Origin: Tubulanus polymorphus
Lineage: Eukaryota; Nemertea; Palaeonemertea; Tubulaniformes; Tubulanidae
DNA: 64,000 bases
Direction: 5' to 3'
Assembly (NCBI RefSeq): GCF_964204645.1
Contig: NC_134035.1
Location: 2,926,001 to 2,990,000, forward strand
Position 1 is the stretch's first letter. Each line of letters opens with the position of its first letter. This document shows positions 1 through 64,000 of the stretch, one piece after another. Under the pieces are notes generated by a model that saw only the letters and a program-made list of their open reading frames with translations, ran no database searches and had not been told where the DNA came from. The position numbers and the translations under genes are program-made.

Positions 1-64
1 TTTTTTGGGGTGCTGATTACGAATATGAGGTTAGATCATCTCATTATCATCTTATCTTATCTAA

Positions 65-242
65 AACCGGCTTTGATGTATTGTAAATAGTTAATGTATA
101 TATTTTGTAAACTTTTTCATTCTCTAAATTTTAATCACTTCAGAGTTGTTATGTAAATATTTGTATATACATGTGAAATAGTTTTCCTCCATATACCATG
201 GAAATGGTTGGAGTGTAAATAAAATCGTAATCGTAATTGTAA
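65..242 (+). mobile_element. 3' tail of a LINE-like retroelement, copy 1
   Basis: This stretch matches 56,372-56,756 almost throughout. Shared landmarks are an opening ACCGGCTT, the segment TTTTCCTCCATATACCATGG, and an ending in AAATAAA followed by a (CGTAAT)n run. A microsatellite tail of this kind is typical of some non-LTR retrotransposon 3' ends. No reverse transcriptase is present. A more decayed relative, sharing the 'ATCCCTCCAGTAGTGTATAG' stretch and an ACCATGTAAATGG segment, follows at about 405-610. Confidence 0.6.
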
Positions 243-2770
243 TCTTTCGTTAGACTTTCAAACCTTCATTTACGCAGAAATGAATTTCCAAAAATGGCCT
301 ATATTTTTGGGGATTTATTACATTGTCTCTCTGATTGTGACCAATTCTTGCTAAACTTGCGAAAACATTCCAAATTTAGACACATTACTTAGAGCTTCAA
401 ATTTCCACTCGGCAAAATTGATCCAAGATGGTTTAGATATCGTCATACATGCATATGTATAGATCCCTCCAGTAGTGTATAGTAAAGTATCTGTATATTT
501 TGTCAATAACTTTCATGTCACCGATGTTTTCAAAATGTTTTTATTTCTATCTCGATTAACAAAATTATTTTTCCCCATTTACCATGTAAATGGTAGGCGA
601 GTAATGGAATTATCTTGGCGATCTGGTTTTAACTACTCTTCTGTTCAAAATGGTTTTAGCATTATATTTTTTTTTCACTTTAAACATTTCAACCAGTTCA
701 CCATAGATCAACAAGGGAGAGGAAATTCAGAATAAGCTCTATAGAGAAGGGAGGTGCTTGGGGTCTATATCCCGAAGTGCTGGAGTTACATCTTCTTTCT
801 TCACTTTTCCAAGATAAAACCAACGAAAAAAAAGAAATTCATGGGGTTGGATCATTCATAGCTATTGGCTTTTATCCTCTTTCATTCATTTTTTACCTTC
901 TGCTGTTCACAAATAAAATCCTGTTTTGAGAACAAAAATCCAAATGAACAAACAACAAATATCAAACAATCATAAAAGGTCATGTTTTTCCAAATGAATT
1001 TAAACATATAAATACATCTCTATCTACATTTTTAGAACACACATGTTTATATGTAATCGTGTTCAAAATTATATACACTCTAACTCTTTAATGAAAATGA
1101 AAACATACAAAGTTTACATGACTTAATTAGACTTTGCCTGTTTAACATATCATAAAAATGAGATCATATGAAATCGCAAGTAGCTATTTATTATCACTGC
1201 TAGTTTCTATTTAATAGATTGAATATATAACCCGAGTAACCATCATCAGTATCAGTGAAAATCACAAAATACTGATAAAATCTTCCAACAAAATCACCCT
1301 CACGATTTTTATAAGTTTTATCTTTGTAACCTAGACAAACCTGGACTGTGAAAAACTGGAATGTTTCACAATCACAAAAACACAATCATAATATTTCAAC
1401 ATCAAGCCACTAGAAAAACAGGAATGTTTCAGAATCATCAAATTTTTCCCTTTACGGTTTTAATATTAATATAACTGTATTCATTATACAACAGTTTATC
1501 AAGATCTTTCTGTACCACAAGAAAAATCACACAAAATTCATCGTATATTTCCACATCAAATACTTCTATTTTATTGCTTGAACAACCTGAGTAATTATAT
1601 ATCAGCACATATATATATATATAGATATATGAAAATATCTAGTGGCACGGAATGCAATTCACAAAATAGTAACATTTTTCAACAAAATCACCTCACTGTT
1701 CTATATCTTATTCTTGTAACCTAAACCATATTCCTATGCGGACTTTCGTAACCTGACCTTGAAACCTTAACTGAGGAAAATTCTTACATCAAGAAAAACG
1801 GGAATGTTTCATAATCACAAAAATCATCATAGTACTTCCGCATTTAAATCTATTTATGCCACACCACTGGAAAAACAGGAATATTTCAAAATCATCAGAT
1901 TTCTTCCTTCATGGTTTAACACTGTTTAACACAGTATCTAAATCTATTTGTTTCACAAAAATGTTTCCTATATTTTCACGCACAACAGTTTATCAAAATC
2001 TGTATCAAAATTTCTTTCAATGATTATTCCATTTCTTCATTTTACAGTTTTAATCGTATATCACTGTGTTTATCATAATTTTTGTCAACTCTTTTCTTAC
2101 AGCTACAAAACATTTTTCGACCAACACAAACTTCACACAAGTAATTCATAATCTCCTTTTCAATGAAATATCTATACCATAGATTTCTATAGTCTATTCA
2201 AAATTTCTATTACTCTATCTAGGTTTCTTCATTTTTCAGCAGTTTTTCACCGATCGACTCAAGAATTAAAGTCAATCAACTTCGATCAAACATTAAAGAT
2301 TATTTGATAGATATTCAACCACACTAAAACAACATGAAACGCTTTAAATCAATCTCTTGAATAGAATCGTATTCATAATTCGACAATTCAGTTTTTTTTC
2401 AGTTATTCACTTATCAATCAATACTAACCTTTTCTATGTCCAGTTCATCATAATAAATATTCTAACTTCTAAAATTTACTGATTTACAATTCAATTATTC
2501 ACCAAATATCCTAACAATCTCTAAACTCAAATTATTGACAGATCAACAGTTCAGTAATTCATCTACGTTTGTCTAAATCCTATTTCAGTGACTTATCAAA
2601 TATCACATATAAACCTGCACTAAATTATTCTAAACTTGACTCAACTGTTAACTACCCGGTATTCGATCTATGTTTGTATTATTCAAATCTGTTAATTCAA
2701 CTGCTTCTTCACAATATTCTTTTCTAATTGTCTAAGATATTTATGCCTTATTTTCTTAGAAATTTTCTTT
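243..2770. other. AT-rich non-coding stretch
   Basis: No convincing gene is seen on either strand. Open frames of 60-86 codons here have AT-driven composition and no splice context. About 1,345-1,460 and 1,790-1,915 are diverged direct repeats of each other; both contain GGAATGTTTCA, AATCACAAAAA and CATCA[AG]ATTT landmarks. A short TA run lies near 1,608-1,630. Confidence 0.5.
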
Positions 2771-2774
2771 TCTT

Positions 2775-3100
2775 TTCTTACAATAATATATCTTTTCCTT
2801 TCTTACAATAATATATCTTTTCTTTTCTTACAATAATATATCTTTTCCTTTCTTACAATAATATATCTTTTCTTTTCTTACAATAATATATCTTTTCTTT
2901 TCTTACAATATATTTTTTCTTTTCTTACAATAATATATTTTTTCCTTTCTTACAATAATATATTTTTTCCTTTCTTACAATAATATATTTTTTTCCTTTC
3001 TTACAATAATATATCTTTTCCTTTCTTACAATAATATATTTTTCTTTTCTTACAATAATAATATATTTTTTCTTTTCTTTCAATAATATATTTTTTCGAT
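2775..3100. repeat. 25-bp minisatellite
   Basis: About 13 units carry the core CTTACAATAATATAT followed by a pyrimidine run (CTTTTCCTTT or similar). Units differ by T-run length and C/T changes. The minus strand gives a lysine/tyrosine open frame only because the unit is stop-poor; I do not call it coding. Confidence 0.85.
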
Positions 3101-3239
3101 AATTCAAGCTATAATGTAATCTTTTAGGTTTCTCAAAATATGTTTTATGTTTAACATATCTCTCTTTATGTTTCCTACAATTTATTTTCTAATTATCTAA
3201 AATATCAATCCAAGTTTTTTTTTTCGAATACAAATATTT

Positions 3240-3560
3240 TTCAACCACTAAAATCCTGTAGTCGTCGTTGCTGAAGTTGTCGTCATCGTCGATGAAGCGT
3301 TTACGAATTTTAAAACGAGTCTAATTACGCGAAGTAACCAAACGTAGTAACGAACGAACGAACGAACGAGGCGATTCAGCTCCTTTAACTCCTTCCACTA
3401 CCCGATTACACAACGTACACTTTCAACCAAATTTTTCTTTCTGGAAAATATCTCGAGATCGCAAGCGAGAAGGAACGCTTGCGAGTAATTTGTGCACTGG
3501 AACGTTTGTGATTCGACCTGTTTCGTTATTACTCGCGATCGTGACGTATTGGACTATATA
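3240..3560 (+). repeat. Satellite spacer block (copy of 8,480-8,747 and 11,019-11,282)
   Basis: The sequence from the GATGAAGCGTTTACGAATTT motif to GTGACGTATTGGACTATATAC recurs before the 29-bp arrays at 8.7 and 11.3 kb. Here the 29-bp array is missing after it. Instead come three tandem units of about 23-26 bp with the core GACAGATAGCGGGTTACTGG (3,570-3,645). An (ACGA)n slippage run at 3,352-3,369 distinguishes this copy. Confidence 0.75.
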
Positions 3561-4157
3561 CTACAGCCCTATGACAGATAGCGGGTTACTGGATCAACGA
3601 CAGATAGCGGGTTACTGGATCCATGACAGATAGCAGGTAACTTGATCCTTGGTGTCTCAACTCAGTTCGTCTCGTTTCTTTGTTACTGATGAACATGACG
3701 TATTGTATCATATAAGCCTTTTCGCTGTGGGTATCATTCAACTTTCATACTCGATATCGCATTGTATGAGACGGTCCCGTAAGACTGGATAGCATAGCAG
3801 GTGACTCTCACGCATTTATATCAGATAGTCTCTTGACTGATAACAGCAAACCTGATGTTTCGATAGATCGAATTGTTTCCATGTTACTTTACATCGCAAG
3901 ATTGATGTTTTGTAATCACATTGGTTTGGTACATTTTTTTCTGAATGCGATTTTTCACACTGTTCGGCACATCCTGCTTTACAGTTCATATCATAACAGC
4001 AGCAAATTGTAGAAACTGAAAAACAACAAAATAATCAAAATATAAATATAGATTTCAATTCAATCAAAATGTTACAAATCTATAAAGTAATTCGAATACA
4101 AGGAATTATGAGAAAGAAATATTTACCTGATTTGCTTGAGTTGTTTGTCCAGTTGAT

Positions 4158-4524
4158 GGAACTGATAGCGATACCGTCCACGAGACGCAACTGATAGCGA
4201 TACCGTCCACGAGACGCAACTGATAGCGATACTGTCCACGAGACGCAACTGATAGCGATACCGTCCACGAGACGCAACTGATAGCGATACCGTCCACGAG
4301 ACGCAACTGATAGCGATACCGTCCACGAGACGCAACTGATAGCGATACTGTCCACGAGACGCAACTGATAGCGATACTGTCCACGAGACGCAACTGAAAG
4401 CGATACCGTCCACGAGATGCAACTGATAGCGATACTGTCCACGAGATGCAACTGATAGCGATACCGTCCACGAGATGCAACTGATAGCGATACTGTCCAC
4501 GAGATGCAACTGATAGCAATATAG
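4158..4524 (-). repeat. 29-bp satellite array 1
   Basis: About 12-13 units, core ACTGATAGCGATACCGTCC, period 29 bp. On the minus strand the unit has no stop in any frame, so three overlapping open frames run through it. One starts at 4,552 with MNKSDQSKS and is 148 codons long (4,106-4,552). The minus strand leaves the array through CAACTCAAGCAAATCAG followed by GTAAAT, which looks like a splice donor. Whether it is transcribed is unknown. Confidence 0.9.
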
Positions 4525-4890
4525 TGGATTTTGATTGATCAGATTTGTTCACACTGTACGACGTTGTTTTTGCGAAGCAGTGTTTTCCGGTTCATAGTAA
4601 CAACAGCAAATTGGAGAAACTGAAATGATAAAACAAAATATAAATACAGATTTCAAACACATCAAAATATTACACAAAACTACAAATTTTAAAGTGAGAA
4701 GTGATGAGAAAGATAATTACCTGATTTGCTTGAGTTGTTTGCCCAGTTGACCGTTGAATGTTGGTGGAGTAATAAGACTGAATGACTCCAAGATAGAGTT
4801 GCCATTAGATCTGACCATTGAGTCGACATTTAGCCGAGAGTAGCGTTGACCGCAGTTTGAGTTGACAGTACTGAGTTGATCGCAGGGTTA
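4525..4890 (-). repeat. Satellite spacer between 29-bp and 72-bp arrays, copy 1
   Basis: It matches 7,714-8,086, 10,253-10,625 and 11,979-12,352. It contains the MNKSDQSKS start region of the minus-strand frame and a second CAAGCAAATCAG/GTAATTATC donor-like junction (about 4,719-4,730). Confidence 0.8.
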
Positions 4891-5100
4891 GATGACCACC
4901 GCGCGTTGACGGTAAATGATAGCAGTGCCAGTCGATTGCGCGGTGAGTTGACATTAGGTTCAGTTGACCACCGCGCGTTGACGGTAAATTATAGCGGAGC
5001 GAGTCGATCGTGCGGTGAGTTGACAGTAGATTCAGTTGACCACCGCGCGTTGACGGTAAATGATAGCAGAGCGAATCAATCGATAGCACGGAGTTGATCA
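4891..5100. repeat. 72-bp satellite array 1
   Basis: About three units with the core ACCACCGCGCGTTGACGGTA and period 72 bp. Each unit has arms CACCGCGCG and CGCGCGGTG (or variants) that could pair across a loop of about 36 nt. Open frames exist on both strands: plus 'DHRALTVNDS' repeats, minus 'YHLPSTRGG' repeats. This is the most diverged of the four arrays. Confidence 0.85.
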
Positions 5101-5104
5101 CTGA

Positions 5105-6890
5105 CATTAGATCTTACCGGTTTTGAGTAAGTTGACCACTGAACGTGTGGTCATAGAGTGGATGTTGTATCAGGAGTTAACGGAGCCAATTAGTTGTTAC
5201 TATGGTTACTATTGTTGTCCATCGTTGCCATTCCCGTTGTTGTCGTCATCGTCATTGTTGATTTACAATATATATTTTTTTTTCTTACATGATTTTTTTT
5301 CTTTCATTACACAAACGTTTTTTTTCCCTTGTTCGAACCCGAGTCGACTGAAATGTCGAACAATAAATAATCGTATCACATCGAGATTTTTCATAATTGA
5401 TTTTGATGAAGTCACATGAGACTTGAAATAATGTTTACAGGTTCGGTCCCTGAAGATACACATTATTTCTACTAAACTGAAAAGTGTTAAAGATTTTATC
5501 ATTTCTAAACACTTCGGGTTCTTTTGAACCGAGCATCAAATGCAAAACATGGAAACTAAAACATACATGATTCCATGAATAAGAAACTCCGTTTAGGATT
5601 TTACTTTGATGACAATAAATTTCACAAAAACTTCCCAACAAATTTTCCAAAGTTGAGAAGTTCGATATCAGGTTCAGTTTATGAAGTTATGAATAAGACA
5701 ACTTCATAACTGTTGTAGTTTTCGCTGAAAATGAAAGTATTTGATACCAAAAATAGCAGATTTTGATATCACACAAAACTTGGTAATTTTATAGTGACAG
5801 GTTCGGTCCCTGTAAGCCGAGAAATGTTAGAGATTTCTCCTTAAAAATTTTGTACTTGTTCAAAACCAGCATCGAATACAAAACATGGAAACTAAAAAGA
5901 AATTCCAACAGGAAAATCCTTTCAGTTTCAATAATTTGATGACGATAACTGTAAGAAAAACGAATGCCAAATTTCAGAAGTTCAATATCAGGTCCAGATC
6001 ATGAAAATCTATGAATAAGACTTAACTGATACTGTAGTCGTTTTTTTGCTAAAAATGAAAGTAATTTGACGTCAAAAAATGGCAATTTAATCAAAAATGA
6101 TGAAGAAATTATCCAGATTTAGAGAGCATTTTGACTGTTGCTCAACGTTGTTTAAAGTTCACCATCTGGCTCATTGGTAAGAGTAAACCAGATATAATAA
6201 TCTGTGCAGTTTCAGGTTCGATTCCTGATGACAATTTCTGAAATTCGAAAAATTTCACAAAGTGTTTCCAACGTAGACACGAGATCTTATTCACGTGTTT
6301 CACTTGAGCTTTTCATTTCAATAAAAATAGGATTCTATTCAGGTAAAATTCCCGAATAATGAATGCCTCAAAATAATTTGGTCGTTTTTCAAAAGGCAAT
6401 TCATTGGAAATCATAGAAGTTTCCTTTGTTAAGTTCAGCTTCGTGAGTTCGAAGACTCAAATCATCAAATCAATCAACTAGAATTAGTAATTAGTACATT
6501 GCTTACGCATGATTTAACTTTTTGTGTTAAATCTGAACTCAGAACCCTATAGAACTGCGTCCTGCCGTTTAGTAATACATCATTATCATCGAGAATGATT
6601 TATCCATTTACAGGTTCAAATCCTGTTGGCAAGAAAATTGAATTAGGCAAATAACTGAGATTCCTTATTTAAATTCTGAAGGAAATAATAGTTTCACGGA
6701 TCATGGATCAATTTGGTCTCGATTTCAAAGATTTGATAGACAATTTGATATTTCAATATGGAACATTTGATCTCAATTTCATAGGATTGAGACGCACATT
6801 TGATCATTTTGGTCTCAATTTCACAGATTTGATATCCAAAATTCTTTGAGTATCAATTTCTCTTGAGTATCGACTTTGCGCTTCGACTGT
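5105..6890 (+). other. Unique-looking region with tRNA T-arm-like hairpins
   Basis: No gene is seen. Four places carry a 4-5-bp stem with a 7-nt loop like a tRNA T-arm / B box: 5,437-5,453 (CAGG TTCGGTC CCTG), 5,797-5,813, 6,212-6,227 and 6,610-6,626. The third is preceded at 6,170-6,188 by TGGCTCATTGGTAAGAG, which resembles an A box. These look like decayed tRNA-derived SINE heads, not functional tRNAs; no acceptor stem is seen. From 6,890 on, the sequence copies 3,960-4,157. Confidence 0.4.
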
Positions 6891-7065
6891 CCCATATCAT
6901 AACAGCAGCAAATTGTAGAAACTGAAAAACAACAAAATAATCAAAACATAAATATAGATTTCAATCCAATCAAAATGTTACAAATCTATAAAGTAATTCG
7001 AATACAAGGAATTATGAGAAAGAAATATTTACCTGATTTGCTTGAGTTGTTTGTCCAGTTGATGG

Positions 7066-7713
7066 AACTGATAGCGATACCGTCCACGAGACGCAACTGA
7101 TAGCGATACCGTCCACGAGACGCAACTGATAGCGATACCGTCCACGAGACGCAACTGATAGCGATACCGTCCACGAGACGCAACTGATAGCGATACCGTC
7201 CACGAGACGCAACTGATAGCGATACCGTCCACGAGACGCAACTGATAGCGATACCGTCCACGAGACGTAACTGATAGCGATACCGTCCACGAGACGTAAC
7301 TGATAGCGATACCGTCCACGAGACGTAACTGATAGCGATACCGTCCACGAGACGCAACTGATAGCGATACCGTCCACGAGACGTAACTGATAGCGATACC
7401 GTCCACGAGACGCAACTGATAGCGATACCGTCCACGAGACGCAACTGATAGCGATACCGTCCACGAGACGCAACTGATAGCGATACCGTCCACGAGACGC
7501 AACTGATAGCGATACCGTCCACGAGACGCAACTGATAGCGATACCGTCCACGAGACGCAACTGATAGCGATACCGTCCACGAGACGCAACTGATAGCGAT
7601 ACCGTCCACGAGACGCAACTGATAGCGATACTGTCCACGAGATGGAACTGATTGCGATACCGTCCACGAGACGCAACTGATAGCGATACCGTCCACGAGA
7701 TGCAACTGATAGC
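7066..7713 (-). repeat. 29-bp satellite array 2
   Basis: About 22 units, very homogeneous. Some units carry ACGTAACTG in place of ACGCAACTG. The minus-strand frame starting MNKSDQSKS spans 7,029-7,748 (239 codons), and two other frames are also open. The flanks equal those of array 1 (donor-like CAAATCAG/GTAAAT at about 7,024-7,040). Confidence 0.92.
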
Positions 7714-8086
7714 AATATAATGGATTTTGATTGATCAGATTTGTTCACACTGTACGACGTTGTTTTTGCGAAGCAGTGTTTTCCGGTTCATTGTAACAAC
7801 AGCAAATTGGAGAAACTGAAATGATAAAACAAAATATAAATACAGATTTCAAACACATCAAAATATTACACAAAACTACAAATTTTAAAGTGAGAAGTGA
7901 TGAGAAAGATAATTACCTGATTTGCTTGAGTTGTTTGCCCAGTTGACCGTTGAATGTTGGTGGAGTAATAAGACTGAATGACTCCAAGATAGAGTTGACA
8001 TTAGATCTGACCATTGAGTCGACATTTAGCCGAGAGTAGCGTTGACCGCAGTTTGAGTTGACAGTACTGAGTTGATCGCAGGGTTA

Positions 8087-8425
8087 GATGACCACCGCGC
8101 GTTGACGGTAAATGATAGCAGTGCCAGTCGATCGCGTGGTGAGTTGACAGTAGATTCAGTTGACCACCGCGCGTTGACGGTAAATGATAGCAGAGCCAGT
8201 TTATCACGCGGTGAGTTGACATTAGGTTCAGTTGACCACCGCGCGTTGACGGTAAATGATAGCAGAGCCAGTTTATCACGCGGTGAGTTGACATTAGGTT
8301 CAGTTGACCACCGCGCGTTGACGGTAAATGATAGCAGTGCCAGTTTATCACGCGGTGAGTTGACATTAGGTTCAGTTGACCACCGCGCGTTGACGGTAAA
8401 TGATAGCAGTGCCAGTCGATCGCTA
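8087..8425. repeat. 72-bp satellite array 2
   Basis: About 4.7 units with exact 72-bp spacing (for example GTTGACCACC at 8,159 and 8,231). It is open on both strands (119 codons plus, 151 minus). It ends in CGATCGCTACTTTAATCAAAACG, then an (ACGTAA)n stretch and spacer. Confidence 0.9.
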
Positions 8426-8747
8426 CTTTAATCAAAACGTAAACGTAAACGATCATAAGCGGAATATCGCGATGGTGATGAAGCGTTTACGAATTTTAAA
8501 ACCAGTCTAATTACGCGAAGTAACCAAACGTAGTAACGAACAAACGAGGCGATTCAGCTCCTTTAACTCCTTCCACTACCCGATTACACAACGTACACTT
8601 TCAACCAAATTTTTCTTTCTGGAAAATATCTCGAGATCGCAAGCGAGAAGGAACGCTAGCGAGTAATTTGTGCACTGGAACGTTTGTGATTCGACCTGTT
8701 TCGTTATTACTCGCGATCGTGACGTATTGGACTATATACGCTAAAAT

Positions 8748-10252
8748 ACCGTCCACGAGACGCAACTGATAGTGATACTGTCCACGAGATGGAACTGATA
8801 GCGATACCGTCCACGAGACGCAACTGATAGCGATACCGTCCACGAGACGCAACTGATAGCAATACTGTCCACGAGACGCAACTGATAGCGATACCGTCCA
8901 CGAGACGCAACTGATAGCGATACCGTCCACGAGACGCAACTGATAGCGATACCGTCCACGAGACGCAACTGATAGCGATACTGTCCACGAGATGGAACTG
9001 ATAGCGATACCGTCCACGAGACGCAACTGATAGCGATACTGTCCTCGAGACGAAACTGATAGCAATACTGTCCACGAGATGGAACTGATAGCGATACCAT
9101 CCACGAGACGCAACTGAACGCGATACCGTCCACGAGACGCAACTGATGGCGATACCGTCCACGAGATGCAACTGATAGCGATACCGTCCACGAGACGCAA
9201 CTGATAGCGATACCGTCCACGAGACGCAACTGATAGCGATACCGTCCACGAGACGCAACTGATAGCGATACCGTCCACGAGACGCAACTGATAGCGATAC
9301 CGTCCACGAGACGCAACTGAACGCGATACCGTCCACGAGACGCAACTGATAGCGATACCGTCCACGAGATGCAACTGATAGCGATACTGTCCACGAGACG
9401 CAACTGATAGCGATACCGTCCACGAGACGCAACTGATAGCGATACCGTCCACGAGACGCAACTGATAGCGATACCGTCCACGAGATGCAACTGATAGCGA
9501 TACTGTCCACGAGACGCAACTGATAGCAATACTGTCCACGAGACGAAACTGATAGCAATACTGTCCACGAGATGGAACTGATAGCGATACCGTCCACTAG
9601 ACGCAACTGAACGCGATACCGTCCACGAGACGCAACTGATAGCAATACTGTCCTCGAGACGAAACTGATAGCAATACTGTCCACGAGATGGAACTGATAG
9701 CGATACCATCCACGAGACGCAACTGAACGCGATACCGTCCACGAGACGCAACTGATGGCGATACCGTCCACGAGATGCAACTGATAGCGATACTGTCCAC
9801 GAGACGCAACTGATAGCGATACCGTCCACGAGACGCAACTGATAGCGATACCGTCCACGAGACGCAACTGATAGCGATACCGTCCACGAGACGCAACTGA
9901 TAGCGATACCGTCCACGAGACGCAACTGAACGCGATACCGTCCACGAGACGCAACTGATAGCGATACCGTCCACGAGATGCAACTGATAGCGATACTGTC
10001 CACGAGACGCAACTGATAGCGATACCATCCACGAGACGCAACTGAACGCGATACCGTCCACGAGACGCAACTGATGGCGATACCGTCCACGAGATGCAAC
10101 TGATAGCGATACTGTCCACGAGACGCAACTGATAGCGATACCGTCCACGAGACGCAACTGATAGCGATACTGTCCACGAGATGGAACTGATTGCGATACC
10201 GTCCACGAGACGCAACTGATAGCGATACCGTCCACGAGATGCAACTGATAGC
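8748..10252 (-). repeat. 29-bp satellite array 3 with higher-order structure
   Basis: About 52 units. Variant units (GGAACTG, AACGCG, GATGGCG, CCATCC, AGCAATACTG) recur as blocks. The marker GCGATACCAT lies at 9,091, 9,700 and 10,019, spaced 609 bp (21 units) and 319 bp (11 units), so whole blocks have been copied. The minus-strand frame starting MNKSDQSKS is 526 codons (8,707-10,287), and a second frame is 478 codons. Confidence 0.92.
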
Positions 10253-10625
10253 AATATAATGGATTTTGATTGATCAGATTTGTTCACACTGTACGACGTT
10301 GTTTTTGCGAAGCAGTGTTTTCCGGTTCATTGTAACAACAGCAAATTGGAGAAACTGAAATGATAAAACAAAATATAAATACAGATTTCAAACACATCAA
10401 AATATTACACAAAACTACAAATTTTAAAGTGAGAAGTGATGAGAAAGATAATTACCTGATTTGCTTGAGTTGTTTGCCCAGTTGACCGTTGAATGTTGGT
10501 GGAGTAATAAGACTGAATGACTCCAAGATAGAGTTGACATTAGATCTGACCATTGAGTCGACATTTAGCCGAGAGTAGCGTTGACCGCAGTTTGAGTTGA
10601 CAGTACTGAGTTGATCGCAGGGTTA

Positions 10626-10964
10626 GATGACCACCGCGCGTTGACGGTAAATGATAGCAGTGCCAGTCGATCGCGTGGTGAGTTGACAGTAGATTCAGTT
10701 GACCACCGCGCGTTGACGGTAAATGATAGCAGAGCCAGTTTATCACGCGGTGAGTTGACATTAGGTTCAGTTGTCCACCGCGCGTTGACGGTAAATGATA
10801 GCAGAGCCAGTTTATCACGCGGTGAGTTGACATTAGGTTCAGTTGACCACCGCGCGTTGACGGTAAATGATAGCAGTGCCAGTTTATCACGCGGTGAGTT
10901 GACATTAGGTTCAGTTGACCACCGCGCGTTGACGGTAAATGATAGCAGTGCCAGTCGATCGCTA
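10626..10964. repeat. 72-bp satellite array 3
   Basis: A near-exact copy of the array at 8,087-8,425, with the same number of units and the same unit variants in the same order. Confidence 0.9.
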
Positions 10965-11286
10965 CTTTAATCAAAACGTAAACGTAAACGATCATAAGCG
11001 GAATATCGCGATGGTGATGAAGCGTTTACGAATTTTAAAACCAGTCTAATTACGCGAAGTAACCAAACGTAGTAACGAACAAACGAGGCGATTCAGCTCC
11101 TTTAACTCCTTCCACTACCCGATTACACAACGTACACTTTCAACCAAATTTTTCTTTCTGGAAAATATCTCGAGATCGCAAGCGAGAAGGAACGCTAGCG
11201 AGTAATTTGTGCACTGGAACGTTTGTGATTCGACCTGTTTCGTTATTACTCGCGATCGTGACGTATTGGACTATATACGCTAAAAT

Positions 11287-11978
11287 ACTGTCCTCGAGAC
11301 GAAACTGATAGCGATACTGTCCACGAGATGGAACTGATAGCGATACCGTCCACGAGACGCAACTGAACGCGATACCGTCCACGAGACGCAACTGATGGCG
11401 ATACCGTCCACGAGATGCAACTGATAGCGATACCGTCCACGAGACGCAACTGATAGCGATACCGTCCACGAGACGCAACTGAACGCGACACCGTCCACGA
11501 GACGCAACTGATAGCGATACTGTCCACGAGATGGAACTGATAGCGATACCGTCCACGAGACGCAACTGAACGCGATACCGTCCACGAGACGCAACTGATA
11601 GCGATACCGTCCACGAGACGCAACTGATAGCGATACCGTCCACGAGACGCAACTGATAGCGATACTGTCCACGAGATGGAACTGATAGCGATACTGTCCA
11701 CTAGACGCAACTGAACGCGATACCGTCCACGAGACGCAACTGATAGTGATACTGTCCACGAGATGGAACTGATAGCGATACCGTCCACGAGACGCAACTG
11801 ATAGCGATACCATCCACGAGACGCAACTGATAGCGATACTGTCCACGAGACGCAACTGATAGCGATACTGTCCACGAGACGCAACTGATAGCGATACCGT
11901 CCACGAGATGCAACTGATAGCGATACCGTCCACGAGATGCAACTGATAGCGATACCGTCCACGAGATGCAACTGATAG
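11287..11978 (-). repeat. 29-bp satellite array 4
   Basis: About 24 units with the same variant classes as array 3 (GGAACTG, AACGCG, GATGGCG). The minus-strand frame beginning MNKSDQSKS runs 11,280-12,014 (244 codons). Confidence 0.9.
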
Positions 11979-12352
11979 CAATATAGTGGATTTTGATTGA
12001 TCAGATTTGTTCACACTGTACGACGTTGTTTTTGCGAAGCAGTGTTTTCCGGTTCATAGTAACAACAGCAAATTGGAGAAACTGAAATGATAAAACAAAA
12101 TATAAATACAGATTTCAAACACATCAAAATATTACACAAAACTACAAATTTTAAAGTGAGAAGTGATGAGAAAGATAATTACCTGATTTGCTTGAGTTGT
12201 TTGCCCAGTTGACCGTTGAATGTTGGTGGAGTAATAAGACTGAATGACTCCAAGATAGAGTTGACATTAGATCTGACCATTGAGTCGACATTTAGCCGAG
12301 AGTAGCGTTGACCGCAGTTTGAGTTGACAGTACTGAGTTGATCGCAGGGTTA

Positions 12353-12617
12353 GATGACCACCGCGCGTTGACGGTAAATGATAGCAGAGCCAGTTTATCA
12401 CGCGGTGAGTTGACATTAGGTTCAGTTGACCACCGCGCGTTGACGGTAAATGATAGCAGTGCCAGTCGATCGCGTGGTGAGTTGACAGTAGATTCAGTTG
12501 ACCACCGCGCGTTGACAGTAAATGATAGCAGAGCCAGTTTATCACGCGGTGAGTTGACATTAGGTTCAGTTGACCACCGCGCGTTGACGGTAAATGATAG
12601 CAGAGCCAGTCGATCGC
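12353..12617. repeat. 72-bp satellite array 4
   Basis: About 3.6 units. The order of unit variants differs from arrays 2 and 3. It ends at the CGATCGCTACTTTAATC motif and then loses homology after the ATATCGCGATGGT motif near 12,663. Confidence 0.88.
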
Positions 12618-12639
12618 TACTTTAATCAAAACGTAAACG

Positions 12640-13866
12640 ATCATAAGCGGAATATCGCGATGGTAGCGGATCCGGGTTCGACGACGACGACGAATCGAGA
12701 CAAGTAAAAGGATGGTCCGGGTAAAGCCTTTTACGAAATATAATCGAACAAAAACCATTTATGATTACAATAAAGCTCCACTGCGGCATAAAAATCCCTC
12801 AACTAACCCGTGGTATATCCCTGAACCAAATAAACAAGAATCCTATATTGGGCGGGTAAAATGTGATAATATGAGAGGAACAAGTTTATCGCGATATCAA
12901 TAAGTTTATCGCGATATCAATATTAAAAAGTTAACAGGGTAAAACATTTCTTCACAGGAATGTTTTCATGTACAGTAAAAATACCAAGGTTACGCCCTCA
13001 GTTACAACTGATCTAAACATTAAGTCAGTTTGTATTATTGAATCTATTTACATAAGATGGCAGTTATACTGCGTAATAAAATCTGGTTTCAGTAAAAAAC
13101 GGCGAAGGTATCTTCAGATAGATCGAAGGGAAAAAAATCTCAATGAAATCTGGTTTCAGTAAAAACTGTAAACCATCAGCAATCTATTTCATCGCAAAAT
13201 ATCAGAGTACAGCAAAACTCTGCATTCAACATTAGATCAGATTTTAAAACTTTTTACATAAGATGGCAGTTATACTGCTAATGAAATATGGTTTCAGGAA
13301 AACCGTAAACCTTTAGCAATCTATTTCATTGTGAAATAGATGAAAATATATATAGTTGACCTCATCATCACATTGTTATAACGGGTGGGTGGGGCCCCCC
13401 AAAACATATTGAAGTCCAAGGGCCCCAACTAGATCTAATTGCCAAGCCACATAAAGATCAGTAATAATATATATAAAGACCATCAACGGTCCACAGTTAA
13501 AGTGTCGCAACACTGCAACACATATTCGGATGATAATAATTATCATCGTTATCCCGAGGCTCACGCCAATTTATCGAGTTCAAAAAAGTGACTTGGCAAT
13601 GTACCGCAGCGGAGAAAAAAATCGATAAAAAACATCCCGGGACCCACCAAAAAAATAAAAGGGTACTTACTGGCAAAAGCAGACGCATACAGTCGACAGA
13701 GGCTCAGATCACAGCGCCGCAGCATAAACCGTGGAACAGCGCAGAAGTAGTGAAGCACGGACAGAGGAGAGCATGGAAGAGGCGAAGGTATCTTCAGATA
13801 GATCGAAGGCAAAAAAAGGGTAACCAGCAGCAAAACACACGTAGTCAACTAATTTGACCTACGAAA
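12640..13866. other. Intergenic, short local duplications
   Basis: No gene is supported. There is a 20-bp direct duplication (AAGTTTATCGCGATATCAAT) at 12,881-12,920. Two diverged copies of a segment containing AAGATGGCAGTTATACTGC lie near 13,054 and 13,258. A third duplication, GGCGAAGGTATCTTCAGATA, lies near 13,102 and 13,781. Open frames of 62-95 codons overlap on both strands at 13,376-13,857 and carry no recognisable domain. Confidence 0.45.
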
Positions 13867-13867
13867 T

Positions 13868-15085
13868 AACGAATGAGTAGTCGTATACTTGAACTAACGA
13901 ATGAGTAGTCGTATACTTGAACTAACGAATGAGTAGTCGTATACTTGAACTAACGAATGAGTAGTCGTATACTTGAACTAACGAATGAGTAGTCGTATAC
14001 TTGAACTAACGAATGAGTAGTCGTATACTTGAACTAACGAATGAGTAGTCGTATACTTGAACTAACGAATGAGTAGTCGTATACTTGAACTAACGAATGA
14101 GTAGTCGTATACTTGAACTAACGAATGAGTAGTCGTATACTTGAACTAACGAATGAGTAGTCGTATACTTGAACTAACGAATGAGTAGTCGTATACTTGA
14201 ACTAACGAATGAGTAGTCGTATACTTGAACTAACGAATGAGTAGTCGTATACTTGAACTAACGAATGAGTAGTCGTATACTTGAACTAACGAATGAGTAG
14301 TCGTATACTTGAACTAACGAATGAGTAGTCGTATACTTGAACTAACGAATGAGTAGTCGTATACTTGAACTAACGAATGAGTAGTCGTATACTTGAACTA
14401 ACGAATGAGTAGTCGTATACTTGAACTAACGAATGAGTAGTCGTATACTTGAACTAACGAATGAGTAGTCGTATACTTGAACTAACGAATGAGTAGTCGT
14501 ATACTTGAACTAACGAATGAGTAGTCGTATACTTGAACTAACGAATGAGTAGTCGTATACTTGAACTAACGAATGAGTAGTCGTATACTTGAACTAACGA
14601 ATGAGTAGTCGTATACTTGAACTAACGAATGAGTAGTCGTATACTTGAACTAACGAATGAGTAGTCGTATACTTGAACTAACAAATGAGTAGTCGTATAC
14701 TTGAACTAACAAATGAGTAGTCGTATACTTGAACTAACGAATGAGTAGTCGTATACTTGAACTAACGAATGAGTAGTCGTATACTTGAACTAACGAATGA
14801 TGAGTAGTCGTATACTTGAACTAACGAATGATGAGTAGTCGTATACTTGAACTAACGAATGATGAGTAGTCGTATACTTGAACTAACGAATGAGTAGTCG
14901 TATACTTGAACTAACGAATGAGTAGTCGTATACTTGAACTAACGAATGAGTAGTCGTATACTTGAACTAACGAATGAGTAGTCGTATACTTGAACTAACG
15001 AATGAGTAGTCGTATACTTGAACTAACGAATGAGTAGTCGTATACTTGAACTAACGAATGAGTAGTCATACTCTTTGAACTAACG
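13868..15085. repeat. 28-bp satellite, about 43 units
   Basis: The period is 28 bp, with AACGAATGAGTAGTCGTATA as the core. Units are almost identical. Exceptions are two AACAAATG units near 14,680-14,715 and three consecutive 31-bp units with GATGATGAG near 14,797-14,875. The last unit decays at 15,062-15,085. Confidence 0.95.
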
Positions 15086-15324
15086 AACACGCTTAGTTTT
15101 ACATCCAAGATAAAAGCTTGGTTTAGTTGTAGTGAGTATGTTGTAAACATACTTACATCAAAAATATTGAAAATATTCCTGGATAAGATGCAGAAAGCGA
15201 GTGCAACTTCATACATAGAGAAAGGCTAATGCCTGAACTTTTAACATGAATAACTGCATCGTACTGTAAACTCATTAACAATTACTACCAATTAATGAAA
15301 CGAATATCTCGGCATTTTTATATA

Positions 15325-18300
15325 TAGGGGATATAGTTTATCTTACCCCAAAGTGAAGAAATGATTCTTGTGGAGCTTATCTTACTCCAAAGAGAAGATC
15401 CATGTATTACTAAATAAATAGGGGTTATATTCATCTTACCCCAAAGTAAAAGATTCTTACAGGGGTAGCTTATCTTACTCCAAAGAGAAAAGAGATTCTT
15501 ACAGGGGTAGTTTATCTTACCCCATAATAAAATGATTCTTACAGGGATAGCTTATCTTACCCCAAAGTAAAAGATTCTTACAGGGATAGCTTATTTTACC
15601 CCAAAGTAAAAGATTCTTACAGGAGCAGCTTGTCTTGTATTTCTTATGTTATATTTATCTTACCCGTAGGAAAAATGAGATTCTAACAGGGGTGGCTTAT
15701 CTTACCCCATAGTGAAATGATTCTGACAGGGGTAGCTCATCTTACCCCAAAGTGAAGATTCATGTATTACTAAATAGGGGTTATATTCATCTTACCCCAA
15801 AGTAAAAGATTCTCACAGGGGTAGTTTATCTTACCCCAAAGTAAAAGATTCTGACAGGGGTAGTTTATCTTACCCCAAAGAGAAGATCATGTATTGCTAA
15901 ATAAATAGGGGTTATATTCATCTTACCCCAAAGTAAAAGATTCTTACAGGGGTAGCTTATCTTACTCCAAAGAGAAAAGAGATTCTTACAGGGGTAGCTT
16001 ATCTTACCCCATAGTAAAAGATTCTTACAGGGGTAGCTTATCTTACCCCAAAGTAAAAGATTCTTACAGGGGTAGCTTATCTTACTCCAAAGGTAAAAGA
16101 TTCTTACAGGGGTAGTTTATCTTACCCCAAAGTAAAAGATTCTTACAGGGGTAGCTTATCTTACTCCAAAGGTAAAAGATTCTTACAGGGGTAGTTTATC
16201 TTACCCCATAGTAAAATGATTCTTACAGGGATAGCTTATCTTACCCCAAAGTAAAAAATTCTTACACGGTAGCTTATCTTACTCCAAAGGTAAAAGATTC
16301 TTACAGGGGTAGCTTATCTTACTCCAAAGGTAAAAGATTCTTACAGGGGTAGTTTATCTTACCCCATAGTAAAATGATTCTTACAGGGATAGCTTATCTT
16401 ACCCCAAAGTAAAACATTCTTACACGGTAGCTTATCTTACTCCAAAGGTAAAAGAGATTCTTACAGGAATAGCTTATCTTACCCCAAAGTAAACAGATTC
16501 TTACAGGGGCAGTTTATCTTACCCCAAAGAGAAGATTCATGTATTACTAAATAAATAGGGGTTATATTTATCTTACCCCAAAGGTAAAAGATTCTTACAG
16601 GGGTAGTTTATCTTACCCCAAAGTAAACAGATTCTTACAGGGGTAGCTTATCTTACCCCGAAAAGAAGATCGGGGTTTGAACTCACAGACTGAGCTCAAA
16701 CTAGTAAGCCTTACCTCTCCTCAAGGGTACATAACATACACCGAGCTTATCTTACCCCAAGTGAAACATTTTTACAGGGGTTGTAGCCTATCTTACCTCA
16801 AAGTGAAGAAAAGATTCTGACAAGTTTTTCTTTTATTAATAATGTTATATTTATCTTACCCGTAGGAGAAATGAGATTCTAGGAGTAGTTTACCCAAAAG
16901 TGATATGATTCTTACAGGGGTAGCTCATCTTACCCCAAAGTGAAGAAAAGATACAGGAGCAGTTTGTCTTGTATTTTTACGATAGATATTTTTCTAAGAA
17001 ATGTTGCTGCTTATGAGAGAAATGAGATTCTAACAGGGGTAGTTTATCTTACCCCACAGGGCAAAGAGATTCTAACAGGAGCAGTTTAGCAGTTTATCTT
17101 GCCCCGAAGTGAAAACATTTTTCCAGGGGTAGCTTATCTTACCCCAAAGAGAAGAGATTCTTACAGGAGCAGTTTGTTTTCCCCCAAAATAAACAGATTC
17201 TTACAGGGGTAGTTTATCTTACCCCAAAGAGAAGATTCACTGAATAAACAGGGTAGCTTATCTTACCCCAAAGATTCTCACAGGGGAAGTATGTCTTACC
17301 CCAAAGAGAAGATTGTTTGGGGTTTGAACTCATCTAGTTAGCCATACCTCTCCTCAAGGGTACTTAACATACATCAAGCTTATCTTACCCCAAGTGAAAC
17401 ATTTTTACAGGGGTTACATTTATCTTATCCCAACGGAAAAAGTTTGTTGCAGGGGTAGTTTATCTTACCCCAAAGTAAGAAAAGATTCTTACATGAACAG
17501 TTTACTTTCCCCAAAAAGAAAAGATTCATGTATAACTAAACAAGGGTTGTAGTTTATTTTACCCAAAAGGTAAAAAAAACACTTTTACAGGACTATTTTA
17601 TCTAGGTCAAAAGTGAAAAGCATATATCACCACTACAGATTCATGCCTTACTAAACAGGGTTTGTAGCTTAACCTACCCCAAAGTATAATACGATTCTTA
17701 CAGGGGTAGCTTATCTTACCCCAAAGAGAAGATTCACTGAATAAACAGGTTAGCTTATCTTACCCTAAAGTAAAAATAGATTCTTACATGAACAGTTTAT
17801 CTTTCCCCAAAAAGAAGAAAAGATTCATGTATTAATAAACAAGGGTTGTAGTTTATCTTACCCAAAAGGTAAAAAATAAACACTTTTACAGGACTAGTTT
17901 ATCTAGGTTAAAAGCATATATCACCACAAAGTACAGATTCATGCCTTACTAAACAGGGTTTGTAGCTTAACCTACCCCAAAGTAATAAGATTCTTACAGG
18001 GGAAGCTTATCTCGCCCCAAAAAGAAGATTGGGGTTTTAACTCACTGAGCTCAAACTAGTAAGCCATCCCTCTCCTCAAGGATAGCTATACATAACATAC
18101 ACCAAGCTTATTTATTCATTTATTAATTATCTATCTTACCCGTAGGAGAAAAGAGATTCTTACAGGTGTAGCTTATCTTACCCCCAAAGAAAAGATTCAC
18201 TGAATAAACAGGGTAGCTTATCTTACCCCAAAGAGAAGATTCACTGAATAAACAGGGGTTGTAGCTTATCTTACCCCAAAGATTCTGACAGGGGAAGTAT

Positions 18301-19045
18301 GTCTTACCCCAAAGAGAAGATTGTTTGGGGTTTGAACTCATCTAGTTAGCCATACCTCTCCTCAAGGGTACTTAACATACATCAAGCTTATCTTACCCCA
18401 AGTGAAACATTTTTACAGGGGTTACATTTATCTTACCCCAACGGAAAAAGTTTCTTGCAGGGGTAGTTTATCTTACCCCAAAGTAAGAATAGACTCTTAC
18501 ATGAACAGTTTATCTTTCCCCAAAAAGAAAAGATTCATGTATTACTAAACAAGGTTTGTAGCGTTTATCTTACCCCAAAAGAGAAGGGATTCTTACTCTT
18601 ACAGGAGCAGTATATTGATCTTTTACCCAAAAAGATTCTTGTATTACTAAAATAAACATGGGTAGTTTATCTTACCCCAAAGAGAAAGGAGATTCTAACA
18701 GGGGTATTCTGTAGTACCCCAAAGAGATTCTAACAGGGGTAGTAACCCTAATAATAAAAAGATTCTAACAGGGGTAGTTTATCTTACCCTAAAGAGACGA
18801 GATTCTAACAGGGGTAGCTTATCTTACCCCAAAGTGGAAATATTTTTACAGGTGCAGTTTATATAGGTCAAAAGTGAAAAGCTTATATTAGCACAAAGTA
18901 CAGATTCATGTATTGCTAAACAGGGGTTGAGAGCTTTAATCTTACCCCAAAGTGATTCCAACAGGTGCAGTTTATCTTACTTCAAAAAGAAGATTCTTGT
19001 ATTACTAAACTGGGGCGGTATTCAACTTATCCCAAAGTGAAAAAA
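15325..19045. repeat. ~39-bp hairpin-bearing minisatellite
   Basis: Irregular tandem units of about 39-43 bp are built on GATTCTTACAGGGGTAG followed by TTATCTTACCCCAAAG. Each unit carries the inverted repeat GGGGTA...TACCCC with an 8-nt loop. Longer composite units recur, for example the GTTTGAACTCA-containing block near 16,670, 17,325 and 18,330. The plus strand has repeated TTCTTACAG/G (acceptor-like) and the minus strand GGGGTAAG (donor-like), presumably by coincidence. Confidence 0.9.
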
Positions 19046-19737
19046 GATTCGTATGATAATAACCGATGCATCATTAACCGGGTATTGATACAAAAGTAAG
19101 TGTTAGATACGCACATTCTAAAATTATAGACACCACACAAAAACCATAAGATTCTACTGCATTTGAATCGAACTATAACGTTGTCCGCCCTTCACGGAGG
19201 AAATAGTAAAGGGCTCAGAATTCATACAGAAAACAATAGTTTTAACGACAGTCTTAATAACGACACAGCTAAATTCTGGGAAGTAAAACCCATTTGGAAA
19301 TATGGTTATGAACGTCCATTTCAATCGTAATCTAATTTTGCTAGATTTTAATCTAAGTTTGCTCCGAATTGGTAATGAACGTCTCCATTTCAATTCTAAT
19401 GAAATAAATCATTTTGCAAAATTATCGAAGTCTAATTATACTTTTTCTTCCTACGTTATAATATGGCTGCCTCCTCTTTACGCTTTGTTTTAACTAATTA
19501 TCGCGCTCGCAACTTCTGCACGTTGAATGACAGAAGAAACTAAGCTATTTGTAACACAGCCGAGACGACTCAATGGTCACCGGGAAGAGCCCAGATACAC
19601 TTCTCTATTCCCTAATAAAAATTTGGGTGCGGGTAACAAAGTTATAATAGGAAAAGGCCGGCAGACTTAAAATTGGCCGACCTGAAGGAAAGAATTCTCA
19701 ATGTCACCAATTGATGCAGATCTCTAGATAAACGAAT

Positions 19738-19869
19738 GCAGACCCCGCTCCAACTGCTGCCTTCCCAGTTAGGCGCCCTAGGCAGCGGACCCTCTGGCAG
19801 CCGCACCCTGCTGCGCAGAGGTGGTCCCGTCGTGTGGACGGGCGGCTGTCGGAGGGGGAGTTACGGGAG
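19738..19869 (+). pseudogene. Copy of exon 42, 3' part
   Basis: 44 codons are open and read ADPAPTAAFP... to LSEGELRE, matching the exon 42 end (…LWEGELRE) with scattered substitutions. The donor GTAAGC and the next roughly 15 intron bases are conserved. The 5' part of the exon and its acceptor are absent. Confidence 0.8.
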
Positions 19870-20079
19870 GTAAGCATCATCTCAACATCAATGAGATTTG
19901 ATATTGTACTAACCAGGTGGCGATCGCGTCACCGAAACCACCAGATGGCGATCCCACCATTTATGCCACCAGATGGAAATTTTACGCTTCATCAGCTAAT
20001 AACGAAAATGTTGCAGCCGCCGTGATATTTCAAGGTAAGACATATTCGATTTTAATCAATTAAATCTCAACATCGTCGA

Positions 20080-20113
20080 GAAGAAAATGTAGCCCCTGAT
20101 GCCACAGAAAATA
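20080..20113 (+). pseudogene. Copy of exon 40 (34 nt)
   Basis: It reads EENVAPDATEN plus one base, against AENAAAAPAVDATEN plus one base in the gene (12 nt shorter). The donor GTAAGTCTACACAT and downstream intron match 30,040-30,109. The polypyrimidine tract and acceptor have been deleted and replaced. Confidence 0.75.
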
Positions 20114-20587
20114 GTAAGTCTACACATATTCATGATCCTATTTTAGATATGTCCGTTTGTAGCCAGACATTTTTGGTGGATGGGTTTATATATACTTATG
20201 TAAAAATGGCAAATCTCACTTGCCCGGGCGGAACCAAGAATTCTAAATAAGAGCTGAAACGTTCGTATTTTCAGTTGTACATATTGAATACACGCATACC
20301 AAGCGGTCCAGTTCCAGTTAAGATTTGACTCAGTAGAGTTAAAACATCAAAACGAGTTAATTCTATAACTAAATGATCGAAAATATCCATTTCGATTGTG
20401 ATCAAATTGATAAGTTTAACTAGATTCTCAAAGTCCACCAGATGGCGATCCCACCAGTTACGCCACCAGATGGCGATCCCACGCTTCATTAGCTGATAAT
20501 GAAAATGTTGCAGCCGCCGTGACATCTTAGGACGTATTCAATTTTAATCAATTAAATCTTAACATCATGATTGTTATTATATTATAG

Positions 20588-20669
20588 GAAGAAAATGCAG
20601 CTCTGCTGCAGTTGTCGCCGCACCTGCACCTGAGCCAGCCCGAAAAGGGCCAGCGTTGGTGCCGTGAAA
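20588..20669 (+). pseudogene. Hybrid of exon 40 (5') and exon 37 (3')
   Basis: The acceptor ATTATATTATAG and first bases equal exon 40; the last ~35 bases, donor and intron (GTAAGTTTGATTTG) equal exon 37. The length, 82 nt, is not a multiple of three, and the exon 37 part is out of its original frame. This fits a deletion between two exons in the copy. Confidence 0.65.
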
Positions 20670-20829
20670 GTAAGTTTGATTTGCGTCAAATCATTTTAAG
20701 TTCGATAATCTGGGCAGGGTTTTATAGACCACATCATTTTCTCCTAGGGGTAAATCCTCAACCTTGGCCCGATTTCATAGACCGGGTTTCAATGTTGCCC
20801 CTAGCGGTAAATCCTCAACATAGGTGACA

Positions 20830-21190
20830 ACCACCATTGTAACAATGATAAACTATGGTAATAACTGACAAATTTTTAAATGTTTCCAGTTGTCCGAGCG
20901 TTCAAACCACTTTTCAAGTGATTTTCGCGTCTCTGCACCCACAGTTCATGGTTATTCATGAAGACTTGACCATTATTTCCTGTTTTAAGTCATGTAGATT
21001 ATTATCATTGTGGTTCACCAATGATTATGAGGATATTTTATTGTTTTCAAAATTTGCATCGGAAAAAGAATTATCCCTGAATCTCTCTGGTCCTACCGAG
21101 CTATTCACATATAAGAATCCCTGAACCTTTCCGGTCCTACCGAGCTATTCACATATAGAATCCCTGAACCTTTCCGGTCCTACCAAGTTA
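20830..21190 (+). pseudogene. Inverted copy of intron 37 sequence
   Basis: The stretch 20,855-21,075 is a near-identical inverted copy of 31,536-31,760, including identical runs such as CCACTTTTCAAGTGATTTTC. Three ~44-bp tandem units (GGTCCTACCGAGCTATTCAC) at 21,088-21,195 match inverted units at 30,890-31,010. The long open frames seen on these matching stretches are intronic and not coding. Confidence 0.75.
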
Positions 21191-21273
21191 TTCTGATACC
21201 GAATTCTCCAAACAGTAAGAAATCATTTAATGTTTCGATGATTTAATCAATGTTGATCGTTTTGTTTTTCCAG

Positions 21274-21321
21274 AGAGACGAAATGCCGTTACGGCGGTCG
21301 CCGCGGCTACAACGCCGTAGA
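21274..21321 (+). pseudogene. Copy of exon 39 (48 nt), frame and splice sites intact
   Basis: TTTTTCCAG precedes, GTAAGTTTG follows. It reads RDEMPLRRSPRLQRRR, against RDEIPPLRRSPRLRRRR in the gene. Changes include synonymous ones, which supports a coding history for this exon. Confidence 0.8.
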
Positions 21322-21465
21322 GTAAGTTTGAATTGTTTACTGAGTTAGTGGTATTCCAGACCTGATAACGACTTTGAGAGTAGTGCCTCCATTTTTAAGA
21401 GCTTTGAAATATCAAAATACTTTCAAGATCACAATGATTTCTAGTTGTGGTTATTTTTCGATCTC

Positions 21466-21506
21466 TTTCATCTGAACCTTGGCTGTTGGAGGGGGAGTTA
21501 CGGGAG
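21466..21506 (+). pseudogene. Second, internally deleted copy of exon 42
   Basis: DLFHLNL-like sequence is joined directly to LLEGELRE and the GTAAGCATCATCTCAA donor/intron. The middle of exon 42 is missing. Confidence 0.65.
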
Positions 21507-21538
21507 GTAAGCATCATCTCAATTTGTTTATTTAACAA

Positions 21539-21604
21539 TCATTGAAGAGATTAGGCGGAATATCGCCGTGGATCCGCGGTATTTAGTTAATTTTTTGACG
21601 CGAT
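21539..21604 (+). pseudogene. Copy of exon 41 (66 nt)
   Basis: It reads IEEIRRNIAVDPRYLVNF, then LTR, with the same length and phase as exon 41. The donor GTAAGTACAACTTTTTGCA is conserved. The acceptor TTTTACAG of the gene is TTTAACAA here, so it is broken. Confidence 0.8.
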
Positions 21605-21904
21605 GTAAGTACAACTTTTTGCACTTATATTATACTCTCTACTTTCTGTTTTCACTGATCACATCATTTTTCATCCCCCGCTCGTGTTGAGATAAATATC
21701 CTCAACGTATATTGAATAAAGTACTGGCTGTAATGGTGTAAAACTATCTCGCTCTATCCGTTATCAATTACACTTTCCTGTTCGACCGATAATCAGAAGA
21801 TTATGTATCAAAAGAAATCCTAAATTATCTCAAATACTGACAAAACTTGAGAGTGAGAAGCAAAAAACATTTTCATGCTGGTATCACGGTTCCCTCAGTT
21901 ATAT

Positions 21905-22185
21905 GAATTCAGAATTCCCAAGTATTTCATGGGTGATTTTTCAATTTTCCCAAATGGCAATGAACACATATCGTCATGCAACAGTCAACATTTTAGCGGT
22001 GACTGGTTGATAAAGGTGATTTTCAAGGGAAATTGCTGAAGAAAGTTGCCCTTGGCAAATGCAACATGTGAAATATAATGAATTTCCCAAGTATTTTCCT
22101 GATATAAGGAAAATTTTTCAAATTCCCAAATATTTCTAAACCGGGAATTATTATTACAAAATTCCCAAGTTTTTCCCAATTTCCC
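21905..22185 (+). repeat. Dispersed repeat family X, copy 1
   Basis: It matches 48,858-49,110 in the same orientation, sharing TTTCATGGGTGATTTTTCAA and TTTTAGCGGTGACTGGTTGA. It has several short TTCCCAA/TTGGGAA-like stretches. The class is not recognised. Confidence 0.6.
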
Positions 22186-22299
22186 TGTTCTGTGGGAACC
22201 ATACGGTATAATCCGCACATCGTAAACGGATGCATAGCAAAAATCGAAAAAATAATTTGGTGTCTATAATTTGAGAATGTACCTTTATAAGAATAACTT

Positions 22300-22570
22300 A
22301 GTATACATGTGACTAAATATACACATAACTAGACATACACATAACTAGACATACACAAACCTAGACATACACATGCCTAGACATACACATGACTAGACAT
22401 ACACATGACTAGACATACACATGACTAGATACACACATGACTAGATACACACATGACTAAGTATTCAGGTGACTAGTCAGAGACTGCATTCGTGTTTTAA
22501 TAGTTGTTATCATTGTTTCCAGAGGGTTGGAGAAACCTCTGGGGAGTTACTGGACATATCCCGTGAATCG
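22300..22570 (+). repeat. 16-bp minisatellite and flank, plus-strand arm of an inverted pair
   Basis: The units ACACATGACTAGACAT recur about nine times. The flank to about 22,570 (ATCATTGTTTCCAGAGGGTT) matches 24,890-25,150 in inverted orientation with many differences, so the two form an old inverted duplication around ~23.7 kb, roughly the same centre as the inverted copies of exon 42. Confidence 0.65.
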
Positions 22571-22739
22571 TAGCGGTCTAACCAGGAAGATGACCATATC
22601 CAGACCAACCAGAATACCCGCTTTTGAAAACCCTCTTACATCTTCCCATATTGCTGGCTGAATGCGTGCTCGCGGCGCGTGTTGGGCGTAAATTCTTGAT
22701 ATCTGCACCGGCAACGTGGACCTGAGTAAAAGCTCAGCA

Positions 22740-23180
22740 ACAATTTAGAGGGGAGTGGGTAGACCAGGGAGGGAATAGGGCAGGACTATGGGAGAATTTG
22801 GGAGGGGAGCAGAAATGGGAGTAAGAGGGAGATAGAAAAGAGGTAAGGAGGAGGGCAGAGTATAAAGAGAAGAGGATATGAAGGAGGGAGGGATGCAGGG
22901 AGGGAGGGATGCAGGGAGGGAGGGAGGGATGCAGGGAGGGAGGACAAGAGGAAGTGAAAGAGGAGGGCAGAGCATAGAGAGAAGAGATTAGGGCAGGGTA
23001 GGGAAGAGGATGTGAAGAGGAAATGGAGAGAGGGAGGATCAGGTATGGGAGAGGATGAGAGGAAGAGGGTTAGGGTAAGGAGAGGATGGTAAAGGAGAGA
23101 GGCAAGAAACGTGGAAGGGAGGAGGAAAAGAAGAGAGAGGAGGAGCAGGGTAGAGGGTAGAGGAAAGAGGGAGCCAAAAC
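22740..23180 (+). repeat. Polypurine/polypyrimidine tract, ~440 bp
   Basis: The plus strand is nearly all A and G (GGGAGGGAGGGATGCAGGGA units at about 22,882-22,940, then GGAAGAGG-type words). Minus-strand serine/leucine/proline frames here are a composition effect. Confidence 0.85.
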
Positions 23181-23990
23181 TAGGGATGCAATATCCAGTT
23201 ATACTAAGTGAAAATACCAAGAATTTACGTGCCAAGATAAATGGGGAGGGCCTACAAAAAAAAGTCTAAGAAAAAAAAACCTAAGAAAACGAAATACCTA
23301 AAAAAGTGTTTGGAAAAAAATCAGGAATTTCTGAAAATATTGTGACAAATTTTGAATATTTTTGCAATATGATTTTTAAGAATGGTCTAAAGAGCAACGA
23401 ACCCAGTTTCACGGAGTATAATTTGACAATGATTGGTTCTAACTCAATCCTAAACTGAATATCTTCGTGAAACTGGGCCCACATAGGAATACCAACCACC
23501 CCCACAACCCGCACCCATCCTCAACCATGTCCCTACACCCCATCCCAGGGTTTAATGGGTTCAGACGACACGCGTGAAGAACTAACAATCATTCTCGCAA
23601 AAACAGAACCAACATTCACTGTATACAACATTCACACACACACGCACACACATACTAAGAGAAGCTTCGTAATTGAAACGTTGAAATTAATTTCGAATAT
23701 TTCATTCAATTAATGGATTCACAAAAAAGTATCAACTCCTTAAACGAGTTTCCAAACGTTTTTGTTTAACTTTGCCTAGGATCGAAACATCACGAATTGT
23801 TATGAAATCCAAACTCCAAATCTATTTCAAATTTTCAATTACGTTCTTCTGAGAAAAAACAAAAGAAGACCAATCTTAATAATGATTATTTCAAAAATTT
23901 TCTAAAATATCAAAACATTCTCAGTAGTTCCCGACGCAGAAAAAATTTTGCCTAGAATTTTGCCTAAGTTAAACCTAATTTAACCTAATA
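23180..23990. other. Non-coding stretch
   Basis: A short (AC)n run lies at 23,635-23,652. I see no gene, tRNA or clear element ends. Sequence is low-complexity A/T. Confidence 0.4.
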
Positions 23991-24029
23991 TATTTTGTCT
24001 GGGATCGATTTTTTCGGATATTTCCTTGA

Positions 24030-24560
24030 ATCATTTGAACACTTGCCTCAACTTGGGCTTAAACGACAAGTGAAACTGCGTACTCTGAATAAAACATTGT
24101 TTCTTATAATCCATTTTACACTGTATCGAAGAATTGTCAACAAGTCTAATAGGGAGAACAATAGACTCAATTTTTTTTAAATAAATCAAAAATAAATTAA
24201 GTTCAGAAATTAGCCTACACCTTTCATGCCTAAATACTGAAATATTTTCCAAATGATCAAAATTATAATTTGTCGGCTTGAAAAAATTGGAAACACGGTT
24301 AGAAATGAAAAAAATGGAGTCTCTTTTCTCTTATTCAACAAGAGTAGATTCTTTTTCTATCTTTCAATACAGCATAAAATGGATATAAAAGCTAGTTCAT
24401 TTAGACTGCACCGTTTCACTATCATATCAAGACCAAACTCGAGGCATGCGTTCAAAAGATTAAGAAAATTATCCCGAAAAATCTACCACAGACAGAAAAA
24501 TATAAGACTTATGTTAGATAAGAAAAAAAAAGAAAAAAAACCAAACTCCTTAAAATTGTA
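24030..24560. repeat. Dispersed repeat family Y, two copies
   Basis: The stretch 24,340-24,440 (AAAATGGATATAAAAGCTAG, then CACTATCATATCAAGACCAA) and an inverted copy at 24,045-24,130 belong to a family also present at 28,380-28,530, 49,725-49,890 and 51,190-51,270. Copies differ by roughly a fifth to a third. The class is not recognised. Confidence 0.55.
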
Positions 24561-24599
24561 ATAATAAAGCCTAAACTATCACTAAACCTAAACTATAAA

Positions 24600-25260
24600 A
24601 AAAAAAAAAGGTAGGAAGAGGGGGGCCAAGATCTCGGCACAGCGAGGCCAGGGGGGTTAGTGCACATCCTGCGCTCGCTAGGAGGGTACATGACCACCCT
24701 CCTGCAACCTCGGGAGGACCTCCTACTGCAGCCTCAGGAGGTCTTATGCCTCGTGCTACAGCCTCGCGAAATTTAAACCTCCTATTCCGTCACTTCCGAC
24801 GGAAATACGCCATTGCCAGCTGTGGAATAATGGGATGTATGTTTTGTGCGAGTTTATCTCCGGAAGGCCCGGATCTGCGGCCATCAACCCAGCACCGTAC
24901 GATTCATATCGAGATATGACTAGTAACTCCGAGAGGTAGCCCAACCATAGAAACAATGATAGCAACTAGTAAAACAGAATACAGAGTCTGACTAGTCACA
25001 AGAATACCTAGCCATGTATATACCTAGTCATGTGTACACCTAGTCATGTGTACATCCAGCCATGTGCACACCCAGCCATGCGCACACCTAGTCATGAGTA
25101 CATCCAGCCATGTGTACAACTGGTCATATGCATACTTAGTACCTGAATACATATGTACCAAGCACCTAACAGCACCTGCACCTAAAAGGATCTGCACCTG
25201 TACCTGAGAGCATCTGCACCTGTACCTAAAAGGATCTGCACCTGTACCTTATAGTATCTG
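24600..25260. other. Inverted repeat partner and minisatellite
   Basis: An A10-plus run is followed by G-rich sequence. From 24,890 to 25,150 the sequence is the inverted partner of 22,300-22,570, including 16-bp units such as ATGTGTACACCTAGTC. Short units with TCTGCACCTGTACCT lie at 25,190-25,260. Confidence 0.55.
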
Positions 25261-25484
25261 CACTTGGAAAATTGACCGCAATTTTCGCAAAGAGTAATTT
25301 TTACTCAAATTGTTGAAAATTAGAAAATATTGACGAGGCGAACACGTCGAAAAAACGTTTGACACGCAAAATATTGTTTTAGAAAAAATCGGTTTAAAAA
25401 AATGCCGAGATATCGATCGACGGTTTTTCGAATAATCTGAACTCAATTGAGCTGATTATCAATTTATCGACTGATCGACTTTCA

Positions 25485-26455
25485 ACTGACTACTACGACC
25501 GAGTCACTGACTGACAAAGACTTACTGACTACTACTGATCATGACTGCTGTGATTGAGTGACTGCTACAGAGTCACAAATACTATTACTATTAATGACAA
25601 AATGACTGCTACGAGTCACTGACTACAACTTAGTGACTACTATTAACCAAAAAATGACTACTACAACTGACTTATAAAGACTTACTGACTACTACTGATC
25701 ATGACTGTTGTGATTGAGTGACTGCTACAGAGTCACAAATACTATTACTATTAATGTCAAAATGACTACTACGAGTCACTGACTACAAATTAGTGACTAC
25801 TACTAACCAAAAAATGACTACTACAACTGACTTATAAAGACTTACTGACTACTACTGATCATGACTGCTGTGATTGAGTGACTGCTACAGAGTCACCAAT
25901 ACTATTACTATTAATGACAAAATGACTACTACGAGTCACTGGCTACAAATAAGTGACTTCTATTAACCAAAAAATGACTACTACAACTGACTTATAAAGA
26001 CTTACTGACTACTACTGATCATGACTACTGTGATTGAGTGACTGCTACAGAGTCACCAATACTATTACTATTAATGACAAAATGACTACTACGAGTCACT
26101 GACAACTTAGTGACTACTACTAACCAAAAAATGACTACTACAACTGACTTATAAAGACTTACTGACTACTACTGATCATGACTGCTGTGATTGAGTGACT
26201 GCTACAGAGTCACCAATACTATTACTATTAATGACAAAATGACTACCACGAGTCACTGGCTACAAATTAGTGACTTCTATTAACCAAAAAATGACTACTA
26301 CAACTGACTTATAAAGACTTACTGACTACTACTGATCATGACTACTGTGATTGAGTGACTGCTACAGAGTCACCAATACTATTACTATTAATGACAAAAT
26401 GACTACTACGAGTCACTGACTACAAATTAGTGACTACTACTAACCAAAAAATGAC
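25485..26455. repeat. 160-bp satellite, ~6 units
   Basis: CTTACTGACTACTACTGATC recurs at 25,521, 25,681, 25,841, 26,001, 26,158 and 26,318, so the spacing is 160, 160, 160, 157 and 160 bp. Each unit is itself rich in TGACTACTA words. The array lies about 190 bp beyond the stop codon of the micro-exon gene, where its 3' UTR is expected. Confidence 0.92.
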
Positions 26456-26645
26456 TAGTATGACTGCGTAACTTGACTGAATGACTACACTACTACTGCT
26501 GATTAACTGACTACCATGACCGATGAAAAAAACTGTTTCGTTGAACTGCTGATTACCCGGATACAGGAAGCAGTTGAATCGTAAATGACCCAGTGAAGCA
26601 GTGAACAAACAAGCCTACCTCGTTACTGGATCATTTACGATTCAT

Positions 26646-27107
26646 CTACTCCCTGTACCCACGCCTAAACAAGACCGATTTTAAATCATGTAAAAGAGCC
26701 TTTGATCTATCCGAAGATAGAAGCTCCTCCCACGGTCCCACGGAACCGCGAGCCACCACCCGCACTTCGGCGCGGCATCGGTCGCTGGACAGAACTCTGT
26801 CCAGCGCCGAAACCGGGGCAGCGGCCAACGGCTCCACGGGGGCAGGAGGAACTCCTCTTACCTCCTCAACCTCCACGACCATCTCCTCTTCTACCAGTTC
26901 CGGCTCCGGCTCCGGCTCCGGGACCGGTTCAAACACCGGTTCCGGTTCCGGCTCCGGCTCCGGCACCGCCTCCACCACCTCCGGAACTGCCACGACGCCG
27001 ATCTCCTCCCCTCCGCCACCGCGTCGCTCCCCCTCGGGAGGCGCCACACCACCGCGACGAACCGCCGGACGGCGTCGTCTTCGATGCCGAGCGGTGCGCG
27101 TGCCCGT
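26646..27107 (-). CDS. Exon 43 (terminal, 153 aa and stop)
   Basis: Acceptor TTTTTTTGCAG, phase 0, stop TAG at 26,646-26,648. It opens TGTRTARHRRRRRPAV, then a Gly/Glu segment, then Pro-Glu repeats (PEPEPEPEP twice), an acidic EEE stretch, and a C-terminal part with two LSSDR motifs and the ending LFRRGYRE. The GC-rich composition differs from the AT-rich surroundings. The repeated GGTTCCGG-type words on the plus strand come from the Pro-Glu codons. Confidence 0.8.
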   Translation of the reverse strand, partial: TGTRTARHRRRRRPAVRRGGVAPPEGERRGGGGEEIGVVAVPEVVEAVPEPEPEPEPVFEPVPEPEPEPELVEEEMVVEVEEVRGVPPAPVEPLAAAPVSALDRVLSSDRCRAEVRVVARGSVGPWEELLSSDRSKALLHDLKSVLFRRGYRE

Positions 27108-28626
27108 CTGCAAAAAAAAGAAAACATTCATTTACTAAATGATCGGTTGAAAAGTGATTTTTTACAGAAAATTTTCGGATCAGTAACCGAGCTGAAATAA
27201 TGAAACAATTGATTACATATAAACAAAGAGATAAATCGTCGCGATCTGGGAAACAATATTCTAAAGGGTTAGAAAATAAAGCAAAAAAAAAAATGACGAT
27301 GGCTCGCTGAAAATGAAAGTATTATTAAAGAAAAGATATTATAAGTGATTCATAAAAACTGTTCGTGTGAGAGAAATTCATTCGAAATCAAAACTGAGAG
27401 AAATATAAAAAAAACAGTTAATGTTGAGATGATGCTTACCTCCCGTAACTCCCCCTCCCACAGCCGCCCGTCCACGCGACGGGACCACCTCTGTGCAAGA
27501 GGGTGCGGCTGCCGGAGGGTCCGCTGCCTAGGGCGCCTATCCGGGGAGGCAGCAGCTGGAACGGGGTCTGCCAGCTGGTCATCCAAGACAGGACCAAGGT
27601 TCAAGTGAAAGAGGTCTATGGCCTCTTTCACGTCCTCCGGACCATCCTCCACCGTCTCAATTAATATTGGTTCCACTGTAAAATATAAAATAGAAAGAAA
27701 TACATTAACAATCAGGAGAAACAATTAATATATCAAGGGCAGATCCAGTCCCCCGCCTTTAATATCTTGAGGTGCCCTCGAGATATTTTAGGAATTTCTT
27801 TTTCCATTTTATAAAGAAATATCAAGTATTCCCTCATGATGGCTATCGAATAGCCTCGGGCAACAAAATTTCAAAATTTTCTGGGGAGAAACACTTAAGA
27901 CCCCTTTCATCCCTTCACGAGTGCTCATGTGCCCTTCAGTAAACCTTCCAAAAATCCTGGCTCAGCCCTTGTAGATTTACAGTGAACCCAGTGTAGCTAG
28001 TAATCTCATTAATACAAAATGGTTGACTTTCCACTTGAAGTGTGATTGGTTGCCAATAATTTGTGACATCATCATGCAGCAGAATGTGGGATGCGGAAAG
28101 AATACAATATCAGTCTCCATGAGTGACATTGATGGGCTGGTTGAGAGTTTAGGGTTGTCGGGACAGGGTTACTACAGTACAGCACAGAAGTAACTAAACA
28201 TTGTATCATTGTATTGTACAGTCACATGAACAAATAAATAGGTGTTATACCATCAGCGAACCATCACTTAACCATCAGGTGAACCCCTGCCATAACCGCA
28301 AACCATGATTCATGATGATTTGGAAATAATTCTAAATGGTAGGCATGGAAACTTGTTAAAATTGATCTAGTTCATAAAATGCAGTCTATTTTCTCTGATT
28401 CAAATCAGTTCAAGAAGACTTTTTTGGCAATGCTTCAATTAACAGCGTAAAATGGATGCAAAAACGATGGTTTATTCAGACCGCGCGGTATCACTGGTCG
28501 TATTTAAACCAAATTTGATGCGGTATGTGTTTAAAACAATGAGCGACATATGGTATATGGAGTATATTACTTCATGCCTTGCCAAACACTAATTACTTAC
28601 TCACCAAATCACTCAATTAACCTGTT

Positions 28627-28698
<72 letters not shown>

Positions 28699-31600
28699 TA
28701 TATATAATTAATCCGTTTTTAGTCAATATCTCACACCTGACGATGATCTCTAGGGTGAGATCGAAACGTCGTGTTCTTATGTTTTAGATTGTTTCCATAA
28801 ATAAATTCTCGATTTTAGAATTCTTTTAATTTGTAAATAAAGTTGGTTTTTTATCTTATTAACCCTTTCAGTGCTGACTGATCAATACCCTATAGTGCTG
28901 GAGATAATTTGAAAATTTTGAAAAATTCCACCCAAGTGTGTTGAATAACGGGAATAGCACTACAGTGCGTCTACACCACGGCGCGGTGTATCGTTAGTTA
29001 CTGATATTTCACGATGTGTCTGAAAATGGTTGACGCCGCACGAAAATAAATAGGCTTTTGTTATACAGAATTCTGTAAGGGGAACAATGATCTCTTTTTT
29101 CTTTTTCAATTATTTCTAGGATGTACCGTCAATAAGACCCGGGGCTTGATGAGGCAGTGGCTGCGTTACTGTGGCAAGCGAGGATCAGCTAGTGGTTACT
29201 CCTCAATAACCGTGCTTCAATTTCGTCGACACTTCCCGATTGAACTGTAGCCGACTCATCGCTTTATCAATACGCGAAAGTTCACGATTGGTAGAACACT
29301 TTATCCGTGTTGACGCGATGAGGAGAGAATCCCACAATGATAATAAAAAGTCCGAAAATGAAACTTCATAATAATCAGGAATTATTCCTGAAGATGACTA
29401 TTAGGATATAGTCGAAACGTTGAAATAAACTACTATCTCGAAGTTTCATTTTTGGACTTTTTATTATCATGATGTGATCAGTGGAAAGAGAGAGGAGAGA
29501 GTATAAATGCAAAAAGTTGTACTTACATCGCGTCAAAAAATTAAGTAGATACCGCGGATCCGCGGCGATATTCCGCCTTATCTCTTCGATGACTGTAAAA
29601 TAAATAAATGAGAAAAATTATTAGTATTTCATTAAATCATGGACGATCAATAGGAGTTTTACGACGTGGACAATACAGTCAAAGTCTGTTATACTGCCGC
29701 CATACTCCATCAGGAGTGACATGATTATGGGTATTTTAACGTGCTGGATCCAGTTCCACAAATGAGTTAACTCTGAACTCAGGATCCAGTTCCACACATG
29801 AGTTAGATTTAACTCTGAACTCAGGATCCAGTTCTACAGTTACGAGTTAAAGTTAACTCTGAACTCGGGATCCAGGACCCAGTTCCACAGTTGTGAGTTA
29901 CAGTTAACTAAATTAATCATCAGTTATCAACAGTAAGGCGCTCAGTAACATCTTTCATATTTCTGTTCAAATCAGAGACAAATTCAGTATTTCTTGTCAT
30001 AAAATAGTAACAAATACCGAAAATCAGTAACAGTTTGGGCAGCTCTGCTAAAAATGTCTGGCTACAAACGGACATATCTAAATAGGATCATGAATATGTG
30101 TAGACTTACCATTTTCCGTCGCATCGACGGCGGGGGCGGCAGCTGCATTTTCTGCCTATAATATAATAACAATCATGATGTTAAGGTTTAAGAAAACAAC
30201 AAAAAAATTTGTCAAAATTCATGCAGTTTTTACTAGCGTTTCGATAACACGAATCGTAATTAGAGAGATAATGGGGCCAATTCCCTATATGAAATCAAAA
30301 GCTGAAAGAGAGCCTGCAAACAAGAGCATTTCAAGAGCTCAACTAATGCAGCGCAAAGTTTCCAAACAAACCAAGAAATCACAATTTCAAAGTTTTTCTT
30401 GATTTCTCTTTATAGTACATTCGGCGTTCATGTATAGCAGTTCCGGTCCATTGGATAATCCTTTCATCATCGCTTTAATGAAATTTGAACAGTAGGGAAC
30501 TGGCACGCCAGCTATCCCTTCAGATGGCACCGCTTAGGTATGTGAGACAATCTAATGGGACAGAAAGTGAACAAGAAGTGCGACAAGTCGTCGTCAAATT
30601 AGAGCATTGATATTTTTTCGCGCATCTCTTATTGTATTAATAGTGAGCACTGGATCATATCATTACGGTTAAAAATACCCGACTATTTGATATCTCTAAT
30701 TTGAGTAGTTTTCACCTGAATATATGACAGCGCAAGGGCTCTAATAACTTACTCTTCGGCGTCTCAGCCGCGGCGATCGCCTCAGCGGCGGTATCTCGTC
30801 TCTCTGGAAAAAACAAAACAATCAACAGTGATTAAATCATCGAAACATTAAATGATTTCTTACTGATTGGAGAATTCGGTATCAGAATAGCTCGGTAGGA
30901 CCAGAGAGATTCAGGGATTCTATATGTGAATAGCTCGGTAGGACCAGAGATTCAGGGATTCTACATGTGAATAGCTCAGTAGGACCAGAGAGATTCAGGG
31001 ATTCTGTATGTCTTCCTGTTCATTGACGTGTCAGTAATGATCAACACATTCAGTGTATTTGATGCATTATAATTATTTTCACTTATAGTTCAAACTTACA
31101 TCAGCTTGCGGCGGCGGCGGCGGCGTCGCAGGTGTTTCAGTCTAAAAAGTAAAAAAACGATATTTCCATTGGTTATAAAAACATGAAAATGATTCATTTC
31201 AATTTAATATAATAAAACTTGGTTCCACAGTTCAGGACCCAGTCCCACAGTTACAGAACCTGGCTCCGCAGTTCTGGACCCAGTCCCACAGTTACAGAAC
31301 CTGGCTCCGCAGTTCTGGACCCAGTTCCACAGTTTGAAGTTATGATCTAGTAAAGAGATACCGATCCTAGTTTTCCAGCCAATGATATTCAGTTAGTTCC
31401 GTGCGATGGTCATCAAGCCGATTGTCATCAATTTCTAGATCTCTCCCTGTCCCGCCGCCCCAGAATTAGGTATTTTTACTTTTTTTTGGTTTCGATTTTT
31501 TGGTGCCACGAGATCCAAAGCAGAAGAATTCTACACTATTTTAATTCTTTTTCCGATGCAGATTTTGAAAACAATAAAATATCCTCATAATCATTGGTGA

Positions 31601-34600
31601 ACCACAATGATAATAATCTACATGACTTAAAACAGGAAATAATGGTCAAGTCTTCATGAATAACCATGAACTGTGGGTGCAGAGACGCGAAAATCACTTG
31701 AAAAGTGGTTTGAACGCTCGGACAACTGGAAACATTTAAAAATTTGTCAGTTTTTACCATAGTTTATCATTGTTACAATGGTGGTTGTCACCTATGTTGA
31801 GGATTTACCGCTAGGGGCAACATTGAAACCCGGTCTATGAAATCGGGCCAAGGTTGAGGATTTACCCCTAGGAGAAAATGATGTGGTCTATAAAACCCTG
31901 CCCAGATTATCAATAAACTTATTTGAAATTAGCTTCACTTAAAATGATTTGACTCAAATCAAACTTACTTTAACCGGTCCGACGCGTGCCCGTTTAGGGC
32001 TAACGGGGTCCTATAAAATAAAAACAAGTTGAAATCAACATCCAGAATTTTCAAACATATTTCTGAAGGAAATCTCAATTTCAGATTATCTTAATAATCT
32101 TTGGTGAGCCACGAAAATGATAATCTACACAACTAAAAAATGTAAATGAATAACCATTAACTGCGGGTGCAGAAACGACAACACCACTTGCAAAAAGGGC
32201 TTCAACAAACTCTCCACAATCACAAGAGGCACGTACTACCATCGCGAAAATCTTGTGCCTTTTTTTCCATGCCCAAAATAGATGTTCAAGCCACTTGGAA
32301 AGTGGTTTTTTTCACATCGACAAACTCTCGTCGCAATCACAAATCATACTTGTCGTAAGCTTAAACTTTCACAAGATCCCGTCGGCAGGCGGACAGACGG
32401 AGAGACAGGCGGACAGACGGAGAGACAGGCGGACAGACGGAGAGACAGGCGGACAGACGGAGAGACAGGCGGACAGACGAACGGACTGTAAAATGATTTG
32501 ATGAAATTCAAACTCACCGATGCCGGTACCTCGAGCTTCCTCTTCTATAAAATAAAAAATCAACTTTAGTTTAACGACGTCAACAAAAATTCAGACATAT
32601 TTCATCTGCAGTCGTTTGTGTTCAACTGTAAATTCAATAGAAATGTTCACAATATTTACCGGCACATTCACGCACGTGTGGAATTCATTTCTCTACATAA
32701 AAAGAAAAACAAGAGCTCAATTTAGCATTTATGAAAATCAGAATAAATTATCTCGAATCTCGCATTTTTTTAATAGCTTGGTTGACAGGGTAGACTATTG
32801 AAATATCATTTCGGAAAATTTAAAAAAAAAAGAACTCGCTCAGCGCGATAAACACAGTTTTTGAAGGAAGAGGGAACGATCGATAGGGCAATATACATAT
32901 GTCCAAAACAATGATCCTTGGAAAGTTCGAATTCTGCACACAAATGTGATCAAAAAAAGAATAAACGTGCGTTTTTCAATTTTTTCATCATTCAAGCCGG
33001 GATTCTCATTCGGCGAAGGTGAAAAACTTTTTTGCTCGTTTTCCACTGAATTTGTTCCACGGATGGGAGTAAAAAAAAATTCTACTTTTGACTTTTCTTC
33101 AAATTTCGGGAGGCGGTTCCCGTAAACCAAGCTATTTAAGAAAAAGCCTCATCTGGTGAACCATCAAAAATAGTTATTATTACGTTATAGGTTGTTACTA
33201 ATGATCGGATTTATGAGAACCACAACGGTATAGTGTACATTATGGAATAAAGTTCAAGTTTTTGTCAGTAGATGGCAGGCAGGTGGTATTTATAAAGTCA
33301 CTGGGTGTCAACATGTGTAACTGAAATTGTCTATTGTAAACTTACGTCAATTTGCACAATACGCGCGATTTCCGATTCCTAGAAATGTAAAGAAAAAAAA
33401 TTCTGAAATCAAGTTTTGAATAACTATACCACGGATGAAAGATTCCATGATCGAAATTCTTAGTTGACCCTCGATTTAGAGACTATTTTGAGGATAATTG
33501 AACCGATGGATGCTGCGTGACATGATTTCAATATTCTACTAACTCGGTCTGAAGAATATTCACATCGATACAAAACTGTGACCGAGCCGCAACTTTTAAA
33601 CATTCTTAGTTTCACTTAAAAACATTGCTTCACGCTATTATCAATGCCAATTTTACGAATAATATGAACTCGGTAAGATGAATATTCGCATCGATACAAA
33701 CTGTGACCGAGTGCGACTACTTTCAAACACTCTTTAGATATAACTGGCTTCAGCTGTGATTAATTTAGGACCGAAGATACTACTCTATATAGCTTAATCA
33801 GTAGCGGATCCAAACTAGATTCCATTGTATTCCGGAATATAGTCAGAATAACATTTTTTTTTTTAAAGTAACTCGATCCAACAGAATGTCCCAGATACAA
33901 GGAAATTAGAACATATTTCAAAATTTTTATTGGTTAGGACCCCTAAACTGCGGCAGCTGCAGCGGTCAGGCAAAAAATATCTTTAAGGAATATAGCCAAA
34001 TTCACCAGCCCCCCACGGAACTGCCCCTAAGTAATGACATTTTAGAATTGAACCCATGATACAATATAGCGGCTGCAGCGCTGCAAACAGATCGGTCACA
34101 ATTACCAGTGTTTATGTTTTCCAACAACAAATAAGCTAGCAAAAACTAGGTGCCTTTAGCCTACGAGCAAAATTGGTCGTAGCTTTAGCCAAGTTTGACC
34201 TTGGTGGAGATATGCTATGGGATCTCTTAGAACATGGATATTTCAGCAGGAAAATCAATATCAGATTATAATAATCTGGTGAACTACGAAAATAATTATC
34301 TTTTACAACTTACGATAATGGTAGGAGCCTCGGGCTCCGGCGGCGGCGGCTCTGGGAAATCATCATTCTAGTAATCAAAATAACATGAAATATCATGAAA
34401 AATTCTAGCTAACCCTAAAAGCGAGTATATATGGAGCCACCCACTAATGAAAGGGATGGCTCCAAATTCACTGAGAACGAGTAGGCGATCAAAAGGATAT
34501 TTACCCAAAGGTCGTCGAATAAATTGATGTCCTATAAAAAAGAATACAAAAAATTTATTAAGATAAAATGTACGTATGTTTTTGGTAAATGACACTTACT

Positions 34601-37600
34601 GATCACAAGTGACATATGGTCACGATAGTATCACAATTGCTTGCCAGTGAGGCTAGGCGTTCACCAGAGCCAAGTTTCATAGATGTTGGGAAAAAATAAT
34701 ACCAGCTGGGATCATTTCGAAATTTTTCAGTTATTACCAAGGTTTTCATTATGAAGTTGTCACCTATGTTGAAGATTTACCTATCGGCAACCAACAGGGC
34801 TGCCAACCTCTGAAAAGTGCTATCAGTAACAAATTGCAATATGAAAATAAATGTTCAAATCAATCAGTAATCAACAGTAAGACCCTCAGTTAGATCTTTC
34901 ATACTTCTCATATGCATCGAACAAATCAAATCAGTATTTCTTGTCATAAAAGAGTAACAAATACCGAAAATCAGGAACAGTTGGCAACTCTGGGTAACAT
35001 TGATATCCGGTTTACAAAATCGGGCTCAGGTTGAAGAAATACCTCTAGGGTATTATTGATATACAGTCTATGAAACAGGGCTAAGGTTATCAATATTTAA
35101 CATCGATATCGAAAATGATTTAATGAAATTGAAACTTACCTCGTCACGCGGAATCTTCGGCGGGCTTACGGGTTGCTGTAAAATATTTAAAAAAAGTTGA
35201 AATCAACATTCAGAATTTTGATACACATTTCTTTAGTAAATCTCAACTTTCAGATAGTCATAATCTATATTGAACCACAATGATAATAATCTACACGACT
35301 TAAAACAGGAAATAATGGTCAAGTCTTCATGAATAACCATAAGCTGTGGGTGCAGAGACGTGAACATCACCGACCGACCGACCGACCGACCGACCGACCG
35401 ACCGACCGACCGACCGACCGACCGACCGACCGACCGACCGACCGACCGACCGACCGACCGACCGACCGACCGAGGGTAGACCACCCTGATTTTGGTAAAA
35501 ATCTATCAAATTCCCCAATCTTTCTGATTCAATGAGATTGTCAGGTTGTCTAGGACATTAGCACCCTTGAATTGCTGAACAATGCCTATACCACTGGCGA
35601 TTGTGAGATCCTATCTATGGACGAAAAGACAGATTGAAAGTAATAACGGGAGAACGATTCGATAGAATTCAAACTGACCTCGTCGACGGATCGGCGTCGC
35701 TTTCTGGTGACCTATAAAATAAACGAGCAACATTTAGATTTAATCATTTTTCATTTTCAAGTTCATGATCACGTGTAGTTCGAACATGGAAAGCATTTCA
35801 TGAGAGAAATTGAGTGGAGCCGATTTAAGACTGCGAGGAAAGATATCAGTAATGTCAGTGATGAGCGAAAACTAAAAACATGGCCAAAACTTACTTCTTT
35901 CGTTGTTGTTATTGTTTGTTTGCTCTGATGCCATGAAAGAAAAAAAGAGAATTAATTTTAGTTTTGTTATTTTATGTTCAGTAGCACACGTAGGTATCAA
36001 TATACGTAATAAATGAGTTCTAAGCGACGGATGCCTCGTTATAGATATTGTTTTGATTCTGTATCGTTATTTAATAAAACGAACAGGAGAATTTTTATGA
36101 CTTTGTTCCCGGTATGAAATACATTGGCTGTCAGATAGAAATGAACACGACAGAAAATCCATGATACAGAAAAATGCTGACTTACTTCCTTCGGTGCTGT
36201 TGCTGTTGGTTTCTGTTGCAATAAAAGAAAGAAAATTCAGTAAGTTTTTTTCTTATATTTCATATTCAGCAGGAAACGTTAATAAACACAGTAGACATAA
36301 AAACTGGACAGGTTTATATAGATATCTGTATCTGAAAAATGATTTTGATGTCATTAGCATAAATATCTTACATTAAGTTAAGTGCAATTCCTGAGTGCTA
36401 ATGGATTAAAGTTGATGTTAAGACAGGATCATCTACGAGGGAATACACGGGAAACGAATGACGCTTAATTATAAAATTGAAACTTACTCGTACAGGAATG
36501 GCCGCTGCCGCTGCCGGAGCTGTTGCTGTTGGTTTCTGTTGCAATAAAAGAAAGAAAATTCAGTAAGTTTTTTTTTTTATATTTCATATTCAGCAGCAAA
36601 CGTTAAACACAGAAGACACAAAAACTGGGCAGGTTTTATATCTGTGTCTGGAAATCGATGAAAATCGCAAAAAATAATTGCCCATAGGCCAAGAGGTTTA
36701 CCACAGCCTTATGAAATGCTTATATCAGGTAACGAAATAGGGATGTAAAGTGTAAGGTGCGAGAAGTTTCGGTCTCGGTTAGAGAAATGAACGTAATCAT
36801 AAAATCGTAATTATAAAATAGAAACTTACTCGTGCAGGAACGGCCGCTGCTACTGCAGCTGTTGTTGTTGGTTTCTGCTGCAATAAAAGAAAGAAAATTC
36901 AGTTTTGTTTTAAATTTCATATTCAGCAGCAAACGTTAATAAACACAGTAGACATAAAAACTGGACAGGTTTATATAGATATCTGTATCTGAAAAATGAT
37001 TTTGATGTCATTAGCATAAATTTCTTACATTAAGTTAAAATCAAACATGCCACATGGTAAATCATTTTGAAGGGAATCGAACTCAGATTAAATTCTGTAA
37101 CTTTTGACAAAATTCTGATGAAAAGCTCTTTAAGAATCGATTGTTATATTATTTGATGATCATTGGTTTACATATATCTGTTGGTTAATATTATCAATGA
37201 ACTTGTGGTCCAGTCGCCAATCCCACGCGAAAAATGATTTGGACGCTTGATAATCAGACTTATTTAATATTCAACGCCCCCCGGTGAAAATATACAAAAA
37301 CCGTTGACCTTGAAACTCGTCACTATCATAGAAAATGTCGCAAGTGAACAGATGGAGAGATGAACAGACGGACAAAAAAGTCCATGATACAGAAAACTTC
37401 AAACTTACAAATGCTGCTGCTGTTTTTGCTGCTGCTGCTGCTGCTGCTTTCGTCTGCTATAAAAGAAAAGAGAATTCATGAATTTCTTGCGTTATTTCGT
37501 ATTCAGTTGCAAACATTAAACATAGATCATATCTTGATTAAAACAAAAGAAACAAAAAACAAGTTTTTAACCTGTGTTTGGAAAAACTCTGATATTTATG

Positions 37601-40600
37601 TAACTTTGAAATTGATATTTCTGTATTCGTTTGTTTTACGGTTTAAAAGATATAAAGTCCATTAAACAGACAAATTCAAACTTACTTCTAATGCTTTTTT
37701 TTTCCTTTCCCTCTGGAAAGAAAAGAGAATTAATTTATTTAGTTTTGTTATTTCAGACTCAGTAACTGTGTGACCTAAATCCGCCTGTAATTATTCGAAA
37801 GAATTTACTTACTTCCATTTTTCTCTTCTCTTTCAGAGTCTATTAAATAAAAACGATTCAATTAAATTCTTTTTCTATTTTCAAGAGTGATGAGAGTAAT
37901 CAACAATAGAAATTTCGGCGACGATAAACTAGAAATTATTGTGTGATTGTTTGGTATCAGCTGAGCTGTTAAAATGAGGAGAAACTAAAACTTAGCAAAG
38001 TGGCAACAACTGGAAGACAGGTAAAGAATGTTGCAGTCTTCGTAAAAAACGACAGAGTTTACTTAATTTGTTATTGACTTCGAAAGAATTAAGCTTAGCC
38101 GTCTTAAAGCGAAGTTTCACGGGAATCCATCGAGAAATACAGGGCAAACTTTGGTTTTTCGTAGCTAGTCGACCAATGGTTGGAAATCACTGAACGCGCG
38201 ATAGCTCAGTCGAAACATATTCCAGCCATCTTGGAATCATGAAGTCCGAACTACAGCGACCGTGCTCAATACCACAGTCGATCATTTCTGACTATAGTCA
38301 TAACTGACATTCTGTTGCACTTAGTTCACAAATAGTCGACTAACTGCGATAACCAAAGTTCGTCCAGGCTTTGTCGCGCTAAAAATAAATTCAAGATGGC
38401 CGCCGATGACATCCTTCAATAGGGGTTAACGTGTGCCCTATATCGCACCGAGGATTGCAGGCTGGATGATGCTGGGACTGCACACACTGAGTAAGATTAG
38501 ATGGCCCCCACAACCGAAGAAACATTAATATACTCTCATATTATAGTTGTCATAATCAAGTATGGATATTATTAACACTATTATTCTTACCTCCTGCGCG
38601 ACGAGCCGGTCGCGTAGTTCGTGGGCGTACTCGTAGCAGTTGTCAACTGCTACTTTCGGCCCACGAACTACCACAATGGCGTGTACCCTCGGCGTATCTA
38701 CGATCACTTGCTGTAAATAGAGAACAAAAGAGACTGTATGAGCATTTTAAATCAGTAGCAGTTTGAAAGTGATGAGAAATAAACGTCATTCACTGAAAGC
38801 TCGTTATATACAACAATGAATTTCAGTAATCTGTTCGTTTATAATCGATATGAAATTATTAAAATGTTTTATTTTGGACGGAATTCTCAGGTTTATAATA
38901 AAACTAAGAAATAGTTAGATAAGTCGTTATATCCAAAGTCATTTTAACGTGAAAGTAATGAATTGAATACAAAATGTATAGAGCATTTTCACCCTTTGAC
39001 TGTTTAATTTATGTAATCAAAGTGGCTCCCCCTAGGGTAAGCTGCACTTCCTTTGAAATCAATCTTTTTCACATTACCGGATGTTTTCGCGTCAGCGTCT
39101 TCTGGAACGAGGCCCTGAGCGACGTCCCCAACTTTAATTCGAAAACTGTTTCGATTTCCTGAAATATAAATGAAAAATTTTACATCTCCATAAATATCAA
39201 TTAGAGGAAAACTGAGAGGTGTTTATTGACACCTTGAATGACACATGAATTGCTTGTCAACGATTGACGATATATGAATTAATCGGGGTCGAATTCTGTA
39301 TTTTCCTTTCATAGGAATGAAAGTTACGAAAGCAGTGTTGTCGTATGTCAGTTACATCTTTATTCTTCAAGTTCTCCGTGTTCCTGTTCCGTCCGATGAG
39401 TCGGGGTAGTCAATCAGTGTGACTACTAGCAGGATCAATAAATATATGTTGAATTTGAATATATCGATGATTGAATTGAACTGACCGGCAAAATCTCTAG
39501 TCTCTAGCCCCGATATATCAACGAGGTAATACCGGTACACAAATGTCTATTGCCAATAAGACATATATAAAATTTATCGAACAGAAAACATACAGAATGA
39601 AATATGTTATATTCAGAGTTGCCACTTATGTGAAGCTAAAAATCCGGAAAATAAGTCGGGGGTCTGGGGCCCTCCCCCCCAAAAAATTTTTAAATTAGAA
39701 CGCCAGGAGATGCGTTCTGGCGCAATACGCGTTATAGGCCTCACTTTCATTACCGCCTATAGATCTTTTTTTCAAATAGCAATTGGCTCCGGCAAATACA
39801 CCTCATATATAAACCAGAGCCAAAAAACAAACGAAGCGTCAGTCGATTTCGATCGTCGCGTCATCTTGGTTTAATCGTGTACTGCGCGCGGGGTTGTTGC
39901 CACTACGTGGCAGCACAATACGGCTTTTTCGAACCCTCTACGGAGCCGTCACGTTTTGATGTTTAGGGTCGAATCCCGAATTGATTTTATTTTTTTCGCG
40001 ATGTTTTCTTTTGTGGTTATTTGACTTCTCCCGAAAATCCGGAAATGAAATTGGATTTTTTTTAAATCCGGAATTCCGGAGAAATCCGGAGAAGTGGCAA
40101 CACTGTATATTACAAAATGGATAAGCGAACATTCACAATTGTAATTGTTATTTTGAAATGCTTCAATATTGAAATCTTCACCTGTCAAGGGATTCGAACC
40201 CACTACGCTAAAGCTGTTCCCCGAACCCCCTGACCTCACGAGTCGATGGAGTCGTTACTAGCCGACCAGAATCCGGTCGTACCAATCACAGCGCTTGTAA
40301 CAAACCGTCAGTAGACTTATGTTGGTTTTCCCGTTAAATAGACCAATCAGCGAACGTTTTACCGAACAAGGAAGTATTTCGCAAATCGATATATGACGTC
40401 ACGCGCAACAGCGCCAGTAATGAAATCACGCTTCATGAGGCCAGGGGGCTGGTGGAAGCGAGTTCGGGAGTGATACCGGACCACTGGCAAGCGTTATATT
40501 ACAAAATGGATAAGCGAACATTCACAATTGTAATTGTTATTTTGAAATGCTCCAATATTGATGACGTAGCGCACATTGACTCACACAAAACCATAGGCGT

Positions 40601-43600
40601 CCCCGAGGGGTGCAGGGGTAGCGGACCCTTTTCAAGATAGCTAACTTCTCAAGTTAACATGTAATCAATGTTCAAGATTTTTCTTGCCAATTTGACTTAA
40701 GTCCTTTAACTCTAAGTGATTCATTTAGAGCCTGGAAAACGTCTCTAAAGCCTCAAATTTAAAAAAAAGTTTTTTGGGGGAGGCCCCCCAAACACCAGAC
40801 ATTGTGCTTGGATGCTGGATTGATGCTTATTCGAACCCCGTATGAAAATTCCTGGGGACGCCTATGAGAACCTGTTTTAAATAACGCACAGGTATGAATG
40901 TATATGAACATCGTTGTAATTCCAGTTTTTACGGCATCAAAAAAGTTGCGATATTTGCTTCGCTATTAACACTCCCTCCCGTTAGATAATACAGTCGAAT
41001 TACCAAAAAATTGCATCAAAAGATTGAATCGTGAGAGCATCTCAAAAACGACATTTCAATAAATTGTCGTTAAGCCCTTGGGTTGTTTATCCTATACCTG
41101 AAATTTAAGGAGTTAGCAAATAAACTGGTCGCTGAGCTATAATTAATTGGAGAGGCGCAGTGGCCAAGTGGACTAAGCCGCCGGTCACTGGCTCCAGGGT
41201 TTATAGGTTCAAACCCTTGTGACGACAGAGTTTCTTAGTCGAATGTTTTTCTCTGGTCTCTTAAACAACGAATCCACTTATAATGCCATGTGTGGCGCTT
41301 AGCGTTTTGAGGCTCTTAAAAAGAGCTATAATTCGTGCAAATTAGGTTCAAACCCTTGTGACGACAGAGTTTCTTAGTCGAATGTTTTTCTCTGGTCTCT
41401 TAAACAACGAATCCACTTATAATGCCATGTGTGGCGCTTAGCGTTTTGAGGCTCTTAAAAAGAGCTATAATTCGTGCAAATTAGATCATTTTTCAAAAAA
41501 TTGTTACCAATCTTTTCTAAGGGTCAGTCATACCCTAGAAACCTTTCAATTAACATTAAGCTCATCTCTTACAGTTTTCACTCTATGGAGCTCGAAAGTT
41601 TCTATCGATTTTCCTACTTTTATGTTACCAATGATGGGCACTCTGAGTGTTTTTTTTTATCAAATCACCCGTGAGTGCTGAAAGAGTTATGCCCTTGGAT
41701 GATATATACTGGGAGGTGGGTTGATCCGACGTGGCTCCTTAACTCATTTCCACCCAAACACGTACTCGTATGTTCGTTATCTCCCATCACATTCCTGCCA
41801 AAACCGTACTGGCAAAATGGTTGGCTTGTTTCTTAACTCAAAACCGTACCGATACGGTTGGCTTGTTTCTTAACTCAAAACCGTACCGATACGGTTTGCT
41901 TGATTCTAAACTCAAAACCGTACCGATACGGTTGGCTTGATTCTTAACTCAAAACCGTACCGATACGGTTGGCTTGGTTCTTAACTCTAACGATAGATGG
42001 CGAATTCATCGCACAACACCAGTTAGTTTAATGCCTTTTACTACTAAACAAACTCATCAGTTGTTCTATACAGTGTGCGAGTGACATCATCTATTGAAAT
42101 GGGGGCTGAACACGCATGAACGAGCATATATTCTGCAAAATACTCCCTCTGCACTGGTTATCGCTACAGATTTTATCACTCTTAGAAGAAATGCCGCTTA
42201 TTTTACATGAAAATGCAAGACCAGATCAAAGATATAAAACAAATTTGATGAGAAGATATCTCTTCTTGTTTTTGTTTTATGAATCTCTGAAAAACACGGA
42301 AATCCTGGCAAAACGCAGCATTGCCTGAAAAATAGGCGTGGCAGGCAAAGAGTTACGAATGTTCTTCATTTATATTCCCGCTTTTTTTCTCATATACCCT
42401 AATTATTCACTCGCCTTAAGCCCGCCGCACCGGCATAACATTTGTTTCGCCAAAACAGAAAACACACTTTTCAGAACACGTTTTGCCCACAAACAATAAA
42501 ATGTTCAACGGACACGACATTTTGCTGTTCGGCGTTTTGTGTTTTGCCTTCCCCGCACACGGCATAACAAAAAACAGGCTTTAACCTCATGTACTAACAC
42601 AATACAAATCATTTTCATCTCAAGTCTCAACATATTACAATTGATAACCAGCCAACAGAACGGATACATCTAAACTTACTTCGATGTCTGGGGACGCCAA
42701 CGTGGACCTCGTTCCAGTGTGATGCTGTAAAAGAATAAAATTCATTAATACAAAGCCTAGGAATTGGTAAATCGACCATGGAAAACATCATCTTGTTTTG
42801 CAGAAAATCTACCAGGCGAAAGAAAAAAAACGAGTCGGAATCTATTCAATCGTTGCGCTTATGAAAATCAGCACCAGTTTATGGGCATAAAAATGTGCGC
42901 CAAGAATTGAATTTGATGACCAATACAAATAAACCAAAAATAGACAGGTTTGATATCTGTAACCGAATTGGATTTAGAGCCGCCTTTTTTCAGGTCAAAA
43001 ACGATAAGTTACAAAGGTAATCGAACTCCGATTAAATTCTGTAACTTTGATGATAATTCTGACGAAAAACTCATAAGAATCGGTTGTTTCAAGGTAACAG
43101 AAGAATTAATACTTACTGCCTTTGCTGCTGTTTGTTTACGCTGATGACATGAAAGAAAAAAAGAGAATTCCTTTTAGTTTTGTTATTTCACGTTCACACA
43201 TTAAATACAGTAAATATAAATACATCAATAAGAGATACATAAAATATATGCACATATATCCGTGAGCAAATGCTTCCAGATTTTACTGTGTGTGCTAATA
43301 TTATATAAAAAAAACTTGATATATAAAATAATTCTAAGTGACGGGAATTTATTTCATTGAAAGCAGGATTATTTTCATGACTTTGTTCCTGGTATGAAAT
43401 ATACAATGAAAATCAGAAACAAATCATCGTCTGTCAGAAAGAAATAAACACCACAGAAATTCCATGATACAGAAAACTTCTCACTTACTTCTGGTGCTGT
43501 TGTTGTTCTTGTCGTCGTCGAATTCTGTCGCAATAAAAAAAAAAGAGAATTCATGAATTTCTTGCATTATTTCATATTCAGTAGCAAACATTAATAAACA

Positions 43601-46600
43601 CAGGAGATCATATTATAATTAAAACAAAAGACAAGTTTTATATCTGTATTCGGGAAAAACCTCGATATTTCAGTATTCGTTTGTTTTAGGGTTTTATTTA
43701 AACAATATAAAGTCCATTAAACAGAAAAATTCAAACTTACTGTATTCGTCGCTGTTTGTCTGTTCTGTTGCAATAAAAGAAAAGAGAATTCATTAATTTC
43801 TTGCATTAAAACTCTGATCTCTGTAACTTTGATATTTCTGTATTCGTTTGTTTTACAGTTTGATTCAAACGATATAGAGTCCATTAAACAGAAAAATTCA
43901 AACTTCTGTTGTCGTTGCTGCTGCTGCTACAGCAGCAGCAAACTGTCGCGATGAAAGAAAAGTAATTAATTGCGTTGTTATTTCATATTGAGTAGCACAC
44001 ATTTAACAGAGGTCATGATTAAAACGAATACCAGACAGGTTTAATATCTGGAAAAAGATTTCATCAGAGTAAACTTGTTACAATGAGAGAAAACCAAAAA
44101 CACCAAGCGATAAATCAGTTTGATAATTCCTTTCATCGGGATATTTGCACTTTAAAAATGACAATTGTAATTATTATCATTACTATTATCATTATTACTA
44201 CGAGTTTGATGATAATTATGAACTATATGCGCAAATATAAGCGTATGTGTAAGTAAGCGCGCACACAAACTGAAGACGAAATCAGTAACAACTTGCTTAA
44301 AGAGTTATGAAGTTTCAATGACTCAGCAAAAATGGTAGATATCATATTCCACCGAGGAGATTAATAGAAAACTTACAAAATGAATTTCCGCTTCTACTGT
44401 TATCTAGAAAAGAGAATTAACATTCATATCTATAAAAATCATTCATTAAATGATCAATGAATCTAAGCGCCAGTTTTATGGAGACCAATGTTTACTTTAG
44501 TAAATCTGGGTTAACTTGATTAAAAGTGAATTCAGTTAGCTGAGCACGGGTTAAAGATAATACCAGTCTAACCGGCTTCAGAGGACCAGGTTAAACAAAA
44601 CAGGTTTATATAAAATGATATCATAAAATCTAAACTTACTGGCGGCGGAATTTCCTCCAGGACTTCTGGCTGTTAGAAAAGAACAATAAATTCACATTCA
44701 GGTCAAAAACGATAGGTTACGAAGGGAATCGAACTCCGACTAAATTCTGTAACTTTGATGATAATTCTGACGAAAAACTCATAAGAATCGGTTGTTTCAA
44801 GGTAACAGAAGAATTAATACTTACTGCCTTTGCTGCTGTTTGTTTGCGCTGATGATATGAAAGAAAAAAAGAGAATTCATATTAGTTTTGTTATTTCACG
44901 TTCACACGTTAAATACAGTAAATATAAATACATCAATAAAAGAGATACATAAAATATATGCACATATATCCGTGAGCAAATGTTTCCAGATTTTACTGTG
45001 TGCTAATGTTATATAAAAAAAACTTGATATATAAAATAATTCTAAGTGACGGGAATTTATTTCATTGAAAGCAGGATTATTTTCATGACTTTGTTCCCGG
45101 TATGAAATATACGATGAAAATCACAAACAAATCATCGTCTGTCAGAAAGAAATAAACACCACAGAAATTCCATGATACAGAAAACTTCTCACTTACTTCT
45201 GGTGCTGTTGTTCTTGTCGTCGTCGAATTCTGTCGCAATAAAAAAAAGAGAATCCATGAATTTCTTGCATTATTTCATATTCAGTAGCAAACATTAAACA
45301 CAGGAGATCATATTATAATTAAAACAAGAGACAAGTTTTATACCTGTATTTGGAAAAACCCTGATATTTCAGTATTCGTTTGTTTTAGGGTTTTATTTAA
45401 ACAATATAAAGTCCATTAAACAGAAAAATTCAAACTTACTGTATTCGTTGCTGTTTGTCTGTTCTGTTGCAATAAAAGAAAAGAGAATTCATTAATTTCT
45501 TGCATTAAAACTCTGATCTCTGTAACTTTGATATTTCTGTATTCGTTTGTTTTACAGTTTGATTCAAACGATAGAGTCCATGAAACAGAAAAATTCAAAC
45601 TTCTGTTGTCGTTGCTGCTGCTGCTGCTGCAGCAGCAAACTGTCGCGATGAAAGAAAAGTAATTAATTGCGTTGTTATTTCATATTGAGTAGCACACATT
45701 TAACAGAGATCATGATTAAAACGAATACCAGACAGGTTTAATATCTGGAAAAAGATTTCATCAGAGTAAACTTGTTACAATGAGAGAAAACCAAAAACAC
45801 CAAGCGATAAATCAGTTTGATAATTCCTTTCATCGGGATATTTGCACTTTAAAAATGACAATTGTAATTATTATCATTACTATTATCATTATTACTACGA
45901 GTTTGATGATAATTATGAACTATATGCGCAAATATAAGCGTATGTGTAAGTGAGCGCGCACACAAACTGAAGACGAAATCAGTAACAACTTGCTTAAAGA
46001 GTTATGAAGTTTCAATGACTCTCAGCAAAAATGGTAGATATCATATTCCACCGAGGAAATTAATAGAAAACTTACAAAATGAATTTCCGCTTCTACTGTT
46101 ATCTAGAAAAGAGAATTAACATTCATATCTATAAAATTCATTCATTAAATGATCAATGAATCTAAGCGCCAGTTTTATGGAGACCAATGTTTACTTTAAT
46201 AAATCTGGGTTAACTTGATTAAAAGTGAATTCAGTTAACAAAGCACGGGTTAAACATAATACCAGTCTAACCGGCTTCAGAGGACCAGGTTAAACAAAAC
46301 AGGTTTACATAAAATGATATCATAAAATCTAAACTTACTGGCGGCGGAATTTCCTCCAGGACTTCTGGCTGTTAGAAAAGAACAATAACATTCACATTCA
46401 GGTCAAAAACGATAAGTTATGAAGGGAATCGAACTCCGATTAAATTCTGTAACTTTGATGATAATTCTGTTGAAAAACTCATAAGAATCGGTTGTTTCAA
46501 GGTAACAGAAGAATTAATACTTACTGCCTTTGCTGCTGTTTGTTTACGCTGATGACATGAAAGAAAAAAAGAGAATTCATTTTAGTTTTGTTATTTCACG

Positions 46601-47322
46601 TTCACACGTTAAATACAGTAAATATTAATACATCAATAAAAGAGATACATAAAATATATGCACATATATCCGTGAGCAAATGTTTCCAGATTTGACTGTG
46701 TGCGCTAATATTATATTAAAAAAAACTTGATTATAAAATAATTCTAAGTGACGGGAATTTATTTCATTGAAAGCAGGATTATTTTCATGACTTTGTTCCC
46801 GGTATGAAATATACGATGAAAATCACAAACAAATCATCGTCTGTAAGAAAGAAATAAACACGACTAGAAATTCCATGATACAGAAAACTTCTCACTTACT
46901 TCTGATGCTGTTGTTGTTGTCATCGTCGCTGAATTCTGTCGCAATAAAAAAAAAGAAGAGAATTCATGAATTTCTTGCATTATTTCATATTCAGTAGCAA
47001 ACATTAAACACAGGAGATCATATTATAATTAAAACAAGAGACAAGTTTTATATCTGTATTTGGAAAAACCCTGATATTTCAGTATTCGTTTGTTTTAGGG
47101 TTTTATTTAAACAATATAAAGTCCATTAAACAGAAAAATTCAAACTTACTGTATTCGTCGCTGTTTGTCTGTTCTGTTGCAATAAAAGAAAAGAGAATTC
47201 ATTAATTTCTTGCATTAAAACTCTGATCTCTGTAACTTTGATATTTCTGTATTTGTTTGTTTTACAGTTTGATTCAAACGATATAGAGTCCATGAAACAG
47301 AAAAATTCAAACTTCTGTTGTC

Positions 47323-47357
<35 letters not shown>

Positions 47358-48611
47358 AGCAGCAAACTGTCGCGATGAAAGAATAGTAATTAATTGCGTT
47401 GTTATTTCATATTGAGTAGCACACATTTAACAGAGATCATTATTAAAACGAATACCAGACAGGTTTAATATCTGGAAAAAGATTTCATCAGAGTAAACTT
47501 GTTACAATGAGCGAAAACCAAAAACACCACGCGATAAATCAGTTTGATAATTCCTTTTATCGGGATATTTGCACTTTAAAAATGACAATTGTAATTATCA
47601 TCATTACTATTATCGTTATTACTACGAGTTTGATGATAATTATGAACTACATGCGCAAATATAAGCGTATGTGTAAGTTAGCGCGCGCACAAACTGAAGA
47701 CGAATCAGTTACAACTTGCTTAAAGAGTTATGAAGTTTCAATGACTCTCAGCGAAAATGGTAGATATCATATTCCACCGAGGAGATTAATAGAAAACTTA
47801 CAAAATGAATTTCCGCTTCTACTGTTATCTAGAAAAGAGAATTAACATTCATATCTATAAAAATCATTCATTAAATGATCAATGAATCTAAGCGCCAGTT
47901 TTATGGAGACCAATGTTTACTTTAATAAATCTGGGTTAACTTGATTAAAAGTGAATTCAGTTAGCTGAGCACGGGTTAAAGATAATATCAGTCTAACCGG
48001 CTTCAGAGGACCAGGTTAAACAAAACAGGTTTATATAAAATGATATCATAAAATCTAAACTTACTGGCGGCGGAATTTCCTCCAGGACTTCTGGCTGTTA
48101 GAAAAGAACAATAACATTCACATTCATTAGAATTATTTGAAAAATAAGCATCTGGGGGCGGTTGCACGTCAATCGAGACTTAAGTCCGAAAGTGGTCTTA
48201 AATCTTAAGACTGGTCTTAAGTTGTTAGATTGGCTATAGAACCAAGTTGGTCTTAGACTGATCTTAAGTGTAAGCCCTGACTATGGAACCGGCCCCAGAA
48301 AATGTTTCAGTTTTGAATATTGATTGTAACATCAAATGATAACCGGTCCCGGGTTCAATTCCACATTTAATTCATTATTCCATCTGTATCCTGGATGGTT
48401 AGTGAGGTGGAGTGGACGGTATCTTTGATGGGTTGGTATGAACGCCAACACAAGGGGGAGTGGGGGCGGGGGATTTAAATCTAGCTCCGATATATCGATG
48501 ACGTAGTGCACATCTACTCAGGTAAGTATACTAGGTATCAATGTAGATACAGACATATTATTGGAACAAAAAAAAATGAATACTTACTATCTGCTTTCGT
48601 TTTGGAGCCAT
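26646..48611 (-). CDS. Micro-exon gene, 43 coding exons, 754 aa predicted, unrecognised
   Basis: The function is not known. What is seen: a start exon (MAPKRKQI, Kozak-like AAATATGG), 42 further exons each bounded by pyrimidine-rich AG acceptors and GTAAG-type donors, and a single open frame through all of them. Exon lengths sum to 2,265 nt. 38 exons are 54 nt or shorter. Exons 1-39 are phase 0 multiples of three; exons 40 (46 nt), 41 (66 nt) and 42 (236 nt) restore the frame through two phase-1 introns. The protein starts with a basic tag and continues through Thr/Ala-rich, KR-rich and Pro/Glu segments. Several KRK/KRAR/RKRRR clusters suggest nuclear import (inference). Exons 2-19 are a triplicated cassette. 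No AATAAA was found in the first kilobase after the stop. A 5' UTR exon upstream of 48,615 is likely because the start exon has its own acceptor. Individual exons could be alternative; nearly all can be skipped without a frameshift. Confidence 0.78.
27440..27675 (-). CDS. Exon 42 (236 nt)
   Basis: Acceptor TATTTTACAG, donor GTAAGC. It enters in phase 1, completing a Leu codon, and leaves in phase 0. It starts EPILIETVEDGPEDVKEAID, continues through LFHLNLGP and a basic RRPRQR stretch, and ends LWEGELRE. With exon 41 the first ~50 residues look like an ordered, helical region. The family is not recognised. Confidence 0.82.
27734..27971. mobile_element. hAT-like miniature element in intron 41
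   Basis: The ends CAAGGGCAGATCCAG and CTGGCTCAGCCCTTG are imperfect inverted repeats (13 of 15). The length is 238 bp with no coding capacity. Target duplications are not clear. Confidence 0.5.
28629..28694. repeat. (TA)n microsatellite
   Basis: About 33 TA units in intron 41, nearly pure. Confidence 0.95.
28734..28773 (+). ncRNA. Hammerhead-ribozyme-like core motif 1
   Basis: CTGACGA (28,737-28,743) is followed by a perfect 6-bp stem (GATCTC 745-750 with GAGATC 757-762, 6-nt loop), then GAAAC (763-767). This fits the hammerhead core CUGANGA - helix II - GAAA. Minimal hammerheads of this form are known at the ends of Penelope-like elements. Helix III and a cleavage site are not convincing here, so activity is unproven. 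Confidence 0.45.
28863..29015. mobile_element. End fragment of a TTAA-type (piggyBac-like) element
   Basis: It begins directly after TTAA (28,859-28,862) with CCCTTTCAGTGCTGACTG. It matches, inverted, the right end of the element at 49,890-50,748, including the imperfect palindrome around ACACC...GGTGT. The other end is not found. Confidence 0.6.
29337..29470. mobile_element. 134-bp foldback element with hammerhead-like loop
   Basis: The arms 29,337-29,367 and 29,440-29,470 are 31 nt with one mismatch (start ATGATAATAAAAAGTCC). Between them lies CTGAAGA (29,388-29,394), a 6-bp stem (GACTAT/ATAGTC) with 6-nt loop, then GAAAC (29,414-29,418), the same architecture as at 28,734. The inverted gene copy at 21,650-21,672 keeps CACTGATCACATCA but lacks this element, so it serves as an empty site. 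Confidence 0.7.
29527..30803 (-). CDS. Exons 39-41, phase switch
   Basis: Exon 39, 30,753-30,803, RDEIPPLRRSPRLRRRR, phase 0. Exon 40, 30,110-30,155, AENAAAAPAVDATEN plus one base. It is 46 nt, so the next intron is phase 1. Exon 41, 29,527-29,592, completes a Val codon and reads IEEIRRNIAADPRYLLNF then LTR plus one base. In any other phase exon 41 meets a stop, and phase 1 is exactly what exons 40 and 42 require. Copies of all three exist on the plus strand at 20.1-21.6 kb with mostly conservative changes. Confidence 0.82.
29745..29910. repeat. Dispersed minisatellite, GGATCCAGTTCCACA family
   Basis: About four irregular units with GGATCCAGTTCCACA and GAGTTAACTCTGAACTC. Relatives lie at 31,225-31,335 (TGGACCCAGTCCCACAGTTA) and 52,330-52,385. 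Confidence 0.65.
29915..30050. repeat. Intronic duplicate (pair with 34,855-35,000)
   Basis: It shares TCAGTATTTCTTGTCATAAA and AACAAATACCGAAAATCAG with 34,855-35,000 in the same orientation. This is further evidence that introns of the gene have been copied internally. Confidence 0.6.
31100..33378 (-). CDS. Exons 34-38
   Basis: Exon 34, 33,346-33,378, ESEIARIVQID. Exon 35, 32,660-32,692, RNEFHTCVNVP (donor GTAAAT, the least certain of this group). Exon 36, 32,518-32,544, KRKLEVPAS (donor GTGAGT). Exon 37, 31,969-32,010, DPVSPKRARVGPVK, with an SPKRAR nuclear-localisation-like cluster. Exon 38, 31,100-31,141, TETPATPPPPPQAD. All are phase 0. Exon 37 has a partial copy on the plus strand at 20,588-20,669. 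Confidence 0.72.
31536..31880 (-). repeat. Intron 37 segment with plus-strand inverted copy; partial third copy at 35,240-35,370
   Basis: 31,536-31,760 is near-identical (inverted) to 20,855-21,080. A third, more diverged part lies at 35,240-35,370. The 74-codon open frame across it is intronic and shared only because the DNA is duplicated. Confidence 0.7.
32388..32478. repeat. 20-bp minisatellite
   Basis: Four to five exact units of GGCGGACAGACGGAGAGACA in intron 36. A related single motif (GAACAGACGGACAAAAAAG) occurs at 37,360. Confidence 0.9.
34314..35711 (-). CDS. Exons 30-33
   Basis: Exon 30, 35,679-35,711, VTRKRRRSVDE, donor GTCAGT, basic cluster. Exon 31, 35,140-35,175, QPVSPPKIPRDE. 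Exon 32, 34,505-34,531, DINLFDDLW, acidic/aromatic, donor GTAAAT; LFDDL resembles a short linear interaction motif such as a clathrin box, but context does not decide. Exon 33, 34,314-34,367, NDDFPEPPPPEPEAPTII. All are phase 0. Confidence 0.72.
35371..35474. repeat. (ACCG)n microsatellite
   Basis: About 26 pure tetranucleotide units in intron 30. All frames are open, giving PTDR or VGRS repeats that should not be taken as protein. Confidence 0.97.
35895..36877 (-). CDS. Exons 26-29, KPT-A/T repeats
   Basis: Exon 26, 36,830-36,877, QKPTTTAAVAAAVPAR. Exon 27, 36,488-36,535, KPTATAPAAAAAIPVR. Exon 28, 36,186-36,212, KPTATAPKE. Exon 29, 35,895-35,924, SKQTITTTKE. Exons 26-28 share acceptor sequence (TTTCTTTTATTGCAACAG or near it) and intron sequence with each other. 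Parts also match the cassette introns, so this block too grew by local duplication. Exon 26 has tandem CAGCAG acceptors that could add or drop one Gln. Confidence 0.72.
37409..37839 (-). CDS. Exons 23-25, basic then polyalanine
   Basis: Exon 23, 37,813-37,839, TLKEKRKME. Exon 24, 37,686-37,712, RERKKKALE. Exon 25, 37,409-37,456, QTKAAAAAAAKTAAAF (or 3 nt shorter if the second CAG is the acceptor). All are phase 0. A GCA run makes the alanine tract. Introns are short (100 bp between 23 and 24). Confidence 0.7.
38591..38710 (-). CDS. Exon 22 (40 aa), possible KH-like end, contains hairpin
   Basis: 120 nt, phase 0, acceptor TTTACAG, donor GTAAGAATA. It includes VIVDTPRVHAIVVVRGPK followed by an amphipathic segment ending ELRDRLVAQE. 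The pattern hydrophobic-strand, xRGPKxxV, helix resembles the last strand and helix of KH RNA-binding domains; the GxxG loop is not seen, so this is a weak suggestion. Inside the exon, 38,614-38,671 is a nested inverted repeat (see its own entry). Confidence 0.72.
38614..38671. other. 58-nt nested hairpin inside coding exon 22
   Basis: The outer arms 38,614-38,626 (GTAGTTCGTGGGC) and 38,659-38,671 (GCCCACGAACTAC) are perfect complements (13 bp). The inner arms 38,633-38,642 (GTAGCAGTTG) and 38,644-38,653 (CAACTGCTAC) are perfect (10 bp) around one base. Unpaired bases lie only at 627-632 and 654-658. 23 perfect pairs in 58 nt is far beyond chance. Confidence 0.92.
39078..39158 (-). CDS. Exon 21 (27 aa)
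   Basis: 81 nt, phase 0, acceptor ATATTTCAG, donor GTAATG. The peptide starts EIETVFELKLGTSLRASF and ends TRKHP. With exon 22 it forms the only stretch of this part that looks globular rather than low-complexity. Confidence 0.75.
39615..40105. mobile_element. Miniature DNA transposon in intron 20 (TIR CAG[AT]GTTGCCACTT)
   Basis: The left end is CAGAGTTGCCACTT and the right end AAGTGGCAACACTG. The direct repeat TATATT sits immediately outside both ends (39,609-39,614 and 40,106-40,111). 491 bp, no transposase. The ends resemble the hAT superfamily (CAG...), but hAT duplications are usually 8 bp. Confidence 0.6.
40104..40555 (-). mobile_element. SINE-like insertion flanked by ~58-bp direct repeat
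   Basis: 40,108-40,166 and 40,497-40,555 are near-identical direct repeats (TATTACAAAATGGATAAGCG onward). Between them the minus strand has a B-box-like GGGTTCGAATCCC (about 40,187-40,199). No good A box or tRNA fold was found, so the tRNA origin is tentative. Confidence 0.4.
40592..40866. mobile_element. Miniature DNA transposon (TIR CATAGGCGTCCCC)
   Basis: The left end is CATAGGCGTCCCCGAGG and the right end CCTGGGGACGCCTATG, with 12 terminal bases in perfect inverted match. 275 bp, non-coding. Confidence 0.7.
41149..41482 (+). mobile_element. tRNA-derived SINE with tandem tail duplication
   Basis: An A-box-like TGGCCAAGTGG (41,161-41,171) and B-box-like GGTTCAAACCC (41,206-41,216) are spaced as in a tRNA promoter. 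The 5' acceptor strand has no 3' partner, so this is not a tRNA gene. The 139-bp segment from AGGTTCAAACC to GTGCAAATT occurs twice in tandem (41,205-41,343 and 41,344-41,482), so the second copy repeats the B box and body without an A box. Confidence 0.7.
41800..41988. repeat. ~37-bp palindrome-bearing minisatellite
   Basis: Five units; four contain AACCGTACCGATACGGTT, which folds with 7-bp arms and a CCGA loop. The first unit (AAACCGTACTGGC) is incomplete. The linker is GGCTTGTTTCTTAACTCAAA. Confidence 0.9.
42680..42724 (-). CDS. Exon 20: HHTGTRSTLASPDIE
   Basis: 45 nt, phase 0, acceptor TTCTTTTACAG, donor GTAAGTTT. It is the first exon after the triplicated region. The next intron (about 3.5 kb) is the longest of the gene and holds two small transposons and a SINE. 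Confidence 0.72.
43117..44669 (-). CDS. Cassette C, exons 14-19
   Basis: Exon 14, 44,640-44,669, PEVLEEIPPP. Exon 15, 44,377-44,403, ITVEAEIHF. Exon 16, 43,904-43,942, FAAAVAAAATTTE, with the alanine codon run interrupted by GTA and the same weak donor. Exon 17, 43,741-43,764, NRQTATNT. Exon 18, 43,489-43,524, NSTTTRTTTAPE. Exon 19, 43,117-43,140, RKQTAAKA. Confidence 0.75.
44825..46368 (-). CDS. Cassette B, exons 8-13
   Basis: Exon 8, 46,339-46,368, PEVLEEIPPP. Exon 9, 46,076-46,102, ITVEAEIHF. Exon 10, 45,601-45,639, Ala-rich, 13 aa, weak GTTTGA donor. Exon 11, 45,440-45,463, NRQTATNT. Exon 12, 45,197-45,229, NSTTTRTTAPE. Exon 13, 44,825-44,848, RKQTAAKA. It has the same exon order and splice sites as cassette A; exons 8, 9, 11 and 13 encode identical peptides to their cassette A counterparts. 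Confidence 0.75.
46525..48094 (-). CDS. Cassette A, exons 2-7
   Basis: Exon 2, 48,065-48,094, PEVLEEIPPP. Exon 3, 47,802-47,828, ITVEAEIHF. Exon 4, 47,313-47,366, F-Ala-rich-TTTE, 18 aa from an expanded GCA run. Exon 5, 47,150-47,173, NRQTATNT. Exon 6, 46,900-46,935, NSATMTTTTASE. Exon 7, 46,525-46,548, RKQTAAKA. All are phase 0. Donors are GTAAGT-like except exon 4 (GTTTGA), which is weak; exon 4 may be skipped or decaying. The 1,726-bp cassette repeats twice downstream. Confidence 0.75.
47507..47845 (+). CDS. Antisense 112-codon frame in cassette A, doubtful
   Basis: It is open only in cassette A. The equivalent frames in cassettes B (45,780) and C (44,084) stop near codon 60. It encodes a hydrophobic stretch rich in Ile/Thr (about residues 26-47) that would be a membrane segment. 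It overlaps exon 3 of the gene on the opposite strand. I regard it as probably fortuitous. Confidence 0.12.
   Translation: MSENQKHHAINQFDNSFYRDICTLKMTIVIIIITIIVITTSLMIIMNYMRKYKRMCKLARAQTEDESVTTCLKSYEVSMTLSENGRYHIPPRRLIENLQNEFPLLLLSRKEN
48152..48298. mobile_element. Miniature element in intron 1
   Basis: The ends CTGGGGGCGGTTGCA and TGGAACCGGCCCCAG are inverted with few mismatches. The body is full of GACTTAAG/CTTAAG(T)C words. 147 bp, non-coding. Confidence 0.6.
48588..48611 (-). CDS. Exon 1 (start): MAPKRKQI
   Basis: The exon itself spans 48,588-48,615, with TTTTCTAG before it and GTAAGTATT after. ATG is at 48,609-48,611 with A at -3 and G at +4. The coding part is 24 nt in phase 0. PKRKQ is a short basic cluster. 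Confidence 0.75.
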
Positions 48612-48857
48612 ATTTCTAGAAAACAAAATAGAGACATCATAAACATTTAAGCGACGACACTTATCATCATTTGAAAATTGGCATATCGATTGTAAACAAA
48701 TCCGCCAGATGACAGATCTGTAATCAGTCAGGGCTATGGAGGGTAGCCCTTGGGTTTTAATAGAAACAATTTCAGAGACAACACATTAACATCTGGCCCC
48801 AGTGTTACCGCACTAAAGCAGTATGCGTGGTTACTGCAGTTACATGGATTAAAAATT

Positions 48858-49110
48858 TCTAAGTATTTCATGGGTGATTTTTCAATTTTCCAAAGTGGAA
48901 CTGAACCGATATCATCATGCTTCAGTTAACATTTTAGCGGTGACTGGTTGATACAGATGATTCTCACGGGAATTCGCTGACGAAAGTTGCACTTGGCAAA
49001 TACACAAAATATAAATGAATTACCCAAATATTTCCTTGATTTTAGGAAAATTTCCGAAATTTATTTTTGGAAATATTTCCAAACTAGGAATTATCATTTC
49101 AAAATTCCAT
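48858..49110 (+). repeat. Dispersed repeat family X, copy 2
   Basis: Matches 21,905-22,185 (see there). It lies about 250 bp upstream of the start exon, so it may sit in or near the promoter of the micro-exon gene. Confidence 0.6.
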
Positions 49111-49885
49111 CAGGCCATACATGCAGTTCAACAGTTTTGGACGCAATGGGATACCGGCAAGGCTAATGAATGAATAAGACCCTAAAGATATTTTCCATTG
49201 AAGACATTTTGAGGGCACCAACGATTCCCTACCATTTTTCATTACCAGTTGAAATTTGGTTTATTTCAGAATGTTTTAAATCTAAAAAACTGATCAAGAA
49301 ATGTGGAACTGGGGGGTCCAGAACAGTGGAACTGGATCCTGATAGCCGCTTTAAATGAAATCTTTTTGACATTTTTGTTGAAGAAATTAAATTTGTGTAG
49401 GGTGCCAAAAAACCCAGATCAGTTATCCAAAGTAATACACACTAAATTTTTTATTTTCGTGTTTAAACTTTTCTCAACTTGGTCTCAACAGGACCAGTGA
49501 AACTGTATAGTCCAGATAAACCATCGTTTCTATATCCATCTGACACTGTTTTCAAAGGATTGTCAAAAAATCGTCTTTAACTGATTTGAATCAGAGAAGA
49601 GACTCCATTTTATGAACTAAATAAATTTTAACAATATGTTCCATGCCTACCATTTTAAATCATTTTCAAATCATCAAAAATCATATTTCAGAGGCATGGA
49701 AACACAAGAAACATTTTGTTAGAATTTAAAAAATGGCTGATCTTTTGTAATTGCAACATGAGAAAATGAAGACTTTTTGGCAATTCTTCAATATGGTGTA
49801 AAGTGGATGTAAATACAACTGTTTATTCAGACTGCACATTTTCACTCTGGTCGTATCGAGACCAAATTGAGGTGTTTTCAAAAGT
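49110..49885. other. Upstream region of the gene, non-coding
   Basis: Open frames of 62-65 codons here have no support. 49,725-49,885 is a copy of dispersed repeat family Y. I could not place a TATA box or initiator with confidence. Confidence 0.4.
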
Positions 49886-49889
49886 TTAA

Positions 49890-50748
49890 CCCCTTCAGTG
49901 TGTCTACAGCACAGTGTGGTATATAAATCGGTGATAGATTTTGCTAGTACACCGCACTGTGGTGTCTTGATGTAATAAGTAATTAGTTTTTATCTCTATT
50001 GAAAGATGACAGCACCTGTCAAACATAGTGAAATACTAGTACCGTATTTTCCGGCCTCAGATTTTTACCCAAAATATCGTGATTGGGCGGATACGATCTG
50101 ACATAAAAAATCACTTCCCGATCTATGCCACTCTAATGCTCCCAATGATCGTCAAAATCAAGAAAAGTGGTCGATATTTATTTGAGGTCATTATTTACTA
50201 CCAATTATAATCTATTTTGAACTATTTTATTTTTACTTTGATTGTTCCATCACCGCACAGCGGCAATGGTATACATTTATATAACGCGCGAGTTCATCGT
50301 ACTACCACGTGTCAGTTCATACATTAGTACATATGCAAATCAGCAGTGAGCCGCTGTACTGCGTGTATGGCTGTGTGTATAGTAATCAGCTGAGTGAGTC
50401 TATATATAGCACAGTCACTCGGCGATGATAGTATACACAGCACTCTCACACATCGGCCAGCCTCTTAAATCGTCAATTAAGACAAACTAATTGACAAATC
50501 ATTGAATTAAAATCTCTGATGAAGGGCCTCGGCTGATTGGGCGAAGCTTTATGAAATCCATGTATTTTAGGCTAAAAAACTCCCTCCAGCTTATTGGCCG
50601 AAAAATACGGTAGCTAATGATACACCGTGCCGCGGTGTAGACGCACTATAGTGGTATTCCCGTTATTCAACAAACTAGGGCAGAATTTTTCAAAATTTTA
50701 AAATTATCTCCAGCACTATAAGCTATTGATCAGTCAGCACTGAAAGGG
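49890..50748. mobile_element. piggyBac-like miniature element with TTAA duplications
   Basis: TTAA lies immediately outside both ends (49,886-49,889 and 50,749-50,752). The left end CCCCTTCAGTG and right end CACTGAAAGGG are inverted with one mismatch. 859 bp, no transposase. GC-paired palindromes (ACACCGTGCCGCGGTGT near 50,622) lie inside. A fragment of the same family lies at 28,863. Confidence 0.75.
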
Positions 50749-50798
50749 TTAATGATGAAATTTTATAATCGATTCTAAGTGTAAGGCTAAACAAAAAT

Positions 50799-50992
50799 GA
50801 TACCTTGTTTCTCCGCAGCGGCCGGGTCATTTTTGTAAAATATGATAAAATTTGTAAACAGTTCATTTCTATAGCAGCCGGGTCTGTTATGGTAAAATTG
50901 ATCACGATTTTAAAAAAAAAGTAATGTATAGGGTAGATAGGCGGCCGGCCGGGTCAACATTTAAGCTCAGCAGAGCGGAGAAACAAGGTATC
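50799..50992. mobile_element. 194-bp MITE with perfect 18-bp TIRs
   Basis: The ends GATACCTTGTTTCTCCGC and GCGGAGAAACAAGGTATC are exact inverted complements, and subterminal GGCCGGGTCA also recurs inverted. AT-rich flanks; no clear target duplication. Confidence 0.8.
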
Positions 50993-51071
50993 AATTTTTT
51001 TTAGCCTAAGATATTCTTCATCTAAGTGGGTCCAAGTCTAATTGGGTCCAAGAGTCAGTTTCTCGAAAATT

Positions 51072-51735
51072 GTACAGCTATTTTCTATTTCGACTTGACT
51101 TGCACATCAGGTGTCCTAGCTCAGTCAGTTTTAGTGGTATATACCTGATAGAAGTCTTATTAGGACCAGAAAGGACTGGCAGTTGACGAAAAACATTGTT
51201 TTCTGATCCATTCTACACTGTATTTAAGGATTGCAAAAAAGTCTTCATTGAAAACAGTTAAAATAAAGAAAAGTGGCTCTATGATTCTAACATTCTAACA
51301 AAAGTGGCTCTATGATTCCAACATTAAATTCTAACAATTTATTTCCATGCCTACATAGCAAACTTCAGTTGCTAAGGCTTTTTTGTAATCATTTGATACA
51401 GTGTGCAATGGATTAAAAAACGACTGCCCCTCAGTAAGTTTAGGTAGTATATACCTGATATTAAAGAAACGGGTCAAAAGGGTAAGCACAGATGGGCAGC
51501 TGATCTAAAAGCATCGGTTCCATTTAAACTGCATTGAGGGATACCCTAAATCTTCTTTAACTCAAATGATCTTCAATACAACGTAAAATGGATTAAATAT
51601 CAAAGTTTAAGGTTGGCCGCCTATCTGTGCCATCTCATTTGAGACCTTTATAACAGGTTACGTACTACCAAAACTGACTGAGCTAGGCCACCTGATGTGC
51701 GGCCAAATCTAGTTGAAATAGAAATTAATCGAAAA
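51072..51735. mobile_element. Foldback element with ~65-bp imperfect arms
   Basis: 51,078-51,150 (CACATCAGGTGTCCTAGCTC) pairs with 51,650-51,730 (GAGCTAGGCCACCTGATGTG). The interior contains family Y repeat sequence (51,190-51,270). Non-coding. Confidence 0.6.
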
Positions 51736-53020
51736 ACAATATTCTTTACCAACACTAATGGATACAAAAATCTTGTAAAACCAGGGCCAACTAAAATCGG
51801 GGAAGCAATTTCATCACATAAATTTGACACCAAAATCTATTTCATGGCTCAGTATTTTATGAGAATAGATAATTCTAGAATATAATAATATTTTGCCTAT
51901 TATTTGTTGATTTGTATCAACATCATCCGCAGCTAATAGTGATCTAAGGTCTCAGTGAGTTGTATTGTATTCAAACAACTGTAAGACATGCCGTTACATT
52001 TTGAGCAGCCAGGGTTTGACTAGTTCGCCATCTAGTGGATACTATGAATTCGTGTCTATCGGATTAAATTGTCAGCTGGCAGATGAGCTTGGCAAGAAAG
52101 TTTTTCAAATCGATTCTAAAAATATTTACATTTAATTCAGTTTATCTCACCAATAAATTTTTTGTGAAACTGACCCCTGGACCTAATTAGACTAGGCCCT
52201 ACGTGAAGAAAATCTTACTCTAAAATCGCTTTTAAATTACTCCAACACGGGTGCATATTGAATCGATTTAGGATTAATTTCGTTTTGGGAAAATGTACCC
52301 AGGGTCGTATATTTCATATAGGCAGCTATCAGGATCCAGTTTCACAGTTCTGGACCCAGTTCCACAGTTGTAAGTTAGAGCTAACTGAGTTCATTTTCAA
52401 TGTTTTAACTACAATCAATTTTGAACTCAGATTTAGAGTTCAGGTTTAAAGCAAATTGAAATGAACTAATTTTAACTCAAAGTAAAACAAAGATGAAACC
52501 GAGATCGAATGCTGATTTTCAGATGCAGCTCTCAATTCAGAATAATTCTTATCAAAATAATTTCTGATCTTTAGGACTAATGACCCTTCATTTCACACCC
52601 CTTAACACTGGACAAAAATGAACTCAGCTAGCTCTACCCCAACCTGGAAGCTTTGTTTATTTTCTACCCTTAGCTACGTATAAAGCTCGGGTCTAAAATC
52701 AAAACTTCACTTCAAAAACTTAGGCCTAGTTTACAAAAAAAATGGCCACCGGGCTGAAGAGGTAGGATAGGAGGGAGAGGGATCGCCGCCGACGGGGCTT
52801 TGTTTCTTCAGTTTTCTTCTGCCGTTCGTTCGACCATCTCATTTTTTCAACCAGTCGCTGCTGTGATGATATTCTCCTGCATAAATTTGAGATCTCAAAA
52901 AGATCGGCCTCAAGAATATCGGCGGCGATCAGGATTGAGGAGCGGGATGGGTGCGGAAAGTGGCGCCATTTCAGACGACGGAATATCGAGTTAAAACATC
53001 GTCTGAAATATCAGTTTACA
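51735..53020. other. Non-coding stretch with a CpG-richer end
   Basis: A relative of the GGATCCAGTTCCACAG minisatellite lies at 52,330-52,385. From about 52,740 the sequence becomes richer in GC and CpG (GATCGCCGCCGACGG), which could be a promoter-proximal region for the frame at 53,028, but no supporting motif is seen. Confidence 0.35.
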
Positions 53021-53027
53021 TCAATAG

Positions 53028-53507
53028 ATGATCGTCAAAAATTATTTCTGCGCCGTCCAAACGACCTCTTCTGTGATATTGGCCGTAAAATCTACCGCAA
53101 AACGATCCGATTTAACGGATGTAAAGAGATTTAAATCGAAAAAAATCACCAACACGTTTACTTACATCGCTCGATTTAGCATGAATGATAATGCGCGCAA
53201 CGGGCGAGCCAATCACCGTGACGGAAACAATAGGATCCAATCAACGGAACGGATACTATCGGATGCCGGACCACGTGGTGTGTTTGAATCGGTGGCACTC
53301 GGATACGGATTCTATAACCGAACCGTCGAAATGATATATCATTATCAATTTCAATTGATGTATCGAAATATCAATTCGACTATCGATAGAAATAGAAATG
53401 ATTATATCGTAGATCTTTTAATATCAGTATCGGATTTTTTTATAGATTTTACGGACGCCCGACGACCAAACAACTCACATCATCCTCGATTGCCAGGGGC
53501 CGTATGA
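53028..53507 (+). CDS. 159-codon open frame, hypothetical
   Basis: The longest non-repetitive frame on the plus strand. Composition is mixed and plausible for protein (no runs), beginning MIVKNYFCAVQTTSS and ending PRLPGAV. No domain or membrane segment is recognised. It ends 50 bp before the hAT-like element at 53,561. It could be a single exon, a relic of a mobile element, or chance. Confidence 0.2.
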   Translation: MIVKNYFCAVQTTSSVILAVKSTAKRSDLTDVKRFKSKKITNTFTYIARFSMNDNARNGRANHRDGNNRIQSTERILSDAGPRGVFESVALGYGFYNRTVEMIYHYQFQLMYRNINSTIDRNRNDYIVDLLISVSDFFIDFTDARRPNNSHHPRLPGAV

Positions 53508-53560
53508 AACGTTGAACGCGGACTGCGTATCGGCCATCGGCGCTATCTAGGCTATGAACC

Positions 53561-54328
53561 CAGGGGCGGATACAGGGGTCGCACCTGCGGCACGTGCGAC
53601 CCCTTGAATTTGTGAAGTGCCCTTTTCAAAAAGATTCTCGTGAAAATACAGCGCCTGCAAAATCCGACGTCCGGACCTATGAAATTAATTAGAATTTGAA
53701 TTATTGCGGAAAAGGGCACTTTATATTGCAAAAAATGGCACGTTTCATTGAATCAATTGCCAAAAGGCACGTTATATTGTCAAGAAGGGCACATATATTG
53801 CGAAAAAGGGCACGTTCATTTGCAAAAAATTAAGAAAAGGGCTCCAAAAATAGTTTGAAAAATCCTGTTATGGGCACGATTGATCTCCAAAATGAGGGCG
53901 CATGTGTTCAATCATATTACCGTACTGATGTGCTCTGACAGGGCACAACTCTGTGACTATCGGCACGTTCAAATTGCCAAAAAAATTCTAAAGGCACATC
54001 GTATTGCCATAAGGGCACGTTCATAAAAATTCAGAAAAGGGCTCAAAAATAGTTGGCTCAAAAAAATGACTAATAACTATCACATTCTAAAAGGGGCACA
54101 TTCAAATTGCAATAAATACTAAGAGTGGTTTGTTATTGCCTAAAATTCAGACAAGGCTATTTTGATGCCTCAGATGCTCTGATAGCTGGGCTTCAAATTT
54201 TTAACTGATTCTAAACCCCTTGGTGGCTTCGTACCTTCGGTGCTCGCCTCGTCGTGGTAATACAAATCCGGACAGGTGCCCTCTTGAATGAGTGCTACCC
54301 CTTGAATTTGGGCCTAGATCCGCCCCTG
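53561..54328. mobile_element. hAT-like non-autonomous element (TIR CAGGGGCGGAT)
   Basis: The left end is CAGGGGCGGATACAGG and the right end CCTAGATCCGCCCCTG, an inverted match at 14 of 16 bases. The interior has several diverged repeats of AAAAGGGCACGTTCA-like words. Subterminal ACCCCTTGAATTTG occurs near both ends in direct orientation. 768 bp, no transposase. Confidence 0.75.
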
Positions 54329-54730
54329 GAACCGAAACCAACCAAACACTTTCAAAAATAACTTGAAACCTTATTTAGAAGTAATTGCGATTAAGATTTC
54401 ATCCCCGGCTTTAATTACTCTTGTTAGCTCATGTTTTATTAGTAAAAATGTTCATGTAAGTCCCAGACGAAGTCTCTTGATATTTCGGCTAAAACATTTA
54501 CATGGTGTATTGTTTTTATATACTTGTAATCGATTTTAATAAATTAATCGATTTTCAATCGTCATTGTAATAATTTTGTTCTTTTTGAATAAATTTCTTT
54601 TTAATGTTTCGGATAATTCTATTGATTTTCCTTGTGTAACAATGAGTGAATTGCTAGCTACCTCCTGAGGGAGAGACTCTCTTTAGTGCCTGCGGACCAT
54701 GGGGGAGACCATGGGGGAGAACATGGAAGA

Positions 54731-55876
54731 GGCGTATCTCTTTAACACCCGTATTGCTCGGGTTAGTTTTACTACCAACGGGTGGCGCTGTATGTAAATT
54801 TCACATAAATCAACGACTTTCGGCTATTAGCGGTACTTAAGACCACTTGAAAACATCATAGTCAATTACGGTAGTAGTGAAAATAAAAAGATACAGTACA
54901 AAGATACAGTACGGTGTACAGTTAAGGACATGATTCCATAGCACCCATACTAGAGACATTTTATTCAGACAAGGACTATTAGTTAAACATAATCTTCATG
55001 ACATTTTCAGCAATTAATGATCTGTTATATTAATTAGTAATTCAGTCTTTCGGTGGTTCGAGATAAAATGCCCGCAAAATAAGAACCTAACGAACCAGGG
55101 CTGACCACAAATTGCCCACCAGATAAATTTTCGAAACGACACAATCCAATCATGTTTGGTATCAAATAACTCGTGGCTCGGACCATTGTCTATTAACTGA
55201 CCACTGCATGACCAGTACCATATATAGTAAATTATTTGTTTTGCAAACAATTAAGTTGTTTGGTGTCAAACAACTAGAAATGATGAGGGCATTAATCTAA
55301 AAATTGTTTAACTGACCAATACTTGACCAGTACTGACCAGTTATCAGTGCTAACCATAAGCCCCCATAAGTAATTTATATGTTTAGTAAAGCCATAAAAT
55401 CGTGTTTGGGCGTCGAGCGACTAAATATGGCGCGGGCTATGATCTAACAACTATTTAACTGACCAATTTTTTTACCAATACTGACCTTTAAGTAATTTGT
55501 CTATTTTAGAAGCAACACAGTCGTGTTTGGTGTCTAATAATTAGATATTGTGTGGGCTTTCATCTAACAACACTATTCAAACTGACCAAATCTTGACCAA
55601 TACTGACCACATAGCTATATTTATCTGTTTCAGGAACAACTTAGTCGTGTCTGGTATCAAATGATTTCATTTGGCCTGAACGTAAATATAACATCTCTTT
55701 TACATGTAAGCTACACAAGTTCTTTCTAATTACCGGTTAAATGTTTTTAGAAATGACACGGGGTTTTGCCTGAACCCTTCGTTAGTACTACTAGCTCTTA
55801 TATTTAAATTTGTCGCTTGAAAAGTCTTGTCAGATTTTTATAGTAGGTAGCGAGCTAACTTTGGAATTTCCTACTA
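54731..55876. repeat. Tandem duplication, copy 1 (empty site)
   Basis: It matches 56,297-57,832 at high identity (the stretch at 55,014 repeats at 56,968, offset 1,954 bp). The junction TTTCACATAAATCAACGAC (about 54,799-54,817) is intact here, unlike copy 2. Confidence 0.88.
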
Positions 55877-56296
55877 AAGTCTATCCCAGTGGTTATGATC
55901 GCGGTGCATCAAACAGTTCATATCATCGCAGATCTGGAACCCTGTGGTTTCTATGTGCTCAACCCTGCAAGTAACTGAGGTCAGGCAACTACTACATTCA
56001 AGAGTGAATAATACTAAAGTTTTCCCATCCTGGTCATTCACTTCTCTTTATTCCTCTAGATTTGGTTTTTTCTTGTATATTCTCAAAAGGGCTGCCAAAT
56101 AGCAGTGAAAACGTGTGGACTCCAGTCAGGTCCAGGCTTCTACTTATCAGAAATTATTGAAACATGAAACATGAAGCTAGGTCAATAAGCAATTTCTTTT
56201 TATGAATGACTTTAAGAAAACTGGAAAAAGAGAAACATCGGTACCGGTATTGTACCGGTACATTTTTTGCCATTATGAGAATGCCGGTTTGCTAGC

Positions 56297-57832
<1,536 letters not shown>

Positions 57833-57834
57833 TT

Positions 57835-60090
57835 CCAAAGATTTATCTCGTGGGGTTTTGAACGAACTATGTTGCGCTTTGTAACGTGTGCATTTGAGCC
57901 TGTAACGTGCACATTTCACTCGCGTGAACGTGCGTATCGGTATCAATATGCGAGACTTGTTCAAGACGTATAAACTGAACATTAAAGAAGATATTATATC
58001 ACATCATATATATGAATATAGAAGGAATGATAATGTAGTAGTTTCGTAGCTGCTGTCCACTGACCACAGATCAAAGTTAATCGCCTGATATGAAGTATAT
58101 ATTAATGTGTTATAGGGATGTAGTAGTTCAGCGAGAATTCAAACTTATGGGTAATTCTGAGTGATCACTCAAAATTACCCATAAGTTTACGCTGACCAAT
58201 AGAGAAAGCTGTAAGGCCTAAGAAAAGATGCATTAAGTATAACGTATCTTTCAATATAATGAAGAAGTATTCAATTGGCCATCTGATCACAACAATAGTG
58301 TGACTTGTCTTATTGAAGCAATTGTAAAATACCGGAGAGTAAATTGGAGAACCCTGAATTCAAAACAATTCCACACTCAATCGTTTACTTTGAAAACACA
58401 ATTTACAATTTGTGGACATGCATTTTTTCTGCACGAAAAGCATGAAGTATATTATATTTGCTTGTAAAAATTTGAAGTTTTCGGGGAAGATTTTTGGCCT
58501 AACCTGTGACCATGTCCTTCATATATTTTCTTCATATAAGACCGACCCTTCGAATAATGCTGAGAGTTTCGAGGAAAATTATGGTAGGATGTAAACTTAG
58601 GCCGCTTCGTATCCGTGGAAGGTTGCTAATTATTGATTCTATACACAATAATCATAAGTACGTAACATGAGACTCGATAGAATATCGTTTTTCAATCATA
58701 CGTACGCGAATTATCGCGATATAAAGATAAATGGTACTTTAATATACTTGTTAAGTCTTATAATGTTTATTTCTTTAGTAGTAGTACAAATCAAGAGTGG
58801 ATCTGCAGGCCACCTGAGACTATTCCACGATCTAAGGTCAGTTGCCAAAAGTTAGTAAGTTTTCCAGTGGATAGTTAACATTAACAATGACAATTAAAAC
58901 TTCATTGCTAAAATAACTTTGTACTTGTAGAATAGTCACACTCAAATGCGGAGAATCGATAATACGATAATACGATACGAAAACTCACTGTGTACAAACA
59001 AATTCAAAAGGATGATCTCTAGTGAGAAATTGAACGTTGTGTCGTAATGTTCTAGTGATAAAACTTGGTTTGAAATTTGAAATGTGTACATAGTGGATCT
59101 TTTACATATTAACAGTGTATTTGGCCATGTATCATATTGTATAATGGTTAATCTAAACTAACTGGTCCCAGAGTTGTATCCTTAATTCCTGTAATAGAGG
59201 ATGCAATCTTTTTGTGGCAAACAGTACAAATAGCTAGAAAAAGCAACGATAGTGCATTGGCAAACTTAAAGCAAGCGTACATTGGTTTGTTTAGGTTTTT
59301 CGTTGGGAAAATTAATGTTTAATCATTATTGAAATATCCGAGGCGAGCTTTTCCAGGAATTTACAAAGTTGAGCTTTACACAAGGAATGCTTTTGTAGTC
59401 CGATATCCGTGATTAACTCTGGCGTGGAGAGATACAATCTAAAACGTAGAGTCAAATATTTTACCACAATTTTCTATGATTAGTAAAAAGATTGAGTACC
59501 GGTAATAGACATAAACATGCAAACAGTAATATCTGAATTCCACTCCATTTCAAACTCATCTTTACACAAACTCCAACTTGTTGAACAGTTCAAAATCGCG
59601 TGGTTTGAATTATTGCGATAGCTAAAATTAGGGACCACGATACTTGCTCATCTACACTGGCTACCAATTTAACAAAGGATTGAATTTGAGTGTTTGATGT
59701 TGTAACAATACCATACTGAATTATGGTTTCAGTTTCTACTTTTTGATTGAACATTTATATCACATATTGGGCATCATTTTTACCAGTATATATGGAATAA
59801 CTTATCCATATATCATTTTTGATTTTATATAATCTGACTTTTGAGATGTCATTCAATCAATGCATTCATATGCGGTCGTCGCTTTCAATAGCCACCACGG
59901 ACTGGCTCCTTATTATCTCCTTAGCGATACCTTGGCGGACGATCTCACACGTTTCTTGCTCCAGCCCTAGAATGCTCAATTATAGTCGATATGAAAACCC
60001 GATTTGAATTAAAATTCTTAAAGACTCCTAAAAACACACCTGTTAATTCGATTACTCTAAAGCGCCTTTGAACATGCAAGAACCAGTGAA
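57835..60090. other. Non-coding region
   Basis: No gene is supported. The plus frame at 58,667-58,855 (62 codons) has one hydrophobic segment and a GTCAGT donor-like site inside its end, but nothing else. A strong hairpin lies at 58,141-58,188 (own entry). Confidence 0.4.
58141..58188. other. 48-nt nested perfect hairpin
   Basis: The arms AAACTTATGGGTAATT (58,141-58,156) and AATTACCCATAAGTTT (58,173-58,188) are exact. Between them GAGTGATCACTC (58,159-58,170) is itself a perfect palindrome. Outside, TCAGCG and CGCTGA (58,128-58,133 and 58,190-58,195) extend pairing. Confidence 0.9.
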
Positions 60091-60332
60091 ATAAAGAAGT
60101 TTCCAGTTTCTAGGCGCCATTTTGTGGCGGTCCCTCGAGGTCCCCATTGTTGCGATGATTTGCGCTCATTTTTAAAACATAAGTTTAGATTGAATATCAT
60201 ATAGTTCTGCAGCCCCTTGCTCGACGAAATCAATTTATACACCATTTTAAAGGAAATTAAATGCAGATATTTGCTGGCGATTCTTGGAATTTTTGAACTC
60301 AACAATTGAGAACAGTGACGATGTGAAACCAA

Positions 60333-61570
60333 GGACCGCATATCTTAACCGTGCGTAAAAGAAACCGCAATATCTATTAATTTTGAAATATCTAAAGTAT
60401 CTCTTGAAGCTTTATTTCCAATTTTAAGCCTGCGTTAAAATCTTTTGAATATCTTTTCTGACGACTGATCTGTACCCGCTTGAATTTGAGATTACGCGCA
60501 AAAGGGGTCTCCCACTGCGCATTGCAATTTCACTGAACATTGGGATTTGCGACAAGAAATCTTTAAATGCAATTTGATTTCTTCACATTTTCCATGGGGA
60601 TATTTTGAGATGATAATCCATATCTTGTTTGTACCGTATTTTGGCGGGGGCAATTCGTTTAGCTGGTTTCGGGGTCCGGTTTGTCCCGCTATTGAAGTTT
60701 GAACGGCCCAGTTGAGGAATTGTCGTATACAGCCCATCCAGCCTAGCGCCGATTTTGTGTTCGGTGAAATCAAACGTTTTAGAGTCGATGGTGAAATGTG
60801 CCAGTCAATTTAAACGCTTAGGACATATTTAACACATATCCCTCTCTGGTAATCCCTCATTCTGGGGTCATACGATGAATTTACTGAATCTCAACCTTCT
60901 TGCTGGAAAACATCGACCAGAAAACCTTACTGATAATTCCAATATAATATTTAAAGGGGTTCAGATCTGTCCCCCATTTGATATTCTGTTTTAGGGGGTC
61001 AACGTCCAGTTTGGCAACTTTCAGCTGCGCCACATATTCAAAAATATATAAAAACTTAGAATTTTTTTCTAGTGTCCAACCATGAGTGGTACATTCGGTT
61101 GAAACGCAAATTAGGTTCTCAACTAGGCCACATTTGCAACCAACACGGAAAGTCCCCACTCTTACAAGAAATCCTTTAATTTCCCAACGCTACAAAACTC
61201 GAATTCATCAAAACACGCAAAGTCCATTTTCAACCATACGAAAATAAAGGTAATATATAACCATCAGAAGCAATATTAGTAATTACAAACCAGTATAAAA
61301 TCTTATTTCTGCGATTTCTTTTCACAAATCTCAATGTTCAGTGAAATGGCGGCGCGCAGTGGGAGACCCCTTTTGCGCGTAATCTCAAACTCAAGCGGGT
61401 ACAGATCAGTCGTCAGTAAAGATATTCAAAAAATTTAACGCAGGCCTAAACTACAAATAACCCTCTTTAACCTCTGTGAAAATTGGAAATACAGCTTTAA
61501 GAGATACTTAGATATTTTAAAATTAATAAATATTGCGATTTCTTTTACGCGCGGTTAAGATATGCGGTCC
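60333..61570. mobile_element. Long-TIR DNA element (~230-bp arms) inserted in the foldback
   Basis: The left arm from GGACCGCATATCTTAACCG to about 60,545 and the right arm from about 61,322 to CGGTTAAGATATGCGGTCC are inverted copies. Arm landmarks are GACGACTGATCTGTACCCGC and AAAGGGGTCTCCCACTGCGC. The interior of about 775 bp has two minus frames of 92-93 codons without recognisable domains. The right foldback arm (62,488-62,505) gives the uninterrupted empty site. Mutator-type elements have such long TIRs, but no 9-bp duplication is evident. Confidence 0.75.
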
Positions 61571-61659
61571 GGTTCAAGTCCAGTATAGCATGGAATAGTT
61601 CCCGCTCAAGGATACATTTTTAGAAAAGCAGTAATTCGGCTGCGTATTTTTCAAGACAA

Positions 61660-61735
61660 ACCGACATACCGACAAACCGACATACCGACAAACCGACGAA
61701 CCGACAAACCGACATACCGTTAAACCGACAAACTC
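61660..61735. repeat. 8-bp minisatellite, ACCGACAA/ACCGACAT units
   Basis: About nine units, in inverted orientation to 62,236-62,372. Confidence 0.9.
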
Positions 61736-61739
61736 GTAT

Positions 61740-62235
61740 GCCCTCGATCCAGCCACGGGTAATCCACGGAAAAACCCTGTCCGTCGATCCTAGCCACATT
61801 ATATAAGGGTAATCCACTCAACCACACAGCCCCTCGATCCCAACAACTTTATAAAAGGGTAATCCACGCACCACACAGTCCCTCGATCCCAGCCACTTTA
61901 TATTAGGGTAATCCACGCACCACCCAGCCCCTCGATCCCAGCGACATTATATAAGGGTAATCCACGCACCACCCAGCCCCTCGATCCCAGCCACATTATA
62001 TAAGGGTAATCCACGCAACCACGCAGCCCCTTGATCCCAGCCACTTTATATAAGGGTAATCCACGCAACCACGCAGCCCCTCGATCCTAGCCACTTTATA
62101 TGAGGGAAATCGGCGGGTAATCCACGCATATACCCAGCCCCTCGATCCCAGCCACATTATATAAGGGTAATCCACGCAACCACGCAGCCCCTCGATCCCA
62201 GCCACTTTATATAAGGGTAATCCACGCACGGATTT
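61740..62235. repeat. ~49-bp minisatellite, ~9 units
   Basis: The core CAGCCCCTCGATCCCAGCCA is followed by TTATATAAGGGTAATCCACG. It lies exactly between the two inverted 8-bp arrays, forming the loop of the foldback. Confidence 0.92.
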
Positions 62236-62372
62236 GTCTTTTTGTCGGTTCGTCGGTGTGTCGGTATGTCGGTTCGTCGGTATGTCGGTTTGTCGGTTCG
62301 TCGGTTCGTCGGTTTGTCGGTTTGTCGGTTTGTCGGTTTGTCGGTTCGTCGGTTTGTCGGTATGTCGGTATG
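62236..62372. repeat. 8-bp minisatellite, TCGGT[TA][TC]G units
   Basis: About 17 units; the mirror partner of 61,660-61,735 but almost twice as long. Confidence 0.9.
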
Positions 62373-62853
62373 TTCGCACGTCCCTATGGCGTAATGTCGT
62401 AAGATTCAATCAGTCCAATATTGGCGGATTAATTCCAAATACCAGTCCAATGTGATAAGTCTCTGCTGGAACTATTTAATGCTATAATGGACTTGAGCCT
62501 GATCCTTGGTTTCACATCGTCACTGTTCATCATTGTTGCGTTCAAAAATTCCAAGAATCGCCAGCAAATATCTACATTTCATTTCCTTTAAAATGGTGTA
62601 TAAATTGATTTCGTCGAGCAAGGGGCTGCAGAACTATATGATATTCAATCTAAACTTATGTTTTAAAAATGAGCGCAAATTATCGCAACAATGGGGACCT
62701 CGAGGGACCGCCACAAAATGGCACCTAGAAACTGGAAACTTCTTTATTGGGGCTTTATAAGTTGTATTCATCATTCGAACCCACAAATTCTCCTTATCCT
62801 ATGAATGTGAAAACCTATCCTCGTAAGAGAATGAATATATAGGCTCTGTCATT

Positions 62854-62927
62854 TGATATGAGGCTACGTGTCATCTTTAATTGAAATCATGTGATTTCAA
62901 TTAAAGATGACCCGTGGCCTCATATCA
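62854..62927. other. 74-nt hairpin, 36-bp arms
   Basis: The arm starting TGATATGAGGCTACGTGTCA pairs with the arm ending GGCCTCATATCA around a 2-nt loop (TG). Only about two mismatches occur in 36 pairs. The tiny loop is unlike a microRNA precursor; it looks like a recent palindrome or a minimal foldback. Confidence 0.9.
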
Positions 62928-62929
62928 TT

Positions 62930-63763
62930 ACGTTATGTTTTTTTAAAGGCTGGGCGAGAATATGTTCTTATGTTTTTGTTTCTGTGAATGTTGCTATTTA
63001 AGAGTTCAATAATTTCAGTCTTCCAAACAAAGGGTTTTTCTGTATGTTTCGTGTCCTGTTTTTCCATAACCCTATCGCATTTTAGGTATCTTTTCGCGGA
63101 TGACCGAAAGTTGCTGTCCCTTTCTAGTAATTTGATGATATATGTCGAATTTAAATTTAAAAAGGAATCAGGCATATCTCCTTGTTTGACTAAGTATGAA
63201 CTCAACTTTAAGGGGCACTCCCTTAAAAGGCACCGAAGTGAAATCATGTGTCGAGTGGAGATGACAGAATTTCTTCAAAATCGGCGGAGAAAATTGAGTA
63301 TTTTGAAAATAATAATCTTACATGTATGCAAATCCGTTATATCTCTCTAGAAATAACAATACGACGACAAGCACTTTCGAATCCGACCACGATATTCGAG
63401 AAGTTTCACTAGGGCAGTGGTGGTCAGTGATGGTCAATTTATGAATTTTCAATGGCGAATCCTTTCTAGTTTGACAGTAATAAGCATCGTTTAAGCACTT
63501 GAAACACCCATTAACCACTTGAAACTGTCAGATCAAACATCATACCGCATCCCCGCAAAGAGGGATAGTTCAGCAAACCGGAGTTTTCATTGGCCTCTCT
63601 AGACTACCCCGGAAAACTCATAATGGCCGGGAATCGGGGCGGGGTTAGGTTTAGAGATAGAGGTTAGGGGACCAAACCGAAGGTTTGGAGACCCCACTAG
63701 TGCACGGGCAACGGGTTATCCCTGTAAAAAAGTAGTAAGAGTTAATTGTTGTAGTGAGGCGGT
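62930..63763. other. Non-coding stretch
   Basis: Overlapping frames at 62,933-63,247 (minus) and 62,988-63,350 (plus) are mutually exclusive and unrecognised. 63,650-63,715 has an imperfect inverted repeat around CCAAACCGAAGGTTTGG. Confidence 0.4.
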
Positions 63764-64000
63764 CTACGGGACGTTCATGCCTCGGGGCGTGTTCGTGTCG
63801 AGTCGTCGTATCCAGTCTTGTTCGGCTGCTTCGCGGATCGGTCTCGTGGACCCTGTAGGTGTTGGAGACCGTACACCCGAAAGTGTTCGCGGGTGTGGTC
63901 GACTTGGTTGAAGTGGTCCGAGACTGGAGTCGAATTCTTCGTTCTGATGCGTGAGACGTGATGCGTGACGCGTTCTCGTAGAGACATTCCGGTTTGGCCG
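63764..64000 (-). pseudogene. Penelope-like element, GIY-YIG endonuclease C-terminus (cut by window end)
   Basis: The minus strand enters from the window edge with GQTGMSLRERVTHHVSRI, then TPVSDHFNQVDHTREHFRV. This is the typical GIY-YIG pattern (YIGQTG, LRER, H, TPV..HFN..H) found at the C-terminus of Penelope-like retroelement proteins. The frame then breaks: the family-typical end (EQDWIRRL, then TPRGMN) is read in another frame with a stop at 63,764-63,766, while the first frame stops at 63,775. This implies one frameshift near 63,830-63,860, so this copy is probably dead. The reverse transcriptase part would lie beyond the window. Confidence 0.8.

Follow-up and report, generated by a model that had tools for sequence, protein, structure and literature searches.

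The micro-exon gene of the window

The stretch of DNA analysed here (the window: 64,000 nucleotides of Tubulanus polymorphus, C11:2926001-2990000) carries on its minus strand a gene of 43 coding exons, which has been rebuilt from an ATG at 48611 to a TAG ending at 26646 with GT...AG at every junction. A sequence-only reading had proposed a 43-exon micro-exon gene open from ATG to stop, and the rebuilt model agrees with it in structure, the single open frame being of 2,262 nt including the stop (753 aa) instead of the 2,265 nt and 754 aa given earlier. The count of 38 exons of 24-54 nt among the 43 came out the same on rebuilding, and the remaining five measure 81, 120, 66, 236, and 462 nt. Lengths divisible by three are found in 41 of the 43, the exceptions being exon 40 (46 nt) and exon 42 (236 nt), and only exons 41 and 42 start in a phase other than 0. 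The symmetry claimed for the phase-0 exons is borne out by a run of 38 consecutive ones (exons 2-39), each of them a multiple of three. That reading had all 43 exons but overlooked that exons 2-7 are repeated as three blocks of about 1.7 kb (2-7, 8-13, and 14-19) and that exons 4, 10, and 16 have a weak donor, the non-consensus GTTTGA found at their 3' ends. The features are as follows:

48588..48611, minus strand: exon 1, with the start codon and MAPKRKQI; found in all six mapped copies
46525..48094, minus strand: block 1, exons 2-7 (48094-48065, 47828-47802, 47366-47313 with the weak donor, 47173-47150, 46935-46900, 46548-46525)
44825..46368, minus strand: block 2, exons 8-13 (46368-46339, 46102-46076, 45639-45601 with the weak donor, 45463-45440, 45229-45197, 44848-44825)
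43117..44669, minus strand: block 3, exons 14-19 (44669-44640, 44403-44377, 43942-43904 with the weak donor, 43764-43741, 43524-43489, 43140-43117)
42680..42724, minus strand: exon 20
39078..39158, minus strand: exon 21 (81 nt)
38591..38710, minus strand: exon 22 (120 nt)
35895..37839, minus strand: exons 23-29 (37839-37813, 37712-37686, 37453-37409, 36877-36830, 36535-36488, 36212-36186, 35924-35895)
30753..35711, minus strand: exons 30-39 (35711-35679, 35175-35140, 34531-34505, 34367-34314, 33378-33346, 32692-32660, 32544-32518, 32010-31969, 31141-31100, 30803-30753)
30110..30155, minus strand: exon 40 (46 nt, phase 0 to 1)
29527..29592, minus strand: exon 41 (66 nt, phase 1 to 1), equal in size and phase in the related subfamily
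27440..27675, minus strand: exon 42 (236 nt, phase 1 to 0), conserved domain
26646..27107, minus strand: exon 43 (462 nt), family-defining C-terminal domain and TAG stop
26559..26660, minus strand: predicted stop-codon RNA hairpin, arms 26660-26625 and 26594-26559, with the stop codon in the first arm
19738..21603, plus strand: inverted and degenerate pieces of exons 42, 39, and 41, lying downstream of the gene

The exon signal was measured with a generic micro-exon rule, made without any training on this gene (a pyrimidine tract with YAG, an open multiple of three of 21-57 nt, and then GTRAG). On the minus strand of 27.7-49.0 kb the rule returned 32 candidates, namely 30 exons of the model and two alternative acceptors of model exons, against none on the plus strand of the same interval, while 100 dinucleotide shuffles averaged 0.62 candidates and never exceeded 3; therefore the signal is real, and a chance origin of the exon set is rejected. 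Elsewhere in the window the rule gave 1 and 0 candidates on the two strands of 1-26 kb, and 0 and 0 at 50-64 kb.

The encoded protein contains seven basic clusters of at least three K/R, together with long Ala/Thr/Pro and Pro-Glu runs. The absence of a signal peptide, as read earlier from the sequence, agrees with the MAPKRKQI start and with a hydropathy scan in which no strongly hydrophobic N-terminus was seen (best 19-residue value 1.36, at residue 19, over start positions within the first 22 residues). Searches of Pfam and NCBIfam with the gene, C-terminal module included, gave low-complexity or sub-threshold matches only, and a large protein database, whose coverage of near kin is uncertain, returned no relative, even in a search with the C-terminal domain at E up to 10. 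The PDB sequence search gave one weak match (E 0.08), viral scans with the C-terminal domain found no relative, and Rfam at gathering scores and a tRNA scan found nothing in the whole window. Judged by its composition, the product appears to be a nuclear-type protein made of a disordered variable array and a constant C-terminus. In this respect it can be likened, by description and not by sequence, to the PEVK region of titin, where a long series of small in-phase exons encodes disordered peptide; titin is not known to be a dispersed amplified family.

Gene structures of a similar kind have been described in two groups of multigene families. The micro-exon genes (MEGs) of schistosomes possess many very short exons, mostly multiples of three and separated by long introns, and their proteins keep an N-terminal signal peptide, the longest having 189 residues and the short exons reaching 81 bp, according to one account (PMC10526429). 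The aphid bicycle genes are amplified and have numerous small internal exons of one phase, nearly always phase 2, with more than 100 micro-exons in megacycle, and many of their products carry signal sequences and CYC motifs (PMC9168663). The present gene resembles the MEGs in that most of its coding exons are tiny multiples of three, and bicycle and megacycle in its many small internal exons of a single phase and its amplification. On the other hand, it differs from the MEGs in its 753 aa, its nuclear-type composition, its lack of a hydrophobic start, and its conserved C-terminal domain, and from bicycle in being in phase 0 except for exons 41 and 42, in lacking a hydrophobic start and any CYC triplet (none in 753 residues, which include three cysteines in total), and in the variation of its cassette blocks between copies. 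The likeness to MEGs is one of gene structure; the protein database, whose MEG content is uncertain, returned no relative at all. The earlier statement that the peptide content is unlike that of the schistosome genes agrees with the basic clusters and the N-terminus without hydrophobicity. A secreted variable effector or antigen comparable to MEG or bicycle proteins is most unlikely: it shares the gene logic of many tiny single-phase exons, a multigene family, and a low-complexity product, but is opposed by the MAPKRKQI start, the several basic clusters, and the missing N-terminal hydrophobic segment. Among the matches listed in the open-licence literature on micro-exon families, in the portions available, no nuclear or subtelomeric micro-exon family was found.

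Copies and relatives near the contig ends

The assembly comprises 267.8 Mb in 77 contigs; at least 150 matches to the rhodopsin-type GPCR family mark it as that of an animal, and a search for COX1 found no match in it. Copies of the gene were sought with queries taken from exons 21-22, from exons 41-42, and from a last exon; only the best candidates were scored, so that the counts are lower bounds. Window-type copies with an intact last exon number at least nine (the window, five more on C11, two on C9, and one on C8), and further partial or degenerate copies exist besides them. Among the 95 matches of the last-exon search, nine were of the window type, 34 belonged to a second subfamily, and 52 were partial or less similar, many of them with stops. 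The sequence-only reading, right about the micro-exon gene, had missed the dispersed copies, this larger related subfamily, and the variation present in the genome itself. No locus of either type (nine and 34) is more than about 3 Mb away from a contig end, to be read as 3 Mb in a 14-Mb contig, and two degenerate matches are located away from the ends (C8:7.76 Mb and C11:13.48 Mb).

When a 40-kb stretch was compared between the window and five of the eight other copies, aligned pieces of more than 600 bases were mostly 94-99% identical, introns and intergenic DNA included, with lower values in tandem-repeat stretches, and in four of the five comparisons the similarity continued to the end of the compared stretch (window 52.7-58.1 kb). 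Besides, window 0.2-2.7 kb has been found again next to all eight other copies, and window 59-60 kb next to three other copies and at three further places on C11; therefore, the duplicated unit is longer than 50 kb and in some copies extends to about 60 kb. Copies occur in both orientations, and in two pairs of neighbours, with spacings of about 78 and 82 kb, both members point the same way. These units are long, closely similar, and placed on C8, C9, and C11 close to contig ends (the ends of contigs, not telomeres, being what was located), which are the features of a subtelomeric segmental-duplication family. In Schistosoma mansoni, duplicated segments near chromosome ends contain an expanded gene family (PMC10900676). 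The duplicated end-proximal segments are alike in both organisms, but here the number of exons within the gene varies between copies too.

Several other elements have been observed around the gene. A whole-genome DNA search with window 200-2700 returned copies elsewhere, its own position not being among the matches listed. Window 4160-15087 is occupied by large minisatellite arrays, whose units measure 29, 72, and 28 bases, the 28-base array comprising 43 copies, and window 60090-61570 contains a 1.5-kb repeat with inverted internal segments that is present in at least 30 places on many contigs and is probably a mobile element. The inverted fragments of last exons on the plus strand (window 19738-21603; also locus L034) are scrambled, and if transcribed through they could pair with the gene as hairpin RNA; an intact inverted partner gene on that strand was rejected, scrambled fragments being all that was found. 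Inverted partial matches are also present among the C6-type genes, as the members of the second subfamily are called below.

This second subfamily comprises at least 34 intact last exons with 99-100% identity, located on C3, C6, and C8, and the C-terminal domain that its last exon encodes is 45% identical to that of the window type. One gene on C6 has been read completely and consists of nine coding exons (63, 102, 39, 27, 39, 82, 66, 230, and 393 nt) with GT-AG at each intron and a single open frame of 346 residues. Its last four exons correspond to exons 40-43 in order and phases, the 66-nt exon being of the same size. Within a long intron of a C6-type gene, a reverse-transcriptase-like remnant (YLDDWL, recognised by eye) lies at L030:9341-9571 of the C6 unit.

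Alternatively, the gene could be carried between chromosome ends by a mobile or endogenous viral element of very large size. The occurrence of closely similar units on three chromosomes and in both orientations would fit this, as would the mobile elements around (the 1.5-kb dispersed repeat at the right of the window and the remnant just described, which was identified by eye). However, Pfam found no match in ten other open frames of the window, the remaining frames having been viewed by eye, the C-terminal domain has no viral relative in the scans, and the two neighbour pairs about 78 and 82 kb apart have the common orientation seen in tandem segmental duplication, so that this origin is very unlikely.

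Variation of the exon array and selection

Six of the nine window-type copies have been read completely: the window, C9 0.97 Mb, and C11 0.39, 0.47, 1.66, and 1.99 Mb, with 43, 43, 44, 44, 42, and 46 exons, respectively. Overlapping exon hits were settled toward AG acceptors and in-frame lengths, a choice that favours the model, and exon 39 of two copies was placed by hand. Under this procedure GT was found in 256 of 256 donors and AG in all 256 acceptors. Exon lengths differ from those of the window counterpart in 50 of 262 cases, 49 of them by a multiple of three, and the sole exception falls in an exon of the exon-4 type. Frames are fully open in five of the six copies; in the C11 0.47 Mb copy one extra base is present in an exon of the exon-4 type, and omitting this exon leaves the frame open. 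The diversity is thus visible in the genome, where cassettes have been gained or lost and repeat lengths altered in threes: the KPT-type pair (exons 26-27) appears as two, three, or four exons depending on the copy, and one copy has an extra NRQTATNT exon.

The sequence-only reading had seen in this locus a combinatorial splicing generator, in which one gene would yield very many isoforms by the skipping of symmetric micro-exons. Such a mechanism would be well served by exons 2-39, all of them phase-0 multiples of three, and by the exons of the exon-4 type, whose donor is GTTTGA in 17 of 17 cases and which can all be dropped with the frame kept in each of the six copies. Because of this donor, and because one copy is without one of its exon-4 type exons, exons 4, 10, and 16 and their counterparts are probably optional or dead. 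Most other exons, nevertheless, have a near-perfect donor (GTAAGT in 197 of 256), which suggests constitutive inclusion, and the generator is possible but doubtful.

The array itself has grown by duplication of exon-plus-intron cassettes on several different scales, and homogenisation has been partial. An identity of about 70-91%, extending through exon and intron, links exons 24-29 to exons 4-7 and to the block copies of the latter, and exons 31 and 37 are paralogous cassettes (79% identity); links of 100% between neighbouring cassettes were disregarded as overlaps of the query flanks. The three blocks have a mean identity of 97.8% inside one locus; between loci the mean is 98.4% for blocks in corresponding positions and 97.6% for those in different ones. 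In divergent tandem copies at C8:13.995 Mb (L032, about 4829-7678), some of them with single-base deletions or a stop, exons 21, 22, and part of 23 are continuous, with no introns at the predicted junctions. This continuity supports the predicted junctions, and both intron loss there and intron gain here would explain it.

Selection was examined in 22 single-copy exons over all 15 pairs among the six copies, giving a pS of 0.030, a pN of 0.0065, and a ratio of 0.22, a value that, for copies a few percent apart, is drawn from a small number of events and could have been distorted by gene conversion. In the copies at C11 0.39 and 0.47 Mb, exon 39 shows many silent differences from the window and one residue change. 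Since this exon is much more diverged than the rest, with silent changes dominant, it is likely to be a conversion tract from an older paralogue. Without it, pS is 0.0195 and pN 0.0062, with a ratio, by division of these computed values, of 0.32. Substitution is slightly lower in exons (1.13%) than in flanking introns (1.41%), which by itself would be weak support for constraint. Exon gaps come in threes in 48 of 58 cases, the other 10 being paired 1-nt alignment gaps in exon 31 with net length unchanged, compared with 103 of 601 gaps in the flanking introns.

Among the 34 intact C6-type last exons, 17 were read, from three chromosomes, and the frame is open in every one. In these 17 loci, the C-terminal 69 codons have a pN/pS of 0.072, with eight of 10 variable codons silent, and the 25 codons directly upstream one of 0.56. 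The low C-terminal value on three chromosomes argues against the units being decaying repeats, that is, non-functional amplicons whose open frames merely reflect recent duplication, and so do the many silent differences beside a single residue change in exon 39, the length changes in threes outside one exon, and the intact splice sites. Decay would agree, on the other hand, with the identity of about 94-99% that extends to non-coding DNA in most aligned pieces, the existence of degenerate inverted fragments, the frameshift in one copy, and the closeness of exon and intron divergence; altogether it is an unlikely explanation.

The predicted stop-codon hairpin and the meaning of the family

The end of the gene is predicted to fold into a long, near-perfect RNA hairpin, whose 5' arm holds the TAG together with the codons before it and the bases after it. 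Its predicted energy is -72 kcal/mol (z -11.5), and that of a C6-type hairpin (L031:5775-5880) -46 kcal/mol (z -9.5), with none of 200 shuffles as stable in either case. The hairpin has been found in six of six window-type copies, two of them with one mismatch, and in all 17 C6-type copies read. The stems of the two subfamilies are dissimilar by eye, and both enclose the stop codon. The one degenerate inverted copy examined does not form it. As the stem of the C6-type hairpins is almost invariant, its changes are too few to reveal covariation. Among the 25 longest of 40 pairs of inverted repeats at 26.0-49.5 kb, there are AT runs, an intronic pair at 29329-29478, and the hairpin, with no others. 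An RNA stem-loop near the stop codon is also known from headcase-type genes; here, by contrast, the stop codon itself lies within the stem, and read-through would add few residues only. A long read-through product was rejected, given that an in-frame stop follows after four more codons in the window gene and after two in the C6-type gene. The hairpin may instead take part in the control of termination or stability, in the editing of the UAG in the duplex, or in the supply of small RNAs.

The evidence as a whole is best explained by a functional and apparently lineage-restricted animal gene, located on long duplicated units near contig ends, which encodes a largely low-complexity nuclear-type protein with a variable phase-0 micro-exon array and a conserved C-terminal module (exons 41-43), and this reading is probably correct. 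The array has expanded by duplication of exon-plus-intron cassettes (single exons, a block of six exons, and three blocks), and phase-0 symmetry allows cassettes to be gained, lost, or lengthened without damage to the C-terminal module. The product would work in the nucleus, cassette turnover between copies would be the chief source of protein diversity, skipping, above all of the exon-4 type, may contribute some more, and the stop-codon hairpin may regulate the mRNA. Amplified gene families elsewhere have often been linked to germline dosage or genetic conflict, in the part of the literature considered, and the best guess for the present gene is that it encodes a protein of the germline or of chromatin and was amplified for dosage or in the course of intragenomic conflict. 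A bolder and rather improbable extension would be a nuclear family amplified by conflict near chromosome ends, with the C-terminal module under strong selection, the array reshuffled in both DNA and RNA, and the hairpin, whose position is kept across subfamilies, controlling the whole family as a switch in the RNA or as a source of small RNAs.

The biological significance of the functional-gene reading is that a micro-exon gene logic, best known from secreted effectors of parasites and insects, would here be found in another animal and for a nuclear-type protein. A second and separate puzzle is posed by the hairpin that encloses the stop codon, which more than 40 loci would share if the unread copies resemble the 23 read. 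Finally, the natural copies with different exon numbers offer a test of how symmetric arrays arise, expand, and stay in frame, and the same copies allow a test of whether the diversity of such a family comes from genome rearrangement or from splicing.
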